DNA of 64,000 bases from an uncultured Erythrobacter sp. Lineage in GTDB: Bacteria; Pseudomonadota; Alphaproteobacteria; Sphingomonadales; Sphingomonadaceae. Position 1 is the stretch's first letter, and each line of letters begins with the position of its first letter. The DNA is taken from NCBI GenBank assembly GCA_947501215.1, contig CANMUS010000002.1:62001-126000 (forward strand), in the 5' to 3' direction. A program made the translations under genes and the position numbers. This document shows, in pieces, positions 1 through 64,000 of the stretch. Below the pieces are notes generated by a model that saw only the letters and a program-made list of their open reading frames with translations, was not told where the DNA came from and did not search any database.

Positions 1-426
1 AAGACCGCCGCCGAAATCGTAAAACGACAGGAGGGCTTCTTTCGCCAAGGCGTCACCGCCATGCGGCCACTGACCTTGCGCGAAGTTGCCGAAGAAATTG
101 AGATGCACGAAAGCACGGTCAGCCGCGTGACCAGCAACAAGTACCTCGCCTGCCCGCGCGGGACCTTCGAACTGAAGTATTTCTTCTCCAGCGGGGTGGC
201 TGCGGCCGATGGCGAAGGCGCCAGCAGTGAAGCGATCAAGGCACGCATCAAGGCGCTGTGCGATGGCGAAGACCCGAAGAAGGTCCTGTCCGACCAGAAG
301 CTCGCCGACACGCTCAACGAGGAAGGCTTCGACCTCGCCCGGCGCACGGTGGCCAAATACCGCGAAGCCATAGGAATCGGATCATCGGCACAGCGCCGGC
401 GCCAAAAAAAGCTTAAGAATCTGTGA
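1..426 (+). CDS. rpoN: RNA polymerase sigma-54 factor RpoN, C-terminal part
   Basis: The frame is open from the first base to the TGA at 424-426, so this is the last 141 residues of a gene that begins outside the window. The fragment has the sigma-54 DNA-binding helix-turn-helix at about residues 27-49 (motif MHESTVSRVTSNKY) and the RpoN box, here ARRTVAKYRE, at about 113-122; this box contacts the -24 promoter element and is specific to the family. The ATG at 61 is internal and not a start. Sigma-54 directs core polymerase to -24/-12 promoters and needs an enhancer-binding ATPase. The C-terminus ends in a short lysine/arginine-rich tail. Identity is secure from the RpoN box. Confidence 0.96.
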   Translation, partial: KTAAEIVKRQEGFFRQGVTAMRPLTLREVAEEIEMHESTVSRVTSNKYLACPRGTFELKYFFSSGVAAADGEGASSEAIKARIKALCDGEDPKKVLSDQKLADTLNEEGFDLARRTVAKYREAIGIGSSAQRRRQKKLKNL

Positions 427-565
427 CGCGTTAATGCCACAGCCAAAAAAGTTAACGCGCTTTACCCGCTGTTAACCTTTTCCCTTCAGACCTTGTGTGG
501 TTAATACAGGTCAACACCTCTTAGCGAGGGGTTACCGGACACTAGGGACCAACGGGGGATTTCCC
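427..565 (+). promoter_or_regulatory. Control region upstream of ctrA
   Basis: These 139 bp separate rpoN from ctrA and are AT-richer than their surroundings. They contain two GTTAAC hexamers and several more TTAA tetramers, the half-site of the CtrA box. I do not find a perfect TTAA-N7-TTAA. A CcrM-type GANTC site (GAATC) lies at 417-421 and another at 374-378, just inside the end of rpoN. In Caulobacter the ctrA promoter is autoregulated by CtrA and is methylation-sensitive through GANTC. A similar arrangement here is inference from site content only. Confidence 0.4.
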
Positions 566-1261
566 ATGCGTGTACTGCTGATCGAAGACGAACCGACCAC
601 CGCCAAGGCGATCGAGCTCATGCTCACGACCGAAGGCTTCAATGTCTATTCGACCGATCTTGGCGAAGAAGGCCTCGATCTGGGCAAGCTGTATGATTAC
701 GATATCATCCTGCTCGATTTGAACCTGCCCGACATGCATGGTTACGATGTGCTCAAGAAGCTGCGCGTTGCCAAGGTGCAGACCCCGGTCCTGATCCTGT
801 CCGGCATTGCCGAGATGGACAGCAAGATCCGCAGCTTCGGCTTCGGTGCCGACGATTACGTGACCAAGCCCTTCCACCGCGAAGAGCTTGTTGCCCGCAT
901 CCACGCCGTGGTGCGCCGTTCGAAGGGCCACAGCCAGTCGGTCATCCGTACCGGCAAGCTGGCCGTCAACCTCGACGCCAAGACCGTCGAAGTCGATGGC
1001 GCCCGCGTTCACCTCACCGGCAAGGAATACGCCATGCTGGAGCTGCTTTCGCTCCGCAAGGGCACCACGCTGACCAAGGAAATGTTCCTCAACCACCTTT
1101 ATGGCGGCATGGACGAACCCGAACTCAAGATCATCGACGTCTTCATCTGCAAGCTGCGCAAGAAGCTCAGCCACGCATGCGGCGGCGAGAACTATATCGA
1201 GACCGTATGGGGCCGCGGCTATGTTCTGCGCGACCCGAACGAAGAGGCGGAAGCGGCTTAA
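566..1261 (+). CDS. ctrA: Cell-cycle response regulator CtrA
   Basis: The 231-residue product has the length and two-domain layout of Caulobacter CtrA: an N-terminal receiver domain (residues 1 to about 115) with phospho-acceptor D51 in LLDLNLPD and K101 in the TKPF motif, then an OmpR-type winged-helix DNA-binding domain (about 125-225). The ATG at 566 is chosen over an upstream GTG at 497 because it begins directly at the receiver core MRVLLIEDE. In alphaproteobacteria CtrA binds TTAA-N7-TTAA sites and controls cell division, motility and often gene transfer agent expression. In Sphingomonadales it is usually non-essential. It is followed within 10 bp by a terminator-like repeat. Confidence 0.95.
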
Positions 1262-1269
1262 TTTGATTA

Positions 1270-1428
1270 GCCTCAAGCGCCGGCGGGGCCATCCGGCCCC
1301 TTAGGCTACCGCGCCAGCAGGCGCGACGGCCAGTCGGCCTTGCCGATCGCGAGCGATCGGAAACGAAGATTACTCTTGGACGGGAATAGCGAGGACGCCC
1401 GGCAGCCACTGGCCGCCGGGCGTTTTCG
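1270..1428 (-). repeat. Stem-loop repeat family, copy R0 (ctrA 3' end)
   Basis: This segment matches, in opposite orientation, the two long repeats in the GTA cluster. It begins 9 bp after the ctrA stop with GCCTCAAGCGCCGGCGG, as in the reverse complement of R2/R3. A hairpin follows with stem GGGGCC (1285-1290), loop ATCC (1291-1294) and GGCCCC (1295-1300). The stretch CGGCCAGTCGGCCTTGCC is shared with R2, and TAGCGAGGACGC near 1387-1398 is shared with all copies. The far end folds as a strong hairpin (1396-1422) followed by TTTT on the plus strand. R0 is shorter than R2/R3 (about 160 versus 245-260 bp), and the middle is divergent. Confidence 0.75.
1395..1427 (+). terminator. Rho-independent terminator after ctrA
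   Basis: CGCCCGGC at 1396-1403 pairs perfectly with GCCGGGCG at 1415-1422. The stem extends inward by a G-T wobble and three more pairs, leaving a tiny loop. TTTT follows at 1423-1426. It is also the outer end of repeat copy R0, which suggests that the repeat serves as the ctrA terminator. Confidence 0.65.
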
Positions 1429-1515
1429 TATCTTGCATGCTGCGCAATCTATCTTGGCAGCCCTGATGTTCTCTGCGATTTGGCGCCGACAACATGCGAA
1501 GGTGCATCGGGCCGT

Positions 1516-3312
1516 ATGGCGATTCTCTCGGATTACTCGGCCCAGATCGGCTGCTTGCTACTGGCCGCTACCTTTATCGCCTTCCTGCTCGAGCGCCAGC
1601 CGCCGGTCGTCATCGCCATCGCCTCGGCCGCGCTGATGATTGCGCTGGGCTATCTGCCGGCGAAAGACATGCTCGGCACATTCGCCAATTCCGCGCCGAT
1701 CACGATTGCAGCGATGTTTATTCTCTCGGGCGCGCTGCTGCGGACCGGAACCCTCGAGTGGGTATCCGGCTGGGTCATCCGGCGCACATCGCGTAGTCCG
1801 AAGACGGCGGTAGCGGAGATCGGCGCGGGCACCCTGCTCGCCTCGGCCTTCATGAACAACACCCCGGTCGTCATCGTGATGATCCCCGTCGTGCGCAAGC
1901 TGGCACAGGTTCTGAAGGTGGCCGCAACCCGGTTGCTGATCCCGCTGTCCTACATCACCATTCTCGGCGGCACGATGACGCTGATCGGCACCTCGACCAA
2001 CCTGCTGGTCGACGGCGTCGCGCAGGAAGCCGGTCAGCGCCCCTTCGGCATTTTCGAGATCACCGCAGTCGGTGCGGTGGCGCTCGTTTCCGGCCTTGCC
2101 ACTCTCATAATACTCGGCCCTTTCCTGCTGCCCAATCGCGGGAAGCGGATCGAGGACGACGAACGGGAGAGCGATCTCTACCTCACCCACCTCATCCTGG
2201 AAGGCAAGAGCCGCTATGTCGGACGGCAGCTGGCAGAAACCGACATCGGCCGCCGGCCCCAGGTCAAGATCGTCGGCATTCGGCGCGGGTCGGAAATGCG
2301 ACGCCACAATCTCGACGAACACGTGCTGCAGGCCGAGGACCAGCTGATCGTCAGCGCCAGCCCGGAGGAAATCAACTCCCTCGCCGAGGCACCCGACTTC
2401 CGCACCGGATTGGTGGGCGTGGGAGGCGGCGTCGCAACGTCCCGCACCGACCGGCCATCCGACCTTCGCATCGTCGAGGCCGTTATCTCTTCCTCGCATC
2501 CCATCGTCGGCAAACGGCTTGCGGATATCCCGCTCCTGTCGCGCCTGCGCGTACGCGTGCTAGGCCTCTCGCGTCCGCGCCATATTCCCGGTCCGACGCT
2601 GGCGGAAGCAAGGGTGCGCGCCGGCGACCGGCTCCTGATCGCCGCCGGCAGCGATGCGGCCCAGGCACTGCAGGGCAATATGCAGCTGACCCATGTGGGC
2701 GCGACCAGCGCCCGCTCGTTCCGGCGCGACAAGGCACCGATTGCCATCGCCACCATCGCCGCCGTCGTCGTCGGCGCGGCAGTGTTCGGCTTCCCGATCG
2801 AAGCGCTTGCCGTGTGCGGCGTGGCCGTCGTCCTCCTCACCCGCTGCGTCGAACCGAGCGACGCGTGGGGCAGTCTGGACGGCAATACGCTGGTCCTGAT
2901 CTTCGCCATGCTGGCTTTCGGCAAAGGGCTGGAGAATGCCGGTTCGATCGAGCTGATCGTGGCCGCGATCGAGCCCTATCTCGGAGCAAGCTCACCCCTC
3001 GTCCTCATCCTGATCGTCTATGCGCTGACCAGCATCCTGACCGAAGTGGTGACCAACAACGCGATTGCGGTCATCATGACGCCGATCGCGATCGGTCTGG
3101 CGGAAAGTGCCGGAGTGGACGCGCGCGCTTTGATCGTGGCGGTTATGTTCGGCGCCAGCGCCAGCTTCGCGACCCCAATCGGTTACCAGACCAACACGCT
3201 GGTCTATGGCGCGGCGAATTACCGTTTCGCGGACTTCCTGAAAATCGGCGTTCCGATGAACATCGGTGTCGGCATCGCGACGTCCTTCGCGATCTGGGCG
3301 TTCTTCGCGTAG
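1516..3312 (+). CDS. SLC13/ArsB-superfamily transporter with two RCK_C domains
   Basis: A 598-residue polytopic membrane protein of the ion-transporter superfamily (SLC13/CitT/ArsB-like). Two hydrophobic halves, each with several helices, flank two cytoplasmic TrkA-C (RCK_C) domains at roughly residues 215-290 and 315-390. The first half has the motif NNTPVVIVMIPV and the second has TEVVTNNAIAVIMTPIA; these paired Asn-rich hairpins are typical of the family and line the transport site. The family moves dicarboxylates, sulfate or other anions with Na+, and the TrkA-C domains usually sense ligands. The substrate cannot be read from sequence. The ATG at 1516 is preferred over a TTG at 1480 because the extra residues look non-coding. 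Confidence 0.85.
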   Translation: MAILSDYSAQIGCLLLAATFIAFLLERQPPVVIAIASAALMIALGYLPAKDMLGTFANSAPITIAAMFILSGALLRTGTLEWVSGWVIRRTSRSPKTAVAEIGAGTLLASAFMNNTPVVIVMIPVVRKLAQVLKVAATRLLIPLSYITILGGTMTLIGTSTNLLVDGVAQEAGQRPFGIFEITAVGAVALVSGLATLIILGPFLLPNRGKRIEDDERESDLYLTHLILEGKSRYVGRQLAETDIGRRPQVKIVGIRRGSEMRRHNLDEHVLQAEDQLIVSASPEEINSLAEAPDFRTGLVGVGGGVATSRTDRPSDLRIVEAVISSSHPIVGKRLADIPLLSRLRVRVLGLSRPRHIPGPTLAEARVRAGDRLLIAAGSDAAQALQGNMQLTHVGATSARSFRRDKAPIAIATIAAVVVGAAVFGFPIEALAVCGVAVVLLTRCVEPSDAWGSLDGNTLVLIFAMLAFGKGLENAGSIELIVAAIEPYLGASSPLVLILIVYALTSILTEVVTNNAIAVIMTPIAIGLAESAGVDARALIVAVMFGASASFATPIGYQTNTLVYGAANYRFADFLKIGVPMNIGVGIATSFAIWAFFA

Positions 3313-3356
3313 CGCACATCTGGACCGGCCCTGCCGACACCGCTAACGCGCGGCCC

Positions 3357-4058
3357 ATGTCTGCATTCAAGGAAGGCGACCCGACCACGCTCAACCGGCT
3401 GTATGGCCGCAGCCAGGGCAAGCCTTTGCGCGCCAGCCAGCAAGAGCTGGTCGACAAGCTGCTGCCGCAGATCAGCCCCCCGGCGGAAGGACCGGTCACG
3501 TCCCAGACGCTGTTCGGCTTCGACCGCCCGCTGCATTTCGAGATCGGCTTCGGCGGCGGCGAGCACATGGCCGAGCGCGCCGACCTGCTCCCCGACCATG
3601 GCTTCATCGGTGCAGAGCCATTCCTCAACGGCGTGGCGCAAGCCCTGACCCATGTGCGTGAGCGGACGCTTGCCAATGTCCGCATCCATCACGGCGACGC
3701 GCTGGAGGTGTTGGGTCGCGTGCCCGATGGCGCGCTCACCATGCTTTACCTGCTGCACCCCGATCCCTGGCCCAAGAACAAGCATGCCAAACGCCGGATG
3801 ATGAACGACGGGCCGGTGCGGATGTTTGCCGACAAGCTGAAACCGGGCGGCGAGTTCCGTTTCGGCACCGATCACCCGGTATACCTGCGTCATGCCCTGA
3901 TGGTCATGCGTCGCTTCACCGATGAGTTCGAGTGGGTCGTCGAAGGACCCGGCAGCTGGCAGAACCGCCCCTCCGGCTGGCCCGAAACCCGCTATGAGCA
4001 CAAGGCGCGCACGGTATACGGCCACGAGGTCTGGTATTTCCGCTTTCGCCGACGGTAG
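3357..4058 (+). CDS. trmB: tRNA (guanine-N7-)-methyltransferase TrmB
   Basis: The 233-residue protein methylates N7 of G46 in the tRNA variable loop using S-adenosylmethionine. Family features are visible: the SAM-binding motif FEIGFGGGEH, the following acidic strand with GAEPFLNGVAQAL, and the diagnostic HPDPWPKNKHAKRR segment with the catalytic Asp and basic residues. An N-terminal arm of about 50 residues precedes the Rossmann fold, as is usual in alphaproteobacterial TrmB. The start at 3357 is the first ATG in frame that fits the family length. The gene lies 44 bp after the transporter stop and may be co-transcribed with it. Confidence 0.95.
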   Translation: MSAFKEGDPTTLNRLYGRSQGKPLRASQQELVDKLLPQISPPAEGPVTSQTLFGFDRPLHFEIGFGGGEHMAERADLLPDHGFIGAEPFLNGVAQALTHVRERTLANVRIHHGDALEVLGRVPDGALTMLYLLHPDPWPKNKHAKRRMMNDGPVRMFADKLKPGGEFRFGTDHPVYLRHALMVMRRFTDEFEWVVEGPGSWQNRPSGWPETRYEHKARTVYGHEVWYFRFRRR

Positions 4059-4087
4059 CGCGGAACGACACCGGGTAGGCGGCGATT

Positions 4088-4105
4088 GATAGGGCGAGAC
4101 CTATC
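4088..4105 (+). promoter_or_regulatory. Small hairpin next to the aldehyde dehydrogenase ribosome site
   Basis: GATAGG at 4088-4093 and CCTATC at 4100-4105 form a perfect 6-bp inverted repeat with loop GCGAGA, immediately before the probable ribosome-binding site GGAGC (4106-4110) and 12 bases before the ATG at 4118. It could be a dyad operator or an mRNA hairpin that tunes translation. Six base pairs can arise by chance, so this is weak. Confidence 0.3.
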
Positions 4106-4117
4106 GGAGCCGCTCCC

Positions 4118-5485
<1,368 letters not shown>

Positions 5486-5495
5486 GAGATACGAA

Positions 5496-6149
5496 ATGAG
5501 CAAGACCATCCTAATCGTCGGCGCATCGCGCGGCATCGGCCTCGGCCTCGCAAGGGAATTCACCTCGCGCGGATGGACCATTGTCGCGACCGAGCGATCG
5601 AAGAGCGACGAGCTCCATGGCGTCGATGGCGTCGAGATTGCCACGCTGGACGTTACCGATCCTTCCACCTTCGATAGTGTCGACGGGTCCTTCGATGCAG
5701 TGATCATCAACGCCGGCATCACCGGAGCGAAACATCAGGACAGCGCCCAAGCAACCCGCGACGAAGTGGCGGACGTGATGATGACCAATGCCTTCGGCCC
5801 TGCTCATCTGGCAAAAACACTGCTGCCGAAGATCGCCGAGGGCGGGACGCTGGCGTTCATGTCCTCGCTCATGGGCTCGATCGACGACAGTTCAGGCGGC
5901 TACGAGCTGTATCGCACCAGCAAGACCGCGCTCAACATGCTGGCGAAGGGCATTGCCGAACAGGATGCTGGGCCGCGCAATATCGAAGTTCTCGCGCTGC
6001 ATCCCGGCTGGGTCCAGACCGACATGGGCGGACCGAATGCGACGCTGACGATAGATGAAAGCGTCAGCGGCCTGGCCGATGTGATCGAGGGCGCGGGCGG
6101 CGGCGGCTTCCGCTATGTCGATTACAGCGGGAAAGAACTCGCCTTCTAG
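5496..6149 (+). CDS. Short-chain dehydrogenase/reductase (SDR)
   Basis: A 217-residue classical-length SDR. It has the nucleotide-binding glycine motif GASRGIG (residues 9-15), the structural NAG motif, a catalytic Ser in FMSSLMG and the YRTSK form of the YxxxK active site. The family carries out NAD(P)-dependent carbonyl/alcohol interconversion; the substrate is not evident. It starts 11 bp after the aldehyde dehydrogenase with a good AGGAGAT ribosome site. Its TAG stop interleaves by 4 bp with the stop of the convergent aminotransferase gene, so no terminator space exists between them. Confidence 0.9.
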   Translation: MSKTILIVGASRGIGLGLAREFTSRGWTIVATERSKSDELHGVDGVEIATLDVTDPSTFDSVDGSFDAVIINAGITGAKHQDSAQATRDEVADVMMTNAFGPAHLAKTLLPKIAEGGTLAFMSSLMGSIDDSSGGYELYRTSKTALNMLAKGIAEQDAGPRNIEVLALHPGWVQTDMGGPNATLTIDESVSGLADVIEGAGGGGFRYVDYSGKELAF

Positions 6150-7286
6150 CCGAGGCACTGCGCAAGCGTCGCAAGCAGTGCGTCGTGGTCGGCTTGCGTA
6201 TTGTAGAGGTGCGGGGTCAACCGGAGCGATGCTGCGCGTAGCGACACATGCACGTGGTTGTCCGCCAGCCGCTCGGTGAGGCCGTCGGGTACGCCGTGCG
6301 GAAACTCAAGCGACAGGAAATGCGCTGCGCGGGTACCGATAGGGGCGGAGGTGAGGCCGAGCTTGGCCGCTGCTTCAGCGATTGCGCTCGTTCGCTCTGC
6401 CAACTCTTCGGCGATGCGGTCGACGCCGGATTCCATGAGGAAATCGATCCCGGCGCTCGCACCACGCAATAGCGGAGGATTGGACTTCTCGCCCATGTCG
6501 AAGCGCCGCGCGCCGGGCTGGAAATCGCTCCGGTAGTCGACCAGCCGGGAAAAATCTTCCGCTCCGCCGCGGTTGATCCAGTTGTGCTCGATCGGCTGCC
6601 CGTCATGATACTTCGGAGCAACATACAGCATGCCGATCCCATAGGGCCCCATCAGCCATTTGTAGCAGGCGGCGACGGCGAAATCGGGTTGTACCTGCGC
6701 GAAGTCGATCGGCATGGCGCCAAGCGACTGGGTGAGATCGAGCACCAGCGCAGCGCCATGCTCGCGGCATTTCTCGCCGACTGCGACAAGATCGACCACC
6801 CGCCCGTCGGCCCAATGGCAATTGGGCACGGAGACGATGGCGGTATCCGGTCCGATCGCGTCCAGCACTGCATCGGTCCAGCAGGATTGCGATGCTCGCC
6901 GCACGGCAAGCACTTCCGCGCCGGTCCTGCCGGCGAGGTCTTGCCATGCGTAGACGTTGGACGGAAACTGGTCGGCCAGCGTGACGATCTGCTGGCCCTT
7001 CGCGACCGGCAGGTTCTTTGCGGCCACTGCAAGGCCGTAGCTGACCGAAGGGACGATCGCGATATCGTCCACCGGCACGCCCGCCAGCCCGGCGGCATCA
7101 GAGCGAAAGTCCTCTGCCACGCTGAAGAAGTCCGCCGGGCGGAAATTCCACGGCTGCTCTTTCAGCCGCGCTGCCGCCACCATCGCTTCGCTCACCTCAT
7201 GCGAGAGCGGCGCCATATAGGCGCAGTTGAGGTAATGAACCTCGTCGGGAATGCTGAAGCGATGGCGCTGCGAAGCTATCACCAGA

Positions 7287-7300
<14 letters not shown>
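6146..7300 (-). CDS. Aminotransferase class V-fold PLP-dependent enzyme
   Basis: A 384-residue fold-type I PLP enzyme of the class V (cysteine desulfurase/kynureninase-like) group. The PLP-pairing Asp188 lies in VLDLTQS and the Schiff-base lysine is K214 in ACYKWLMGPYG. There is no SufS/IscS-type catalytic cysteine loop that I can identify, so desulfurase activity is doubtful; isomerase or lyase activity is possible. The chosen start is a GTG at 7300, overlapping the end of maeB by 14 bp. A GTG at 7282 is an alternative. The overlap suggests translation coupled to maeB. Confidence 0.85.
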
Positions 7301-9548
<2,248 letters not shown>

Positions 9549-9662
9549 GCAGACCTCGTTGCCAGTTGCCCCGCCCCTAACCTGCTTGTCCGCCCAGCGG
9601 TAGGGGAAACCTGCCGCTCCGCCGCTTCCCGAATCGGAAGCGCACAAGCTACGGCATAGGGC

Positions 9663-12287
9663 ATGTCCGGACAGCCGACCCCGATGATGCAGCAATATCT
9701 CGCGCTCAAGCGCGAGTCCGGCGATGCGCTGCTGTTCTATCGCATGGGCGATTTCTTCGAGCTGTTCTTCGAGGATGCCAAGATGGCGGCAAGCATCCTC
9801 GACATCGCCCTGACCAGCCGCGGCGAGCATGGCGGAGAACCGGTGCCGATGTGCGGCGTGCCTGTGCATTCGGCGGAAGGCTACCTTGCGCGGCTGATCA
9901 AGGGTGGCTGCCGCGTCGCCATCGCCGAGCAAACCGAAACGCCCGATGAGGCCAAGGCCCGCGCCAAGCGCGAAGGCACGCCGACGTCCAAGGCGCTGGT
10001 CGCGCGCGATATCGTGCGCTTCGTGACCGCGGGCACGTTGACCGAAGAAGCACTGCTCGAACCGCGTCGCGCGAACTTGTTGGTCGCGGTTGCTCCGGTG
10101 CGCGAGGGCGTGGGGCTGGCAAGCTGCGACATCTCGACCGGTCGCATGGAGCTGGAAGAATGCGAAGCCAATGCGCTCGATGCCGCTCTGGCGCGGCTGG
10201 GTGCTAGCGAAGTTGTGGCGCCGGAGGACTGGGAAGACGGCACCGGAGGCGTGATCGCCCGCCCGCGCGCCGACTTTCGCAGCGAGGACGGCGAAGCGCG
10301 GCTCAAGGACCTTCACGGGGTCGCGACGCTCGACGGGCTCGGAGACTTCACGCGTCCGATGCTGGCTGCCGCTGCGGGCCTGATCGCTTATCTCGACCAT
10401 GCGGGACGCGGGGAGCTGCCATTCCTGCTTCCGCCCGTAGCGCGCGGATCGGGCGCGCATTTGGTGATGGACGCGGCAACCCGCGCGAGCCTCGAGATTC
10501 TCGAGGCGCAGGCCGGCGGGCGCGCCGGAAGCCTCATCTCCTGCATCGACCGCTGCGTCACCGGCGCGGGGGCGCGGCAGCTGGCGGAGGATCTGGCTGC
10601 GCCGCTGGCGGATCGCGGACAGATCGAGGCGCGGCATGCCGCTATCCATCATTTCCACATCGACCCGCTGCTGCGAGCCGATCTGCGCGCGCTGCTACGG
10701 CAAGCTCCCGATATTGGTCGCGCTCTGGGGCGGCTGGTGGCAGGACGCGGCAGCCCGCGCGATCTCGGCCAGATCCGCGATGGCCTGTCCGAAGCGCGCC
10801 GCGTGCGCGGGATGCTGGGAGCGAGCGCGGACCTGCCTGCCCTCCTCCGGGACGCGCTGACGGCCTTGGGCGGCCATTCGGCGCTCATCGACCATCTCGA
10901 TCGCGCCCTCGTTCCCTCGCCACCGACGGAGCGCCAGCAGGGCGGCTACATCGCCAGCGGCTACGACCACGCGCTCGATGCGCTGCGCGAGACCAGCGGC
11001 AATGCGCGCAAGGCGATAGCCGCGCTGGAAGCCAGATATCGCGAGGAAACCGATACCGCCTCGCTCAAGATCAAGCACAACAAGGTGCTCGGCTATTTCA
11101 TCGAAGTGCCTGCCAAGCACGGCGACAAGCTGATGGCGGCAGACAGCGGCTTCACCCATCGGCAGACCATGGCGGGCGCGGTGCGGTTCAACTCCATCGG
11201 CCTGCACGAGGAAGCGACCCGCATTGCGGAAGCCGGTGCGCATGCGCTGGCCGCGGAAGAAGCGCATTTCGAGGAACTGGTCGGAGAGGTCGTGACCGCG
11301 CGCGAGGCGATCGCCGCCACCGCCGCGGCGCTCGCCCGGATCGATGTTGCCGCAGGGCTGGCGGAACGCGCGGTCGAGAGCGACTGGGCGCGCCCGGAAA
11401 TGCTCGACTCGCCCTGCCTCGAAGTTGTCGGTGGACGTCATCCCGTGGTGGAGCAGGCGCTAGCGAAATCCGGCGAACGCTTCGTCGCCAACGATTGCTC
11501 GCTGGGCCAGGACGACCGGCTCTGGCTGATCGGCGGCCCGAATATGGGCGGCAAATCGACCTTCCTGCGCCAGAACGCGCTGATCCTGCTGCTGGCGCAG
11601 GCGGGCAGCTATGTGCCGGCGAGCAGCGCGCGCATCGGTTTGGCGGACCGGTTGTTCAGCCGCGTCGGTGCGAGCGACAACCTTGCGCGCGGGCGCTCCA
11701 CCTTCATGGTGGAGATGGTCGAGACCGCCGCGATCCTTTCGCAGGCCACGCAGCGCAGCTTCGTCATCCTCGACGAGGTCGGGCGTGGCACGTCGACCTA
11801 TGACGGCATGGCGCTGGCATGGGCGGTGGTCGAGGCGGTGCACGAGCAATTGCGCTGCCGCTGCCTCTTCGCGACGCACTATCACGAACTCAGTCGCCTT
11901 GCCGACAGCTGCGATGCCCTTAGTCTGCATCACGTCCGAGCGCGCGAGTGGAAGGGCGACCTGGTGCTGTTACACGAACTTGCCGGAGGCGCCGCCGATC
12001 GCAGCTACGGCCTCGATGTCGCGCGTCTGGCGGGTGTGCCCAAACCCGTACTGAACCGCGCCAAGGCGGTTCTCGCCAAGCTGGAAAAGGGCCGCGCGGA
12101 GACCGGGGGGCTCGCCGCAGGGTTGGGGGAATTACCGCTGTTCGCCGCAAGCTTGCAGGCCGAGAACGAGCCGGACGATGCGCTGCGCGACGCGCTCGAC
12201 GCGCTCGATATCGATACGCTCAGCCCGCGCGAGGCCTTGGACACGCTCTACGAACTCAAGGCGCTGGGAGGTTCAACCAAGCCTTAA
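9663..12287 (+). CDS. mutS: DNA mismatch repair protein MutS
   Basis: An 874-residue MutS, which binds mismatches and recruits MutL using an ABC-type ATPase. The mismatch-reading Phe-x-Glu motif is present in MGDFFELFFED near the N-terminus. Walker A, GGPNMGGKST, starts at residue 624, and the Walker B segment LDEVGRGTSTYDG is near residue 703. The lever and clamp domains (roughly 270-570) and the helix-turn-helix dimerisation region at the C-terminus are of normal length. The start ATG matches the conserved PTPMMQQYLALK N-terminus. Confidence 0.97.
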   Translation: MSGQPTPMMQQYLALKRESGDALLFYRMGDFFELFFEDAKMAASILDIALTSRGEHGGEPVPMCGVPVHSAEGYLARLIKGGCRVAIAEQTETPDEAKARAKREGTPTSKALVARDIVRFVTAGTLTEEALLEPRRANLLVAVAPVREGVGLASCDISTGRMELEECEANALDAALARLGASEVVAPEDWEDGTGGVIARPRADFRSEDGEARLKDLHGVATLDGLGDFTRPMLAAAAGLIAYLDHAGRGELPFLLPPVARGSGAHLVMDAATRASLEILEAQAGGRAGSLISCIDRCVTGAGARQLAEDLAAPLADRGQIEARHAAIHHFHIDPLLRADLRALLRQAPDIGRALGRLVAGRGSPRDLGQIRDGLSEARRVRGMLGASADLPALLRDALTALGGHSALIDHLDRALVPSPPTERQQGGYIASGYDHALDALRETSGNARKAIAALEARYREETDTASLKIKHNKVLGYFIEVPAKHGDKLMAADSGFTHRQTMAGAVRFNSIGLHEEATRIAEAGAHALAAEEAHFEELVGEVVTAREAIAATAAALARIDVAAGLAERAVESDWARPEMLDSPCLEVVGGRHPVVEQALAKSGERFVANDCSLGQDDRLWLIGGPNMGGKSTFLRQNALILLLAQAGSYVPASSARIGLADRLFSRVGASDNLARGRSTFMVEMVETAAILSQATQRSFVILDEVGRGTSTYDGMALAWAVVEAVHEQLRCRCLFATHYHELSRLADSCDALSLHHVRAREWKGDLVLLHELAGGAADRSYGLDVARLAGVPKPVLNRAKAVLAKLEKGRAETGGLAAGLGELPLFAASLQAENEPDDALRDALDALDIDTLSPREALDTLYELKALGGSTKP

Positions 12288-12301
12288 CTTCCTGGGCTGT
12301 A

Positions 12302-12709
12302 ATGTTGCGCACGATGGAAGACGGTCTCCTCACGACGCACGGCAAGAAGTTGCTGATGATTGGCTTGTTCCTCTGGTTCGTCGCCGTAATGATCGGCGGG
12401 GAGGACGATCCGGGTCTGCTTGCTCAGCAGGTGGACGCTTCGGGGAATGGTCCTGCAAGTGCCGCCGCTTACGAGCCTGCTCCGCAAGACGCCATGAAAG
12501 TAACGCAGCCCCCATCTGTGGCACCCCGACCCGGCAGGCAAGACGATGCCGCGCTGGATGCATGGTATGCCGCGTCGGGTGCTGGGAGCGATCGGGGCAC
12601 CCCGCCCGAACCGCAAGCGCCGCAAGTTGTGGTGCCGCGCCCTGTCGATGAAAGTCACCTGATCAACGACACACAGCCTCTGGTCGTTGCCGCTCCCGAA
12701 GTCCGCTAG
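12302..12709 (+). CDS. Hypothetical single-pass membrane protein
   Basis: A 135-residue protein that I do not recognise. One hydrophobic segment (about residues 16-33, LMIGLFLWFVAVMIGG) near the N-terminus is followed by a Pro/Ala/Gln-rich, low-complexity region ending near VVPRPVDES. This is consistent with an inner-membrane anchor and a disordered periplasmic tail. It starts 14 bp after mutS; an alternative ATG lies at 12314. No clear Shine-Dalgarno is seen. Coding is supported by the intact frame and the plausible membrane segment. Confidence 0.6.
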   Translation: MLRTMEDGLLTTHGKKLLMIGLFLWFVAVMIGGEDDPGLLAQQVDASGNGPASAAAYEPAPQDAMKVTQPPSVAPRPGRQDDAALDAWYAASGAGSDRGTPPEPQAPQVVVPRPVDESHLINDTQPLVVAAPEVR

Positions 12710-12744
12710 CGGAACCTTGCTCGGCGTCTACCGCTTATACCGGC

Positions 12745-13146
12745 ATGGCGCAGGACGACCCCCCCGCAAAACCCGACAAGAGCACCGAGTGGGCGGAATT
12801 CCGCACGGACCTCGCCGAAGATCGCAATATCATGGCGATGGAGCGCACTTTCGCCGGCTGGATGCGGACGGCGTTCGCCGCGATCGGGATCGGGCTCGGC
12901 TTCAGGGCGCTGTTCGGTGCATGGGACCCGTCATGGATGCCCAAGCTCATCGCGACGGTGTTCATTCTCGGTGGTGGGTGGGTTGCGGTAAAAGCAGAAA
13001 GGCGGGCATGCAAAACGCTGGCCCGCCTGGATACGCATAAATTCGAGGCCATCTCGACCGTGAACTTCCGCGCGATGGCCTATGCCGTGGCAACTGGCTC
13101 AATTGTCCTCAGCATCGGTCTTTGGGTGATGACCGACAACGGTTAG
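12745..13146 (+). CDS. DUF202 (YidH) family membrane protein
   Basis: A 133-residue protein with three predicted transmembrane segments (about 42-60, 68-85 and 110-128). The conserved DUF202 N-terminal motif, an acidic/basic stretch followed by LAxxRTxxAxxRT, appears here as LAEDRNIMAMERTFAGWMRT. The family is small inner-membrane proteins of unknown function, related to YidH and the Vtc1-like domain. The gene follows the hypothetical protein by 35 bp. The convergent small acidic gene on the minus strand overlaps its last 4 bp. Confidence 0.8.
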   Translation: MAQDDPPAKPDKSTEWAEFRTDLAEDRNIMAMERTFAGWMRTAFAAIGIGLGFRALFGAWDPSWMPKLIATVFILGGGWVAVKAERRACKTLARLDTHKFEAISTVNFRAMAYAVATGSIVLSIGLWVMTDNG

Positions 13147-13505
13147 GTGCCGTCGCCCCGCAGGCCATCCGGCTTCTTGTCCTTGCCGTATTTATCGACA
13201 TTGTCATCATGGTTCGGCTCGCCCTTGTAGGCATCCATGTCGATCCGGCCCGAGCTTTCCATGTCGCGCATGTGATCGATCGTGTCCTGTGTCGAATCGC
13301 CCATCAGGCCGGACTTGTTGTCGCCCTTGACGCTTTCGGTCGGCGAGGTGGTCTCGGTAGTGGTCGACTGCGCTTCCTCAGCGACTTCTTGCGCCTGGTT
13401 GCGGTGATCGTCCTGCTCGTCATTGTGCATCTCGGGCGCGAGATTGGCCATACGCGCCTCCTTGCTTTCGCCGACGGGGGTGTTGGTCTTGGTGGTATCG
13501 CTCAT
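13143..13505 (-). CDS. Small hydrophilic protein of unknown function
   Basis: A 120-residue protein with no hydrophobic core and no cysteine, rich in Asp, Glu, Thr, Asn and Lys. Its composition resembles intrinsically disordered, stress-type proteins, but no family is recognised. The ATG at 13505 is supported by a strong ribosome-binding site: the minus strand reads AAAGGAGATCACCCGCG just before it. Its last codons overlap the end of the DUF202 gene. The region upstream (13506-13786) is a hairpin array. Confidence 0.65.
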   Translation of the reverse strand: MSDTTKTNTPVGESKEARMANLAPEMHNDEQDDHRNQAQEVAEEAQSTTTETTSPTESVKGDNKSGLMGDSTQDTIDHMRDMESSGRIDMDAYKGEPNHDDNVDKYGKDKKPDGLRGDGT

Positions 13506-13786
13506 CGCGGGTGATCTCCTTTCCAGGGTCAACGGCGCGGCGGGGGCGGGGGTTCCGTGGTTTGTTGGGTGCGGGCCGGACATCCGTCCTGACCTTGCTA
13601 TTCCGCCCCACGCCCCTCCCGGAGTTTTGTCGGGTGCGCCTTCGACATCCGTCGAAGGCTTGCGGCACCAGCCCACTCCCCCACCCGGCCACCCACGGCA
13701 CTATACTGATTGGGTGGCCGGGTGGGGGAGTGGGCTGGTGCCGCCGCAAGGTCGGGACGGATGTCCCGACCGCACGCAAACCAAAA
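13506..13786. repeat. Intergenic array of ATCC-loop hairpins around a long palindrome
   Basis: The 281 bp between two minus-strand genes contain no gene but at least four inverted repeats. Hairpin A has stem GGAC/GTCC with loop ATCC (13578-13589). Hairpin B has a 9-bp stem with loop ATCC (13638-13659). Hairpin C, read on the minus strand, has a 9-bp stem with loop ATCC (13750-13771). A perfect 34-bp palindrome lies between B and C. A and C are also imperfect inverted copies of each other over about 36 bp. Stem sequences differ while pairing and loop stay constant. Confidence 0.8.
13662..13744. repeat. Perfect 34-bp inverted repeat with 15-nt loop
   Basis: The left arm (13662-13695) and right arm (13711-13744) are exact reverse complements; the loop is 13696-13710. 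The arms are C-rich on one side and G-rich on the other and would form a very stable cruciform or RNA hairpin. No T-tract follows, so it is not a standard Rho-independent terminator. It lies upstream of the small hydrophilic gene and downstream of the 3-hydroxyacyl-CoA dehydrogenase gene. Confidence 0.9.
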
Positions 13787-14659
13787 TCACCTCGTCGCGA
13801 CAGGGTCGTCGCCCGAGTAGTCGTAAAACCCACGTCCGGTCTTGCGGCCGAGCCAGCCGGCTTCGACATATTTCACCAGCAGCGGCGCGGGCCGGTATTT
13901 CGCGTCGCGGGTGGTCTTGTAGAGCACCATGATGATGTCGAGGCAGGTGTCCAGCCCGACGAAATCGGCCAGCTGGAGCGGCCCCATCGGGTGGTTGAGG
14001 CCGAGACGGCAGCCTTTGTCGATGTCTTCGATGCCCGCCGTCGACTGGCCGAGCACGAACACCGCTTCATTGATCATCGGCAACAGGATGCGGTTGACTA
14101 CGAAGCCGGGCTCGTCCTGGCTCAGCACCACTTGCTTGCCCAGTCCTTCCGCGAAGGCGGTGATGCGGTCGGTGGTCGTCTGCGCAGTGGCGAGGCCGGG
14201 AATGACCTCGATCAGGCCCATCACCGGAACGGGATTGAAGAAGTGCAGGCCGATGAAGCGCGCCGGGTCGGGCGAATAGTTGGCCATGCGCGTGATGGGG
14301 ATGGAACTGGTGTTCGAGGCCATGATCGCATCAGGCGCGAGCACGTCGCCCGCCTTTTCGAAGATGGCCTGCTTGATTTCTTCCTTCTCGGTCGCTGCCT
14401 CGATGATGATGTCTGCGTCGGACATTGGCGTGTAGTCGCCCACCGGAGTGATCCGCTTCAGCGTCGCTTCGGCGTCGGCAATCTCGATCTTGCCCTTGCC
14501 GACCAGCTTGCCGAGAGCCTTGTCGATCCCGGCATGGGCTTTCTCGGCGACTTCGAGGCCGACATCAGCCAGCAGCACCTGCATGCCATGCGCGGCAACC
14601 GTCTGGGCGATCCCCGACCCCATCTGTCCGGCGCCGATAATGCCGATCGTCTTGCTCAT
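13787..14659 (-). CDS. 3-hydroxybutyryl-CoA / 3-hydroxyacyl-CoA dehydrogenase
   Basis: A 290-residue NAD(P)-dependent dehydrogenase that interconverts 3-hydroxyacyl-CoA and 3-ketoacyl-CoA, as in PaaH/Hbd. The N-terminal Rossmann motif GAGQMG is at residues 9-14. The active-site region contains SNTSSIPIT and [11 protein letters not shown] with the catalytic His. The C-terminal domain has the helical signature [15 protein letters not shown]. Length matches stand-alone enzymes rather than the FadB fusion. It acts in beta-oxidation, aromatic degradation or hydroxybutyrate metabolism; the context does not decide which. Confidence 0.93.
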
Positions 14660-14729
14660 CGAAAATTCCTTCGCACTTGCAGCAAAGCGCTTGCACTAGC
14701 GAAGGCGACAAGGGCTGGCTAGCCGCGTT

Positions 14730-15308
14730 TCAGCGGTTCTGGCCGGGCACCCATTTGACGTCGTCCGCCCCGTCGCGATTGGCAACGCGAGCGAGCACGA
14801 AGAGATAGTCCGACAGGCGATTGATATAGGCGAGCGCCTGGGGATTGGTGCGGACCTCGGTGGCCATGGCCGTCATCGCCCGTTCCGCGCGGCGAACGGC
14901 GGCTCGCGCAACATGCAACCGCGCCGCGCCCTCGCTGCCGCCGGGAAGGACGAAACTCGTCAAGGGTTCCAGACGTTCGTTTGCAGCGTCGATCGCCTGT
15001 TCGAGCCAATCGACTTGTGAGGAGACGATCCGCAGCACCATCTCCGACGGTGTAAAATCGTCGTCATCGGGAGCCGGCGTCGCCAGATCGGCCCCAAGGT
15101 CGAACAGGTCGTTCTGGATACGGAACAGATCGTCGGCATGGCCGCTCTGCGCCAGCGCTACGGCTGCATGGCCGAGCGCGCTGTTGGCTTCGTCCACGAC
15201 ACCGATCGCCTCCATGCGCGCGTCGTGCTTGGGGAGGCGCGATCCATCGACGAGACCGGTTGTGCCGTCGTCGCCGGTACGCGTGTAGATCTTGTTGAGC
15301 TTGACCAT
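14730..15308 (-). CDS. Cob(I)alamin adenosyltransferase, PduO type
   Basis: A 192-residue PduO-family adenosyltransferase, which transfers the 5'-deoxyadenosyl group of ATP to cob(I)alamin or cob(I)yrinate. The ATP-binding N-terminal motif KIYTRTGDDGTTGL and the C-terminal signature RLSDYLFVLARVANR are both complete. The four- to five-helix bundle length is normal. The gene begins 21 bp downstream of the small twin-transmembrane gene and is probably in the same minus-strand unit. No cobalamin riboswitch was seen upstream. Confidence 0.93.
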   Translation of the reverse strand: MVKLNKIYTRTGDDGTTGLVDGSRLPKHDARMEAIGVVDEANSALGHAAVALAQSGHADDLFRIQNDLFDLGADLATPAPDDDDFTPSEMVLRIVSSQVDWLEQAIDAANERLEPLTSFVLPGGSEGAARLHVARAAVRRAERAMTAMATEVRTNPQALAYINRLSDYLFVLARVANRDGADDVKWVPGQNR

Positions 15309-15329
15309 GTCGCGAGGCCCTGACCGGGC

Positions 15330-15569
15330 TCAGTTCGCGATGGCAAGTATGATCGCGACCACAGCGATCGCCAGTGCCTGGTATTTCACACGGGCGAACA
15401 TCGCGCGGTTCTGCGCCAGCTGCATCTCGGTCGCATCGACCTGCTCGCCGCTTTCGAGATCGACTTTCGTGCTTTTCAGGAACGCCACAATGCCGCGCAC
15501 GAGGCTGACGACGACGAGGATCATGAGGACGACGAGGACGATGGCGAGGAATGTGTTCATAGTGCCCAT
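15330..15569 (-). CDS. Small twin-transmembrane protein, HIG1-like
   Basis: A 79-residue protein with two predicted membrane helices (about residues 5-29 and 61-78) separated by a hydrophilic loop containing AQNRAMFARVKYQ. This layout matches the HIG1-domain twin-transmembrane proteins common in alphaproteobacteria, which are linked to respiratory supercomplexes in mitochondria. Function in bacteria is inferred only. An ATG at 15560 gives a 76-residue alternative. It begins 3 bp after the stop of gluQ. Confidence 0.75.
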   Translation of the reverse strand: MGTMNTFLAIVLVVLMILVVVSLVRGIVAFLKSTKVDLESGEQVDATEMQLAQNRAMFARVKYQALAIAVVAIILAIAN

Positions 15570-15572
15570 GAC

Positions 15573-16403
15573 TTAGGTGCTGGTGAGCGAAATACCAGCC
15601 GGAAAACGGTGCAAGCGCAGTTGCTCGGCAAGCAACGGTCCATCCTCCCCGCCCGTTCTGCGGTCCGCGAGAGATGGCGAGCCGCGCCGCTTGGCGAGTT
15701 TCTTGCCACTCTCGTCCATCAACAAGCCATGGTGGTGCCAACGCGGCACGGGCAGGCCTAGCAGCGCCTGAAGCAGGCGATGGATGTGGGTTGCAGGGAA
15801 CAGGTCCTGACCGCGCGTGACCAGTGTCACGCCGTCCGCCGCATCGTCGAGCGTCGCGGCGAGATGATAGCTGGCGGGCGCGTCTTTACGTACAATCACT
15901 ACATCGCCGGCTTCGCGCGGGTCGGCCGTCATGCGCCCGGCCAGTTCGTCTTCCCAGTCGAGATCGCCGGCGTGCGCCATCGCGCAGTCCACATCGAGGC
16001 GCAGCGCCGCCGGTTTAGCAGGATCGAGCAGGCGGCCCTTGCAGGTGCCCGGATACACGAGGCCTTCCGGTCCCAGCCGTGGTTTCAAGGCTTCGATTTC
16101 AGCCCGTGTGCAAGTGCATGGATAGAGCAGTCCTGCCTCCAGCAGCTCTCGAGCAGCCTCGTCGTAGCTCTCCAGCCGGGTCGATTGCGCGGGCACTTCA
16201 TCCCATTCGAGCCCGAGCCATTCGAGGTCGCGGCGGAACTCGTCGCCGAGTTCGGGGCGGGAGCGCGCACCGTCGATATCCTCGACCCTCAGCAGGAATT
16301 TCCCATCCCGCTCCTTCGCCAGATCGTGCGCGACGATCGCCGAATACGCATGGCCGAGATGCAGCGGGCCGTTGGGACTGGGGGCGAAGCGGGTGACGGC
16401 CAA
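15573..16403 (-). CDS. gluQ: Glutamyl-Q tRNA(Asp) synthetase
   Basis: A 276-residue truncated glutamyl-tRNA synthetase paralogue that loads glutamate onto the queuosine base of tRNA(Asp). It has the class I HIGH motif as HLGH (in FAPSPNGPLHLGHA), the zinc-site region LYPCTCTRAEIEA and the KMSKS-like KKLAKR. It lacks the C-terminal anticodon-binding domain, as expected. The start is assigned to a TTG at 16403 because no ATG or GTG in frame would preserve the conserved N-terminus. queC at 52424-53143 also belongs to queuosine metabolism but is not adjacent. Confidence 0.92.
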   Translation of the reverse strand: MAVTRFAPSPNGPLHLGHAYSAIVAHDLAKERDGKFLLRVEDIDGARSRPELGDEFRRDLEWLGLEWDEVPAQSTRLESYDEAARELLEAGLLYPCTCTRAEIEALKPRLGPEGLVYPGTCKGRLLDPAKPAALRLDVDCAMAHAGDLDWEDELAGRMTADPREAGDVVIVRKDAPASYHLAATLDDAADGVTLVTRGQDLFPATHIHRLLQALLGLPVPRWHHHGLLMDESGKKLAKRRGSPSLADRRTGGEDGPLLAEQLRLHRFPAGISLTST

Positions 16404-16505
16404 GGTGGCGATTCTCGGGACAAGTTTGTGGATAGCCTGTCTGTAACAGTCTTGACGCTTCCCGATGCAAGTGCATTTTCAGATCCATCGGGAGGAGCGT
16501 GTCGC

Positions 16506-17114
16506 ATGTTCAGGGCCGAACTGCTGGAACGGGCCGCGAGGTTTCGAAGTAGTGCCGAGGATCCGACGCGCAATCTGCAGTCGTGTCCGTCCCTCGTCCT
16601 GAATGCCGATTACACTCCCCTATCCTACTACCCGCTCAGCCTGTGGCCCTGGCAGACTGCGATCAAGGCGATCTTCCTCGACCGGGTCGATGTGATCGCC
16701 AGCTACGAGCGGGAGGTCCATTCGCCCAATCTCGACATGAAGATCCCCAGCGTTATCGCGCTAAAGCAATATGTGAAGCCGAGCGAGTTTCCCGCCTTCA
16801 CACGCTTCAACGTGTTCCTGCGCGATCGCTTCAGCTGCCAGTTCTGCGGCGACATGGGCAATCTGACCTTCGACCACGTGATCCCCCGGCGCCTCGGCGG
16901 CAAGACTACGTGGGAAAACATCGCCACCGCCTGCGCGCCCTGCAATCTCAAGAAAGGCGGGCGCACACCGCAGCAGGCGAATATGCAGCTCTATGCCAAG
17001 CCTATCCGGCCGACGCACTGGCAGTTGCAGCAGTACGGCAAGCAATTCCCGCCGAATTACCTGCACGAAACCTGGCGCGATTGGCTCTATTGGGACATCG
17101 AGCTGGAAGAGTGA
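16506..17114 (+). CDS. HNH endonuclease family protein
   Basis: A 202-residue protein with a C-terminal HNH nuclease fold: FSCQFCGDMGN, the His-containing FDHVIPRRLGG and ENIATACAPCNLKKG give the two CxxC zinc knuckles and the H-N-H residues. The N-terminal half includes LVLNADYTPLSYYPLS, typical of a conserved bacterial HNH group. Its cellular role is unknown; it need not be a homing or restriction enzyme. The ATG at 16506 has a good GGGAGGAG ribosome site about 10 bp upstream, so the longer open frame starting at 15780 is not used. Confidence 0.9.
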   Translation: MFRAELLERAARFRSSAEDPTRNLQSCPSLVLNADYTPLSYYPLSLWPWQTAIKAIFLDRVDVIASYEREVHSPNLDMKIPSVIALKQYVKPSEFPAFTRFNVFLRDRFSCQFCGDMGNLTFDHVIPRRLGGKTTWENIATACAPCNLKKGGRTPQQANMQLYAKPIRPTHWQLQQYGKQFPPNYLHETWRDWLYWDIELEE

Positions 17115-17302
17115 GAAAGCGGGGACCGGTAGATAAAGGACGTGTCGCGCTCAAAGCGATTATCCTCGCAGGGACATTCCTCGGAACGATCTAAATTCTT
17201 TTGATGTTCCTGGCCGTAGAAGAGTGCCGAGCAGACTGGAACCCACTCGACTGCGACGATCTTGACCTCCGCACCGTCGTGCCTGCACCGAAAGCAAATT
17301 GA
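17111..17302 (+). pseudogene. Probable small membrane protein gene split by an in-frame TAA
   Basis: From a GTG at 17111, overlapping the HNH stop as GTGA, the frame encodes 27 residues ending LAGTFLGTI. It meets a TAA at 17192-17194 and then continues in the same frame with ILLMFLAVEECRADW to a TGA at 17300-17302. Joined across the stop, it would be a roughly 63-residue protein with one continuous hydrophobic helix and an acidic, two-cysteine tail. This suggests a nonsense mutation in a small membrane protein, or a base error. A 32-codon ORF from the ATG at 17204 is the other possibility. Confidence 0.45.
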
Positions 17303-17351
17303 GTTTGGGGTGCCAATCGAGAACTTGAGCCGAGTATTAATTCATACACTG

Positions 17352-17383
17352 AAAAGCGGCGCCGGTCCGAAGACTGGCGCCGC
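17352..17383 (-). terminator. Rho-independent terminator of the small acidic lipoprotein gene
   Basis: On the minus strand a 12-bp stem with one A-C mismatch (plus-strand 17356-17383) closes on a CTTCGG tetraloop. It is followed by TTTT (plus-strand AAAA at 17352-17355). It lies 38 bp after the stop of the gene at 17422-17697. The rest of 17303-17351 shows no feature. Confidence 0.85.
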
Positions 17384-17421
17384 CTGAATTCCCGATGGTA
17401 GTATTCCAGCAGGCCAGCCGA

Positions 17422-17697
17422 TTACATGCCGGTTTCGTCCATCGCGCCTTCGTCGACGGCGTCTTCCGCTGCATCGCCGGCTTCGCCCATGGCATCGGCT
17501 TCGGCGTCGAGAGCTTCTTCAGCTGCTTCGTCGCCCTGTGCTTCGGCGAGGTCGGCCTGTTCTTCAAGCAGGTCTTCCTGCGATTCGGCCTGCTGTTCGA
17601 CCAGATCTTCCTGAGCTTCCTGCTCGCTTTCGGCGCAGGCGCCTAGCGCTGCGAATGCGAAAGCCGAAGCGACGAGAGTTACGTGGTTGAATTTCAT
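17422..17697 (-). CDS. Small acidic lipoprotein, Glu/Ala/Gln-rich
   Basis: A 91-residue protein with a signal peptide and a lipobox (ALGAC, lipidated Cys21). The mature part is almost wholly Asp, Glu, Ala, Gln and Gly, with repeated units such as QEDLVEQQAESQEDLLEEQ. It is predicted to be a highly charged helix. No family is recognised. It probably sits in the outer membrane as a periplasmic extension. The start ATG at 17697 is preferred over an upstream in-frame codon at 17739 because it begins the signal peptide. A clear terminator follows. Confidence 0.75.
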   Translation of the reverse strand: MKFNHVTLVASAFAFAALGACAESEQEAQEDLVEQQAESQEDLLEEQADLAEAQGDEAAEEALDAEADAMGEAGDAAEDAVDEGAMDETGM

Positions 17698-17807
17698 GAG
17701 GTATCCCCTTGATTCTGCCAAACGTGGCAGGTGGCGCAATTGTGGCGAAAATAAGGAGGTCGGTCAAATCCGAAATGCGCGATTGCGATAAAGCGAGGCC
17801 TTGCAGC

Positions 17808-19025
17808 TCAGGTGACAGCCGCCCGTTCGCGAAATTCCGCACGTTGCCATTCGCCGGTTTCGAGCACTTCCGCCAGATGCCGTACGGCTTCCGCCATGTC
17901 CGCGAACCGCAAATAGGCGGGCGCAAAGCCGAAGCGCAGGATGTCGGGATCGCGGAAATCGCCAATCACCCCTCGGGCGATCAGCGCCTGACATATGGCG
18001 TAGGCTTCCGGGTGGCGGAAGGATAGCTGGCTGCCGCGCTCCGCAGGATCGGTCGGGCTCACGAGATCCATATCGAGGTCCGCTTCGGCGAGACACTGCC
18101 GGAAAAACTCGGACAAGGCCTGTGACTTCGCATGAAGCCGCTCGATGCCGATCTCGGCAATCAGGTCTACCCCGACCTCCAGCGCCGCAAGGCCGAGGAT
18201 GCCGGGCGTGCCGCAGAGGAGGCGGTCGACCCCCGGTGCGGGCTCGTAATCGTCGCTGAAGGCGAACGGACGGGCGTGCCCCATCCATCCGCTCAAGGGC
18301 TGGCGTACATCGCCGTGATGCCGCTCAGCGATAAAGGTATAGGCCGGTGCGCCGGGGCCGCCATTGAAGTATTTGTAACCACAGCCGACGGCGAAATCCG
18401 CTCCGCGCGCATTCAGATCGATCGGGAGGGCGCCGCCCGAATGCGACAGATCCCATAACACCAGCGCGCCCGCCTGCTGCGCGGCTTCGGTCAGCGCGGC
18501 CATGTCGAACAGTTCGCCGGTCTTGTAATGGGCATGGGTCAGCAGCAGCAGCGCGACGTCGTCGTTCAGCGCGTCAAACAGGTTCTCGCGCGATGCCAGC
18601 CGCCGCTCGGCCAATCCCTGCGCCTCCAGCCCTTCGATCATGTAGATGTCGGTCGGGAAATTGCCGGGCTCGCTCAGCACCACCTTGCGGCCGCGCCGCA
18701 TCATCAGCGCTGCGCTGATTAGCTTGAACAGGTTCACCGAGACGCTGTCGGCGACGATCACTTCATGCGGCTGCGCGCCGATCAAAGGCGCGATCTTCGC
18801 GCCGACACGCTGGGGCAGGTCGATCCAGCCGGCGGCGTTCCAGCTGCGGATCAGCCCCTCGCCCCACTCATCCTGCACGACCTTGGCCAGCCGGCCGGGC
18901 GTCGCTTTCGGCAGGCAGCCGAGCGAATTGCCATCGAGATAGATCACGCCCTCGGGCAAGTGGAACCGATCGCGGTACTGGGCTAGCGGGTCGCCCGCGT
19001 CGAGGATGCGCGCGCGCTCGATCAT
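17808..19025 (-). CDS. kynU: Kynureninase
   Basis: A 405-residue PLP enzyme that cleaves kynurenine to anthranilate and alanine. The PLP-binding Lys218 is in GCGYKYFNGGPGAP and the pyridine-N Asp192 is in LWDLSHSGG. The N-terminal substrate region YLDGNSLGCLPK and the C-terminal GDFRDPDILRFGFAP are typical of KynU. Its ATG at 19025 overlaps the kynB stop as ATGA, so translation is coupled. It is the last gene of the kynA-kynB-kynU operon. Confidence 0.95.
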   Translation of the reverse strand: MIERARILDAGDPLAQYRDRFHLPEGVIYLDGNSLGCLPKATPGRLAKVVQDEWGEGLIRSWNAAGWIDLPQRVGAKIAPLIGAQPHEVIVADSVSVNLFKLISAALMMRRGRKVVLSEPGNFPTDIYMIEGLEAQGLAERRLASRENLFDALNDDVALLLLTHAHYKTGELFDMAALTEAAQQAGALVLWDLSHSGGALPIDLNARGADFAVGCGYKYFNGGPGAPAYTFIAERHHGDVRQPLSGWMGHARPFAFSDDYEPAPGVDRLLCGTPGILGLAALEVGVDLIAEIGIERLHAKSQALSEFFRQCLAEADLDMDLVSPTDPAERGSQLSFRHPEAYAICQALIARGVIGDFRDPDILRFGFAPAYLRFADMAEAVRHLAEVLETGEWQRAEFRERAAVT

Positions 19026-19669
19026 TCGGCCAGCTCCCGCAGGATCGCGCGGCACAGGCCCGCATCGCCGCCCGCCACTTTCAGTGGCAGCGCGACCAGC
19101 TCGTAGCGCCCCTCCGGCACTTCATCGAGCACCAGCCCTTCGAGGATGCGCATGTCGTGGTCCAGCACCGCCTTGTGCGCAGCCATCGTCTTGCTGTCCT
19201 GCGGATCGACGCTCGGCGCGTCGGTCCCGATCAGCTTGACACCCTGCAGCGCGAGCCATTCGATGGTTTCGGCGGCAATCGCCGTGAAGCCGCTGTCCCA
19301 GTCGTCGTGCGGGAAGCGCGCGAAGGTGCGGAACAGTACGCGGTCTGCGCTTTCGATATGCGGCAGGTCGCCGACATCAACCTCGCCGCCGGTTACGGCG
19401 GTTGCGTCCACGACGAGGCATTCGCCGATATAGGGATCGAGCTCGACGCTAGCGATGTCCGGCGCATCGGTGGAATAATGTAGCGGCGCATCGCCATGCG
19501 TGCCCGAGTGGGTACTCATGGTCATCCGCCCGACGTTGACCGACGATCCGTCCTCCATTTTCCATGTCCGCTCGAAGGCGAAGTCGGTATCGCCGGGCCA
19601 CACGGGCAATCCCGGGCGGAGCGTCTGCGAGATGTCCCAGATCCGCCGCTTGCTGCGCCACGAACTCAT
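19022..19669 (-). CDS. kynB: Kynurenine formamidase (arylformamidase)
   Basis: A 215-residue metal-dependent cyclase-family hydrolase that converts N-formylkynurenine to kynurenine and formate. The zinc-binding signature is seen as THSGTHGDAPLHY, with H54, H58 and D60 as ligands. Further conserved parts are IWDISQTLRPGLPVWPGD near the N-terminus and GVKLIGTDAPSVDP. Both ends overlap neighbours by 4 bp or less (ATGA junctions with kynA and kynU). The short-chain length and motif separate it from the alpha/beta-hydrolase formamidases. Confidence 0.95.
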   Translation of the reverse strand: MSSWRSKRRIWDISQTLRPGLPVWPGDTDFAFERTWKMEDGSSVNVGRMTMSTHSGTHGDAPLHYSTDAPDIASVELDPYIGECLVVDATAVTGGEVDVGDLPHIESADRVLFRTFARFPHDDWDSGFTAIAAETIEWLALQGVKLIGTDAPSVDPQDSKTMAAHKAVLDHDMRILEGLVLDEVPEGRYELVALPLKVAGGDAGLCRAILRELAE

Positions 19670-20457
19670 ATCGCCGTCCTTACACTGAGCAGTTCCGGGA
19701 AGAAGGCAGCCTTCAGCACGCCTGCCAGATAGGGCACGCCGGGCGTCCCGCCGGTGCCCTTCTTGAAGCCGATAATGCGTTCGACCGTCTTCAGATGGCC
19801 GAAGCGCCAGCGCTGGAAGTGGTATTCGAGATCGACCAGCTTTTCGGCCAGCTCGTAAAGATCCCAGTGCTCCTGCGGATCGCGATAGATTTCCGCCCAC
19901 GCGGCTTCGACCTCGCGAGAATGGTCCCACGCCTCGTCGACCGGCCGATCGAGTACGTTTTGTGGTATTTCGAAGCCTCGCCGCGCCAGCAGCGCCACAG
20001 CTTCGGCGTAGATGCTCTTGCGCGCCAGTTCCTCGCGCAGCTCCGCCGCGACCTCCGGCGTCGCTTCGTGCATAGTCACCATGTCGGGCTTCCGCCCGCC
20101 GAGCATGAATTCCATCATCCGGTACTGCGCGCTCTGGAAGCCGCTGGAACTGCCGAGATGCGGGCGGATGGTCGAATAGTCATGCGGCGTCATGGTGCTG
20201 AGCACGTCCCAGCTCTGGATCAGCTGCCCCTGTGCGCGCGCCACGCGGGCGAGCATCTTGAAAGCCGGGCGCAGCCGGTCTGCGATGATGCAGGCGCGCG
20301 CTTCCTCCAGTTCGTGAAGGCAGAGCTTCAGCCACAATTCGCTGGCTTGGTGGACGATGATGAACAGCATTTCGTCATGCGCATCGGAAGCGGGATGCTG
20401 CGCGGCCAGAATGCGGTCGAGATCGAGATAGCCGGAATAGGTAACGTCTTGCGCCAT
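19666..20457 (-). CDS. kynA: Tryptophan 2,3-dioxygenase
   Basis: A 263-residue heme enzyme that opens the indole ring of tryptophan to give N-formylkynurenine, the first step of the pathway completed by the two downstream genes. Conserved elements include YSGYLDLDRIL at the N-terminus, DEMLFIIVHQASELWLK with an active-site His, and RFGHLKTVERIIGFKKGTG containing the proximal heme histidine. It is first in the operon; a 63-bp gap separates it from the DUF4112 gene stop upstream. Confidence 0.96.
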   Translation of the reverse strand: MAQDVTYSGYLDLDRILAAQHPASDAHDEMLFIIVHQASELWLKLCLHELEEARACIIADRLRPAFKMLARVARAQGQLIQSWDVLSTMTPHDYSTIRPHLGSSSGFQSAQYRMMEFMLGGRKPDMVTMHEATPEVAAELREELARKSIYAEAVALLARRGFEIPQNVLDRPVDEAWDHSREVEAAWAEIYRDPQEHWDLYELAEKLVDLEYHFQRWRFGHLKTVERIIGFKKGTGGTPGVPYLAGVLKAAFFPELLSVRTAI

Positions 20458-20520
20458 CCCTGCGCTCTAGCGCGCATTCGCGGCGTGCGAAACTGTGGGG
20501 GCGAAACTATGGCGGCGAAA

Positions 20521-20940
20521 CTACCGGTCGATCACCATGGTGTGCGGATGGTGCTTGTCGAGATGCTTCTTCACGATTCGCAGGTTCCGTGTGTTCGACC
20601 GGAAGGCGAGGTCGAAGGCGTCGCCGACGAGGGGGACGGCACCCACCGCGCTGTCGAACGCGATATTGCCGGCCATGCGCCACAGCTTCCACTTCGGAAT
20701 GCCGAGGTTGCGGGCTTCCCAGACGATGTAAGCCCCCATGGCAGCCGTGACCACGTCGCCGATGACCGGGACAAGTCCGATGATGGAGTCCAGTCCGACG
20801 GGGTATTTCGTGCCCGGGATGGTAAAGCTGCGTTCGAGCAGGTGTTCCATCGCTTCGATCCGCTTGCGGATCGACACGAGGTCGTTGCCCGTCGGCAGTT
20901 CGATGCCCATCGGGCGCAGGGGTTCAGGTCCATCGGCCAT
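20521..20940 (-). CDS. DUF4112 family protein
   Basis: A 139-residue protein of the DUF4112 type. The conserved core has two hydrophobic hairpins with the pattern GLDSIIGLVPVIGDVVTAAM and VGAVPLVGDAFDLAFRSN, both present. It is likely to be membrane-associated, and its function is unknown. It lies 5 bp downstream of the solute-binding lipoprotein gene and is probably co-transcribed with it. Confidence 0.85.
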   Translation of the reverse strand: MADGPEPLRPMGIELPTGNDLVSIRKRIEAMEHLLERSFTIPGTKYPVGLDSIIGLVPVIGDVVTAAMGAYIVWEARNLGIPKWKLWRMAGNIAFDSAVGAVPLVGDAFDLAFRSNTRNLRIVKKHLDKHHPHTMVIDR

Positions 20941-20945
20941 GCGTT

Positions 20946-22406
20946 CTAGATGGGAGCGCGCGTGAGCGGGAACAAGGGATGGACGTTCCAGCGGTTTTCC
21001 AGGAACCCGTCGACCTCACCGCGCACAAGGGACCACCGGATCGGCGCGCCGAGCGGGATGTAGGTGTTGGCCGCGAGCAACGCCGTCTCGGCTTCGGCGA
21101 GATAGGACTCCTCTTCAGCCAGATTGCGCGCATCGACACCCAGCCCGACGAGATAATCGACATCTTCGAGGCATACGGAGGCGGAAACCCGGCAGTTGAA
21201 CTGGTTGAGGAACCAACGCGCTGCGCCGTAGCGAGCAACCCGGTCGCGCAGCGCAAGGTCCGCCTCGCGCCGGTTCGCGCTGCGCGAACTGGCCACTCCG
21301 ATTGTCGCAAAATCGCGCGCCAACGCTTCGAACAGCAGGTCGGAGCCGGGGCCTTCCGGCAGCCAGATCGATACTGTCGGCACATCTGCTTCGCCAGCGC
21401 GCCATTGCTGGACGCGGGCGGACGCCGTTCCGCGTCGCTCGTCGATGGACTGCCCCTCCCAACGTTCCGGCACTGTCCCCGTATCGCCCGGCAGGTCCGG
21501 CGATACGATCCGCGTCGTCGGGATCCAGCCGCCGATATTGAAGGCGCTCATAAGGGTCGATCGGTCGATTGCCATGGCCAGCGCTTCGCGGTTTTCGGCC
21601 TCGGCAAGAAAGCCACTGCGACGCTGGACGTCGAGGCCGAACAGGCCGAGCGCCGCGTCGAGTCGGATCGTGCCGCGACTGAGCGGTCCGACATCCGCCA
21701 GCGGCAGCGAGGCCAGGTGCCCACCCAGAACCAGCTCGTAACGCCCCTCGGCGAAGCCTTGGGTCGCCGAGCGAGCATCGACGGCAGAAATTTTCACCGC
21801 CGCAAGCCCCTCGTCCCAATCCGGCTGGCTCGGGAGGCCGCGGCTTTCAGGCGGCATCGCCTCCAGCAGCACGCCGCCATCCTCGCCACGAACCGTCATC
21901 GGCCCTGCCTGCGCCCCGTCGAGCACCAAGCCCAGTTCCGGCTGGGCGAGGAGTTGCAACAGGTCCGGCATCGAGCCCCGGAGGCGGATTTCGATGACCC
22001 GCCCGGTCATCGCGCGCACTTCGCGGATTTTTGCAAGGTCGAGCCCGAGCGAGGTGCCTTCGAGCCGGCGCAGGGTCGAGGCGAGATTGTCGCGCACCGC
22101 CTGCGCGGTCAGGCGGGTTCCGTCGGGCAGGTCGAATTCGCGAATGCGGAAGATGTAGCTCGATCCGTCGTCGGTGACGATCCAGCGTTCGGCGATCGCC
22201 GGAATGACCGCCCCGTTGGCGGACAGGGTGACCAGGCCTTGCGATTGCGCAGCGCGAACATGTTGCGCGGCGGGCCCGAGCCGCAGCCCTTCGCCGTCCA
22301 GTTCCTCCTCGCTCGAAATGAATGCAACATCGACGACACCGTCATCGATCCCGCTCGAACAAGCCGCGAGAAGAATCGTCGCAAGGAGAGCCAAGGCGAA
22401 GCGCAT
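20946..22406 (-). CDS. ABC-transporter-type solute-binding lipoprotein (family 5)
   Basis: A 486-residue protein starting with a lipoprotein signal (LLAAC, lipidated Cys16). Its organisation fits the SBP_bac_5 (peptide/nickel binding) family: an early segment IAERWIVTDDGSSYIFRIRE, then RLTAQAVRDNLASTLRR, and a C-terminal lobe. Overall conservation to classical DppA/OppA looks low and no permease or ATPase genes are nearby. A role as a stand-alone binding protein or a degenerate family member is therefore possible. The ligand is unknown. Confidence 0.75.
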   Translation of the reverse strand: MRFALALLATILLAACSSGIDDGVVDVAFISSEEELDGEGLRLGPAAQHVRAAQSQGLVTLSANGAVIPAIAERWIVTDDGSSYIFRIREFDLPDGTRLTAQAVRDNLASTLRRLEGTSLGLDLAKIREVRAMTGRVIEIRLRGSMPDLLQLLAQPELGLVLDGAQAGPMTVRGEDGGVLLEAMPPESRGLPSQPDWDEGLAAVKISAVDARSATQGFAEGRYELVLGGHLASLPLADVGPLSRGTIRLDAALGLFGLDVQRRSGFLAEAENREALAMAIDRSTLMSAFNIGGWIPTTRIVSPDLPGDTGTVPERWEGQSIDERRGTASARVQQWRAGEADVPTVSIWLPEGPGSDLLFEALARDFATIGVASSRSANRREADLALRDRVARYGAARWFLNQFNCRVSASVCLEDVDYLVGLGVDARNLAEEESYLAEAETALLAANTYIPLGAPIRWSLVRGEVDGFLENRWNVHPLFPLTRAPI

Positions 22407-22482
22407 GGCCTTCGCCTAGCAGGGAGAAATCATTGCGTCAGCCGCGAGTTTCGCGCGGCCTGATAGGAAGTAACGGACCCGC

Positions 22483-22854
22483 TCAGACGACCCGCATCGG
22501 ACCTTCGCTATGTTTGGAAGCGGCGGCAATCGGCCGGGTAAACCGCGGACTGCTGGCTCCCTCCGCGCTACCGACGGGAGCGCGCGCGACGCGGGGATCG
22601 ATTTCGGTATCGAAGGAGACCCCGAAACGGTCCCCCTGAACCCAGGCGATGGTGCCCTTTACCGCATCCAGATTGCGCAATTTGATAGTGAGCCGTTCGC
22701 CGCGAGCTGTCGAAATCGGGGCTTCTGCCATCATGCCACCGGCAGACAAATTACGCACTTTCACCCGGACAGAGTCGGCCCGGCCTTCGAATTCCAGTTC
22801 TGCAAAAAGAAACAGGCTGTCGCGGCCGACATTTCTAGTTTCCACCGATTGCAT
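22483..22854 (-). CDS. PilZ domain protein, likely c-di-GMP receptor
   Basis: A 123-residue single PilZ domain. The two c-di-GMP-binding elements are visible: RxxxR as R7-NVG-R11 near the start, and the (D/N)xSxxG motif as NLSAGGM. The last 35 residues are an unconserved, probably flexible tail. PilZ proteins couple c-di-GMP levels to motility, polysaccharide synthesis or cell-cycle control. No partner gene is adjacent, so the target is unknown. Confidence 0.85.
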   Translation of the reverse strand: MQSVETRNVGRDSLFLFAELEFEGRADSVRVKVRNLSAGGMMAEAPISTARGERLTIKLRNLDAVKGTIAWVQGDRFGVSFDTEIDPRVARAPVGSAEGASSPRFTRPIAAASKHSEGPMRVV

Positions 22855-22959
22855 TGCTGGTTTCGACTCCGTTTTTGCGCTTGATCGCCGACATCGGATG
22901 CCGGTCGATGGTGGATAGGCGCCAACGGTTAACAGTCCGCAAAGAATTGGCCGCGAAAC

Positions 22960-23421
22960 TCAGTCGTCGCGGGAAACTTTTTCGCGCCGTTCATGCGCTT
23001 CCTGCGCTTCGACGGTCATCGTTGCCACCGGGCGCGCAATCAGCCTTTTCAGGCCGATCGGGTCGCCGGTCACCGCGCAATAGCCATATTCGCCTGCGTC
23101 GATCAGCCGGAGGGCGGAATCGATCTTGGAGATCAGCTTGCGCTGGCGATCACGGGTTCGGAGTTCGATACCCCAGTCGGTCTCCGACGAGGCACGATCA
23201 TTGAGATCGGGTTCGCGGATCGGGCCGTCCTGCAGCGACTGCAAGGTCTGACCGGCAGCATCGTGGATCGATTTCTTCCAGTCGAGCAGCAACACGCGGA
23301 AATAGTCGAGCTGGCGCTCGGACATGTATTCTTCGTCTTCGCTCGGCGTATAGTTTGCGCCGATCGCGGCCTTCGCTTCCGCGAGCCTTTTTTCCGTGTC
23401 GCTGTTAGCCAGTGAGGCCAT
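22960..23421 (-). CDS. dksA: DksA-type RNA polymerase-binding regulator with one cysteine
   Basis: A 153-residue DksA/TraR family protein, which binds the RNA polymerase secondary channel and acts with ppGpp. The coiled-coil region with the conserved tip (LNDRASSETDWGIELRTRD) and the finger region YGYCAVTGDPIGLKRLIARP are clear. Of the four zinc cysteines only one remains, as in some other alphaproteobacterial DksA proteins that work without zinc. The ATG at 23421 is chosen because upstream residues are not DksA-like. Confidence 0.9.
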   Translation of the reverse strand: MASLANSDTEKRLAEAKAAIGANYTPSEDEEYMSERQLDYFRVLLLDWKKSIHDAAGQTLQSLQDGPIREPDLNDRASSETDWGIELRTRDRQRKLISKIDSALRLIDAGEYGYCAVTGDPIGLKRLIARPVATMTVEAQEAHERREKVSRDD

Positions 23422-23627
23422 TCGCTTTCTCACCCAAATACTGCACTCGGATCGCCGTCGTCCTGCAGGCCCGGATGTTTCCGGTGCCTCGCCGTCCCGA
23501 TGGGCGCGGCCTATAGGCAAGCGCCCCTATGCACACAAGCAGCAATCCCGACGTATCCGCGGTTCGCCGTTTAGGCGGTGCAAAAGCGCACTCGTCGACT
23601 CGCGGCGCGCAGTTATTCGCGTGTCCG

Positions 23628-23643
23628 TTAACCTTTTATTGAC
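23628..23643 (+). promoter_or_regulatory. Candidate CtrA box upstream of the Sel1-like gene
   Basis: The sequence TTAA-CCTTTTA-TTGAC differs from the CtrA consensus TTAA-N7-TTAAC at a single base. It lies 60 bp before the ATG at 23703, a plausible promoter position. CtrA itself is encoded at 566-1261. Regulation of the downstream gene by CtrA is inference. Confidence 0.4.
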
Positions 23644-23702
23644 CATAATTCGCGAACCCATGGAAACCGGCAGGGGGCCGGAGAAGAAATGGGGGAGTAA
23701 CG

Positions 23703-24032
23703 ATGGCACTGATCGAAATCGAAGGTGGCGCTGGCAGGATCGAACAGGGCGCGGAGGCGACGAGCCTGATCGCCCGCTCGCTCGAAGCCTATGTGAACGG
23801 AAAGATCGACGCGCTGTATGCGCTGGGAGTAGCTTTCTCGACCGGCAGCCACGGTTGCATCTGCGACATGATCGAGGCGCACAAATGGTTCAACATCGCC
23901 GCGTCGAAGGGTCATGAAGAGGCCGCCTGGTGCCGCGCCGATGTTTCGGACGAAATGACCGCACGCGAAATCGCCGAAGCGCAGCGCCGCGCCCGCGAGT
24001 GGCTGGCAGACGGCCAGCGGAAGGTCGCCTGA
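23703..24032 (+). CDS. Sel1-repeat-like small protein
   Basis: A 109-residue soluble protein. The segment GKIDALYALGVAFSTG followed by DMIEAHKWFNIAASKGHEEA is a SEL1-type TPR-like repeat, here one or two units. The C-terminus is a charged helix. Such repeats mediate protein contacts; the partner is unknown. A purine-rich GGGGGAG ribosome site precedes the ATG closely. A near-consensus CtrA box lies 60 bp upstream. Confidence 0.75.
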   Translation: MALIEIEGGAGRIEQGAEATSLIARSLEAYVNGKIDALYALGVAFSTGSHGCICDMIEAHKWFNIAASKGHEEAAWCRADVSDEMTAREIAEAQRRAREWLADGQRKVA

Positions 24033-24035
24033 CGC

Positions 24036-25175
24036 TCAGCCCTTCCTGAAGGGCGTGCGGGCCCGGAGATAATTGCGGTCCGCCGCGACGCCCGTCCGCT
24101 CCCGCTCCAGGAAATCGGCGACCGCCTCGCGGAATCCCGGATCGGCGAGCCAGTGGGCTGAAATAGTCTCGACCGGTTCGTAGCCCCGCGCCAGCTTGTG
24201 ACCGCCCTGTGCGCCGGCTTCCACTCGCGAGAGGCCCAGTTCGATCGCCGCGTCGATCGCCTGGTAATAGCACAGCTCGAAATGCAGGAAGCGAATGTCG
24301 CGCGAGCAGCCCCAGTAGCGGCCGTAGAGCGCATCGCCGCCAATGAAATTCAACGCACCGGCGACCGGCTTACCCTCCTGCAGAGCCAGCACCAGCAAGA
24401 GACGGTCCCCCATTCGCTCGGAGAAAAGATCGAAGGCCTCGCGTGTCAGATAAGGCCGTCCCCATTTGCGCGCGCCGGTGTCCTGGTAGAAATACCAGAA
24501 GGCGTCCCAATGCTCGGGAGCGATCTCCTCGCCGAGTAAGCGAACGATCTCCACCTCGTTTTGCGCCGCTGCGCGTTCCTTGCGCAGATCCTTGCGCTTG
24601 CGCGAGGCGAGGCTGGCGAGGAAGTCGTCGAAATCTGCGAAGCCGCGATTGTGCCAGTGGAACTGGATATCCGATCGCAGCATCCAGCCGGCATCCTTGA
24701 AGAAAGCATGCTGGTCCGGCTCGACGAACGTCGCATGGGCGGAGGAAAAGCCGTTCTGAAGGCAGAGTTGCTCGGCGGCCGACAGTAGCGGCGCCGCAAG
24801 CGCGTCGTCCGCCAAGAGCAGACGGGGCCCGGTTGCGGGCGTGAATGGCGCGGCGATTTGGAGCTTGGGGTAATAGCTTCCGCCTGCCCGCTCGTAAGCA
24901 TCGGCCCAGCTATGGTCGAAGACGTATTCGCCCTGGCTGTGGCTTTTCAGATAGGCGGGCATTGCAGCCAGCAACGGACCGCCTTCCGCCGAAACGATGA
25001 TAGGCGCGCTCTGCCAGCCGGTGTTCGCACCGACGCTGCCCGAATCTTCCAGCGCGGTCAGGAATTCGTGACGGACGAAGGGATTGTCGCCGGCCAGCGC
25101 GTTCCATTCCGATTTGTCGAATGCCCCGACCGAGCCCGCAACGCGGGCGGCAAGCTCTGTATTTCCCTCGCTCAC
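24036..25175 (-). CDS. GNAT/FemAB-like acyltransferase (DUF482 family)
   Basis: A 379-residue protein of the DUF482 group (peptidogalycan biosynthesis/recognition, GNAT superfamily). Typical features are NPFVRHEFLTALEDSG near the N-terminus, the SRKRKDLRKER basic helix, and the C-terminal GGDALYGRYWGCS and HFELCYYQAIDAAIELGL stretch. Substrates in this family are uncharacterised. The start is a GTG at 25175 that overlaps the stop of the phosphodiesterase gene as GTGA. It is the last gene of a five-gene unit starting at 27285. Confidence 0.85.
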   Translation of the reverse strand: MSEGNTELAARVAGSVGAFDKSEWNALAGDNPFVRHEFLTALEDSGSVGANTGWQSAPIIVSAEGGPLLAAMPAYLKSHSQGEYVFDHSWADAYERAGGSYYPKLQIAAPFTPATGPRLLLADDALAAPLLSAAEQLCLQNGFSSAHATFVEPDQHAFFKDAGWMLRSDIQFHWHNRGFADFDDFLASLASRKRKDLRKERAAAQNEVEIVRLLGEEIAPEHWDAFWYFYQDTGARKWGRPYLTREAFDLFSERMGDRLLLVLALQEGKPVAGALNFIGGDALYGRYWGCSRDIRFLHFELCYYQAIDAAIELGLSRVEAGAQGGHKLARGYEPVETISAHWLADPGFREAVADFLERERTGVAADRNYLRARTPFRKG

Positions 25176-25942
25176 CCGATGCCCTCGCCTTCCGCGATCA
25201 GTAGATCGGCGTTGGCCTGCGCGCGCTCTGCCAGTGCCGGAGTGCTCACGGTCCATGTCGCTATCGGCAGGCCCGCTTCCCGCAAGGCCGACACCATCGG
25301 ATTGGGGAGCGCCTCGACATGATAGGCGAGAAACTCGGGCCGCGCCGCCCATAGCGTCAAGCGCCGCTGCCAGGCTTTCTGCGTGTAGCCCTTGTCATCC
25401 TCGCGCATCACCAGCCCCTGCACTGTCTTCGGGCTGTGTTTGCGAAACCAGCGCGAGACGCGGGGATCGAAGCTCATCACGGCATGCAAGCCGTCATAGT
25501 TCTCAAGGCATTCGGCGACCGCCTCGCAGCTCCGCTCGACATCGTAGCCGCGCTTCGACTTGATCTCGACAAGGATCGGGACGCTTCCGGCGACCAGTTC
25601 GAGCAGGTCGGCCAAAGCGATCGGCGGCTCCTCGCCCTCCAGATAGCTCAGCGTCTTCCACTCTGCGGCGGTCAGGCTGGCGGATTTTTCCGGTCGCCCG
25701 ATCAGGCGCGTGAAATCCCAGTCATGGAACACCATGGCGACATCGTCGGCGCTGCGCTGGATGTCGCATTCGATGCCGAAGCCTGCTGCGATTGCGGCGC
25801 GGAAGGCGCTGGCGGAATTTTCGATGCGGCCCGCGCCATGCAACCCGCGATGGGCATAGGTCCATTCGGCCAGCCAGCCGACCCGTCCCGGATCGAGCTG
25901 CGGGACGAAGCGCTGATCAAGCCTTGAGAGCAATGATCGCAT
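25172..25942 (-). CDS. Glycerophosphodiester phosphodiesterase family protein
   Basis: A 256-residue GDPD-fold hydrolase, which splits glycerophosphodiesters into glycerol 3-phosphate and an alcohol. The catalytic histidines lie in YAHRGLHG and VFHDWDF. The metal/active-site acids are in ENSASAF, IECDIQRS and ILVEIKSKRGYD. No signal peptide is apparent, so a cytoplasmic enzyme is likely. The ATG at 25942 overlaps the 3' end of the RidA gene by 26 bp. Confidence 0.9.
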   Translation of the reverse strand: MRSLLSRLDQRFVPQLDPGRVGWLAEWTYAHRGLHGAGRIENSASAFRAAIAAGFGIECDIQRSADDVAMVFHDWDFTRLIGRPEKSASLTAAEWKTLSYLEGEEPPIALADLLELVAGSVPILVEIKSKRGYDVERSCEAVAECLENYDGLHAVMSFDPRVSRWFRKHSPKTVQGLVMREDDKGYTQKAWQRRLTLWAARPEFLAYHVEALPNPMVSALREAGLPIATWTVSTPALAERAQANADLLIAEGEGIG

Positions 25943-26372
25943 CGACCTCGACTGCGGCATCGAGCGGGAGAACCGGCACGCCGACGGCGGCGCGGGCATG
26001 GCGACCGCAATCGCCGAAGACTTCGTACATCAGGTCGCTGGCGCCGTTCACCACCTGCGGCTGCTGGGTGAAGTCGGGCGTGCTGGCGACAAACCCACCG
26101 AGCTTCACCACCCGCTCCACCTTCTCGAGCAAATCGGCTTCGTTCAATTGGGCGAGGATCATCAGCCCGCAGGCTCGGGCCGCCTCGCGGCCTTTTTCCA
26201 GATCGATCTCGGCCCCCAGCTTCCCGGTCACGATCTTGCCAGAAACGAAGGGCAACTGGCCCGAGACGTATGCCATCCCGCCATGAACGACGAGCGGCTT
26301 GTAGCTGGCCACCGGAGCGGCAGCTTCCGGCAGTACGATCTTCAATTCCTCGAGGCGTTCGGCAATGCTCAT
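25917..26372 (-). CDS. RidA family protein (YjgF/YER057c/UK114)
   Basis: A 151-residue RidA-superfamily protein; members hydrolyse reactive enamine/imine intermediates. The C-terminal motif RAAVGVPVLPLDAAVEVDAI carries the family arginine and the conserved VEVDAIA-type ending. It belongs to the longer YjgF subgroup that begins with a short alpha-helical extension. A good AAAGGAG ribosome site lies inside the end of the upstream HAD gene, and start and stop overlap as ATGA. Confidence 0.88.
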   Translation of the reverse strand: MSIAERLEELKIVLPEAAAPVASYKPLVVHGGMAYVSGQLPFVSGKIVTGKLGAEIDLEKGREAARACGLMILAQLNEADLLEKVERVVKLGGFVASTPDFTQQPQVVNGASDLMYEVFGDCGRHARAAVGVPVLPLDAAVEVDAIIALKA

Positions 26373-26998
26373 GCAGGCTCCTTTCCCAGTCGTTCCATCA
26401 GCCAGGGCAGCGCGTGGTCCCACATATCGATCCGCGCGTCGGCATGGCCCGAGTTGTGCGCGCAGTCGATGTGCGGGGCGATCATCGGCTCGCCGCAGAG
26501 GTGAAGGGTCGTGATCTCGTCCAGCGTCTCGCGCGCCGAGCGGTGATGCTGCGCCAGGTCGTCGATGAAGATCGCCTTGCTCGGCCGGTATTCGTCGAGG
26601 ATCGCTTGCAGCGCCGGCCCTTTGGGACCCTGGTTGGTAAACACCCGCGCTTCCAGACCATGATCGGCGAGCTGCTCGCGGCGCATCTCCTGCCGCTTGT
26701 CGACCAGATTGGTGAGCACCACGACATCGGCGTGGTCGGCCAGTGCGTTGAGGCCCTCGATCGCGCCGGGAATGGCGGTCTGGCGGTGCATCTCGGTATC
26801 GAAGAACCCGCCCAGCTTGCGCCAGATTTCTTCTTGCGGGAGCACTTCGCCGCTATCCTGCCAGCGCAGCGCGCTGCCGAAGTCGTTGCCCTCCATGCGG
26901 AATTCGACGCCCTGCGTCTCGGCCAGCCAGTCGCGGAAGGGCGAGACCATGTAGAGCAGGACCTCGTCGCAGTCGGAGATGATCAGCGGGCGGCTCAT
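26369..26998 (-). CDS. HAD superfamily hydrolase
   Basis: A 209-residue haloacid-dehalogenase-fold protein. The nucleophile motif is ISDCDEVLL (DxD), motif II is VVVLTN, a conserved lysine lies in NQGPKGPAL, and motif IV is IFIDD. It therefore has all parts needed for a phosphatase-type reaction; the substrate is unknown. It overlaps its upstream DUF3572 gene and the downstream RidA gene by ATGA junctions. Confidence 0.85.
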   Translation of the reverse strand: MSRPLIISDCDEVLLYMVSPFRDWLAETQGVEFRMEGNDFGSALRWQDSGEVLPQEEIWRKLGGFFDTEMHRQTAIPGAIEGLNALADHADVVVLTNLVDKRQEMRREQLADHGLEARVFTNQGPKGPALQAILDEYRPSKAIFIDDLAQHHRSARETLDEITTLHLCGEPMIAPHIDCAHNSGHADARIDMWDHALPWLMERLGKEPA

Positions 26999-27285
26999 GC
27001 GGACAGCTCCCTATGGGCGGCAACGAGGGCTTCGGGCGTGGTCTGCAGATTGTCCGCCGCCAGCACGAGGTCGGGCTCGTGATTAGCGAGGAATTCCAGC
27101 ACGGCGGCCTGCACGGCGCGGTCCTCAATCCCGTGGCGCAGATGCTCCGGCGTGAGACCGGTCAGGGAAAGCAGCCGGTCCGCCCGTGCTTCGTCCGCCA
27201 GCGCCCAGCCGAGCGCTTCCAGCGCCAGCACTTCGGGGGCGCGGGTTTCGCCGTGTCTGCTCGATGTCTCGCGAATGATTGTCAC
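26995..27285 (-). CDS. DUF3572 family protein
   Basis: A 96-residue helical protein with the DUF3572 pattern EVLALEALGWALADEARADRLLSLTGL near the start and FLANHEPDLVLAADNL later. Function is unknown. The GTG at 27285 is chosen because upstream codons run into the divergent divK promoter. It heads an operon of DUF3572, HAD, RidA, GDPD and GNAT genes, each overlapping the next. Confidence 0.75.
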   Translation of the reverse strand: MTIIRETSSRHGETRAPEVLALEALGWALADEARADRLLSLTGLTPEHLRHGIEDRAVQAAVLEFLANHEPDLVLAADNLQTTPEALVAAHRELSA

Positions 27286-27336
27286 GTCCTGTCGTTTTCC
27301 ATATGGCGCAGCCCCAAGGCAAGGAGGCATCGCCGC

Positions 27337-27705
27337 GTGGCTAAGAGAATTCTGGTTGTCGAGGACAACGATCTCAATCGCAAGTTGTTCTGCGATGTCC
27401 TCAAAGCCAACGGCTATGAAGTCGTTCCCGTTGCCGACGGCTCCAACGTGGTCGCGACGGCGAAGAAATTCACCCCCCATCTCGTCATCATGGACATCCA
27501 GCTGCCGAATATCAGCGGGGTCGATTTGATCGCCCAGCTGAAGCGCGACACGGCGATGGCGGAGGTCCCGATACTCGCCGTCACTGCCTATGCAGGCAAG
27601 GGCGACGAGGAACGCATTCGCGAAGCGGGGGCGGCGGATTACCTGGCGAAACCGGTCTCGATCACCCCGTTCATGGCCAAGGTGCGCAGCCTGATTGCGG
27701 ATTGA
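27337..27705 (+). CDS. divK: Single-domain response regulator DivK
   Basis: A 122-residue stand-alone receiver domain. The acidic pocket is in VVEDND, the phospho-acceptor is Asp53 in VIMDIQLPNISG, and the conserved lysine is in YLAKPVS. Length and sequence (ILVVEDNDLNRKLFCDVL) match DivK, the polarity and division regulator that in Caulobacter controls CtrA through DivL-CckA. The start is a GTG at 27337 preceded by AAGGAGG. It is divergent from the DUF3572 operon. Confidence 0.88.
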   Translation: MAKRILVVEDNDLNRKLFCDVLKANGYEVVPVADGSNVVATAKKFTPHLVIMDIQLPNISGVDLIAQLKRDTAMAEVPILAVTAYAGKGDEERIREAGAADYLAKPVSITPFMAKVRSLIAD

Positions 27706-27816
27706 TCCGCGTCTTCCGGCGCGCGCGAAACCTTGACAAAGACCCCCTTAGACCGCTTTGCCGCGCGTCTATCTTGCAGCATTGATGCTGCCCACCAACA
27801 GAATTGGACCACCTGC

Positions 27817-28059
27817 ATGGACCGCGCCGAAGTCGACACCAAAATCCGCTCGCTGATCGAGCCGTTCAACAAGAAGGGCATCGCGATCAAGGACGAGACG
27901 ACTTTCCAAAACGATCTCGAATTCGACAGCCTGACGGTGATGGATTTCGTGGCCGAGATCGAGGACGAGTTCGATATCATCATCTCGATGAACCAGCAGG
28001 CCGAGATCGAGAATTATGGCCAGCTGGTCGACGCCGTGACCAAGCTGCAGGCCGACTGA
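27817..28059 (+). CDS. Acyl carrier protein dedicated to sphingolipid synthesis
   Basis: An 80-residue acyl carrier protein with the phosphopantetheine attachment Ser38 in EFDSLTVMDF, in place of the usual DSLD. Its TGA stop overlaps the ATG of the serine palmitoyltransferase gene by one base. In Sphingomonas-type bacteria such an adjacent ACP supplies acyl-ACP to that enzyme. Role inferred from adjacency and motif. The ATG at 27817 is selected over an upstream in-frame codon because the helix I region starts here. Confidence 0.9.
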   Translation: MDRAEVDTKIRSLIEPFNKKGIAIKDETTFQNDLEFDSLTVMDFVAEIEDEFDIIISMNQQAEIENYGQLVDAVTKLQAD

Positions 28060-29309
28060 TGAGCGAGGGTATCAGCCAGCCGGACCAGCCGCAGGCGCTC
28101 GAGGGCGAAGGCAAGGACCTGTTCTCGAAGTTCGACGACGTCATCGCCCTGCGTGAAGGCTTGCTGTCGAGCGGGCAGGAAGACCCTTTCAACCTGGTCA
28201 TGGAAAAGGTCCTGTCGCCCACCCGTGCGATCTGCAACGGGCGCGATACCATCTTGCTCGGCACCTACAACTACATGGGCATGACCTTCGACCCCGACGT
28301 GGTCGAAGCGGGCAAGCAGGCGCTGTCCGATTTCGGTACCGGGACCACCGGCAGCCGCGTGCTGAACGGAACGTACCAAGGCCACAAGGAAGTCGAGCAG
28401 GCGCTGATGGACTACTACGAGATGGACCATGCGATGGTCTTCTCGACCGGTTACCAGGCCAATCTCGGGATCATCAGCACCATCGCCGGCAAGGGCGACT
28501 ACATCGTCCTCGACATCGACAGCCATGCCAGCATCTGGGACGGCTGCGCCCTGGGCCAGGCCGAAGTCGTGCCGTTCAAGCACAACGATATCGAGGCGAT
28601 GGAAAAGCGCCTCAAGCGCATTCCCGAAGGCGCGGGCAAGCTGGTGATCCTGGAAGGCGTCTACTCGATGCTCGGCGATGTCGCGCCGCTGAAGGAAATG
28701 GTCGCGGTCGCCAAGAAATACGGCGCGATGGTGCTGGTCGACGAAGCGCATTCGATGGGTTTCATCGGCGAAAACGGCCGCGGCGTGGTCGAGGATGCGG
28801 GCGTGATCGACGATGTCGATTTCATCATCGGCACCTTCTCCAAGAGCGTTGGCACGGTCGGCGGCTTCTGCGTTTCGAACCATCCCAAGTTCGAGATCAT
28901 GCGCCTCGTCTGTCGCCCCTATGTCTTCACTGCCTCGCTGCCGCCCAGCGTAGTGGCGACCGCCTGCACCTCGATCCGCAAGCTGATGCATGGATCGAAC
29001 AAGCGCGCGCATCTGTGGGAGAATTCGAAGGCGCTGCACAAGGGCCTGAAGGATCTCGGCTTCAAGCTCGGCACCGAGGAACCGCAGAGCGCGATCATTG
29101 CGGTGATCATGCCCGACCTTCAGCAGGGCGCCGCGATGTGGGAGGCGCTGATCCAGGGCGGGCTCTACGTGAATCTCGCGAGGCCGCCGGCGACGCCTGC
29201 CAACATGACGCTGTTGCGCTGCTCGCTCTGCGCCGAGCATAGCGAGGAGGAGGTCGGAGAGATCCTCTCGATCTTCGAGAAAGCAGGCAAGCAAATCGGC
29301 ATAATCTGA
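28059..29309 (+). CDS. spt: Serine palmitoyltransferase
   Basis: A 416-residue alpha-oxoamine synthase that condenses L-serine with a long-chain acyl thioester to form 3-ketosphinganine, the first step of sphingolipid synthesis. The PLP lysine K262 is in IGTFSKSVGTVGG, with LVDEAHSMGFIG upstream holding the PLP-contact Asp and His. The N-terminal region and total length match the soluble Sphingomonas enzyme. The neighbouring ACP strengthens this over the related KBL and AONS enzymes. Sphingolipids replace lipopolysaccharide in many sphingomonads. Confidence 0.95.
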   Translation: MSEGISQPDQPQALEGEGKDLFSKFDDVIALREGLLSSGQEDPFNLVMEKVLSPTRAICNGRDTILLGTYNYMGMTFDPDVVEAGKQALSDFGTGTTGSRVLNGTYQGHKEVEQALMDYYEMDHAMVFSTGYQANLGIISTIAGKGDYIVLDIDSHASIWDGCALGQAEVVPFKHNDIEAMEKRLKRIPEGAGKLVILEGVYSMLGDVAPLKEMVAVAKKYGAMVLVDEAHSMGFIGENGRGVVEDAGVIDDVDFIIGTFSKSVGTVGGFCVSNHPKFEIMRLVCRPYVFTASLPPSVVATACTSIRKLMHGSNKRAHLWENSKALHKGLKDLGFKLGTEEPQSAIIAVIMPDLQQGAAMWEALIQGGLYVNLARPPATPANMTLLRCSLCAEHSEEEVGEILSIFEKAGKQIGII

Positions 29310-29406
29310 GCCGTTCGGCCCGCATGAACCCCGCCTGACCGCGGGTTCACAACGCGTTCAATGCCCACCCCCTAGACCGTCTCCAACGAATTCAGGAGAT
29401 TACGGG

Positions 29407-30075
29407 ATGGGACTATCCAAACGAACAGCGCTGGCGGTTGCCGCCGGCACCACATTGCTCGGCGCCTGCAGCGTCGGATCCTACGGCGGCTTGTCGGTCG
29501 GTAGCGCCGGATATTACGGCGACGGCTATTACGACGACCGCTATTACGGCTGGTACGACGACTTCTACTATCCGGGCACCGGCTACTACGTGTACGACCG
29601 GGACCGCCGTCGCCATCGCTGGAACGCGCGCCAGCAACGCTATTGGCTGGCCCGCCGTGCCCAGATCCGCGACCAGCGCCGCTTGCGCAGCAATTGGGAC
29701 CGGTGGGAACGCCGCGCCGAACGTCGTGCGGATCGTAGGCGCGATTACCGGCAGGAGCGCAGGGCCGAACGTCGCCGCGAAGTCCGCCGCGAACGCCGTC
29801 AGGAAGCACGCAGGGATTATCGCCAGCAGCAACGCGCGGAACGCCGCCGCGAGGCACGCCAGGAAGCGCGGCAACGCGTGCGCCAGCAAGCAAGACAGCA
29901 GCAGCGTCAGCAAGCACGCCAGCGCGCCCGTCAGGAAGCGCGGCGCGAGGCTCGGCAGGACCGCCGACGAGACGCGAGGCGCGAAGCCCGGCGCGATCGC
30001 CGACAGGAAGCGCGCAGGGACCAGCGTCGCGACCGGCGCGAGAGGCGCAGGGATCGTCGCCGCGACGACGATTGA
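29407..30075 (+). CDS. Lipoprotein with Tyr/Gly-rich head and Arg-rich helical tail
   Basis: A 222-residue protein with a lipobox (LLGAC, lipidated Cys21). Residues 22-66 are rich in Gly, Tyr and Asp. From about residue 67 the chain is almost only Arg, Gln, Glu, Ala and Asp with repeats such as RRAERR and QEARR. It is strongly basic and predicted to be a long charged alpha-helix. I do not recognise a family; RcnB-like basic periplasmic proteins share the flavour. A role binding lipid phosphates, cell wall or nucleic acid is speculation. The opposite-strand open frame over it is a shadow of its composition. Confidence 0.7.
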   Translation: MGLSKRTALAVAAGTTLLGACSVGSYGGLSVGSAGYYGDGYYDDRYYGWYDDFYYPGTGYYVYDRDRRRHRWNARQQRYWLARRAQIRDQRRLRSNWDRWERRAERRADRRRDYRQERRAERRREVRRERRQEARRDYRQQQRAERRREARQEARQRVRQQARQQQRQQARQRARQEARREARQDRRRDARREARRDRRQEARRDQRRDRRERRRDRRRDDD

Positions 30076-30090
30076 TCGCACAACGCAAGA

Positions 30091-30117
30091 GGGCGGCCAT
30101 CGCGGTCGCCCTTTTCT
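30091..30117 (+). terminator. Rho-independent terminator after the Arg-rich lipoprotein gene
   Basis: GGGCGGCC pairs with GGTCGCCC (one G-T wobble) around a loop of about five bases, followed by TTTTCTTTC. It lies 16 bp after the stop codon at 30075. Confidence 0.85.
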
Positions 30118-30225
30118 TTCGGCCGGTCTTCTAAATTGAAGGATGAAGGTTCGGATCATGATGTAGGAAGAGGCGGAACCCTCTCGCCTGCCGCTCGCTG
30201 GGGAGGCGAAAGGAGTTTCCCAATC

Positions 30226-30657
30226 ATGACCATCACGAAACACGGCAGCGCCACTTACGAAGGCCTCGGCAAGGACGGCAAAGGCCACGTCTCGACCGGC
30301 TCCGGGGCCCTCGCCGCCCAACCCTACGGGTTCCAGACCCGCTTCGAGGACAAGGCCGGGACCAACCCGGAAGAACTCATCGCGGCGGCCCATGCCAGCT
30401 GCTTTACCATGGCCCTCTCGTTCAGGCTGGCGGAAGCCGGCCATACCGACGGCAGCGTCACCACCAGCGCCGAAGTCAGCCTGGAGAAGGACGGCGACGG
30501 GTTCACGGTGACCAAATCGGCGCTGTCCACCAAGGGCAAGGTCCCCGGAATGGATCAGGCGAAGTTCGAGGAATTGGCCGCCGATGCCAAGGCCAATTGT
30601 CCGATCTCGAAGCTGCTGAATGCCGAGATCACGCTGGAGACCAAGTTCGAAGGCTGA
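30226..30657 (+). CDS. OsmC family peroxiredoxin
   Basis: A 143-residue OsmC/Ohr-type thiol peroxidase that reduces organic hydroperoxides. The two redox cysteines lie in AHASCFTMALSF and KANCPISKLL, and the catalytic Arg/Glu context of the OsmC subgroup is present (NPEELIAAAHASC). The ATG at 30226 has an AAAGGAG site 8 bp upstream; upstream residues in the open frame are not conserved. It stands alone between a terminator and a convergent membrane enzyme gene. Confidence 0.92.
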   Translation: MTITKHGSATYEGLGKDGKGHVSTGSGALAAQPYGFQTRFEDKAGTNPEELIAAAHASCFTMALSFRLAEAGHTDGSVTTSAEVSLEKDGDGFTVTKSALSTKGKVPGMDQAKFEELAADAKANCPISKLLNAEITLETKFEG

Positions 30658-30702
30658 TTGCTATGCGGCCCGGCCGGATGCGATATCTAGCCGGGCCCTT
30701 GG

Positions 30703-31551
30703 TCAGGCAGCCTCGGGTGCCGCCTCCTCTCCAACCGGTTCGCAGGTCTCGCCCTTGTTTTCCGGGATGATCGGCCACAGCAATTGCTGGCCGAGCGTCG
30801 CCGGAGCGAGGTTCTCCACGCCGTAGCTTTGCGGATAGGTGCGCGTGATCTTTGCGGTGCCGAACAGCACGTCCCAGAAGAACAGCAGATTTCCGTAATT
30901 GCCCTTGTACTGCACCGCCGGATCGTCCGCATGGCGACCGTGGTGGGCATGGTGCGTGGCGGGTGTCGAGATCGTCCGCTCCACCACCCACATGACGGGC
31001 GAGAGCCAGCCGATGCGGTAGAGCGGCTTGTCCCAGGCAACATCCGAATGCGCGCCGGTGATCACCAGCAGCTTCACCACGATATAGCCCGCATAGACCC
31101 AGCCCAGCCCCAGCCAGATCAGCACGCCCGACATCCACAGGCTCGGCATCAGCGCGTAATAGATCACGTTGTTCCGGTAGACGAGCCGCACGCTAATGTA
31201 GCGCGCGTTGTGATGGGCGCGGTGGAGGTTGTAGAGCCAGTGCGTCGAATGGCTCGCGCGGTGCCACCAATATTGCAGCATGTCGTCCGCCACCAGAAAC
31301 AGCGCGATCGCCGCAAACACATTCAGTCCCGACAGCGCACCGGCATAGTGCGGAGCGATCATGTCGGCGATGGTGCCTGCCGAAAACAATACCGCAGGCT
31401 GGGTCACCGCCAGCAGCATGGTCATGCTGACTGCTTCGACGATCCCGTCGTCGCGGGTCTGCTCCGCCTTGCCGAAGAGGTTGGAGCGCCACAGTTCGAG
31501 CGCGGCATAACCGAAATAGATCGCGACGATCGCCAGGGTTGAGGTGGGCAT
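30703..31551 (-). CDS. Sterol desaturase/fatty acid hydroxylase family protein
   Basis: A 282-residue integral membrane di-iron oxygenase. Clusters of histidines coordinate iron: WWHRASHSTHW, LHRAHHNAR and the later ATHHAHHGRH, spread between several transmembrane helices. The family includes sterol desaturases, fatty acid hydroxylases and carotenoid hydroxylases. The substrate here is unknown; lipid or carotenoid hydroxylation is plausible in this group. It is divergent from a Crp/Fnr-type regulator gene, which may control it. Confidence 0.88.
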   Translation of the reverse strand: MPTSTLAIVAIYFGYAALELWRSNLFGKAEQTRDDGIVEAVSMTMLLAVTQPAVLFSAGTIADMIAPHYAGALSGLNVFAAIALFLVADDMLQYWWHRASHSTHWLYNLHRAHHNARYISVRLVYRNNVIYYALMPSLWMSGVLIWLGLGWVYAGYIVVKLLVITGAHSDVAWDKPLYRIGWLSPVMWVVERTISTPATHHAHHGRHADDPAVQYKGNYGNLLFFWDVLFGTAKITRTYPQSYGVENLAPATLGQQLLWPIIPENKGETCEPVGEEAAPEAA

Positions 31552-31617
31552 TGCGGGTCTCCGACAAAATTGCGTGTGCTTGTCTATTCCCGGGTTAGCC
31601 TTTACCGAAGCGAAAGA

Positions 31618-32304
31618 ATGTCGGGATTTTTACAATCTTCCGCCACTCGGCGATCGCTGGCTGCACCGATGCTGTTCGCCAGCCTCGATGCGGGGCTTCA
31701 GGCGCATTTGAAGCGCGGGGCACAGCTGCGACAATTCGCCGACGGACAGATCATCCAGCAGCGCGGGCAAGTGGCCGACGGCTTTTGGCTGATCGAAGAG
31801 GGCGCGGTCATGGTGGGCCAGTTCGGGCGCGACGGCGATTTTCGCGCAGTCGCCCTGCTCGGCCCGGGCGATTCCTATGGTGAGCTGGCAGTCTTCGCGC
31901 GGCGACCGCGGATCGTCGATGCGGTGTCGCGCGGGGAAAGTAGCTTGCGGCTGATCGGCGCGAAGACCTTCCTCGATGCGCTGGGCAATTACCCCGCCTC
32001 GATGCGCGCGCTGCTCGGCGCGCTGTCGGAGCAGTTGCAAGACACGCTCGGCCAGCTGGCCGGTATGCGGCGCGGCACCAATCCGGCGCGCATGGCGGGG
32101 CTGCTCGCCAATATGGCCGGTCCGGGCGACGGGCCTGCGAGCGTCGCCATCACCCAGCAGGAACTCGCCGAGCTGCTCGGCATCACCCGTGCCACCGCCA
32201 ATGCGGCGCTGGGCGAATTGCAGCAACACAAGCTGGTGACGCGCGGCTACGGCAGCATCGCGATCCCCGACCGCGCGGCGCTGGGGCTGTTCGCGCTGGA
32301 GTAG
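31618..32304 (+). CDS. Crp/Fnr family transcriptional regulator
   Basis: A 228-residue regulator with an N-terminal cyclic-nucleotide-binding-type beta-barrel (about residues 20-135, including GDSYGELAVFARRPR) and a C-terminal winged helix. The recognition segment is ITQQELAELLGITRATANAAL. There are no FNR-type iron-sulfur cysteines. The barrel matches cAMP receptor-like folds, but the ligand cannot be assigned. The ATG at 31618 is used in place of a TTG at 31570. Its divergence from the di-iron membrane enzyme suggests a regulatory link. Confidence 0.85.
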   Translation: MSGFLQSSATRRSLAAPMLFASLDAGLQAHLKRGAQLRQFADGQIIQQRGQVADGFWLIEEGAVMVGQFGRDGDFRAVALLGPGDSYGELAVFARRPRIVDAVSRGESSLRLIGAKTFLDALGNYPASMRALLGALSEQLQDTLGQLAGMRRGTNPARMAGLLANMAGPGDGPASVAITQQELAELLGITRATANAALGELQQHKLVTRGYGSIAIPDRAALGLFALE

Positions 32305-32331
32305 ATCGCCAGTTTCAAGCCACGCGCAGCG

Positions 32332-32553
32332 TCAGCGCTGCGCTTCATCGTCCAGCAGCGAGAAGAGCGTTTCGACCGGCTCGCCCAGCACCGCTGCAAA
32401 TTTCAGCGCAACTGCCACGGAGGGCTGGAATACTCCGTTTTCGACAGTGTTCACCGTCTTGCGGCTGACCGCCATTCGCGCCGCCAGTTCGGCCTGGGTC
32501 AGCCCCGCTTCCTCGCGATAGCGGCGAATGCTGTTTTCAATCTCCAGCGGCAT
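32332..32553 (-). CDS. Small XRE-type helix-turn-helix regulator
   Basis: A 73-residue single HTH_3 domain (YREEAGLTQAELAARMAVSRKT is its core, here residues 11-32). It resembles YozG/immunity-type repressors that pair with a small membrane protein. The ATG at 32553 overlaps the upstream membrane protein gene by 17 bp. The likely operator is the palindrome at 32999-33014, upstream of that gene. Confidence 0.85.
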   Translation of the reverse strand: MPLEIENSIRRYREEAGLTQAELAARMAVSRKTVNTVENGVFQPSVAVALKFAAVLGEPVETLFSLLDDEAQR

Positions 32554-32977
32554 TGCCCAGCGCTTCCCTGAGACCGTAGGCAACGAAGGCGGTGCCGAGG
32601 CTGGTGGAAACGATCATGTTCGCGGCGCGCTGCGCATGAAGCGGCTCGAATGGCGAGATCGCCCAGACCAGCAAGCAGACCACCATCGCGACGATATAGC
32701 CCGTGACGATCGCGACCTGGCGATTGGCGCGCGAGACCTCGTCATCGGCGATGCGCCGCACGCGCGCAGGCAGGATCCACGCCCCGCCGGTAAGCAGCAG
32801 GGCCAGCATGACGATGGCGAAACCCAGCCACACGAAAATCTGCACCAGCGAATCGCTGCCCCAATCGAAGACATAGAGCGTGCCCTGCTGCGCCAGCAGC
32901 ACCAGCAAGCCGAGGAAGGGCGCCGCCAGTGCGCGGCCATGCGAAAACCGCTCCGCTTTCTCGAAATCGTCGTTCAT
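32537..32977 (-). CDS. Four-helix membrane protein paired with an XRE regulator
   Basis: A 146-residue protein with four predicted membrane segments (about residues 18-36, 45-66, 88-108 and 118-137). Function unknown. Two-gene units of a small polytopic membrane protein and a 70-residue HTH protein are common in bacteria. The start ATG at 32977 is about 12 bp from the first GTAAC half-site of the upstream palindrome. It overlaps the HTH gene at its 3' end. Confidence 0.75.
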   Translation of the reverse strand: MNDDFEKAERFSHGRALAAPFLGLLVLLAQQGTLYVFDWGSDSLVQIFVWLGFAIVMLALLLTGGAWILPARVRRIADDEVSRANRQVAIVTGYIVAMVVCLLVWAISPFEPLHAQRAANMIVSTSLGTAFVAYGLREALGNAAGD

Positions 32978-32989
32978 CGCCTGCTCCTT

Positions 32990-33023
32990 GTAACTTACAG
33001 GTTACATGTAACCTTGAGGTTAC
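32990..33023 (-). promoter_or_regulatory. Operator-like array of GGTTAC half-sites
   Basis: A perfect 16-bp palindrome AGGTTACATGTAACCT lies at 32999-33014. Two further half-sites flank it: GTAAC at 32990-32994 and GGTTAC at 33018-33023. This lies just upstream of the membrane protein/XRE unit. Such clustered sites suit cooperative binding by a dimeric HTH repressor, probably the product of 32332-32553. Confidence 0.65.
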
Positions 33024-33060
33024 TCAGAAGTCAAGCGCGATTCTGCCGCACTACGACAGC

Positions 33061-33252
33061 CTAATCGTCAGAGGTTCGCGCCGCACGCCGGTTGCCCAGA
33101 AAGGTCAGGATCACGCCGGGGATCAGGAACACCAGCGTCCAGTTCCCGATCCGGTCCATGTCCAGAAACCACTTGGCCAGTGCCAACAGAAGACCGATCG
33201 CCACGAAGATGCGCCCGAAGGTGGTCATATCGAGGCGGTCGAAAATGTTCAT
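33061..33252 (-). CDS. Small two-helix membrane protein
   Basis: A 63-residue protein with two hydrophobic stretches (about residues 11-27 and 37-54) and a basic C-terminus. No family recognised. The ATG at 33252 has GGAG about 10 bp upstream; the longer upstream frame is not needed. It lies between the XRE module and the VTT-domain gene on the same strand. Confidence 0.6.
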   Translation of the reverse strand: MNIFDRLDMTTFGRIFVAIGLLLALAKWFLDMDRIGNWTLVFLIPGVILTFLGNRRAARTSDD

Positions 33253-33346
33253 TGGCGGACTCCGTTGGGCGACAGGGGAATGAGAGCACCGAGCTATCAC
33301 GGCTATCCGCCACGGCATAGCGGGCGGCAGGGACATCGCCAGCGCC

Positions 33347-34000
33347 TCAGGGTCCGGCGCGCACCTCGCTCACATTCGCGCACGGCCCGCCGTCCTCGTC
33401 CTCGCTGCCGCCGAGCTGGGTCAGCACCAGGATGCCGCCGACCACCAGCAGCACGAACACCGTCGTCACCGTGCCGAGGTATTTGTCGATCACCCGCTTG
33501 ATCGGTGCGCCGAAGACGCGGAACAATATGCCCACGGTCATGAAGATCAGCGCGCGGGCGAACAGGCTGGAGAGCACGAAGGTCACGAGGTTCATGCCGA
33601 CGAAGCCGGCGGTGATCGTCAGCAGCTTGAACGGCACCGGCGTCGCGCCGGCGATCAGGATCGCCTCGAAATCGTACTCTCGCAGATGGCAGGCGGCGAC
33701 AGGGAAGGCCTCGGTCAGGCCGAGCGTGCCGATCAGCCACACGCCGACCGTATCGTAAAGCCCCCAGCCGATCGCATAGCCGAGCAGCGCGCCCGCCACC
33801 GAGGACAGCGTGGCGATCACCGAGAAACGGATCGCCTTGTTCGGCTCCGCCAGGCACATCAGGCCGAGCAGCGGGTGCGGCGGGATCGGGAAGAAGCTCG
33901 ATTCGACGAAGCAGAAGAACGCCAGCCACCATTCCGCATGGGGATGCGAGGCCTTTTCCATGGTCCATTCGTACAGACCGCGCAGCGGTTTCATGAGCAT
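33347..34000 (-). CDS. DedA/VTT-domain membrane protein, YqaA-like
   Basis: A 217-residue polytopic membrane protein. Family features are the FVESSFFPIPPHPLLG motif near the N-terminus, the re-entrant segment IAGATPVPFKLLTITAGFVGM and the following helices. YqaA/DedA members are implicated in lipid carrier transport and membrane homeostasis. An ATG two residues further in (33994) is an alternative start. Upstream lies repeat copy R1 and the GTA promoter region. Confidence 0.85.
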   Translation of the reverse strand: MLMKPLRGLYEWTMEKASHPHAEWWLAFFCFVESSFFPIPPHPLLGLMCLAEPNKAIRFSVIATLSSVAGALLGYAIGWGLYDTVGVWLIGTLGLTEAFPVAACHLREYDFEAILIAGATPVPFKLLTITAGFVGMNLVTFVLSSLFARALIFMTVGILFRVFGAPIKRVIDKYLGTVTTVFVLLVVGGILVLTQLGGSEDEDGGPCANVSEVRAGP

Positions 34001-34075
34001 GATGTTGGCAGGACCCCAGGCGTTGAAGACTTTGCGAGGTAGGGCAAGGTCGGGCCATGGGCAACGGAGGAATCC

Positions 34076-34216
34076 TTGTTTTTCGTCCCCGCATCCGCGG
34101 GCGCGTCCTCGCTAGATGTACGGCAAGCCGTACCCTCTGCGGGCGGGCGTGCAGGTGGCCTTTGGCCAGCGCACCAAAGGTGCACTTCCGCCCTTGCCTC
34201 GCCTGCGGCTCGGAAC
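34076..34216 (+). repeat. Stem-loop repeat family, copy R1 (upstream of the GTA cluster)
   Basis: A degenerate copy in the same orientation as R2 and R3. It opens with CTTGTTTTTCG and a hairpin CCCGC-ATCC-GCGGG (about 34089-34102), then GCGTCCTCGCTAGA as in R2/R3. A second hairpin, GTACGGC-AA-GCCGTAC, follows; in R2/R3 the same hairpin reads GTGCAGC-AA-GCTGCAC, a doubly compensated change. CTCTGCGGGCGGGC follows, then similarity fades. No gene lies in 34001-34418. Confidence 0.7.
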
Positions 34217-34262
34217 ACCTCGTTGGAAACGCCGATGCACGAACCTATTTGGCACTTTTTCA

Positions 34263-34291
34263 TTGACATCGTCACGCTCTTTGGGTACATA
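34263..34291 (+). promoter_or_regulatory. Candidate promoter of the GTA cluster
   Basis: A perfect -35 hexamer TTGACA (34263-34268) is followed after exactly 17 bp by TACATA (34286-34291), a weak -10. It lies 128 bp before the small terminase ATG, in the only gene-free region in front of the cluster. GTA promoters in relatives respond to GafA and the CtrA phosphorelay; I see no such site here. Confidence 0.35.
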
Positions 34292-34418
34292 ACTGGAACA
34301 TCGCGATAGTGTGATTCACCGGCCACCCGGCTGGAGCATGCGGCCCCCCTACCCCCTCGGTCGGCGGGCCGCTTTTGCGTTCCGCCATCGACAATCGGCC
34401 ACATTCCGGGAGGGACGG

Positions 34419-35036
34419 ATGACAAACGAACGTTCGGGCGATCGCCCCTGGTGGGAGGATAGCTTCATCGAAGGGCTCAAGCAGTTCGGCAAGGTGACCG
34501 CCGCCGCCAGGGCCGCCGGCATCACCACCGCCGGCCCCTATGCCCGCAAGAAGGTGTGCAGCAGCTTCAGCCGAGCCTGGGACGAGGCGCTGGAGATCTT
34601 CGCCCTCAGCGGGCGCAAGGCGAACACCCACAGCGCGGCCCGGCGCAAGGCGGACCGGTGGAAGACCGTGTTTCTCGAAGAACTGGCGGCCACCTCCAAC
34701 GTCTCTGCCTCTGCCACGGTGGCCGGGGTCAAGCCGGGTGAGGTCTATCGCACCCGCCGCGCGGATAGCGGTTTTGCCGCTGCGTGGCGCGAGGCGCTGT
34801 TCGAAGGCTATGCCAATCTGGAAATGGAAGTGCTGGGGTACCTGCGCAATCCGTCTCCCGACCGCAAGATGGACGTCGCCGTGGCGCTGCGCCTGCTTGC
34901 CGCGCACAAGGAAACCATCGCGAAGGAGCGGGCCCAGCGCGCCAATGTCAGCGCCGCGCAGATCCGCGAAACCATCGATCGCAAGGTCGAGGAATTGCGC
35001 AGGAAGGTGGCTGGCCGGGACATCGCACCGGCATGA
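34419..35036 (+). CDS. GTA small terminase-like protein (g1)
   Basis: A 205-residue DNA-binding protein in the g1 (TerS) position directly before the large terminase. It has two helix-turn-helix-like repeats: SFIEGLKQFGKVTAAARAAGI and, later, TVFLEELAATSNVSASATVAG. A charged helical C-terminus (HKETIAKERAQRANVSA) may oligomerise. In GTAs, TerS does not select specific DNA, allowing random host DNA packaging. The ATG at 34419 has GGGAGGGA before it. It overlaps the next gene as ATGA. Confidence 0.85.
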   Translation: MTNERSGDRPWWEDSFIEGLKQFGKVTAAARAAGITTAGPYARKKVCSSFSRAWDEALEIFALSGRKANTHSAARRKADRWKTVFLEELAATSNVSASATVAGVKPGEVYRTRRADSGFAAAWREALFEGYANLEMEVLGYLRNPSPDRKMDVAVALRLLAAHKETIAKERAQRANVSAAQIRETIDRKVEELRRKVAGRDIAPA

Positions 35037-36373
35037 GCGATACCGTTTCGCGACCCGGCATATGGGCGCGCCTCACCCCGGTCGAGCGCGAGGTTTTCAT
35101 CCACGGCCTGAGCGAGGAAGAACGCAACGCCTTCCACGGCGACTTCCGCAATCACGCACATGCAGGCCAGCTGCCGCGCGACGATCAATGGTTCGTCTGG
35201 CTGATCATGGCCGGGCGCGGGTTCGGCAAGACCCGCGCCGGGGCGGAGTGGGTACGCTTCGTCGCGGAGAAGAACCCCGAAGCGCGCATCGCGCTGGTGG
35301 CTGCCAATCTGGGCGAAGGCCGGGCCGTCATGGTCGAAGGCGAAAGCGGGCTGCTGGCCTGCTGCGCGGAAGCGGCGGGCGGCGCGCCGGTATTCGAACC
35401 TTCGCTACGGCGACTCAGCTGGCCGAACGGAGCGCAGGCCACGCTGTACTCCGCAGCCGAGCCGGAGGGTTTACGAGGCCCGCAGCACAGCCATGCCTGG
35501 TGCGACGAGATCGCGAAATGGCCGGCCAGTCACGACCGCGCCATCCGCACATGGGACAATCTCCTGATGGGCATGCGTCTTGGGGACGACCCGCGCATCA
35601 CGGCGACGACGACGCCGCGCGTGGTTGCGCTGATCCGCCGCCTGCTCGATCCGGGCCGGACACAGGGACTTACGCTGACACGCGGCACGACGCACGACAA
35701 TGCCGCCAATCTGCCCGCCAAGTTCCTCGTCACGATGGCCGCGGAATATGGCGACACCGCGCTGGGGCGGCAGGAACTGGGCGGGGAATTGCTGGAGGAT
35801 GTCGAGGGCGCGCTGTGGTCGCGATCGCTGATCGAGCGGTGCCGCGATACGGACAGCGCCGTGCCGATGGCGCGCGTGGTGATGGGCGTCGATCCGCCCG
35901 CCAGCGAGCGCGGCGACGAATGCGGCATCGTGGTGTGCGGCGTGGGCGAGAACGGCGTGGCGCAGGTGCTGGCCGATTGCTCGCTCGCCCGCCCCTCGCC
36001 CGAGCGCTGGGCGCGGGCCGTGGCCGAGGCGGCGAACGCCTGGCAGGCCGACCGCGTAGTGGCCGAAGCGAACCAGGGCGGCCAGATGGTCGGCAGCGTA
36101 TTGCGCGCCGCCGACCTCGCCCTGCCGCTGACGCTGGTCCACGCCAGCCGCGGCAAGGTCGCGCGCGCCGAGCCGATCGCCGCACTCTACGAAAGCGGAC
36201 GGGTGCGGCACGCCGGCCTGTTCGCGAAGCTGGAGGACCAGCTGTGCGGGCTGATGACCGGCGGCGGCTACGAAGGACCGGGGCGAAGTCCGGACCGTGC
36301 CGACGCGCTGGTCTGGGCGCTGAGCGAGCTGATGCTGGGGCGGCGCGGTCGGCCCCGAATACGAAACGTCTGA
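35033..36373 (+). CDS. GTA large terminase (g2)
   Basis: A 446-residue terminase ATPase-nuclease that drives DNA into the prohead. Walker A is AGRGFGKT at residues 60-67. A Walker B-type DE occurs in HAWCDEIAKW. The C-terminal RNase H-like nuclease domain starts at about residue 275 with VVMGVDPPAS and has further Asp/Glu residues in VVAEANQGG and SPDRADALVWAL. It matches the DNA-packaging protein of alphaproteobacterial GTAs and seems intact. Confidence 0.95.
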   Translation: MSDTVSRPGIWARLTPVEREVFIHGLSEEERNAFHGDFRNHAHAGQLPRDDQWFVWLIMAGRGFGKTRAGAEWVRFVAEKNPEARIALVAANLGEGRAVMVEGESGLLACCAEAAGGAPVFEPSLRRLSWPNGAQATLYSAAEPEGLRGPQHSHAWCDEIAKWPASHDRAIRTWDNLLMGMRLGDDPRITATTTPRVVALIRRLLDPGRTQGLTLTRGTTHDNAANLPAKFLVTMAAEYGDTALGRQELGGELLEDVEGALWSRSLIERCRDTDSAVPMARVVMGVDPPASERGDECGIVVCGVGENGVAQVLADCSLARPSPERWARAVAEAANAWQADRVVAEANQGGQMVGSVLRAADLALPLTLVHASRGKVARAEPIAALYESGRVRHAGLFAKLEDQLCGLMTGGGYEGPGRSPDRADALVWALSELMLGRRGRPRIRNV

Positions 36374-36387
36374 CTTAAGGAATTCCC

Positions 36388-37536
36388 ATGTCCTTCCTCA
36401 CCAGTATCGCCTCCGCCTTCAAGGGCGGGGGCCAGTCGCGCGTGCCTGTTTCGCGTGGCTTTATCTCCCCCTGGGCGACGGCGCTCGATGCGGGGCCGAT
36501 GCCGTTCGATTATGCCAGCGCGGTGCGCGCGGGGTATCTCGCCAATCCGATCGCGCAGCGGTCCGTCAGGATCGTGGCCGAGGGGGTCGGCGGCGCGCCC
36601 ATCGCCTGCGAGGACGAGCGGCTGGCGCAGCTGCTCGCCTGTTCCTGCGGGTCGCAGCCGCTGCTCGAGGTGCTGGCGGCGCAATTGACGCTGCACGGCA
36701 ATGCCTATGTGCAGATCGTCAAGGACGGCGCAGGCGTGCCCATCGAGCTCTATCCGCTGCGGCCCGAGCGCGTGCAGGTGGTGGCGGGCGAGGATGGCTG
36801 GCCGAGCGCCTATCGCTACGTCCTCGCCGATCGCACGCTGACCATTCCGCTGGAGGACGAGGACGGATGGCCGAACGTCGTCCACCTCAAGGGCTTCCAC
36901 CCGGCGGACGACCATTACGGCGCAGGCTGTCTCGCCGCCGCCGCTCCTGCCGTCGCAATCCACAATGCGGCGAGCGAGTGGAATCGCGCGCTGCTCGCCA
37001 ATGCGGCGCGGCCGAGCGGCGCGCTGGTCTATGACGGCGGAGATGCGGCGGGGCTGACGAGCGAACAGTTCGACCGGCTCAAGGCCGAACTGCAGAGCGC
37101 CTTCCAGGGCCATGCCAATGCGGGGCGGCCGATGCTGCTCGAAGGCGGGCTCGACTGGAAGGCGATGAGTCTTTCGCCCGCCGACATGGATTTCGCCACG
37201 CTCAAGGCCGCGGCGACGCGCGACATCGCGCTGGCCTTCGGCGTGCCGCCCATGCTGCTCGGCCTGCCGGGCGACAACACATACGCCAACTACCGCGAGG
37301 CGAGCCGCGCGCTGTGGCGGCTCACGCTGCTGCCGCTGGCGGGCAAGATCCTGAACGGCCTCCACACCGGGATGAGCGACTGGTTCAAGACCGCGCCCAG
37401 CGTCGATCTCGACCGCGTGCCTGCGCTGGCGGAAGACCGCGAGAAGCTGTGGGAGAGGGTCAGCGCCGCCGATTTCCTCAGCGCCGAAGAAAAGCGCGCG
37501 ATGCTGGGCATTGCGCCGCAGGAGACCATCCGATGA
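36388..37536 (+). CDS. GTA portal protein, HK97 family (g3)
   Basis: A 382-residue portal protein (HK97 gp3 family) that forms the ring through which DNA enters and to which the tail attaches. Conserved parts are AQRSVRIVAEGVGG, LHGNAYVQIVKD, RPSGALVYDG and IALAFGVPPMLLG-LPGDNTYANYREA. Length and motif order match the GTA version. It begins 14 bp after the large terminase, and its stop overlaps the following small gene as ATGA. Confidence 0.95.
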   Translation: MSFLTSIASAFKGGGQSRVPVSRGFISPWATALDAGPMPFDYASAVRAGYLANPIAQRSVRIVAEGVGGAPIACEDERLAQLLACSCGSQPLLEVLAAQLTLHGNAYVQIVKDGAGVPIELYPLRPERVQVVAGEDGWPSAYRYVLADRTLTIPLEDEDGWPNVVHLKGFHPADDHYGAGCLAAAAPAVAIHNAASEWNRALLANAARPSGALVYDGGDAAGLTSEQFDRLKAELQSAFQGHANAGRPMLLEGGLDWKAMSLSPADMDFATLKAAATRDIALAFGVPPMLLGLPGDNTYANYREASRALWRLTLLPLAGKILNGLHTGMSDWFKTAPSVDLDRVPALAEDREKLWERVSAADFLSAEEKRAMLGIAPQETIR

Positions 37537-37841
37537 CCAGAGAAGACATGCTCGCCCGCCTGATCGCGCAGGCGGCGACCGAATGGGGCGAGCTCATCAC
37601 ACTGCGCGCCATCGTGGAGGAGGCGAGCGAGCTCGGTGCGAACCGTGTGCTCGACCGGCTCGGCCTGTCGGACGCGCGGGCGCAGGACGATATCGACGAG
37701 CTGCGCGAGCTGCTCTCCGCCTGGCGCGATGCCAAGGCGAGTGCGTGGAAGGCGGCGGTCGAGTGGCTGGTCCGCGGGGTGCTGGCGCTGCTGCTGGTCG
37801 GCATCGCGGTGCGGCTGGGCGTCGGGGAGATGCTGTCGTGA
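37533..37841 (+). CDS. GTA head-formation small protein (g3.5 position)
   Basis: A 102-residue protein between portal and protease genes, the place held in RcGTA by g3.5 (rcc01685). It has a helical, acidic N-terminal two-thirds and one C-terminal hydrophobic helix (WLVRGVLALLLVGIAVRLG). The sequence resembles the DUF6127-type proteins seen in sphingomonad clusters, by memory only. Start and stop overlap both neighbours (ATGA, GTGA), consistent with coupled translation. Function is not established. Confidence 0.75.
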   Translation: MTREDMLARLIAQAATEWGELITLRAIVEEASELGANRVLDRLGLSDARAQDDIDELRELLSAWRDAKASAWKAAVEWLVRGVLALLLVGIAVRLGVGEMLS

Positions 37842-38248
37842 CGGCGCTCCAGAAGACTTTGCGCATCGCTGGCTATGCCGCCCTGTTCGACCGCGCCGAT
37901 GGCGTGCGCGACACGATACGTCCCGGCGCTTTCCGCAGGACCCTCGCCGAGCGCCGCGCGCCCTTCCCGCTCTATTGGCAGCACCGCCCCGACCAGCGCA
38001 TCGGCTGGGTCGAAACCGCGGGCGAAGACGAGCGCGGGCTGCGCATCGTCGCACAGATAGACAACCCCGATGGCCGCGCTGCGAAACTGCTCCGCGACCG
38101 CGCGGTGAACGGCCTCAGCTTCGGCTATCGCGCACGCGCCTATTGGCATACCGAGGCCGGGCGCGAGCTCGCCGATATCGAACTTTTCGAGGTCAGCGTC
38201 GTGACGCATCCGTTGCAACCGGATGCTCGCATTCATCTCACCACTTGA
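37838..38248 (+). CDS. GTA prohead protease, HK97 type (g4)
   Basis: A 136-residue serine protease of the HK97 prohead family that cleaves the capsid protein during maturation. A catalytic His is in LYWQHRPDQRIGW and the nucleophile Ser is in VNGLSFGYRA. The N-terminal IAGYAALFDRADGVRDTIRPGAF is a family hallmark. The start is a GTG at 37838 overlapping the preceding stop as GTGA. It appears intact although its substrate gene downstream is broken. Confidence 0.93.
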   Translation: MTALQKTLRIAGYAALFDRADGVRDTIRPGAFRRTLAERRAPFPLYWQHRPDQRIGWVETAGEDERGLRIVAQIDNPDGRAAKLLRDRAVNGLSFGYRARAYWHTEAGRELADIELFEVSVVTHPLQPDARIHLTT

Positions 38249-38322
38249 AACCGACCTACACCAGTTTCCCCCGCCGCCTTCCGGGCGGCTTTTTTGTGCC
38301 CAGAAGAAAGGCGAATACCTCT

Positions 38323-39433
38323 ATGGATATTACCGTGACCCCCGCCGCGACGGCCGTGGCGACCGACCCCGCTGCGAGCCAGGCCGAGGCGAGCTTCGAC
38401 ATCGTCGCGCGCCAGGACAAGACCGAGGCCGACGTCTCTGCCCTGCGCTCCGATGTCGACGAGGTGAAGGCCCGCGTCGACAAGATCGCCCAGGCCGCAA
38501 CGCGCCCCGCCCGCCCCGTCATCGGCGGTGCCGAGCAGGCCGCGCCCGAAGTGAAGGGCTTCGTGGACAGCTATCTGCGCCGCGGCGCGACGGCGGAATA
38601 CAAGTCGATCAGCGGGGCCGTGCCGTCCGACGGCGGCTATGCCGTGCCGCGCCAGATCGATGCGATGATAGCTCGCGAGCTAACCGAGATCAGCCCGATC
38701 CGCGCCATCGCGCAGGTCGTGCAGACCGGCAGCGCGGGATATCGCAAGCTCGTCTCCACCGGCGGCACCGCCTCGGGCTGGGTCAGCGAAACCGATGGCC
38801 GTCCCGAAACCGACACGCCGAGCTTCAGCGAGATCGCACCGCCGACGGGCGAACTCTACGCCAATCCGGCGGCATCGCAGGCCATGCTCGACGATGCGGG
38901 CTTCGACCTCGAAAGCTGGCTGGCGAGCGAGATCGCGATGGAGTTCGCCCGCGCCGAAGGAGCCGCCTTCGTCAACGGCACCGGCTTCAACCAGCCCGAG
39001 GGCTTCCTCAATGCGCCGGTTTCGGCGCAGGCCGACGGCAGCCGCAATTTCGGCGCGCTGCAATATGTCGGGAGCGGCGATGCGGACGGGTTCGACACCA
39101 ATCCCGATGCGAAGCTGATCGACCTCGTCCACACGCTGAAAGCCGGCCATCGCCAGGGCGCGAGCTTCGTGATGAATTCCGCGACGCTGGCCGAAGTCCG
39201 CAAGCTCAAGACCGCCGATGGCGTGTTCCTGTGGCAGCCGGGCCTGGTCGAAGGCCAGCCCGATCGCCTTCGGCAATTTCCGCCACGGCTATCTGATTGC
39301 CGAACGCAGCGCCACGCAGGTGCTGCGCGATCCCTTCACCAACAAGCCCTTCGTCCACTTCTACGCCACCAAGCGCGTGGGCGGGCAGGTGCTGGACAGC
39401 AATGCGATCAAGCTCCTGAAGATCGAGCTGTAA
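38323..39433 (+). pseudogene. GTA major capsid protein, HK97 family (g5), frameshifted by an internal deletion
   Basis: The first frame reads a normal HK97 capsid protein from the ATG at 38323 (delta domain, then EVKGFVDSYLRRG and SGAVPSDGGYAVP, to WQPGLVEGQPD) for about 315 codons. Near 39262-39268 it leaves the family sequence. The expected C-terminus (IAFGNFRHGYLIAERSATQV to KLLKIEL) resumes one frame over and ends at 39433. About 25 residues that normally lie between these two blocks are absent. The junction is a shared GATCGCC, as expected for deletion between short direct repeats of a 3n+2 length. Read straight on, frame one continues to 39762 into the next gene. Either the capsid gene is dead or this is an assembly fault. 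Confidence 0.85.
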
Positions 39434-39444
39434 GGAGCTGGCAG

Positions 39445-39483
39445 ACGGGCTCGGGGTCCCCTTTTCGGGCCCGTTTGTTTTTT
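39445..39483 (+). terminator. Rho-independent terminator after the capsid gene
   Basis: ACGGGCTCG (39445-39453) pairs with CGGGCCCGT (39466-39474), with one G-T pair and a 12-nt loop. A T-rich run TTTGTTTTTT follows. It would end transcription in the middle of the GTA operon, or act as a partial attenuator that favours capsid over tail genes. Confidence 0.65.
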
Positions 39484-39725
39484 GCTTTTCGCAGCCGCAT
39501 CCGCGGCTGCGTCCTCGCTAGACGTGCAGCAAGCTGCACCCGCTGCGGGCGGGCGGTCGCCCTTGCCGGGCCTCCGCCGGCCCGGATCCAGCGCAGACAT
39601 TTCCTCTCCCAGAGAACCGAGGCGAAGCCGAGGCAAGGCCGACTGGCCGCCCGCAGCGACGCGGACGCAGTCCGCATGAGCGAGGATAGCCAAGGCTGCG
39701 GATGCAGCCGCCGGCGCTTGAGGCC
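39482..39725 (+). repeat. Stem-loop repeat family, copy R2 (between g5 and g6)
   Basis: A 244-bp repeat nearly identical to R3. In order it has hairpin GCAGCCGC-ATCC-GCGGCTGC (39491-39510), the constant GTCCTCGCTAGAC, hairpin GTGCAGC-AA-GCTGCAC (39524-39539) and a GGGCC/GGCCC hairpin. A variable stretch follows, then CGAGGCAAGGCCGAC, an end hairpin GGCTGC-GGAT-GCAGCC (39694-39709), and CGCCGGCGCTTGAGGCC. Open frames across it on both strands are compositional. It ends 21 bp before the g6 start. Confidence 0.85.
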
Positions 39726-39746
39726 CAAACAAAGGACACCAATTCC

Positions 39747-40283
39747 ATGCGCCAAATCGTGACGCAGGCCGAGTTCACCCAGCTCCCGCTTGCCGAGCTC
39801 AAGACCTGGCTGGCGATCGGGGGGACGCGGGACGATGCCGTTCTTGCGAACCTGCTCGATGCGGCCGGGGCGATGTGCGAAAATTTCACCAGGCTGGCGC
39901 CGCTCAAGATAACGGTGCGCGAGCGCGTGCCGGCCTCTCGCGAGTGGCAGACCCTGCATACGCGTCCCTTCGTGGGGCTCGGAACGGTCGAGGCCGTCGG
40001 ATCGGGCGGTTCATCGCGGCTGCTTGACCCGTCCGACTTCGAGATCGGCAGCGAGACGGATACCACGCGCATCCGGCTCACCGGGAACATCGCCGAAACC
40101 TCTCTCGACGTCAGTTACACCGCCGGTCTGGCAGAGGACTGGGCGGCGCTCGATTCCGGCCTGCGCCATGGCATCGTGCGCTTCGCCGCCCATGCCTATC
40201 GCGAGCGCGATCAGGGCGGCGATACGGCCCTGCCCAGCGCCGTTGCAGCGCTCTGGCGGCCATGGCGCAGGATGAAGCTGTGA
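39747..40283 (+). CDS. GTA head-tail connector, gp6-like adaptor (g6)
   Basis: A 178-residue connector that binds below the portal ring. Features are the helical N-terminus AELKTWLAIGGTRDDAVLANLL, the central beta region and the C-terminal helix GLRHGIVRFAAHAYRERD typical of phage gp6-like adaptors. The ATG at 39747 lies just past repeat R2, whose end is close to the AAAGGA ribosome site. Its stop overlaps the next small ORF as GTGA. Confidence 0.88.
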   Translation: MRQIVTQAEFTQLPLAELKTWLAIGGTRDDAVLANLLDAAGAMCENFTRLAPLKITVRERVPASREWQTLHTRPFVGLGTVEAVGSGGSSRLLDPSDFEIGSETDTTRIRLTGNIAETSLDVSYTAGLAEDWAALDSGLRHGIVRFAAHAYRERDQGGDTALPSAVAALWRPWRRMKL

Positions 40284-40426
40284 GCTTCGCCGCCGTGACT
40301 CGCGCCCTCACTCGCCGCGCCGCAAACATCGCCAAGGCCCGCGCCGAACTTCACCGTCGAAGCGATCCAGCCCGTTGGCGCCAGCCGCGCCTGCTGTGGC
40401 CCGACTTCACCCGGAGGCCCGAATGA
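40280..40426 (+). CDS. Short ORF in the head-stopper (g7) slot
   Basis: A 48-residue basic peptide from a GTG at 40280 (overlapping the g6 stop as GTGA) to a TGA that overlaps the g8 ATG. Both junctions look like coupled translation. An ATG at 40262 would give 54 residues. In RcGTA this place holds the head-tail stopper g7 of about 110 residues. I cannot recognise that fold in the sequence (LTRRAANIAKARAELHRR and so on). It may be a shrunken stopper or an unrelated peptide. Confidence 0.5.
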   Translation: MSFAAVTRALTRRAANIAKARAELHRRSDPARWRQPRLLWPDFTRRPE

Positions 40427-40830
40427 GCATCCTAATGATGGAAAGCGCCCTGCGCCGCGCGCTGGTCGACTGGCTGCGTGCCGACAGCACGCTCGCCGGA
40501 CTGCTCAATGCGGTCGAGGAGGAAGGGCCGGTCGCCGCCAGCCCACCTTCGCTTGCCATCGTCGCCTCCGCAGCGGCGGATCGCAGCCACAAGAGCGGCG
40601 CGGGCCGCGAAGTCCGCATCGCCTTCGAATTGGTCGACCGGACCGACGATCCGGCCGCAACCGCAGCCATTGCAGCGCAGATCGAACATCGCATTGCCAC
40701 GCTCGCCCCCGGCCAGACCGGCTTCCGCGTGGCGACCACGCAATTCCTGCGCAGCCGCGTCGAACGCCGCGCCCGCAGCGCCCGCGCGGTGCTGCTCGAA
40801 TATCGCTTCCTCATTTTCGCAACGGAGTAA
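40423..40830 (+). CDS. GTA tail terminator, DUF3168 (g8)
   Basis: A 135-residue DUF3168 protein, the tail-terminator that caps the tail tube and joins it to the head. Family features: N-terminal helix ESALRRALVDWLRADSTLAGLL, strand VRIAFELVDRTDD and C-terminal RSARAVLLEYRFLIF. The ATG at 40423 overlaps the preceding short ORF. The gene is intact. Confidence 0.88.
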   Translation: MSILMMESALRRALVDWLRADSTLAGLLNAVEEEGPVAASPPSLAIVASAAADRSHKSGAGREVRIAFELVDRTDDPAATAAIAAQIEHRIATLAPGQTGFRVATTQFLRSRVERRARSARAVLLEYRFLIFATE

Positions 40831-40836
40831 TTCGCC

Positions 40837-41244
40837 ATGACAGCCCAGAAAGGCGCCGCCTTCCTCCTCAAGATCGGGGACGGCGGATCGCCGGAGACTT
40901 ACGAGACCGTCGCCGGCCTGCGCACCACGCAGATGTCGATCAATGGCGACACCGTCGTCGTCACCACCAAGGAATCGGGCGGCTGGCGCGAGCTGTTGTC
41001 GGGCGCAGGAACGCGCTCGGTCTCGGTTTCGGCGAGCGGGATTTTCCTCGGCTCCGATGCCGAGGACCGGATGCGCGCCAACGCGCTCGCCGGAACGCTC
41101 GATGCCTATGAGCTGTCGTTCGAGGACGGCGCAAAGATGCGCGGCCAGTTCCTCGTCCAGCGGCTCGATTACGCGGGCGATTTCAACGGCGAGCGGACGT
41201 ACTCGGTCCAGCTCGAAAGCTCGGGCCAGGTGGTGCCGCTATGA
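40837..41244 (+). CDS. GTA major tail tube protein, TP901-1 family (g9)
   Basis: A 135-residue tail tube subunit. The order GAAFLLKIGDGGSPETYETVAGLRTTQMSIN, then VTTKESGGWRELLSGAG and a C-terminal DFNGERTYSVQLESSG is characteristic of the phage major tail protein (TP901-1/gpV-like). It should polymerise to form the tail tube. It starts 6 bp after g8 and overlaps g10 as ATGA. Confidence 0.92.
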   Translation: MTAQKGAAFLLKIGDGGSPETYETVAGLRTTQMSINGDTVVVTTKESGGWRELLSGAGTRSVSVSASGIFLGSDAEDRMRANALAGTLDAYELSFEDGAKMRGQFLVQRLDYAGDFNGERTYSVQLESSGQVVPL

Positions 41245-41546
41245 GCAATAAGGTTCGCGGCGAGGCGACGCTCAGTATTGGCGGAAAGGACCACCTCCTT
41301 CGCCCCAGCTTCGATGCGCTCGTCCGCGCCGAGGAAGAACTCGGCCCCCTATTTGCGCTGGTCGAGCGGGCGGGCGCGGGCAAGTTGCGCCTCGCCGAGA
41401 TCGTCGCGCTGTTCTGGCATTGCCTTGCGGATCGCGAGCACATCGGGCGCGAGGCGGTGGGCGACGCAGTCATGGCGCAGGGCCTGGCCGCCAGCGCCAA
41501 ACCGCTGCGCGTGCTGCTCGGCGAAATCCTGAAAGGGTCGGGATGA
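41241..41546 (+). CDS. GTA gp10-like tail assembly protein (g10)
   Basis: A 101-residue protein of the gene transfer agent gp10 (GTA_gp10/TAC) family, recognised by KVRGEATLSIGGKDHLLRPSFDALVRAEEELG at the N-terminus. It is thought to act as a tail assembly chaperone with the following small gene. It overlaps both neighbours by ATGA junctions. Confidence 0.88.
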   Translation: MSNKVRGEATLSIGGKDHLLRPSFDALVRAEEELGPLFALVERAGAGKLRLAEIVALFWHCLADREHIGREAVGDAVMAQGLAASAKPLRVLLGEILKGSG

Positions 41547-41737
41547 GCGAGCGCTTCGCGGACATGGCGCTGCGCTGTGCAGGGTTGGCCGCGAGCGCGC
41601 TTAGCTGGACGCCCGACACCTTCTGGAACGCGACCCCGGCGGAGCTGCTTGCCAGCCTCGCGCCGCCACAAGACAGCACGACCCCACCCAGCCGCGACCA
41701 GATCGCGCGGATGATCGAAAGGGACGACAATGGTTGA
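41543..41737 (+). CDS. GTA tail assembly chaperone (g10.1)
   Basis: A 64-residue protein in the g10.1 place. It carries the family motif SALSWTPDTFWNATPAEL and a C-terminal helix QIARMIERD. Such two-gene chaperones before the tape measure are normally linked by frameshift in phages; here they are separate, overlapping genes. Its end overlaps the tape measure start by 8 bp. Confidence 0.85.
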   Translation: MSERFADMALRCAGLAASALSWTPDTFWNATPAELLASLAPPQDSTTPPSRDQIARMIERDDNG

Positions 41738-42308
41738 CGATATCGACGAGCTAATCGTCTCTGTCCGGGCCGATACGCAGGCCTTTGCCGCCGACATGCA
41801 ACAGATGCGCGGCACCTTCGACGGCACGCTGATGGACGGCTTCGATAAGGCCGGCGATGTGCTCGAACGCGGGCTGCTGAGCGCGCTCCGCAAAGGCAGC
41901 CTCGGCTTCGACGATCTGAAGCGGACCGCCACCGCGGCGCTCGACCAGATCGCGGCGCAGGCGCTGCAATTGGGGCTGGACTCGCTGTTCGGTGGCAAGG
42001 GCGGGCAGTCGGGCGGTTTCGGCGGCCTGTTCCAGGGCGCACTCGGCGCTCTGTTCGGCCTCCCCGGCCGTGCGACCGGCGGCCTCGTCGGCCCCGACAA
42101 GCCTTATCTCGTGGGCGAGCGCGGGCCCGAACTGTTCGTGCCCACCAGCGCGGGCCGCGTGGAGCCGAATACCGGCAGCAGCAGCAAAAGCACTGATGTG
42201 CGTGTCGCCATCAACCTCTCCACGCCGCGCGGCACCAGCGCACCGGTCGCCATGCAGCGCAGCTCGCGCCAAGTGGCAGCGGCAGTGCGGCGGGCGTTAT
42301 CTGTTTAG
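41730..42308 (+). CDS. GTA tape measure protein (g11)
   Basis: A 192-residue tape measure, very short as in other GTAs, implying a short tail. The N-terminal helical part contains VSVRADTQAFAADMQQM. A Gly/Leu-rich segment SLFGGKGGQSGGFGGLFQGALG follows, then RATGGLVGPDKPYLVGERGPELFVP, a conserved tape-measure C-terminal motif. The stop codon touches the first base of repeat R3. Confidence 0.9.
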   Translation: MVDDIDELIVSVRADTQAFAADMQQMRGTFDGTLMDGFDKAGDVLERGLLSALRKGSLGFDDLKRTATAALDQIAAQALQLGLDSLFGGKGGQSGGFGGLFQGALGALFGLPGRATGGLVGPDKPYLVGERGPELFVPTSAGRVEPNTGSSSKSTDVRVAINLSTPRGTSAPVAMQRSSRQVAAAVRRALSV

Positions 42309-42566
42309 CCTCAAGCGGGGTGTTTGTTTTTCGCACCGACATCCGTCGGCGCGTCCTCGCTAGACGTGCAGCAAGCTGCACCCGCTGCGGGCGGGCGGTC
42401 GCCCTTGCAGGGCCTCCGCCGGCCCGGATCCAGCACGTACTTCACCCCTCCCAGAGCACCGAGCCGAAGGCGAGGCAAGGCCGACCGGCCGCCCGCAGCG
42501 ACGCGGACGCAGTCCGCATGAGCGAGGATAGCCAAGGCTGCGGATGCAGCCGCCGGCGCTTGAGGC
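42308..42566 (+). repeat. Stem-loop repeat family, copy R3 (between g11 and g12)
   Basis: A 259-bp repeat bounded by a 10-bp terminal inverted repeat: GCCTCAAGCG (42308-42317) and CGCTTGAGGC (42557-42566). Inside, it follows R2 almost base for base, except the first hairpin, which is CCGAC-ATCC-GTCGG (42336-42349) against GCAGCCGC-ATCC-GCGGCTGC in R2. The AA-loop hairpin and the GGAT-loop end hairpin are identical to R2. It begins at the g11 stop and ends 18 bp before g12, filling the whole gap. Confidence 0.88.
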
Positions 42567-42584
42567 CAACAAAAAGGAAAACTT

Positions 42585-44894
42585 ATGCCCTTCTGGCTCG
42601 CTCGCAAACGCCACGGACAGCATAGCGACTGGATCACGCGGTTCGATCCGCGCTTCTGGACCGTCAATTTCCCCCGCCCGATGATGGCCAGCGTGGTCAG
42701 CACATCGCATGACGCGATGCGCATCGATTGCGAGTTCCATCACAAGGGCGAGCTGGCCGGGCTCATCTGGGACAGCGCGGACACGCTCGACCATCCGCTG
42801 CTCGCCTACGAGACCAGGCGCGACTATTCGCATTGCGTGCTGCGGTTCCGCTGGCGCAGCGACGGTATCCTGCCGCTCGACGTGCCGCACGGGCCGACGC
42901 TGACCATCGAGGGCCGCGATGCCGCGGGCAATCCGCACAGCTGGTATGTGCGCCTGTGGAACTATGCCAGCGGCACGCCGACCGATGCGCGGATCGAGCT
43001 GCGTTTCTCGGAGCTCGAATCCGGATACGGCCTGCCCGGCGAGCGGGTTCATCCCGGCGACATCGATCGCATGTTCATCAGCTTGGTGCCGCAGGGCTAT
43101 GTCGAGGGCAGCAGCGCGCTCCTGCCCGCGCGCGTCGACGGCTGGGCCGAGATCACCAACATGGACTGCCAAGGCGAACGCGCGATGCTCGCGATCGGCG
43201 ACGTACTGCTGCCCCCGCATGGCGAGCAGATTGCCACCGCTTATGACGACAGCTTCAACCAGACGCCGGCGCGCCTGGTGCGCTCGATCATCGGGCTCGG
43301 TTATCGTGGCCGGGTCATCCACTATGTCGGGATGAGCCACTACTTCCGGCTCAATCCCTTCGGCGACTCACTGCTGGTTGCGTTTGCAGGTCGGCTCTGC
43401 ACCCCGGCCGAGCGCTGGCATGCCGCTTATTTCGAGGCTGCGGTCGAGGCCGAACTCGCGCCGATCGTTTCGCTGTCATACGAGTTGCTGGCAGACCACT
43501 GTCCCGACTGGTGGGCGCAGCGGGCATGGGACGGCAGCCCCGGACTGACCGGCTGGGATCCGCCGTCGATGCTCCTCTCGCCGGCGCATGCAAGTGCGAT
43601 GCGGTTCCTGCAATCCATCGCCACGCAATTCGTCGCCCTGCTCGAAGCGGCCGGGGGGAAGCCCCTGTTTCAGATCGGGGAGCCATGGTGGTGGGTGCAG
43701 CCCGATACGGGTGCGCCCTGCCTTTACGACGCGAAAGCGAAAGCCGCGTTCGGAGGAGGGCCTCCGATCATTACCGATCTGCGCTTGCCACTGGACGACG
43801 GACAGAAGCAGCTGCTGGATCAGGCGGGTTCGCTGCTTGCCGCCAGCACGACGAGTCTCGCTCAGGCCGTGCGCGATCAGGCGCTTGGCGATGCCGAAAT
43901 CCTGCTGCTGACCTTCACCCCCACCATCCTGTCCACCGATATGCCCGAACTCTACCGCGCTTCGCTGCCGAAAGAATGGGCCTGGCCGGCCTTCGATCGC
44001 CTGCAAGTCGAAGATTACGACTGGCTAACGGGCGGCCACGAAGGCGCGCGACGCGATGCCTATGCCTTTGTCGACGCGCATCTCGGCTATCCGGTAGAGG
44101 CGACCGACTACATGTCCGGCTTCGTCCTGCTGCCGGAAAATGCGGAAAGCTACTGGCCGATCATCGACCGCGCGCTCGACGAGGCGCGGGAACGCGGCAT
44201 CTCCCAGCGCTTCGTCTGGGCGCTGCCGCAGGTCGCGCGCGACGGATACACCAGATTGCCCACCATGGAGGACGATGTGCAACCTTTCGACGATGTCTCC
44301 TACCCGCTCGCGCTGGGGCGCGACGCCACGGTCAGCCCCGAGTTTTCCACCACGGTCGCGGTGACGGCCTCGGGCCACGAGCGGCGCAACGCCCTGTGGT
44401 CCGACGCGCGGCTGCGTTACGATGTCGGGCCGGGTGTCCGCTCGGAAAAGGAGCTTGCTTCGCTGCTCGCCTTCTTCCGGGCGCGGCACGGGCCTGCGCG
44501 CGGCTTCCGCTTCCGCGAGCCCTACGACTTCAGCTCGAGGGGCATGACCGATGCGCCGGGCGCGGCGGACCAGCCGCTCGGCACCGGCGATGGCGGGACT
44601 ACGCGGTTCCAGCTCGCCAAGCTCTACGACGAGCAGCGGCGTACCATCACCCGCCCGCGCGAGGCGACGATCCGCGTCAGCGTGGACGGTGCCGAGACGA
44701 GCGGATGGACGCATGACGGCAAGGGCTGGATCCGCTTCGATACAGCCCCGCCCGACGGCGCGGAGCTGCGCGCAGGGTTCGCATTCGACGTGCCCGTGCG
44801 CTTCGCCGAAGATCGCCTCGACGTGAGCGGTGCGGCCTTTGCAGCGGGTGAGGCACCATCCGTGCCTCTGATCGAAATTCGCGAGGACGCATGA
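42585..44894 (+). CDS. GTA distal tail protein (g12, DUF2460) with large N-terminal fusion
   Basis: A 769-residue protein. The last 200 residues or so (from QPFDDVSYPLALGRDATVSPEFSTTV to VPLIEIRED) match the DUF2460 distal tail protein, which alone is the whole of RcGTA g12 (about 210 residues). The first 560 residues are extra: a beta-rich part (1-230), then a region with FQIGEPWWWVQPDTG, FDRLQVEDYDWLTGG and ERGISQRFVWALPQV, spaced like the strands of a glycosidase-type TIM barrel with Glu and Asp candidates. It may bind or cut cell-surface glycans. The fold assignment is inference. The gene overlaps g13 as ATGA. Confidence 0.82.
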   Translation: MPFWLARKRHGQHSDWITRFDPRFWTVNFPRPMMASVVSTSHDAMRIDCEFHHKGELAGLIWDSADTLDHPLLAYETRRDYSHCVLRFRWRSDGILPLDVPHGPTLTIEGRDAAGNPHSWYVRLWNYASGTPTDARIELRFSELESGYGLPGERVHPGDIDRMFISLVPQGYVEGSSALLPARVDGWAEITNMDCQGERAMLAIGDVLLPPHGEQIATAYDDSFNQTPARLVRSIIGLGYRGRVIHYVGMSHYFRLNPFGDSLLVAFAGRLCTPAERWHAAYFEAAVEAELAPIVSLSYELLADHCPDWWAQRAWDGSPGLTGWDPPSMLLSPAHASAMRFLQSIATQFVALLEAAGGKPLFQIGEPWWWVQPDTGAPCLYDAKAKAAFGGGPPIITDLRLPLDDGQKQLLDQAGSLLAASTTSLAQAVRDQALGDAEILLLTFTPTILSTDMPELYRASLPKEWAWPAFDRLQVEDYDWLTGGHEGARRDAYAFVDAHLGYPVEATDYMSGFVLLPENAESYWPIIDRALDEARERGISQRFVWALPQVARDGYTRLPTMEDDVQPFDDVSYPLALGRDATVSPEFSTTVAVTASGHERRNALWSDARLRYDVGPGVRSEKELASLLAFFRARHGPARGFRFREPYDFSSRGMTDAPGAADQPLGTGDGGTTRFQLAKLYDEQRRTITRPREATIRVSVDGAETSGWTHDGKGWIRFDTAPPDGAELRAGFAFDVPVRFAEDRLDVSGAAFAAGEAPSVPLIEIREDA

Positions 44895-45706
44895 GTAGGG
44901 TCTTCTTCGCCCGCGATCTTGATACGGCGGCCGCCTGGTGGCGGGTCTATCGCAAGGACGGGGTCGCGCTCGGCTTCACCACGCACGACCGCGATCTGTG
45001 GTTCGACGGCCTGCTCCACCGCGCCGCGCCGGGGATGCTGCCCAGCGCCGTGCGCCGCAGCATCGGCTTCGAAGACGACGAGAGCGAGGTCGAAGGGGCG
45101 CTCACCCACGATAGCATCCGGGCAGAGGATCTTGCCGCCGGCCTGTTCGACGAGGCGCGCGTAGTGAGCGGGATCGTGGATTGGGAGACGCTCGAGCGCG
45201 CGCAGCTCTATGGCGGCTCGATCGGATCCATCGCACAGGAGGCAGGAGGGTTCAGTGCGCAGCTGCGTTCGGCCAAGGCCGACCTCGATGTCGACCCGGT
45301 ACCGGTTTCGAGCCCCACCTGCCGCGCGCGCTTCTGTGGGCCAGGCTGCGCGCTGTCGCCCGTCGCCTTCGAGCGGGAGGCACATGTCCAGGCCTTCGAT
45401 GCGAGCCGCAATCGCCTGACGCTCGATATCGAAGATCATCGGCCTCATGCGCTCGGTGAACTGCGCCCGATGGAAGGGCCGCAGACCGGCTTGCCCATGC
45501 GGATCATCGCAGCGTCTGCCGATGGCATCACGCTCGACCGACCGCTCGATCCCGCCATCGCCATCGGCCTGCGCGTTCGCATTCGCGAGGGCTGCGACCG
45601 CACCATCGCGACCTGCGCTTCGCGCTTCGACAATGCCGCCAACTTTCGCGGCGAACCGTTCCTGCCGGGCAACGATCTGCTCGCCCAGTACCCGCAGCCA
45701 CGATGA
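44891..45706 (+). CDS. GTA tail hub protein, DUF2163 (g13)
   Basis: A 271-residue DUF2163 protein forming the baseplate hub. The conserved cysteine regions that bind a metal or an iron-sulfur cluster in RcGTA are present: SPTCRARFCGPGCALSP and EGCDRTIATCASRF, followed by the hallmark DNAANFRGEPFLPGNDLL. The N-terminal FTTHDRDLWFDGLLHRAAPGM is also typical. It overlaps g12 and g14 by 4 bp each. Confidence 0.93.
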   Translation: MSRVFFARDLDTAAAWWRVYRKDGVALGFTTHDRDLWFDGLLHRAAPGMLPSAVRRSIGFEDDESEVEGALTHDSIRAEDLAAGLFDEARVVSGIVDWETLERAQLYGGSIGSIAQEAGGFSAQLRSAKADLDVDPVPVSSPTCRARFCGPGCALSPVAFEREAHVQAFDASRNRLTLDIEDHRPHALGELRPMEGPQTGLPMRIIAASADGITLDRPLDPAIAIGLRVRIREGCDRTIATCASRFDNAANFRGEPFLPGNDLLAQYPQPR

Positions 45707-46125
45707 GTGCGCGTGCCGATGCTTTCGCCCGGGCGGCGGAGGCGCTCATCGGAACCCCCTTCGCGCTTCATGGCCGCTGCCCGCAGCATGGGCTCGATTG
45801 CGTGGGCCTTGTCGCCTGCGCGCTGGCGGACTGTGGCATCGCGCCGCGTATTCCCGAGGGCTACGGTCTGCGGAATGCGAATATCGCGCGCTTCCTCGTG
45901 CTGGCTCACGGCAACGGCTTCGATGCTGCAAGAACCCCCAAATCCGGCCAAATCACACGTGGCGACCTGCTTCTCGTCACCCCCGGACCAGCACAGAGCC
46001 ACCTGCTCATAGCGCTCCGCCCGGATTATTTCGTGCACGCCCATGCCGGGCTGCGGCGCGTCGCGGTCCACAACGGTCCGCTCGGCTGGCCGATCGAGCA
46101 CCACTGGCGCCTGCGCGCCTCCTGA
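45703..46125 (+). CDS. GTA NlpC/P60-type peptidase (g14)
   Basis: A 140-residue cell-wall peptidase. The catalytic Cys33 is in HGLDCVGLVACA and His100 is in QSHLLIAL, followed by a third polar residue around YFVHAHAG. In GTAs this enzyme sits at the tail tip and helps pass the peptidoglycan of the recipient. It looks intact. It overlaps g13 as ATGA. Confidence 0.92.
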   Translation: MSARADAFARAAEALIGTPFALHGRCPQHGLDCVGLVACALADCGIAPRIPEGYGLRNANIARFLVLAHGNGFDAARTPKSGQITRGDLLLVTPGPAQSHLLIALRPDYFVHAHAGLRRVAVHNGPLGWPIEHHWRLRAS

Positions 46126-46138
46126 CAGGACAAACAAC

Positions 46139-48328
46139 ATGGCAACGCTTATCATCGGCGGCATCGGCACGCTTATCGGCGGCCCGCTGGGCGGCGCGAT
46201 CGGCACGCTACTCGGTCGGCAAATCGACGGCGCGATCGCCGGCAGCCCCAAGCTGGAAAGCCCCCGCCTCAAGGAACTCGCAGTCTCGACCTCGAGCTAC
46301 GGCCAACCGATCGCCCGCCACTACGGGCGCGTGCGCGCACCGGGCACGATCATCTGGGCGACCGACCTGGTCGAAAGTTCGGAAACCCAAGGCGGCGGCA
46401 AGGGTAGGCCGAAGACGACCGAGTACAGCTATAGCGTTTCGTTCGCAGTGGCGCTCTCCAGCCGCCCGATCGACGGCATCGGCCGCATCCGGGCGGACGG
46501 CAATCTGCTGCGCGGCGCGGCTGGCGACATGAAATCCGGCGGCACGCTGCGAATACACAAGGGCCATGCAGACCAGGACTGCGACCCGCTGTTGGCAGCC
46601 GCTCTCGGGGCCGAATGCCCCGCCCATCGCGGTTGTGCCTATGCAGTTTTCGAAGACCTGCAACTGGCCGATTTCGGCAACCGCATTCCGGCGCTGAGCT
46701 TCGAGGTGCTGGCGGGGTCCGGCAGCTCGCTGGTCGAGGCGCTGATAGAGGACGTTTCCGAAACCGCCAGCGCGGCTCCCATGCCCGTGCTCGAGGGGTT
46801 CGTTCACGACGGCGGGTCGGTTGCGCAAGTCCTCTCGCTGATTGATCGCTTCAACCCTCTTGCGCCCAAGCTGTCGGACGCGGGAGTAGAGGTTCTGCCG
46901 ACCGTACGCGCAGACGAAACCATCCCCACACTGCCTGCCGCCGCGCGCTGGAGCGATGGGGATTTCGGACGCGAGGACGGTGTCGCGCAGGCACGAAAAT
47001 CTGCTGGCGGCGCGGCGCTTTCGGCCCTGCGGTATTACGACCCGGCGCGCGATTACCAGCCGGGCCTGCAACGCTCGGAAAGCGCCTCGCCCACCGGGCG
47101 ACGCGAGCAAGTCGAGTTCCCGGGCGTGCTTTCTGCCGAGAACGCTCGCGGCCTGCTGCGCGATGCAGCGGCGCGAGAGTCGATCGCACAGGAAACACTC
47201 TCGTGGCGCGTCGCCGAACTCGATCCGACGCTTCAGCCAGGTTCGCTGGTGCGCGCCCCTGGCGTGCCGGGCGAATGGCGCATCGCTTCGTGGGAATGGC
47301 GCGAGGCAGGGATCGAGTTGCAGCTCGTCCGCTCGCTCGACCTGCCGAGCGAATCGCTGCCTTCCGACCCCGGTTCGGGCTGGCATCCGCGCGACCTGCC
47401 GGCGCAGCCGAGCCGTCTGCGCGTGTTCGAATTGCCGTGGGACGGGTTCGGATCGCCCGATCGCGTGCGCGCGTTTGCTGCCGTCGGTGCGCCGAGCGGG
47501 CCATGGTCGGGCGCGGCGCTTTATACGCAGCAGGGGACATCGCTTGAGCCCGTCGGCGAAGCACCGCAGCGTCGCGCCATCGGCGGCAAGCTGGCGCAAA
47601 CTCTCCCGCCCGGATCACTCTTCCGCTTGGATCCGGGGGCCAGTGCCCTCGTGCAGCTGGACGATACAGACGCGCGTCTCGCATCGGCGACGCCCGAGAC
47701 GATTGCGCGCGGCGCCAACCGGCTGCTCGCCGGTTCGGAAATTATCCAGTTCGCAAGGGTCGAACCGCTTGGCGAAGGATTCTGGTGCATCTCCGGACTG
47801 CTTCGAGGTCGTGGCGCAACCGAGCATCACGCACGCGTGAGCCATCCTGCCGAAACGCCCGTTACACTACTCGACGAGCGCCTTCTTCCGCTGAGGGAGA
47901 GTGTCCTCCTCAAGGCCGACACCGGCAGCTTTGCTGCCATCGGCCTCGCCGATATGGCGCCTGTTTATGCGCAGCTAGAGAACGCGGGCAGCAGCAGGCG
48001 CCCGCCGTTCCCTTGCCATGGCTGGCTGCGCTTTGCAGACGGCGCGCTTTCCTGCGGCTGGACACGCCGCGCGCGTGGCGGGTGGACATGGCTGTACGAT
48101 GCGGAAGTCCCGTTGATCGAACAGCAGGAAAGCTACGAGATCGGTATTGGCCCCATCGACGCCCCGCACCGCGTCTACACTTCGAAACAGCCCGGCTTCG
48201 CTCTGGACGCGACCGTCACGGTGGACTTGCAGACCCGGTTTGGCGGCGCGGCAGTCTGGGTCCGGCAGCAGGGCAGTTTCTCAAAGTCCGCCGCCCTCCG
48301 GCTCGGCACCCTACCACTCCTTTCCTGA
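46139..48328 (+). CDS. GTA baseplate/host-interaction protein (g15), short form
   Basis: A 729-residue tail-tip protein. The N-terminal glycine-rich helix IIGGIGTLIGGPLGGAIGTLLG and ASYGQPIARHYGR-type segment (here SSYGQPIARHYGRVRAPGTIIW) identify the GTA/phage tail-tip (phage tail protein, megatron) family. RcGTA g15 is much longer (about 1,300 residues) and contains a TIM-barrel-like domain that I do not find here. The missing part could correspond to the extra region found in g12. The C-terminal half is beta-rich. The ATG at 46139 follows AGGACAAACAAC. Confidence 0.85.
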   Translation: MATLIIGGIGTLIGGPLGGAIGTLLGRQIDGAIAGSPKLESPRLKELAVSTSSYGQPIARHYGRVRAPGTIIWATDLVESSETQGGGKGRPKTTEYSYSVSFAVALSSRPIDGIGRIRADGNLLRGAAGDMKSGGTLRIHKGHADQDCDPLLAAALGAECPAHRGCAYAVFEDLQLADFGNRIPALSFEVLAGSGSSLVEALIEDVSETASAAPMPVLEGFVHDGGSVAQVLSLIDRFNPLAPKLSDAGVEVLPTVRADETIPTLPAAARWSDGDFGREDGVAQARKSAGGAALSALRYYDPARDYQPGLQRSESASPTGRREQVEFPGVLSAENARGLLRDAAARESIAQETLSWRVAELDPTLQPGSLVRAPGVPGEWRIASWEWREAGIELQLVRSLDLPSESLPSDPGSGWHPRDLPAQPSRLRVFELPWDGFGSPDRVRAFAAVGAPSGPWSGAALYTQQGTSLEPVGEAPQRRAIGGKLAQTLPPGSLFRLDPGASALVQLDDTDARLASATPETIARGANRLLAGSEIIQFARVEPLGEGFWCISGLLRGRGATEHHARVSHPAETPVTLLDERLLPLRESVLLKADTGSFAAIGLADMAPVYAQLENAGSSRRPPFPCHGWLRFADGALSCGWTRRARGGWTWLYDAEVPLIEQQESYEIGIGPIDAPHRVYTSKQPGFALDATVTVDLQTRFGGAAVWVRQQGSFSKSAALRLGTLPLLS

Positions 48329-48340
48329 CAGGAGCGACCC

Positions 48341-48793
48341 ATGATCCAACCGATCGTATTCGATGCCAAAACACCCAGGCATGCCATGCCTTATCTCGTT
48401 GCGGGACAAGCACAAAAAGAGCTGTTCGTGAACGAGAGCCTCGCGCTCATCGACATGCTGATGCACCCGGTGGTGACGGGCGCGGCGGCAACTCCGCCAA
48501 GCTCGCCGGCAGCAGGAGAGTGCTGGATCGTCGAGGCGGGGGCCGTCGATGCATGGGCGGGGCAAGACGATGGGATCGCCGGCTGGGATGGCGCGCAATG
48601 GACCTTCGCGAGCCCCCCGGATGGGCTCGCCGTCCATGACCTTTCCACCGGTGCGAAGCGCCACTTTTCCGGGGCTTGGACGAGCGCGCCGACGGTTGCC
48701 TCTCCGACCGGCGGGTCAGTGATCGATAGTGAAGCTCGTGCCGCCGTCGACTCATTGCTGGCGGCCGTTCGGCAAGCCGGCCTAATCGTCTGA
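48341..48793 (+). CDS. DUF2793 protein, possible GTA tail fibre part
   Basis: A 150-residue DUF2793 protein starting 12 bp after g15. The family motif AGQAQKELFVNESLALIDMLM and the later GECWIVEAGAVDAWAGQDDGIAGWDGAQW are clear. In R. capsulatus a DUF2793-containing tail-fibre protein (rcc00171) is encoded away from the main cluster; here a short version lies at its end. A host-binding role is inferred. Confidence 0.82.
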   Translation: MIQPIVFDAKTPRHAMPYLVAGQAQKELFVNESLALIDMLMHPVVTGAAATPPSSPAAGECWIVEAGAVDAWAGQDDGIAGWDGAQWTFASPPDGLAVHDLSTGAKRHFSGAWTSAPTVASPTGGSVIDSEARAAVDSLLAAVRQAGLIV

Positions 48794-48990
48794 TCTGATC
48801 CGGGAACCCGGTGCGGTTTTCGGCGTTTCGGGGCGCATGAAGGGATCATCTTCTGTAAATTTGCACGGAGCAGTTCGTAAGAGCGGCATAAATGCAACAG
48901 TTTGCGGGCATTGCCCGCTTGCCACCTTTCGGGTGAAAAGTTAGAGATATTGCACTCGGTGGCTCTTATTCGCAAAAAGGGGAAACTATA
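48794..48990 (+). promoter_or_regulatory. Intergenic region with ompA promoter and leader
   Basis: These 197 bp separate the GTA cluster from the ompA-like gene. They hold short hairpins (CCGGGAACCCGG near 48799, and GCGGGC-ATT-GCCCGC near 48904) that may end the GTA transcript, and AT-rich stretches from 48930 on that suit a promoter and leader. I cannot fix the -35/-10. An AAAAAGGGGAAACTATA leader with a purine-rich ribosome site precedes the ATG at 48991. Confidence 0.4.
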
Positions 48991-50103
48991 ATGCGGAAAT
49001 TCGTCATAGGCATGGCGATGGCCTCTACGGCCCTTGCATCGCCTGCCCTCGCCAAGGACGACGCCTGGTACGTCGGCCTCGAAGGGGGCGCAATGATCGT
49101 CCAGGATGTCGATTTCGATCGCGACGGCGTGGCAAACAGCGATGTCGTCACGCTCGATCACGACGCTGGTTACGACTTCGGCGGTTTTGTTGGCTACGAT
49201 TTCGGTGCGTTCCGTGCCGAAGCCGAAGTCAGCTATCGCGAAGCCGATCTCGACACCATCACCGTCGGCGCACTCGGCGGACTGCTCAGCAACGGCTTCA
49301 CTGTCCCCGCTGGCCAGTACGAAGCTCCTGGTTCGACCAGCATCCTTTCGTTCATGCTCAACGGCCTGATCGACTTCGGTCCCGATGACGGCCTTCAGGG
49401 CTATGTCGGTGGTGGTGCCGGTGTGGCTCGCACCAGCGTCGACGTCGGCGGCTCGGGCCTCACGGCTCTAGACGATTCGGACAGCGGCTTCGCCTGGCAG
49501 GCTCTGGCCGGTGTGCGCGCTCCGCTGAGCGACAATTGGGACGTCGGCCTGCGCTATCGTTACTTCAACGCGACGGGCGTCGACCTCGTCGACCTGGCTG
49601 GCAACAGCCTCGACGACAAGGTTAGCACTCACTCGCTGATGGGCACGCTGACCTACAACTTCGGTGTGGCTCCGCCGCCGCCCCCGCCGCCGCCGCCCCC
49701 GCCGCCGCCGCCTCCTCCTCCGCCGCCGCCGCCCCCGCCGCCGGCTCCGGTTTGCGAGCAGGGTCCGTACATCGTCTTCTTCAACTGGGACGAATCGGAC
49801 ATCACTCCGGAAGCAGCGACGATCCTCGACAACGCAGTTTCGGCTTACGCCAACTGCGGTACGGCAGCAGTCATGCTGGCAGGTCACACCGACACCTCGG
49901 GTTCGGCGGCCTACAACATGGGCCTCGCCGAACGTCGTAACTCGTCGGTCCGTGACTACCTGACCAGCCGCGGCGTACCGGGTGGCCGGATCACCAGCGA
50001 AGCATTCGGTGAAAACCAGCTCCGCGTTCCGACCGCCGACGGTGTCCGCGAACTGCAGAACCGTCGCGTGGAAATCACCTACGGTCCGGGTTCGGGCATG
50101 TAA
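48991..50103 (+). CDS. OmpA family outer-membrane protein with 24-proline linker
   Basis: A 370-residue protein with a Sec signal peptide (cleavage after LASPALA near residue 21). An eight-strand beta-barrel domain follows (about 22-226), ending GTLTYNFG. A run of 24 consecutive prolines (nt 49672-49743) links it to a C-terminal OmpA peptidoglycan-binding domain (about 255-365). That domain has FFNWDESDITPEA, the LAGHTDTSGSAAYN motif and NRRVEITYG. It should span the outer membrane and hold it to the wall. Codon use is biased to highly expressed forms, as expected for a major porin-like protein. Confidence 0.95.
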   Translation: MRKFVIGMAMASTALASPALAKDDAWYVGLEGGAMIVQDVDFDRDGVANSDVVTLDHDAGYDFGGFVGYDFGAFRAEAEVSYREADLDTITVGALGGLLSNGFTVPAGQYEAPGSTSILSFMLNGLIDFGPDDGLQGYVGGGAGVARTSVDVGGSGLTALDDSDSGFAWQALAGVRAPLSDNWDVGLRYRYFNATGVDLVDLAGNSLDDKVSTHSLMGTLTYNFGVAPPPPPPPPPPPPPPPPPPPPPPPPAPVCEQGPYIVFFNWDESDITPEAATILDNAVSAYANCGTAAVMLAGHTDTSGSAAYNMGLAERRNSSVRDYLTSRGVPGGRITSEAFGENQLRVPTADGVRELQNRRVEITYGPGSGM

Positions 50104-50131
50104 GGTTCGCGTTCCAAGCGAAAATGAACGA

Positions 50132-50158
50132 GGGGCCGGAGCAATCCGGCCCCTTTTT
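50132..50158 (+). terminator. Rho-independent terminator after ompA
   Basis: A perfect 9-bp stem GGGGCCGGA/TCCGGCCCC (50132-50140, 50145-50153) with a GCAA tetraloop is followed by TTTTT. It is 28 bp after the ompA stop and is a textbook terminator. Confidence 0.95.
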
Positions 50159-50196
50159 CGTTGCGTCATCGAAGTCTTTATTTTTGGAGGACAGCA

Positions 50197-50727
50197 ATGA
50201 TCGCACGCAACACAATGATGACCATCGGTACCGCTGCGCTTCTCGGTGCATGCAGCACGGTCGATTCCATTCCCGACGAACGCGTGGGTACGGCCACCTT
50301 GCAGACTGCGCAGGGCCTCCCGGCAGGTACGGCGCAATTGCTCAGGAACGGAAACACGGTCTCGGTCGCCATCGCCGCAGTGGGCCTTGCGCCCGGCGAG
50401 CATGGCTTCCACCTGCACACCACCGGTAGCTGTACCGCGCCCGATTTCACCAGCGCAGGCGGTCACCTCAATCCGGGCAACAACACCCATGGTTCGCTAT
50501 CCGAAGGCGGTAAGCACCTCGGCGATCTTCCCAACCTCGTCGTCGGTGCCAATCGCACGGCCAGCGCCCAGGTGGATCTGGAAGGTAATGCCACGCAGGT
50601 CCTAGCCGACATCTTCGATGCCGATGGGACGGCGGTCGTAATCCATGCCGGTCCGGACGATTACGTCAGCAATCCGGCTGGAGACGCAGGCTCGCGAGTC
50701 GCCTGCGGCGTGATCGAACAGGCTTGA
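50197..50727 (+). CDS. Cu/Zn superoxide dismutase family lipoprotein
   Basis: A 176-residue SodC-like lipoprotein (LLGAC lipobox near residue 19). The metal ligands are all in place: HGFHLH (copper), GGHLNPG (bridging His), NTHG and KHLGDLPNL (zinc His and Asp) and VIHAGPDDY (copper). Cysteines in GSCTAP and VACGVI can make the structural disulfide. It should remove superoxide in the periplasm. The ATG at 50197 has TGGAGG 7 bp upstream. Confidence 0.9.
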   Translation: MIARNTMMTIGTAALLGACSTVDSIPDERVGTATLQTAQGLPAGTAQLLRNGNTVSVAIAAVGLAPGEHGFHLHTTGSCTAPDFTSAGGHLNPGNNTHGSLSEGGKHLGDLPNLVVGANRTASAQVDLEGNATQVLADIFDADGTAVVIHAGPDDYVSNPAGDAGSRVACGVIEQA

Positions 50728-50778
50728 ACTAGCTCGTCAAAAGGCCCACCGCACCAAGCGTCTTGAGACATCAATGCG

Positions 50779-50806
50779 GTGCGAGCAGGCTCCGGCCTGC
50801 TCGCAC
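50779..50806. terminator. Hairpin between convergent sodC-like and MFS genes
   Basis: GTGCGAGCAGGC (50779-50790) and GCCTGCTCGCAC (50795-50806) form a perfect 12-bp stem around TCCG. No T-tract is on either side, so it is a weak or Rho-assisted bidirectional terminator, or an mRNA 3'-end protector. Confidence 0.55.
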
Positions 50807-50832
50807 ACACGTTTCCGTCGAAGTTTTGCGCC

Positions 50833-52419
50833 TCAAACCAGCTCGCCGGCCGCGCGTGCCCGTTCGATCACGGTTCGCTCTGCCGTTGGCACCGTCCGGT
50901 ACGCTATCGCAAGCAGGATCAGGCCGATAGGCAGCGCTACGAGCAGGCTCAGCCCCCCGGTCGACAGGCTTCCCGTGATGCTGGACACCTGCCCGGCCAT
51001 GTATGGGCCCAGCGCGAGCCCGACCAGCGTGGTTGCGAGAAAGAACGTCGCGGTCGCCGTCCCACGCATGCGCGGAAGAACCAGATCTTGCGTGGTCGCC
51101 GCTGCGCCGCCCAGAGCCGAACTGCCGAACAGTGACTGCATGAATGCAGCGATGTAAAACAGCGTCGGGTTCTGGGTGGTGAACATCAGGTAGAGGAACG
51201 GCGAGGCTGCGGCGAGACCGAAGGCAACCACGATGAGCCTTCCGGCAGGCAGGCGTTCCCTCAGCCAATCCGCCAGCCGGCCACCGAGAATGACGCCCAA
51301 GAACCCTGCGACTGCACCAGGTCCCCCGATCCACCAACCGGCGGTCGAGGGCGCCTCGCCCAAGATCCGGATCGCATAGGGTGCCGCCCAGAAGCTCGCC
51401 GCATAGGACATGAAGGCGACCATGCCGTAGCCGAGGATGGTCGTGAGGAACGCAGGGGTTCCCCAGATGAGCGAGAAGGTCGGCTCGTCCCGACGCTTCA
51501 ATGTCGAGGCCCATGAAAAGATTGCGTAATAGCCGATCCCGACTGCGCCCCATTGCTGCGCGTTACCGGTAAAATCCGCCATTGCGAAGGCGATGCCGCC
51601 GATGACCGCGGCACCGAGCAGGTTGACGATTATCCCCCTTGCTCCTCCCTGCGCAGCGCCAATCAGCGTGAACGGCGGAATGACCGCGACGAGCTCTTTG
51701 AAGAAGCCACGAAAGGGATCTTTCGCCGGCGGGGTGACAATCCCTTCGCTCTGCCCGCGCACCGGCTCCCGTAGCGTGAAAACGAGAAGCGCGAGCAACA
51801 GCCCCGGGAGGCCGACGAGGATGAAGGCCGCCTGCCAACCGGCGAGGCCGAGCGGCGCATCGACTGGATACGCCTCGTTCCAGTTCTCGACGATGGCGCC
51901 GCCGATCAGCAGCGATATGCCACCGCCGATATACAGACCGGAGGAGTAGATCGCGAGCGCGGTGGCGCGCATTTTCTTCGGAAACCAGTCCGAGATCAGC
52001 GAGTAGGCGCTCGGGCTGGCAGTGGCTTCGCCGACACCCACGCCGATCCGTGCGATGCTGAGCGTCGTGAAGTTTTTGGCGAACCCCGAAAGAGCGGTGA
52101 AGGCGGACCAGATCGCGAGACCGGCCGTCATGAGCCTCACGCGATGCCAGCTATCGGCCAGCTTGCCCAAGGGGATGCCGAAGAGCGCATAGAACACGCC
52201 GAACGCCGTGCCGTAGAGGAAGCCGATTTGATCATCCCGAAGGCCAAGGTCGGCCTTGATGTCTTCTGCGAGGATCGAGATGATGTTCCGATCAACGAAA
52301 TTCAGGACGTAGACGATCACCAATACGCCAAGCGCGTACCAGCTGTAGGCGGGGACCTTACCGGTCGCCTCGCTTGCGGTCTGGGCCTTGACTTCGGAAG
52401 CTGCGGTATTCTCGGTCAA
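50833..52419 (-). CDS. MFS transporter, spinster-like
   Basis: A 528-residue major facilitator protein with about 12 membrane helices. The loop 2-3 motif GIPLGKLADSWHRVRLM and the TM4-5 region GVGVGEATASPSAYSLISDWFP are typical of the spinster-like group often annotated as sphingosine-1-phosphate or sugar-type MFS. The substrate is not known. Translation starts 4 bp after the queC stop, so both are on one transcript. Confidence 0.88.
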   Translation of the reverse strand: MTENTAASEVKAQTASEATGKVPAYSWYALGVLVIVYVLNFVDRNIISILAEDIKADLGLRDDQIGFLYGTAFGVFYALFGIPLGKLADSWHRVRLMTAGLAIWSAFTALSGFAKNFTTLSIARIGVGVGEATASPSAYSLISDWFPKKMRATALAIYSSGLYIGGGISLLIGGAIVENWNEAYPVDAPLGLAGWQAAFILVGLPGLLLALLVFTLREPVRGQSEGIVTPPAKDPFRGFFKELVAVIPPFTLIGAAQGGARGIIVNLLGAAVIGGIAFAMADFTGNAQQWGAVGIGYYAIFSWASTLKRRDEPTFSLIWGTPAFLTTILGYGMVAFMSYAASFWAAPYAIRILGEAPSTAGWWIGGPGAVAGFLGVILGGRLADWLRERLPAGRLIVVAFGLAAASPFLYLMFTTQNPTLFYIAAFMQSLFGSSALGGAAATTQDLVLPRMRGTATATFFLATTLVGLALGPYMAGQVSSITGSLSTGGLSLLVALPIGLILLAIAYRTVPTAERTVIERARAAGELV

Positions 52420-52423
52420 ATTC

Positions 52424-53143
52424 CTACTCCGTCACGCGAGGGGCATCCTCTGCGTAGACGGTGGTATCGACTAGCCCCGCTTCGGCAAAGCCCTTTCGGC
52501 GCAAACGGCACGAGTCGCATGCACCGCAGGCCTCGCCCGTCGGTGTCGGATCGTAGCAGGACCAGCTCCACGCCGGGTCGAGGCCGAGCCGGTCGCACTC
52601 GCGCGCGATGTCTGCTTTCGACATATTCTGAAGCGGCGCATGTATGGCAAAGGGTGCGCCTTCGACCCCCTGCTTCGTGCCGAGCCGCGCCGTTTCGGCA
52701 AAGCTCGCAATGAATTCGGGCCGACAGTCGGGATAGCCCGAATAGTCCAGCGCATTCACGCCGATAAAAATGTCACGCGACGCCGATGTCTCCGCGAAGG
52801 CTGTCGTCAGCGCGAGAAAGACGAGATTACGTGCGGGCACGTAGGTGACGGGAATATCGTCTCCGACGCCCGATTTCGGAACTGCGATGTCGTCGGTCAG
52901 CGCGGAGCCGCCGAATTTGCGCAAATCCAGGGGCAGTTCGACATGGCGGGCCACGCCCAGCTTCCCAACGATGGCCTTTGCCGACTGCAATTCGCGCACA
53001 TGCCGTTGCCCGTAGTCGATCGTCAGCGCGTGAACCTCATATCCGCGCTCCGCGGCCAGTGCCGCGGTTACCATCGAGTCCAGTCCGCCCGAAAGCAGAA
53101 CCACAGCGGGGACCTTCCCGCGATCGCTTGCAGATGTCGTCAT
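52424..53143 (-). CDS. queC: 7-cyano-7-deazaguanine synthase QueC
   Basis: A 239-residue ATP-dependent enzyme that makes preQ0 from 7-carboxy-7-deazaguanine for queuosine. The PP-loop motif is LLSGGLDSM. The C-terminal zinc cysteines are in WSCYDPTPTGEACGACDSC. The stretch PARNLVFLALTTAFAE is also conserved. It heads a two-gene unit with the MFS transporter. Confidence 0.96.
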   Translation of the reverse strand: MTTSASDRGKVPAVVLLSGGLDSMVTAALAAERGYEVHALTIDYGQRHVRELQSAKAIVGKLGVARHVELPLDLRKFGGSALTDDIAVPKSGVGDDIPVTYVPARNLVFLALTTAFAETSASRDIFIGVNALDYSGYPDCRPEFIASFAETARLGTKQGVEGAPFAIHAPLQNMSKADIARECDRLGLDPAWSWSCYDPTPTGEACGACDSCRLRRKGFAEAGLVDTTVYAEDAPRVTE

Positions 53144-53183
53144 GCGCCAAGCCGCTAGGACGCTTCAGCAGCGGCGGCAACCG

Positions 53184-53582
53184 TCAGTTGCAAGCCCCGG
53201 TGCGGCGCGCCTCTGCCGAGAATTCGAAGGGTTTGCCATCGGCAATGCCCTGGCTGTCGATCTGAACCAGGCTAGCTGTTTCCTTGCGGATGCTCGTCCG
53301 GCCATATCCGTTGCCGCGACAGGTGTATTGGATCGTCACTTCGCGCGCGCCATCTTCGACGACGAAGCGATTGCAGCCCGATCCGCGATGACGCAGCTGG
53401 ATGAATTCGCGGCCGCTACGGACGCATACCTTGCGCACGGTGCTGCCATCACGAAAGCGCAGCTCCCAGCCTCCCTTGTCGAGCGATTCCAGCATGGCGA
53501 GTGAGGCCTGCGCAAGCGCCGGTGCCGCGACGACCGCGAGCGACGCACCGAGCGCGAGCATCAATCCATTCACCTTAGCCAT
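53184..53582 (-). CDS. Secreted small protein, DUF3617-like
   Basis: A 132-residue protein with a cleavable signal peptide (ending PALAQA near residue 25). The mature part has four cysteines in spaced pairs (RKVCVRSG, GSGCNRF, YTCRGN, GAC) and an alternating beta pattern like DUF3617 proteins. The family assignment is tentative. The ATG at 53582 follows AAAGGA. It stands alone. Confidence 0.65.
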   Translation of the reverse strand: MAKVNGLMLALGASLAVVAAPALAQASLAMLESLDKGGWELRFRDGSTVRKVCVRSGREFIQLRHRGSGCNRFVVEDGAREVTIQYTCRGNGYGRTSIRKETASLVQIDSQGIADGKPFEFSAEARRTGACN

Positions 53583-53678
53583 GACATTCCTTTCGCGTGT
53601 CGGAAGAGACAAACGCGCCTGTGATTCGTGCAGCATACACCGAAACTGCGCCAAAGCGTTGTATAGTATCGACACACG

Positions 53679-54593
53679 TCATGCCGCGATGGCGAACTGC
53701 TTTGAGCAGAACGCGCAATCGACCAGGATCAGCCCTCGATCGTCGCGCATGTCCGCCCGGTCTGCTTCCGGAAAACGCGCGATCACGTCTTCGTAATGCT
53801 CGATCGAGCACCGGCAGCCACGCGCAATCTGCGCACCGCGCTGGATGCGAACTTCATCTTCCTCGTGGAACAGGCGCCACGCGATCGCTTCTAGCGAAAG
53901 CGCCGGGTCGAGAAGCTCATCGTGCCTGATCGATCCGGCCATAACGGCGACATGTTCCCACTCGGGGTGGTCGAGGCGCGCATGCAACCGTTCGCGCCCC
54001 TCCTCGCCATCGGGCAAATGCTGAACGAGCAATCCGGCTGCCGAGCAGGAATTGCCATCGCCGCGTACCGCGCAGCGTATCAACGTCGGCACCTGTTCCG
54101 ACTGGAAGAAGTAATTCTCGCAGGCTTCGGAGAGACTATCGCCTTCGAGCGGGACGATCCCCTGGTACCGCCCGCGCCCGTCGGCCATATCGAAAGTAAT
54201 CGCGAGATAGCCCTTGCCGAACAGCGCAAACAGCGACGGGTTCGCACCGAGTTCGGCAAGCCGAGCCTCATCGTAATCGACGTATCCCCGCAGATTACCG
54301 TCCTTGAAGTCGCACACCAGCAGATTGACCGCGCCCGCCTCGGTCTGGGCCTGCATCGTTACTTGCGATCCATCGTCCTTCAGCAGGCCGCCCATCAGGC
54401 TGGCGAGCACCAGCGCTTCCGCGAGGAGATGAGTGATCGGCGCGGGATAATCGTGCGCCGAAAGAATCTCGTCGAGCACGGAGTCGAGGCGAACGACGCG
54501 TCCCCGCGCGCTGCGCGACGGGATCGTGAAGCCGAGCAGTTGCCCGGCGTAGGTTTCATCGGAATGGGGGGTGGTTTGGTCCATCGCGCTCAT
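53679..54593 (-). CDS. hslO: Redox-regulated chaperone Hsp33
   Basis: A 304-residue Hsp33, a holdase switched on by oxidation. The C-terminal zinc switch is complete: CxC in GCRCSIEHY and CxxC in DCAFCSKQF about 30 residues on. The N-terminal core contains LLVCDFKDGNLRGYVDYD and FDMADGRGRYQGIVPLEG. The gene is 33 bp after argF on the same strand and likely co-transcribed. Confidence 0.95.
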   Translation of the reverse strand: MSAMDQTTPHSDETYAGQLLGFTIPSRSARGRVVRLDSVLDEILSAHDYPAPITHLLAEALVLASLMGGLLKDDGSQVTMQAQTEAGAVNLLVCDFKDGNLRGYVDYDEARLAELGANPSLFALFGKGYLAITFDMADGRGRYQGIVPLEGDSLSEACENYFFQSEQVPTLIRCAVRGDGNSCSAAGLLVQHLPDGEEGRERLHARLDHPEWEHVAVMAGSIRHDELLDPALSLEAIAWRLFHEEDEVRIQRGAQIARGCRCSIEHYEDVIARFPEADRADMRDDRGLILVDCAFCSKQFAIAA

Positions 54594-54626
54594 ATGGGTG
54601 GCGCGACAGGGATTAACAGAGGCGTA

Positions 54627-55571
54627 TCACAACCGCCCGAAACACCAGAGCAGGATGGATTTCTGGGCGTGGATACGGTTTTCCGCCTCGTCGAAGACCA
54701 CGGATTGCTCGCCCTCGAACACCTCCTCGCTAACCTCGTCGCCGACATGGGCGGGAAGACAATGGAGGAAACGGGCGTCCGGCTTGGCGTGCGCCATGAG
54801 TGCTGCATCGACCTGGAAGGGCAACATCGCCGCGAGCTTGTTGTGGACATGCTCCTGACCCATCGAGACCCACGTATCGGTGACCACGATGTCCGCGCCC
54901 CGCGCCGCTTGCGCTGCGTCCTGAGTCAGCGTCACCTGCGACCCCGCGGCGCGCGCCAATTCGACGAATTCCGCTTCGGGTTCGTAGCCTTGCGGCATGC
55001 CGACGCGGACGTTGAACTTGAACAGCGCCGCTGCCTCCAGGATAGAATGGAGGACATTGTTGCCATCGCCGAGCCAAGCAAGTTCAAGGCCGGGTAGCGC
55101 TTTGCCTTGCTCCACCATCGTGAGGAGGTCGGCGACGATCTGGCAGGGATGCGAGCGGTCGGTGAGGCCATTGATGACCGGCACGCTGGCGTGGTGGGCA
55201 AGTTCCTCGGCCTTGGCATGATCGTCGGTGCGGATCATGATCGCATCGACCATGCGGCTGAGTACCCGGGCTGTGTCGGCAATGCTTTCGCCGCGCCCAA
55301 GCTGGGTAGTGCCCGAGTCCAGTATCAGCGATGTGCCGCCGAGCTGGCGCATTCCAATATCGAAACTCACTCGCGTGCGCGTCGAATTCTTCTCGAAGAT
55401 CATGCCAAGCACGTGCCCTGCGAGCGGCGCGTCCGCGTCGGCCCTGCCCTTGGGCCAATCGCGCCGGGCAGCCTTGCGGTCCTGGGCGTCGGCCAGCATC
55501 GCGGCGATCGCATCGCCGCCCGCGTCGGACAGGTCGAGAAAGTTGCGCGGGGCTGCAGTCGGCTCGGCCAT
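54627..55571 (-). CDS. argF: Ornithine carbamoyltransferase
   Basis: A 314-residue transcarbamylase that makes citrulline from ornithine and carbamoyl phosphate. The carbamoyl-phosphate site is [23 protein letters not shown] and the ornithine-site motif [16 protein letters not shown] are conserved. Its ATG shares one base with the argD stop (TGATG), so translation is coupled. Confidence 0.96.
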
Positions 55572-56764
55572 CAGGCGGCCTCGGGCACCTGATAGCTCGC
55601 TGCACCGGCCGAGAGCTTGTCGAGGAATTCATCGAATTCCGCTTCGCCCGCCACCACCGGCGGCAGCACGCGCAGGGTGTTGTCGCCCGCGGCCACCGTC
55701 AGCAGCTGGTGATGATCGCGCAGGTGGACGAAGAACGGCCGGCTTTCGACCTTCATCTTGATGCCGAGCATCAGGCCTTTGCCGCGCACCAGTTCGAACA
55801 GGTCGGGATAATTACCGATGAACTGCTCGAGGCGCGCGCGCAGGCGCTCGCCCTTTTCGGTCACTTCGGCGAGGAATTCATCGTTCGCGACGGCTTCCAT
55901 CACCGCCGTGCCCGCCGCCATCGCTAACGGATTGCCGCCATAGGTCGAACCGTGCGTACCGAAGCCCATGCCGCGCGCAGCCTTCTCCGTCGCCAGGCAG
56001 GCGCCCAGCGGGAAGCCGCCGCCGATGCCCTTGGCAGTGGCCATGATGTCCGGCTCCACGCCGTAGTGCTCATAGGCATAGAGCTTGCCGGTACGCGCAA
56101 CGCCGCACTGCACCTCGTCGAACACCAGCATGAGATCGTGCTCGTCGCACAGGGCGCGCAGGCCGCTGATGAACTCCTGCGAGGCAGGACGAATGCCGCC
56201 CTCGCCCTGGATCGGTTCGACGAGGAAGCCGGCAGTCTTGTCGCTCACCAGCGCCTTCGCGCTCTCCAGATCGTCGAATTCCGCATATTGGAAGCCGGCC
56301 AGGAGCGGCATGAAGCCCTTGTGCATTTTCGCCTGGTTGGAGGCGCTGATCGTCGCCATCGTGCGCCCGTGGAAGGCATTGGTGAAAGTGATCAGCTCGG
56401 TGCGGTTCGCATCGCCTTCATCGTGCTGGTGATAGGCGCGCGCCGTCTTGATCGCGGCCTCGACAGCCTCGGCGCCCGAGTTGGTGAAGAACACCGTATC
56501 GGCGAAGGTTTTGTCGACGAGCCGCTGCGCCAGCGCTTCGCCTTGCGGGCTGCCGTAGAGATTGGAGACATGCATCAGCGTGGCTGCCTGCTGCTGGATG
56601 GCACCGATCAGCCCTTCGTGGCTGTGGCCGAGCAGGTTGACCGCAATGCCGCTCGCGAAGTCGAGATAGCGCGTACCGTCTTCGTCGATCAGATGGCAAT
56701 GGTCGCCGCGAACGGGGCGAACGCCGCAGCGGGGATAGACGGGCATCAGCGGGGTAATCGACAT
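55571..56764 (-). CDS. argD: Acetylornithine aminotransferase
   Basis: A 397-residue class III PLP transaminase of arginine synthesis. The Schiff-base lysine is in [15 protein letters not shown]. The motifs [29 protein letters not shown] and [14 protein letters not shown] are all present. The ATG at 56764 is just after GGAGG. It heads the argD-argF-hslO unit. Confidence 0.95.
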
Positions 56765-56792
56765 GGGGCCTCCAGCGGGCATGGCTAAAATC

Positions 56793-56826
56793 GAAAGACA
56801 AATGGCGGCCCTTGCGGAACCGCCAT
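56793..56826 (-). terminator. Rho-independent terminator of the cold-shock gene
   Basis: On the minus strand ATGGCGG pairs with CCGCCAT, extended by two wobble pairs and a C-G pair (plus-strand 56802-56826), and is followed by TTTGTCTTTCG. It is 79 bp after the cold-shock gene stop and just before argD. Confidence 0.7.
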
Positions 56827-56904
56827 CTGCGTGTTTGCCAGCGATCTATTGCCTCGCGCGGCCCGGGTCAAACCGGATCGCGGCAGGCGTTCGCACTCCT
56901 GCCC

Positions 56905-57660
56905 TTACTCTTGGACGGGAACGAGGTTGACCGCCGAATATTTGCCGCGTCGGTCGACTTCGAGGTCGAACTCGTAGCGCTCGCCCTCGTCGATACCCGA
57001 CAGGCCCGAACGCTCGACAGCGCTGATGTGCACAAAGGCATCAGGCTGACCATCGTCGCGGGTCAGGAAACCGAAGCCCTTCATCGAGTTGAAGAACTTG
57101 ACCGTACCCGTCGCTTTTTCGCCGGTGAGTTCACGGCGCGGAGCGGCGCTCTTCTGCTCGACCGCGATGACATCGCCGACGACCTGGAGGTCTTGCGCCG
57201 AAACCTTGCCGCCGCGATCGACGAGGTTGAATTCCAGCTCCTGCCCTTCGGCGAGGCCTTCGAGGCCGGCACGTTCGACGGCGCTGATATGGACGAAGAC
57301 GTCCTCGCCGCCGGTTTCCTGCTGGATGAAGCCGAAGCCCTTCTGGCTATTGAAGAACTTCACCGTGCCTTTGCCGGTGCCGACGACCTGGGCGGGCATG
57401 CGGTTGAAACCGCCGCCACCACCACCGCCGCCGCCACGGTTGCCGCCGCCGAAGCCGCCACCACCGCCGCCGCCGCGATTGCCGCCACCAAAGCGGTCAC
57501 CGCCGCCTCCGCCGCCGAAGCGATCGCCACCGCCGCGATTGTCGCGGAAAGAATCGTGTGGAGCAAAGTCCGCCGGCGGGCCGCCGAACGGATCGAAGCT
57601 ATCCTCCCCAAAACCATCGCGCTTATCCCGTCCGCGACGGCGCCCTTTATCGTAACCCAT
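56905..57660 (-). CDS. Protein with two cold-shock domains and a Gly-rich N-terminus
   Basis: A 251-residue protein. Residues 1-85 form a basic, Gly/Arg/Phe-rich low-complexity part (repeats of [12 protein letters not shown] and GGGDRFGG). Two cold-shock domains follow. Each has the RNP1 motif ([16 protein letters not shown]) and the RNP2-like [10 protein letters not shown] or [10 protein letters not shown]. It should bind single-stranded nucleic acid; the RG-rich tail may add RNA affinity or phase separation. The ATG at 57660 is chosen because upstream residues are non-coding-like. Confidence 0.9.
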
Positions 57661-57914
57661 AATTCGAACAGTACCTTCGTACAGCCAGTGTTCCTCAATC
57701 CCCGGCGCGTCGGCTGCCTTGCCACGCCGGACCGCGGAGGGTGCGCCCGCAGGGCAGCCCACCGCACATTTCGACACGCATAGCGCGAATCCGCGCGTCT
57801 TGCGAACGATTTAGCGTTTGGATGCCGTCTCGCGCAAAATTGTGACATTTTCGCATGCGCTTCTGCCACGTCGTTTCGCTTGCGCCCCCTCGGCCGACTT
57901 GGCATTGCGATGCC
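57661..57914. promoter_or_regulatory. Divergent promoter region between cold-shock and terC genes
   Basis: A 254-bp gene-free stretch with an AT-rich centre near 57800-57860 that must hold the promoters of both genes. The cold-shock gene probably has a long 5' leader here, as is usual for cspA-type genes. I find no clear -35/-10 or hairpin. Confidence 0.35.
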
Positions 57915-58733
57915 ATGGAAATCATGGCCCTCCTATCCGACCCCGCTGCCTGGCTCGCGCTCCTGACGCTGATCGCGCTGGAAGTCGTGCTGGGCATCGA
58001 TAATCTCATTTTCATCGCGATCCTCTCGAACAAGCTGCCCGAGCACCAGCAGCAGAAGGCGCGCCGCGTCGGCCTCGCGCTCGCGCTGATCCTGCGAATC
58101 GGCATGCTGATGCTGATCGGCTGGCTGGTGACGCTGCAGACCCCGATCTTCGATCTCGGCATCGTCGGACCGCCGGTCGAGGGCACGAACAAGGCCAGCT
58201 TCGAAACGGCGTTCTCCGGGCGCGACCTCATCCTGCTCGCAGGCGGCCTCTTCCTGCTGTGGAAGGCGACCAAGGAAATACATCACTCGATGGAGCCGGA
58301 GGACGACTCGGGCGATCTGCTGGACAAGACACCGGGCGTCGCCGCTGCTGCCACCGCGACTTTCGGGGCGGTCATCGTGCAGATCATCGCGATCGACTTG
58401 GTCTTCTCGGTCGATTCAATCCTCACCGCGGTCGGCATGACCGACGACATTCCGATCATGGTCGCCGCAGTGGTCATTACGGTCGGCATCATGATGGTTG
58501 CCGCCGATCCGCTGGCGAAATTCATCGAGAGCAACCCGACGCTGGTCATGCTGGCCTTGGCCTTCCTCGTTATGATCGGCCTGGTGCTGATTGCCGACGG
58601 CTTCGGCTTCCATGTGCCCAAGGGCTATATCTACGCAGCCATGGGCTTCTCGGTCGGCGTGGAAATCCTCAACATCGTCCAGCGCCGCCGCCGCGCAGGG
58701 CAACGTGCCGCAGCCAAGGGAGAAGCCGCATGA
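57915..58733 (+). CDS. TerC family integral membrane protein
   Basis: A 272-residue membrane protein with seven or more helices. The TerC family markers are LGIDNLIFIAILSNKLP in the first half and IDLVFSVDSILTAVGMTDD in the second, each with Asp residues inside a helix. Members are linked to metal (Mn2+) export and tellurite resistance. The ATG at 57915 gives the family N-terminus. It overlaps the next gene as ATGA. Confidence 0.9.
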   Translation: MEIMALLSDPAAWLALLTLIALEVVLGIDNLIFIAILSNKLPEHQQQKARRVGLALALILRIGMLMLIGWLVTLQTPIFDLGIVGPPVEGTNKASFETAFSGRDLILLAGGLFLLWKATKEIHHSMEPEDDSGDLLDKTPGVAAAATATFGAVIVQIIAIDLVFSVDSILTAVGMTDDIPIMVAAVVITVGIMMVAADPLAKFIESNPTLVMLALAFLVMIGLVLIADGFGFHVPKGYIYAAMGFSVGVEILNIVQRRRRAGQRAAAKGEAA

Positions 58734-59170
58734 CCGATTTCCGCAAGATCGACGAGGGGTTTTACGCCAGCCCGCAGATTTCCGTGGCCGACGTGTCGCA
58801 GGCAGCCGCCATGGGGATCGGCACCATCGTGAACAATCGTCCCGAAGGCGAGGCGGACGACCAGCCTGCAGGCAGCGACATCGAAGCGGCCACGAAAGCA
58901 GCCGGTCTGAACTATGTCGCGATCCCGATCGGCCATTCGGGTTTCAGCATGCCGCAGGTCGAAGCGATGTCGGAAGTTCTCGCCAAGGCCGACCGTCCCG
59001 TGCTCGGGTTCTGCCGCTCGGGCACGCGCTCGACCCTGCTCTGGTCGCTCGCTCAGGCAAAGCAGGGCCGAGATCCGGACGAGATTGCCGCAGCAGCGGA
59101 AGCCGGTGGCTATTCCATCGATCCCGTCCGCCCGACGGTGGACATGCTGGTGGGCAAATCCAGCGACTGA
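58730..59170 (+). CDS. DUF442 / TIGR01244 family phosphatase-like (sulfur transferase) protein
   Basis: A 146-residue protein of the Blh-type DUF442 family with a protein-tyrosine-phosphatase-like fold. The active-site loop is GFCRSGTRST (Cys and Arg). ISVADVSQAAAMGIGTIVNNRPEGE is the usual N-terminal motif. Homologues relate to sulfide or thiol metabolism. It is translationally coupled to terC. Confidence 0.85.
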   Translation: MTDFRKIDEGFYASPQISVADVSQAAAMGIGTIVNNRPEGEADDQPAGSDIEAATKAAGLNYVAIPIGHSGFSMPQVEAMSEVLAKADRPVLGFCRSGTRSTLLWSLAQAKQGRDPDEIAAAAEAGGYSIDPVRPTVDMLVGKSSD

Positions 59171-60592
59171 TCAGCGGCGATAATCGAGCGGCGGGTCGCG
59201 GTCACCGAGGAGGGACTGGTATTCATACCCTTCGCCCCGCTCCGCGATGAATTCCGCCTTCGCCTGTTCGCGCAGCTGCGGATTGGTGTAGAGCTCTACC
59301 GCCGCCAAGATCATGGCCTTGGCCGCCTGCTGCGTGCCCTTCGCACCATAGCTGTGGCCGCTGGCGGCAACCGCCTGCCAGCTGTGCGCGGCGGTCCCCG
59401 GAACCCATGTAGCGGTGCGGACGCTGACGGTCGGCACCGCGCGCGACACGTCGCCGACGTCGGTCGAGCCGTAACCGGTCTTCACCTCGAATTGCTCGAC
59501 CTCGCGCGCTTGCGACAGCTCGGGCGCGTCATCGCCGAAGGATTCGCGGATCTCGCGTGCCCAGGCGAGTTCTTCGGCGGTGTATTCGATCGGTTCGAGC
59601 TGGTTGAGCTTGTCCGTCATCATCCGCTGGAGCGATTCGAGCGGCAGGGTCGGATTGTTTCCGTGGATGATTTCCCAGTCGACATCCGTGCCGGTGCCCA
59701 TCGCCGCGCCCTTGGCCGCCGCCTCCAGCCGTGGCCACAGCGCGCGGACTTCGTCGGCATCGGAATGGCGCACGTAATAGAACACTTCGGCGAAATCGGG
59801 GACCACGTTCGGGGCCGCGCCGCCTTCGGTAATGACGTAGTGGATGCGCGTATCCATGCTGGTGTGCTCGCGCATCATGTTGACCATCATGTTCATCGCC
59901 TCGACCCCGTCGAGCGCGCTACGCCCGCGCTCCGGCGCTCCGGCAGCATGGGCGGACACGCCACGGAAGCGGAACTTGCCCGACCGGTTGGCGAGGCTCA
60001 TGCGCGAGGCAGCGGAATTGCGATCCGCCGGGTGCCAGTCGATCACGAAATCGGCATCGTCGAACAGGCCGGCGCGGGTCATATAGACCTTGCCCGAGCC
60101 GCCTTCTTCCGCCGGTGTCCCATAAAGGCGAACACGCCCCGGCGTGCCGGTCGCCTCCAGCCAGTTCCTGATCGCAATCGCGGCGGTGAGCGAACCTGCG
60201 CCGAACAAATTATGACCGCAGGCGTGCCCCGCATGCTTGCCCTCGATCGGATCACGATTGGGCGAGGTCGACTGGTTGATCCCCGGCAGTGCGTCGAATT
60301 CCGCGAGCAGTCCGATGACCGGCCCGCCACTGCCCCACTCGGCAACGAAGGCCGTCGGGATACCGGCAACGCCCGGCTGGATGGAGAATCCTTCCCGCTG
60401 CAATTCATCCACCAGCAGTCCGCTCGATTGCGTCTCGAGATAGCCGAGCTCCGCCAGCTCCCAGATTTCGCGGGCGACGCGGCTGGTGCGTTCGCTTTCG
60501 GCCTCTACTGCGGCGATGGGATCGGCCTCCTGCGCGGCTGCGGGCAGCGCGAACGTCATGGCGGTGGCGGCGAGTAGGACGGCGAATTTCAT
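59171..60592 (-). CDS. Secreted M20 family amidohydrolase
   Basis: A 473-residue metallopeptidase-family amidase with a signal peptide (cleaved after PAAAQ). It resembles AbgB (p-aminobenzoyl-glutamate hydrolase) and other M20 aminoacylases. The metal ligands are in KHAGHACGHNLFG, YGTPAEEGGSGK and VIDWHPAD. The dimerisation part begins at FRFRGVSAHAAGAPERGRSALDG. The ATG at 60592 has GGGAGATA upstream. Substrates may be N-acyl amino acids or folate fragments. Confidence 0.9.
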   Translation of the reverse strand: MKFAVLLAATAMTFALPAAAQEADPIAAVEAESERTSRVAREIWELAELGYLETQSSGLLVDELQREGFSIQPGVAGIPTAFVAEWGSGGPVIGLLAEFDALPGINQSTSPNRDPIEGKHAGHACGHNLFGAGSLTAAIAIRNWLEATGTPGRVRLYGTPAEEGGSGKVYMTRAGLFDDADFVIDWHPADRNSAASRMSLANRSGKFRFRGVSAHAAGAPERGRSALDGVEAMNMMVNMMREHTSMDTRIHYVITEGGAAPNVVPDFAEVFYYVRHSDADEVRALWPRLEAAAKGAAMGTGTDVDWEIIHGNNPTLPLESLQRMMTDKLNQLEPIEYTAEELAWAREIRESFGDDAPELSQAREVEQFEVKTGYGSTDVGDVSRAVPTVSVRTATWVPGTAAHSWQAVAASGHSYGAKGTQQAAKAMILAAVELYTNPQLREQAKAEFIAERGEGYEYQSLLGDRDPPLDYRR

Positions 60593-60658
60593 GCAGAATA
60601 TCTCCCTGGTCGGCGCATGCTTGCCGTAAAATCCGCCCCATGCCAAATCGGCATTTGC

Positions 60659-61066
60659 ATGACCCTGCCACCCGCCCTCCTGCAGTTTCTCGGTTCGCTT
60701 GCCGCAATCCTCGTGCTGGCCGCATTTGCGTGGCGGCTGAAGCTCGGCCCCGAGCCAAGGCTCGAGGATGAGAAGGCTGCATGTCGGGCCGCCGACGAGG
60801 CCGTCAGTGGGTTCGAACCCGTCGCAATCGGGCTGGACAGCGAGGGTCGCGGCGCCCTGTTACGCGATGTCGGGGGTCGGATCCTCCTGTTGCGGCCGCA
60901 TGGCTCCCACTTCGCCGGTCGTTTGCTAACCGATCGGGCAGACGCACGGGTCGGAGATGGCGTGCTCTTCGTAGACACGGCTGAGAAGCGTTATGGCACC
61001 GCCCGGCTCGCGCTTGCCGACGCTTCAGCTTGGATGCAGGCGATCGAAGCGATAAAGAAGCGCTGA
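60659..61066 (+). CDS. Hypothetical membrane-anchored protein
   Basis: A 135-residue protein with one N-terminal transmembrane helix (about residues 5-25) and a soluble domain of mixed beta pattern (EPVAIGLDSEGRGALLRDVGG). It resembles small proteins often found next to a fatty acid hydroxylase family gene in sphingomonads, and it is 2 bp upstream of one here. Function unknown. Confidence 0.7.
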   Translation: MTLPPALLQFLGSLAAILVLAAFAWRLKLGPEPRLEDEKAACRAADEAVSGFEPVAIGLDSEGRGALLRDVGGRILLLRPHGSHFAGRLLTDRADARVGDGVLFVDTAEKRYGTARLALADASAWMQAIEAIKKR

Positions 61067-61068
61067 TC

Positions 61069-62007
61069 ATGCCCGATCTCTCGCCCACCGAACTCGCCGT
61101 GCCCGGCTTTGTCGCGCTGGTCCTGATCGAAATGATCTGGGCCTGGCGCAAGCGGCGCGAAGCCTATGAGCCGCGCGACACGCTGACCAGCCTCGCCTTC
61201 GGTCTCGGCAGCACGGTCAGCGGACTGATCTTCGGCGGGATGTTCTTCGCGCTGTTCCTGTGGGTGTGGCAGTTCCGCCTGTTCGACATCGGCTGGAGTT
61301 GGTGGGCGTTCGCGCTGTGCTTCGTGCTCGACGATCTCAAATACTATTGGGTCCACCGCTTCGGCCACCGCGTACGCTGGTTCTGGGCGAGCCATGTGAA
61401 TCACCATTCGAGCCAGCATTACAATCTCAGCACCGCGCTCCGCCAGACCTGGACCGGCTTCATGACGCTGGGCTTCGCCTTCGCCCTGCCGCTGGTGCTG
61501 CTCGGCTTCCATCCGGGCATGATCGCGCTCGCAGGCGGGTTCAACCTGATCTACCAGTTCTGGATCCACACCGAGGCGATCGACAAGATGCCGCGCTGGT
61601 TCGAGGCGGTTATGAACACGCCGAGCCACCACCGGGTGCACCATGCGACCAATCCGCGCTATCTCGACCGCAATTACGCAGGCGTCTTCATCGTCTGGGA
61701 CAAGCTGTTCGGCACTTTCGAGCCCGAAGTGAAAGACGAGAAAATCCGCTACGGGATCGTCAAGCAGCTCGGCAGCTTCAACCTGCTGTGGGCTGTATTC
61801 CACGAGTGGATCGGCATCGCGCAGGACATGTGGCGCGCGCCCTGGGGCAGCAAGCTGGGCTATCTGCTGCGCGAGCCCGGCTGGACGCATGACGGCAGCC
61901 GCGAGACCAGCGACCAGATCCGCGCTGCCTGGCTCGCGCGACAGGCGTCGGATGCGGAACCCGTTTCATCCGAAAACCCGATTGCGGGCGAGGCCGAGGC
62001 TGCCTAA
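61069..62007 (+). CDS. Sterol desaturase/fatty acid hydroxylase family protein (second)
   Basis: A 312-residue membrane di-iron enzyme with histidine clusters HRFGHRVRW, HVNHHSSQHYN and TPSHHRVHHATN and four to five membrane helices. It is longer at the C-terminus than the protein at 30703-31551 and only distantly similar, so the two probably have different lipid substrates. A GMC oxidoreductase follows after 24 bp. Confidence 0.9.
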   Translation: MPDLSPTELAVPGFVALVLIEMIWAWRKRREAYEPRDTLTSLAFGLGSTVSGLIFGGMFFALFLWVWQFRLFDIGWSWWAFALCFVLDDLKYYWVHRFGHRVRWFWASHVNHHSSQHYNLSTALRQTWTGFMTLGFAFALPLVLLGFHPGMIALAGGFNLIYQFWIHTEAIDKMPRWFEAVMNTPSHHRVHHATNPRYLDRNYAGVFIVWDKLFGTFEPEVKDEKIRYGIVKQLGSFNLLWAVFHEWIGIAQDMWRAPWGSKLGYLLREPGWTHDGSRETSDQIRAAWLARQASDAEPVSSENPIAGEAEAA

Positions 62008-62031
62008 CCTCTCGAATCGAGAGGAGATATC

Positions 62032-63618
62032 ATGGATGAATTCGACGTGGTCGTCGTGGGCGGCGGTAGCGGAGGCAGCGCGGTCGCGGGCCGGCTGGCA
62101 GAGGCCGGCAAGCGCGTGTGCCTGCTGGAGGCAGGAGGGCGCAACAATACTGCCCTGATCAAGACGCCGGGCTTCATGCCCTTCCTCACGGACAAGTCGA
62201 ACTACCGCTACGAAACGGTGCCACAAAAGGGGCTGAACGGGCGCACCGGCTACCAGCCGCGCGGACGCGGGCTCGGCGGCTCCTCCGCGATCAACGCCAT
62301 GGTCTATATCCGCGGCAATAGCTGGGATTACGACAATTGGGCCGCGCTCGGCTGCTCCGGCTGGAGCTATGATGACGTGCTCCCCTATTTCAAACGCGCC
62401 GAACACAATGTGCGGGGCGAGGACGAATTTCACGGCGACGATGGCCCGCTGTGGGTCAGCGACCAGAAATGGCCCAACCCAGGCAGCCTGGCATTCGTTG
62501 AGGCCGCCGCGCAGTTGCAGCTCCCGCGCAATACCGATTTCAACGGAGCCACCCAGGCAGGGTTCGGCCTCTACCAAGTGACGCAGAAGGATGGCGAACG
62601 CTGGTCCGCCGCGCGCGCCTATGTCGAGCCGAAGCGGAAGTCGAAAAACCTCGACATCCGCATCGGCGTCACTGTCCAGCGACTGGAGATCACCGACGGC
62701 CGTGTCACCGGGGTGACCTATTCGGTCGGCGGCAAGGAGCGTATGGTCTCAGCGCGCGGAGCCGTGGTGCTCTCCGCCGGAGCTTTCAACTCGCCGCAGA
62801 TCCTGATGCTGTCCGGTGTCGGGCCGGCGGCGCACCTGCGCGAGCATGGGATCGAGGTGAAGCTGGACAAGCCCGCCGTCGGGTCGGACCTGCAGGACCA
62901 TATCGACTACGTCTCCAGCTGGGAAACGCAGAGCAAGGACTTCATCGGCGACAGCCTCGCGGGCACCGTGCGCATGGCCAAGGCCATCGTCGAGCACCGG
63001 CGCAAGCGTACCGGCATCATGACCACGCCCTATGCCGAAGCCGGCGGGTTCTGGAAGGTCATGCCCGATGCACCTGCACCCGACATCCAGTGGCACTTCG
63101 TACCCGCCATGCTGGAGGATCACGGACGCGAGAAGGTGAAAGGCCACGGCTTTTCATTGCACGCCTGCGTGCTGCGGCCCGAGAGCCGGGGCACCGTGCG
63201 CCTCGACAGCCGCGAAGCGAGCCACGCTCCGCGCATCGACCCGAACTTCCTCGACGACGACCGCGATATGGCGACCTTGCGCGAAGGCGTGCGGCTGTCG
63301 CACCGGATTGCGTCCTCGCCGAGCCTTGCGCGCTACGAGCCGAAGGACCGCTACGCGATCGACCTCGACGACGATGCGCAGCTTGACGAACTGATCCGCA
63401 GCCGCGCCGACACCGTCTACCACCCGGTCGGTACGTGCCGCATGGGCGCAGATGCCGACGCGGTAGTCGATCCGACGCTGAAAGCGCGCGGGATCGACGG
63501 GCTCTACATCGCCGATGCCAGCATCATGCCACGTCTCGTCAGCGGCAATACCAATGCCCCGAGCATCATGATCGGCGAACGCTGCGCCGACTTTGTGAAG
63601 GACGCGTTGGCTGCATAG
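62032..63618 (+). CDS. GMC family FAD oxidoreductase, choline dehydrogenase-like
   Basis: A 528-residue GMC flavoenzyme oxidising an alcohol. The FAD-binding motif VVVGGGSGGSAVAGRLAEAG begins at residue 7. GMC signature 1 is RGLGGSSAINAMVYIRG and signature 2 includes GAFNSPQILMLSGVGP. The active-site His and Asn are in YHPVGTCRMG and GNTNAPSIMIGE. Choline is one possible substrate; other alcohols are as likely. RBS GAGAGGAGATATC precedes the ATG. Confidence 0.93.
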   Translation: MDEFDVVVVGGGSGGSAVAGRLAEAGKRVCLLEAGGRNNTALIKTPGFMPFLTDKSNYRYETVPQKGLNGRTGYQPRGRGLGGSSAINAMVYIRGNSWDYDNWAALGCSGWSYDDVLPYFKRAEHNVRGEDEFHGDDGPLWVSDQKWPNPGSLAFVEAAAQLQLPRNTDFNGATQAGFGLYQVTQKDGERWSAARAYVEPKRKSKNLDIRIGVTVQRLEITDGRVTGVTYSVGGKERMVSARGAVVLSAGAFNSPQILMLSGVGPAAHLREHGIEVKLDKPAVGSDLQDHIDYVSSWETQSKDFIGDSLAGTVRMAKAIVEHRRKRTGIMTTPYAEAGGFWKVMPDAPAPDIQWHFVPAMLEDHGREKVKGHGFSLHACVLRPESRGTVRLDSREASHAPRIDPNFLDDDRDMATLREGVRLSHRIASSPSLARYEPKDRYAIDLDDDAQLDELIRSRADTVYHPVGTCRMGADADAVVDPTLKARGIDGLYIADASIMPRLVSGNTNAPSIMIGERCADFVKDALAA

Positions 63619-63623
63619 CAAAA

Positions 63624-63657
63624 CAAAAAGAGGCGGGATCGAAGCCCGCCCCTCTAG
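63624..63657 (-). terminator. Terminator between convergent GMC and TonB receptor genes
   Basis: GGCGGG (63632-63637) and CCCGCC (63645-63650) form a stem around ATCGAAG. On the minus strand it is followed by TCTTTTTG, a proper T-tract for the TonB receptor gene. On the plus strand only CTCTAGTTT follows. Confidence 0.8.
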
Positions 63658-63671
63658 TTTACTCGCGCCTC

Positions 63672-64000
63672 TTAAAACGACTGGCGCGCCGTTATGCCGA
63701 AGGTCCGCGGCGTGCTGACCCGATAGCCGAGACGCGCCCGGCCACCGCGCTCGCGGTCGAAGCTGAGCAGAGCATTCTCGTCGAGCAGATTGTTCACGTA
63801 GACAACCAGCGAGAAGCCCGAGTCGAAATCGACGCCTGCATTCAAGTTCACCAGATCGTAGGACGGCAGCAGCAGATCGACCGTGGTCGATGCGTCGGCC
63901 GGGGCTCCGCGGAACGGCAGGCCATGCACGAAGGTGCGCGGATTGTTCTCCTGGTCCGCCGGCTGCGTATAGCGATTGCCGACATGGCTGTAGGATGCCG
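63672..64000 (-). CDS. TonB-dependent receptor, C-terminal part
   Basis: The last 108 complete codons of a gene that begins beyond the window edge. The final strands of an outer-membrane beta-barrel are clear: PSYDLVNLNAGVDFDSGFSLVVYVNNLLDENAL, and the terminal RVSTPRTFGITARQSF ending in an aromatic residue, as needed for Bam insertion. This is typical of sphingomonad TonB receptors. The ligand cannot be told from this part. Confidence 0.88.
   Translation of the reverse strand, partial: ASYSHVGNRYTQPADQENNPRTFVHGLPFRGAPADASTTVDLLLPSYDLVNLNAGVDFDSGFSLVVYVNNLLDENALLSFDRERGGRARLGYRVSTPRTFGITARQSF

Follow-up and report, generated by a model that had tools for sequence, protein, structure and literature searches.

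Structured repeats in the window

The window, a stretch of 64,000 nucleotides from an uncultured Erythrobacter sp., contains four occurrences (R0 to R3) of a stem-loop repeat, and all four, together with the hairpins quoted for them in the first-pass annotation, are present in the sequence (Table 1). They are not equivalent: R2 and R3 are complete L-R pairs, R1 consists of a lone L unit with an enlarged hairpin C, and R0, listed previously as a copy, is a relative composed of a divergent R-type unit plus the 12-mer GCGTCCTCGCTA, not a full copy. The end hairpin assigned to R2 and R3 exists, with the correction that its ATCC loop sits on the minus strand. The head of R0 lies 8 nt past the stop codon (1259-1261) of a response-regulator gene, its sequence matches a copy from Nitratireductor at 85.1% over 86 bp, and its 12-mer runs into the hairpin that has TTTT behind it. 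In R3, the ORF that ends at 42308 takes the G of its TAG stop from the first G of the extra GCCTCAAGCG. Folded as RNA, R3 reaches -150.4 kcal/mol (z -6.3, none of 200 shuffles being equally low) and R0 reaches -92.6 kcal/mol (z -6.0).

Table 1. Positions of the repeat units and their parts in the window
Feature	Position	Strand	Basis
R0, divergent R-type unit	1270..1360	+	R model, 51.2 bits, E 3.9e-7
R0, 12-mer GCGTCCTCGCTA	1387..1398	-	pattern search
Terminator-like GC hairpin followed by TTTT, beside R0	1396..1426	+	sequence reading, folding
R1, solo L unit, enlarged hairpin C	34076..34213	+	L model, 87.2 bits
R2, L unit	39482..39585	+	L model, 122 bits
R2, R unit, head at 39724	39617..39724	-	R model, 121.8 bits
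R3, extra GCCTCAAGCG ahead of L unit, left arm of 10-bp inverted repeat	42308..42317	+	
R3, L unit	42324..42427	+	L model, 126.2 bits
R3, L hairpin A, 9-bp stem, loop ATCC	42332..42353	+	columns 9-30 of alignment A1
R3, L hairpin B, 7-bp stem, loop AA	42366..42381	+	columns 44-59 of alignment A1
R3, L hairpin C, 4-bp stem, loop GGTC	42393..42404	+	columns 72-83 of alignment A1
R3, R unit, head at 42566	42459..42566	-	R model, 122.7 bits

Architecture and spread of the family

The full element is composed of two homologous units of about 105 bp, L and R, arranged as a head-out inverted pair. Each unit is a row of three or four short hairpins in which the stems vary and the loops and linkers stay constant, and a T-run precedes hairpin A in both types. 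The base of the stem in L units (n=37) is CG in 33 at pair 9-30 and GC in 36 at pair 10-29; CGTC (or CATC), whose CG pairs within the 9-bp stem, directly follows hairpin A in L units and is lacking there in R units. Units occur solo or as pairs (L-R or L-L), and 32 of the 34 pairs are inverted with their heads outward. L and R are homologous and inverted along their whole length, whereas the exact 10-bp terminal inverted repeat noticed in R3 is not a general trait, being found in three copies (R3, the G050 ortholog and copy L043 of G033).

These copies belong to a dispersed non-coding repeat that recurs across Erythrobacteraceae. The covariance-model search proposed for this genome gave 25 matches with the L model and 23 with the R model (E <= 0.001), and the curated count, which omits weak cross-matches of one model on the units of the other, comes to 19 sites in the 3.04-Mb genome, holding 14 L units and 12 R units. 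Many genomic copies were also recovered by BLAST of R3 (28 matches in its own genome, the best other copy at E 2.1e-98), and GCGTCCTCGCTA occurs eight times there, versus none for the reversed control pattern. Relatives are present in related genera, scattered copies were found in at least 59 of 60 genomes of the genus, and looser relatives exist in other Alphaproteobacteria. Loci were taken from the best-scoring matches, and diverged units and R units are therefore under-sampled (at locus L330 the match lies at 704-793).

No match to the element was found in phages. Plasmids gave one 38-bp match with R3 and one 86-bp match with R0, both in one record, and three 39-40-bp matches with a G727 copy; IMG/VR gave five, of which L298, L299, L301 and L302 align along the gene transfer agent cluster of the window and L300 matches only the element. 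A phage or plasmid element was rejected on these results. The gene transfer agent cluster holds 16 of 95 sites among the matches listed (9 genomes, 0.55 expected), a list ranked by similarity to R3, which itself lies in that cluster, and with several sites common by descent. R1-R3 make up 3 of the 19 sites of their own genome, within about 17 kb (p 2e-4, computed with 21 sites entered), and this count is less biased than the 95-site list. Few cluster sites appear in other genomes of the genus in the L-model list.

Covariation of the stems

The compensatory changes with fixed loops described from the four window copies were confirmed as an excess over shuffles. In A1 (L units; L049, L023 and L050, with replaced hairpins, were dropped from 40 left units), 96.4% of 740 cells are paired and double changes occur at 13 of 20 pairs (0/500 shuffles). 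In A2 (L046:1-90, truncated, L058, with an insertion, L016 and L020 were dropped from 24 right units), the values are 93.2% of 439 cells and 8 of 22 pairs (3/500 shuffles). A3 draws on 99 chosen loci and A4 on 98, with L151-L155 among those left out; among the 105 distinct L-type units of A3, 97.3% of 1,995 cells pair, both sides have changed in 319 (0/500 shuffles as high) and one-sided intermediates are few. Hairpin A alone shows 22 kinds of perfect arm, with ATCC or CTCC as its loop in 77 of 86 cases. Stems that change while staying matched suggest that shape is kept more than the exact letters are.

G-U pairs are not commoner than A-C mismatches (L 11 versus 38, R 14 versus 16), unlike in the control tRNAs (4 versus 0, in a small sample of 8 tRNAs and 174 pairs), and therefore bear no mark of selection on single-stranded RNA. 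A1 seemed asymmetric, but many of the A-C cells of A3 are concentrated at a handful of column pairs (11 at one, 7 at a second), the pattern expected of inherited variants, and R units show no asymmetry; reading the sense strand from these counts was abandoned. Template switching can maintain the matching of palindromes. Since it can do so, and since copies overwrite one another in blocks, the selection for structure that the first-pass annotation proposed is likely, though not proven.

Position at stop codons

New here is the location of the T-rich head of the unit at a stop codon (genes were called by a codon-score script written for this analysis). In solo units the median distance from head to stop is 2 nt, with 35 of 44 within -6..8 nt, and in paired units it is 7.5 nt, with 24 of 40 in that range; the median to gene starts is 55-59 nt. 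The head, not the tail, is closest to a stop in 27 of 28 solo units between convergent genes, and it points toward the upstream stop in 16 of 26 solo units between tandem genes, with no significant polarity (p 0.33). The 92 sites classified by gene context (47 tandem, 35 convergent, 6 divergent, 4 unclassified) were counted after dropping duplicates, sites flanked by less than 250-300 bp and 4 sites that did not have a neighbour on both sides; many of those counted are orthologs in different species and hence not independent. The control gaps (122 tandem, 24 convergent, 41 divergent) came from 19 stretches, some mutually orthologous and containing elements. Copies are also found inside an operon-like cluster.

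Turnover at shared sites

Sites are common to different species, with stems exchanged in matched blocks between orthologs and one element oppositely oriented in a relative. R2 is 91.8% identical to R3 of its own genome, and 88.8 and 88.3% to its same-site orthologs; R2 appears to have been overwritten by its neighbour R3 through conversion, and elements may also turn in place, both judged from few sites. The element is missing at C1:850327 in both relatives compared and at C4:217213 in G050. No target duplication was found at these two sites, the clean ones among five occupied/empty comparisons (the other three have unalignable flanks), and this, together with the inverted repeat in three copies only, leaves the earlier hint of a MITE unsupported.

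Relation to known systems

The view that no named family fits was borne out by Rfam, which gave no match above the gathering threshold in the window; eight loci searched at E <= 1 yielded nothing beyond tRNA, Plastid-ycf2 overlying that tRNA, and MIR8565 (42.5 versus 136). Going by their name and by mentions in PMC2573895 and PMC2245857, the Rhizobium intergenic mosaic elements (RIME; Osteras 1995), from another order of Alphaproteobacteria, are intergenic repeats that conserve both sequence and secondary structure, and to that extent they resemble the present family.

REP/BIME elements come close, above all the alphaproteobacterial REPs with a CGTC tag (Di Nocera et al. 2013, PMC3733652). These are single hairpins of 20-40 bp (stem 8-9 bp, loop 4-5 nt) with an unpaired CGTC tag at one end, AT at stem positions 1-2 and a CCA tail, forming mostly inverted dimers without a dedicated transposase. 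As in the repeat described here, they are intergenic palindromes 3' of genes, with stem subfamilies that show complementary changes, and occur as singletons and inverted dimers; the present pairs are inverted too, and the own genome lacks PF01797, the transposase family searched here. By its dimensions (9 bp, loop of 4 nt), hairpin A alone would fit. In contrast, the unit here has about 105 bp, three or four hairpins, a CG stem base and a T-rich head, and AT at stem positions 1-2 and a CCA-type tail are lacking, the outer side being T-rich; full membership was rejected on length, hairpin number and the AT and CCA features.

REPINs with RAYT transposases (see PMC3116915) likewise consist of hairpin units in inverted pairs, dispersed over a genome, although the units here are much longer. 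PF01797, the RAYT family, gave no match in the own genome, in a search that was positive in 5 of 14 named genomes, and it was found in 5 of 60 genomes of the genus; a RAYT-driven REPIN was rejected on these results.

In Caulobacter crescentus, the gene transfer agent cluster contains terGTA (PMC11150451), GC-rich repeats of about 150 bp that include imperfect inverted repeats and have been shown to terminate transcription. R1-R3, compared by description, are similar as GC-rich inverted-repeat sequences in such a cluster, whereas three direct repeats behind the first gene are a feature of terGTA (PMC11150451). A textbook intrinsic terminator was also discarded for the unit, because its T-run comes before, not after, hairpin A; R0 has a separate hairpin and then TTTT.

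Interpretation

The reading that we favour, at about an even chance, is a REP/BIME-like palindromic repeat family of Erythrobacteraceae that acts as an RNA module at 3' ends. Since the head of a unit usually adjoins the stop codon of a gene, the mRNA of that gene would read stop, U-rich stretch and hairpins A, B and C. We infer that the function, and selection for it, most likely lies at mRNA 3' ends, where the hairpins would most likely form a barrier to 3'-5' exonucleases; the unit may also be a transcription end site without a U-tract behind the hairpin, and two convergent genes could both make use of one inverted pair. Copies would persist at shared sites, being rewritten by copy-to-copy conversion and in-place changes of orientation. 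The lack of wobble preference, the lack of significant tandem polarity, the T-run ahead of hairpin A, the absence of the element from some sites of relatives and the non-independence of many of the sites counted all stand against it.

Selfish miniature mobile DNA, similar to REPINs, is the next candidate, possible though doubtful. A transposase supplied in trans would recognise single-stranded hairpins, fixed loops and linkers would be protein contacts, and stop codons would be landing or tolerated sites. Near-perfect Watson-Crick matching without wobble preference, head-out inverted pairs, places occupied in one species and empty in another, and the scatter over nearly all genomes of the genus agree with this, but the distance of a few nt to stops is tighter than tolerance alone suggests, the Y1/RAYT family searched (PF01797) is missing from the own genome and rare in the genus, and two sites lack a target duplication (although REPIN-like insertion need not leave one). 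Pure DNA mechanics, in which template switching in palindromes and inter-copy conversion restore complementarity without structural selection, would account for the block-wise swapping of stems between orthologs, the conversion of R2 by R3 and the scarcity of one-sided intermediates; it is improbable, as the loops and single-stranded linkers do not vary along with the stems and the position at stops would need another cause.

Independent structured small RNA genes, which the conserved structure would suit, are very improbable, given the lack of an Rfam match; copies abut stops and lie in an operon-like cluster, and 3' untranslated regions therefore fit better. Chance palindromes, named at the outset as what could overturn the element and conceivable in GC-rich DNA, are excluded for practical purposes by the BLAST E-values, the pattern control (8 versus 0) and the shuffles (0/500).

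Returning to the 3'-end module, a broader and rather unlikely extension is an alphaproteobacterial class of stop-codon-anchored modules, each a row of hairpins, recognised by shape and fixed loops, two-sided when paired, doing the work of a terminator or mRNA cap without a U-tract after the hairpin and functional despite free turnover of its stems. The turnover at shared sites offers a natural experiment on how a structure persists as its letters change, and the gene transfer agent copies invite comparison with the terminator known from that cluster in Caulobacter. If the 3'-end reading is true, this family, of a REP-like kind that is often set aside, would give GC-rich Alphaproteobacteria a portable 3'-end signal, and its distance to the stop codon would offer a direct handle for testing.

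Architecture and copies of the element

The four copies that the first-pass annotation had located in the window (R0 to R3) are present in the sequence, and R3, used as a BLAST query, gave 28 matches in its own genome (3.04 Mb), in which the window spans 62001-126000 of contig C2. Side-by-side comparison and alignment of the copies showed that the full element is composed of two homologous half-units, L and R, inverted relative to each other and each about 105 bp long with a T-rich head at one end and a tail at the other. Covariance models of L and R weakly detect one another's units; by our count with both models, the genome has 19 sites that together hold 14 L and 12 R units, arranged as 7 L-R pairs, 7 solo L and 5 solo R units (R0 among the last).

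Composition of the units and window positions of the features
Feature	Window position	Components
R0	1270-1428	
R1	34076-34216	
R2	39482-39725	
R3	42308-42566	
L unit, start		TTGTTTTTCGC, then hairpin A (loop ATCC or CTCC)
L unit, middle		TCCTCGCTA, hairpin B (loop AA), CCGCTGCGGGC, hairpin C (loop GGTC or AGTC)
L unit, end		TTGCC, then variable fourth hairpin
R unit, start and middle		GCCTCAAGCGCCGGC, hairpin A, TTaGGCTATCCTCGCT, hairpin B, CGCTGCGGGCG, hairpin C
R unit, end		TTGCC, then fourth hairpin
Gene transfer agent-like cluster	34419-50103 (approximate ends)	portal, HK97 capsid, head-tail connector, tail tube, tail sheath/DUF2460

Covariation of the stems

In an alignment of 37 L units, standard pairs occupied 96.4% of 740 cells (one base pair in one sequence each), falling to 23-43% when the partner was slid as a control, and double-sided changes were found at 13 of 20 pairs (74 cells); none of 500 shuffles was as high on pairing and double-sided changes, and four reached the number of pair types. 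Among 20 R units, 93.2% of 439 cells were paired, with double-sided changes at 8 of 22 pairs, a level reached by 3/500 shuffles (39/500 for the number of pair types). A larger L-type set (120 matches, 105 distinct), which leans towards the L model to which its sequences were fitted, gave 97.3% of 1,995 cells paired and double-sided changes at 16 of 20 pairs (319 cells; 0/500 shuffles). The fourth hairpin was left out because it aligns poorly, and independent compensatory events are fewer than cells, since a cell stands for a sequence rather than for an event and copies are converted by one another. The hairpin-A pattern is matched by 86 of 93 L units, with perfect 7-bp arms of 22 kinds in 56, one mismatch in 29 and two in 1; ATCC or CTCC forms the loop of 77 of the 86. 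The earlier proposal of compensatory stem changes around fixed loops is supported.

The 1,995 L cells include 11 G-U and 38 A-C pairings and the R cells 14 and 16, compared with 4 and 0 among 174 pairs of eight tRNAs from the same loci. On these counts, stem matching is near Watson-Crick on both strands, a pattern compatible with hairpins in DNA, or with an element that is read in both directions, and giving no indication of one RNA strand in particular.

Position relative to genes

Genes were called with our own codon-score gene finder, which scored none of 92 element sites as intragenic. These sites (47 tandem, 35 convergent, 6 divergent, 4 unclassified) differ from control gaps of at least 60 bp in 19 stretches (122 tandem, 24 convergent, 41 divergent; chi-square p 3.7e-7, the position p-values overstating significance because some sites recur at one gene in different species). 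The head of solo units lies at a median of 2 nt from a stop codon (35/44 within -6 to 8) and that of pairs at 7.5 nt (24/40 in the same range), and several copies contribute their first bases to the stop codon itself; the median is 32 nt from tail to stop in solo units and 55-59 nt from head to gene start. Between convergent genes the head is the end nearest a stop in 27 of 28 solo units. Between tandem genes, 16 of 26 solo units turn the head towards the stop of the upstream gene (p 0.33), at a median of 1 nt, and in the remainder the tail lies at a median of 100 nt. Nearly all pairs (32/34) have their heads outward (11 L-R, 11 R-L, 10 L-L), the other 2 being direct.

R2 and R3 lie inside the gene transfer agent-like cluster, and R1 just before it; the portal protein has matches, some weak, in 37 of 60 genus genomes. 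The capsid gene goes out of frame past window ~39259-39277, where relatives carry several tens of extra bases, reflecting either a deletion or an assembly error, and one TAG lies within the portal gene match of a related genome (G050:C1:524893-526026). Four IMG/VR contigs (L298, L299, L301, L302) are probably cellular clusters called viral, since they align along the window's cluster.

Change between related genomes

The copies were compared with those of the two nearest relatives among the compared genomes, G050 and G047. R2 and R3 occupy the same places in both; R1 is present in G050 and absent from G047; R0 is present in G050, and the G047 stretches compared yielded no copy of it. Stems of orthologs differ by matched blocks, hairpin A of R3 being CCGAC/GTCGG in its own genome and G047 and CCCGC/GCGGG in G050. 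R2 is closer to R3 of the same genome (91.8% identity) than to its same-site orthologs (88.8 and 88.3%), which suggests that it was changed by conversion. With the same flanks, the site at C2:178762 is L-R here and R-L in G050, with further sequence differences, and the solo L at C2:187937 corresponds, by eye, to an L-L pair in G050. An element that is present in both relatives near window 38236-38299 is missing from this genome, where a short spacer holds a GC hairpin followed by TTTTTT. Five sites at which a relative's flanks join were compared, of which two were clean (C1:850327 and C4:217213); in both, the element was added at the stop codon with no duplication, replacing ~24 bp at the former.

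Distribution across taxa

The covariance search proposed in the first-pass annotation, run on this genome and its relatives, returned many genomic copies, also beyond its own genome. R3 DNA is matched in 59 of 60 genus genomes. Of 396 genomes from the order, 131 match the L model; 120 of these belong to the same GTDB family, and the 11 from outside it match weakly. A pattern scan of named genomes found at least 112 stretches; the matches listed name Qipengyuania, Aurantiacibacter, Erythrobacter, Porphyrobacter and Altererythrobacter, or bear only a higher taxon (Erythrobacteraceae, Sphingomonadaceae, Sphingomonadales, Alphaproteobacteria).

Among 385 class genomes the R model found 17 with a match, 4 from the same family and 13 from elsewhere. 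Genomes G727, G618 and G650 each carry several ~90-bp copies with the same skeleton, and G686 a single one, which we place between 23S and 5S rRNA genes; the G762 match resembles 23S rRNA itself and looks false. A Nitratireductor plasmid copy of R0 type (L333:1440-1560), apparently between two tRNA genes by our reading, shares 85.1% identity with R0 over 86 bp. On this distribution, L may derive from R, which would be the older and more widespread form. In G727 and G650 (L305, L322, L312, L325), R-like units are flanked on both sides by additional hairpins of a different type, one of which has the arms AGCGAGCC/GGCTCGCT.

Relation to known families and possible function

The earlier statement that no named family fits holds for Rfam, which gave no match to the element, and the literature, searched also with short strings of it in coverage mostly outside subscription journals, contained no recognised description. 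A weak Rfam MIR8565 match over one copy (L013:659-803; 42.5 bits where the cut-off is 136) is probably a long-hairpin artefact. The closest class is REP/BIME and, within it, the alphaproteobacterial CGTC-REPs, which share inverted dimers and the lack of a transposase with the element but differ in unit size, stem base and tail; RAYT (transposase family PF01797) is absent from this genome. The element is accordingly filed as a new variety of REP/BIME-like repeat.

The best-supported reading is that of a 3'-end module, in which a gene's message would run through the stop, a U-rich stretch and then stable hairpins, the inverted pair serving the gene on the other side likewise. Such hairpins could protect messages against 3'-5' exonucleases and could stall or end transcription. 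In E. coli, according to a 2025 paper, mRNA half-life becomes shorter when REPs are removed from 3' untranslated regions (PMC12306157). In the Caulobacter gene transfer agent cluster, transcription is terminated by GC-rich repeats, which GafZ bypasses (PMC11150451); R1-R3 may act in the same way. The chief alternative reading is a miniature mobile element whose single-stranded hairpins would be recognised by some enzyme. A role as a 3'-end module and such mobility do not exclude each other.
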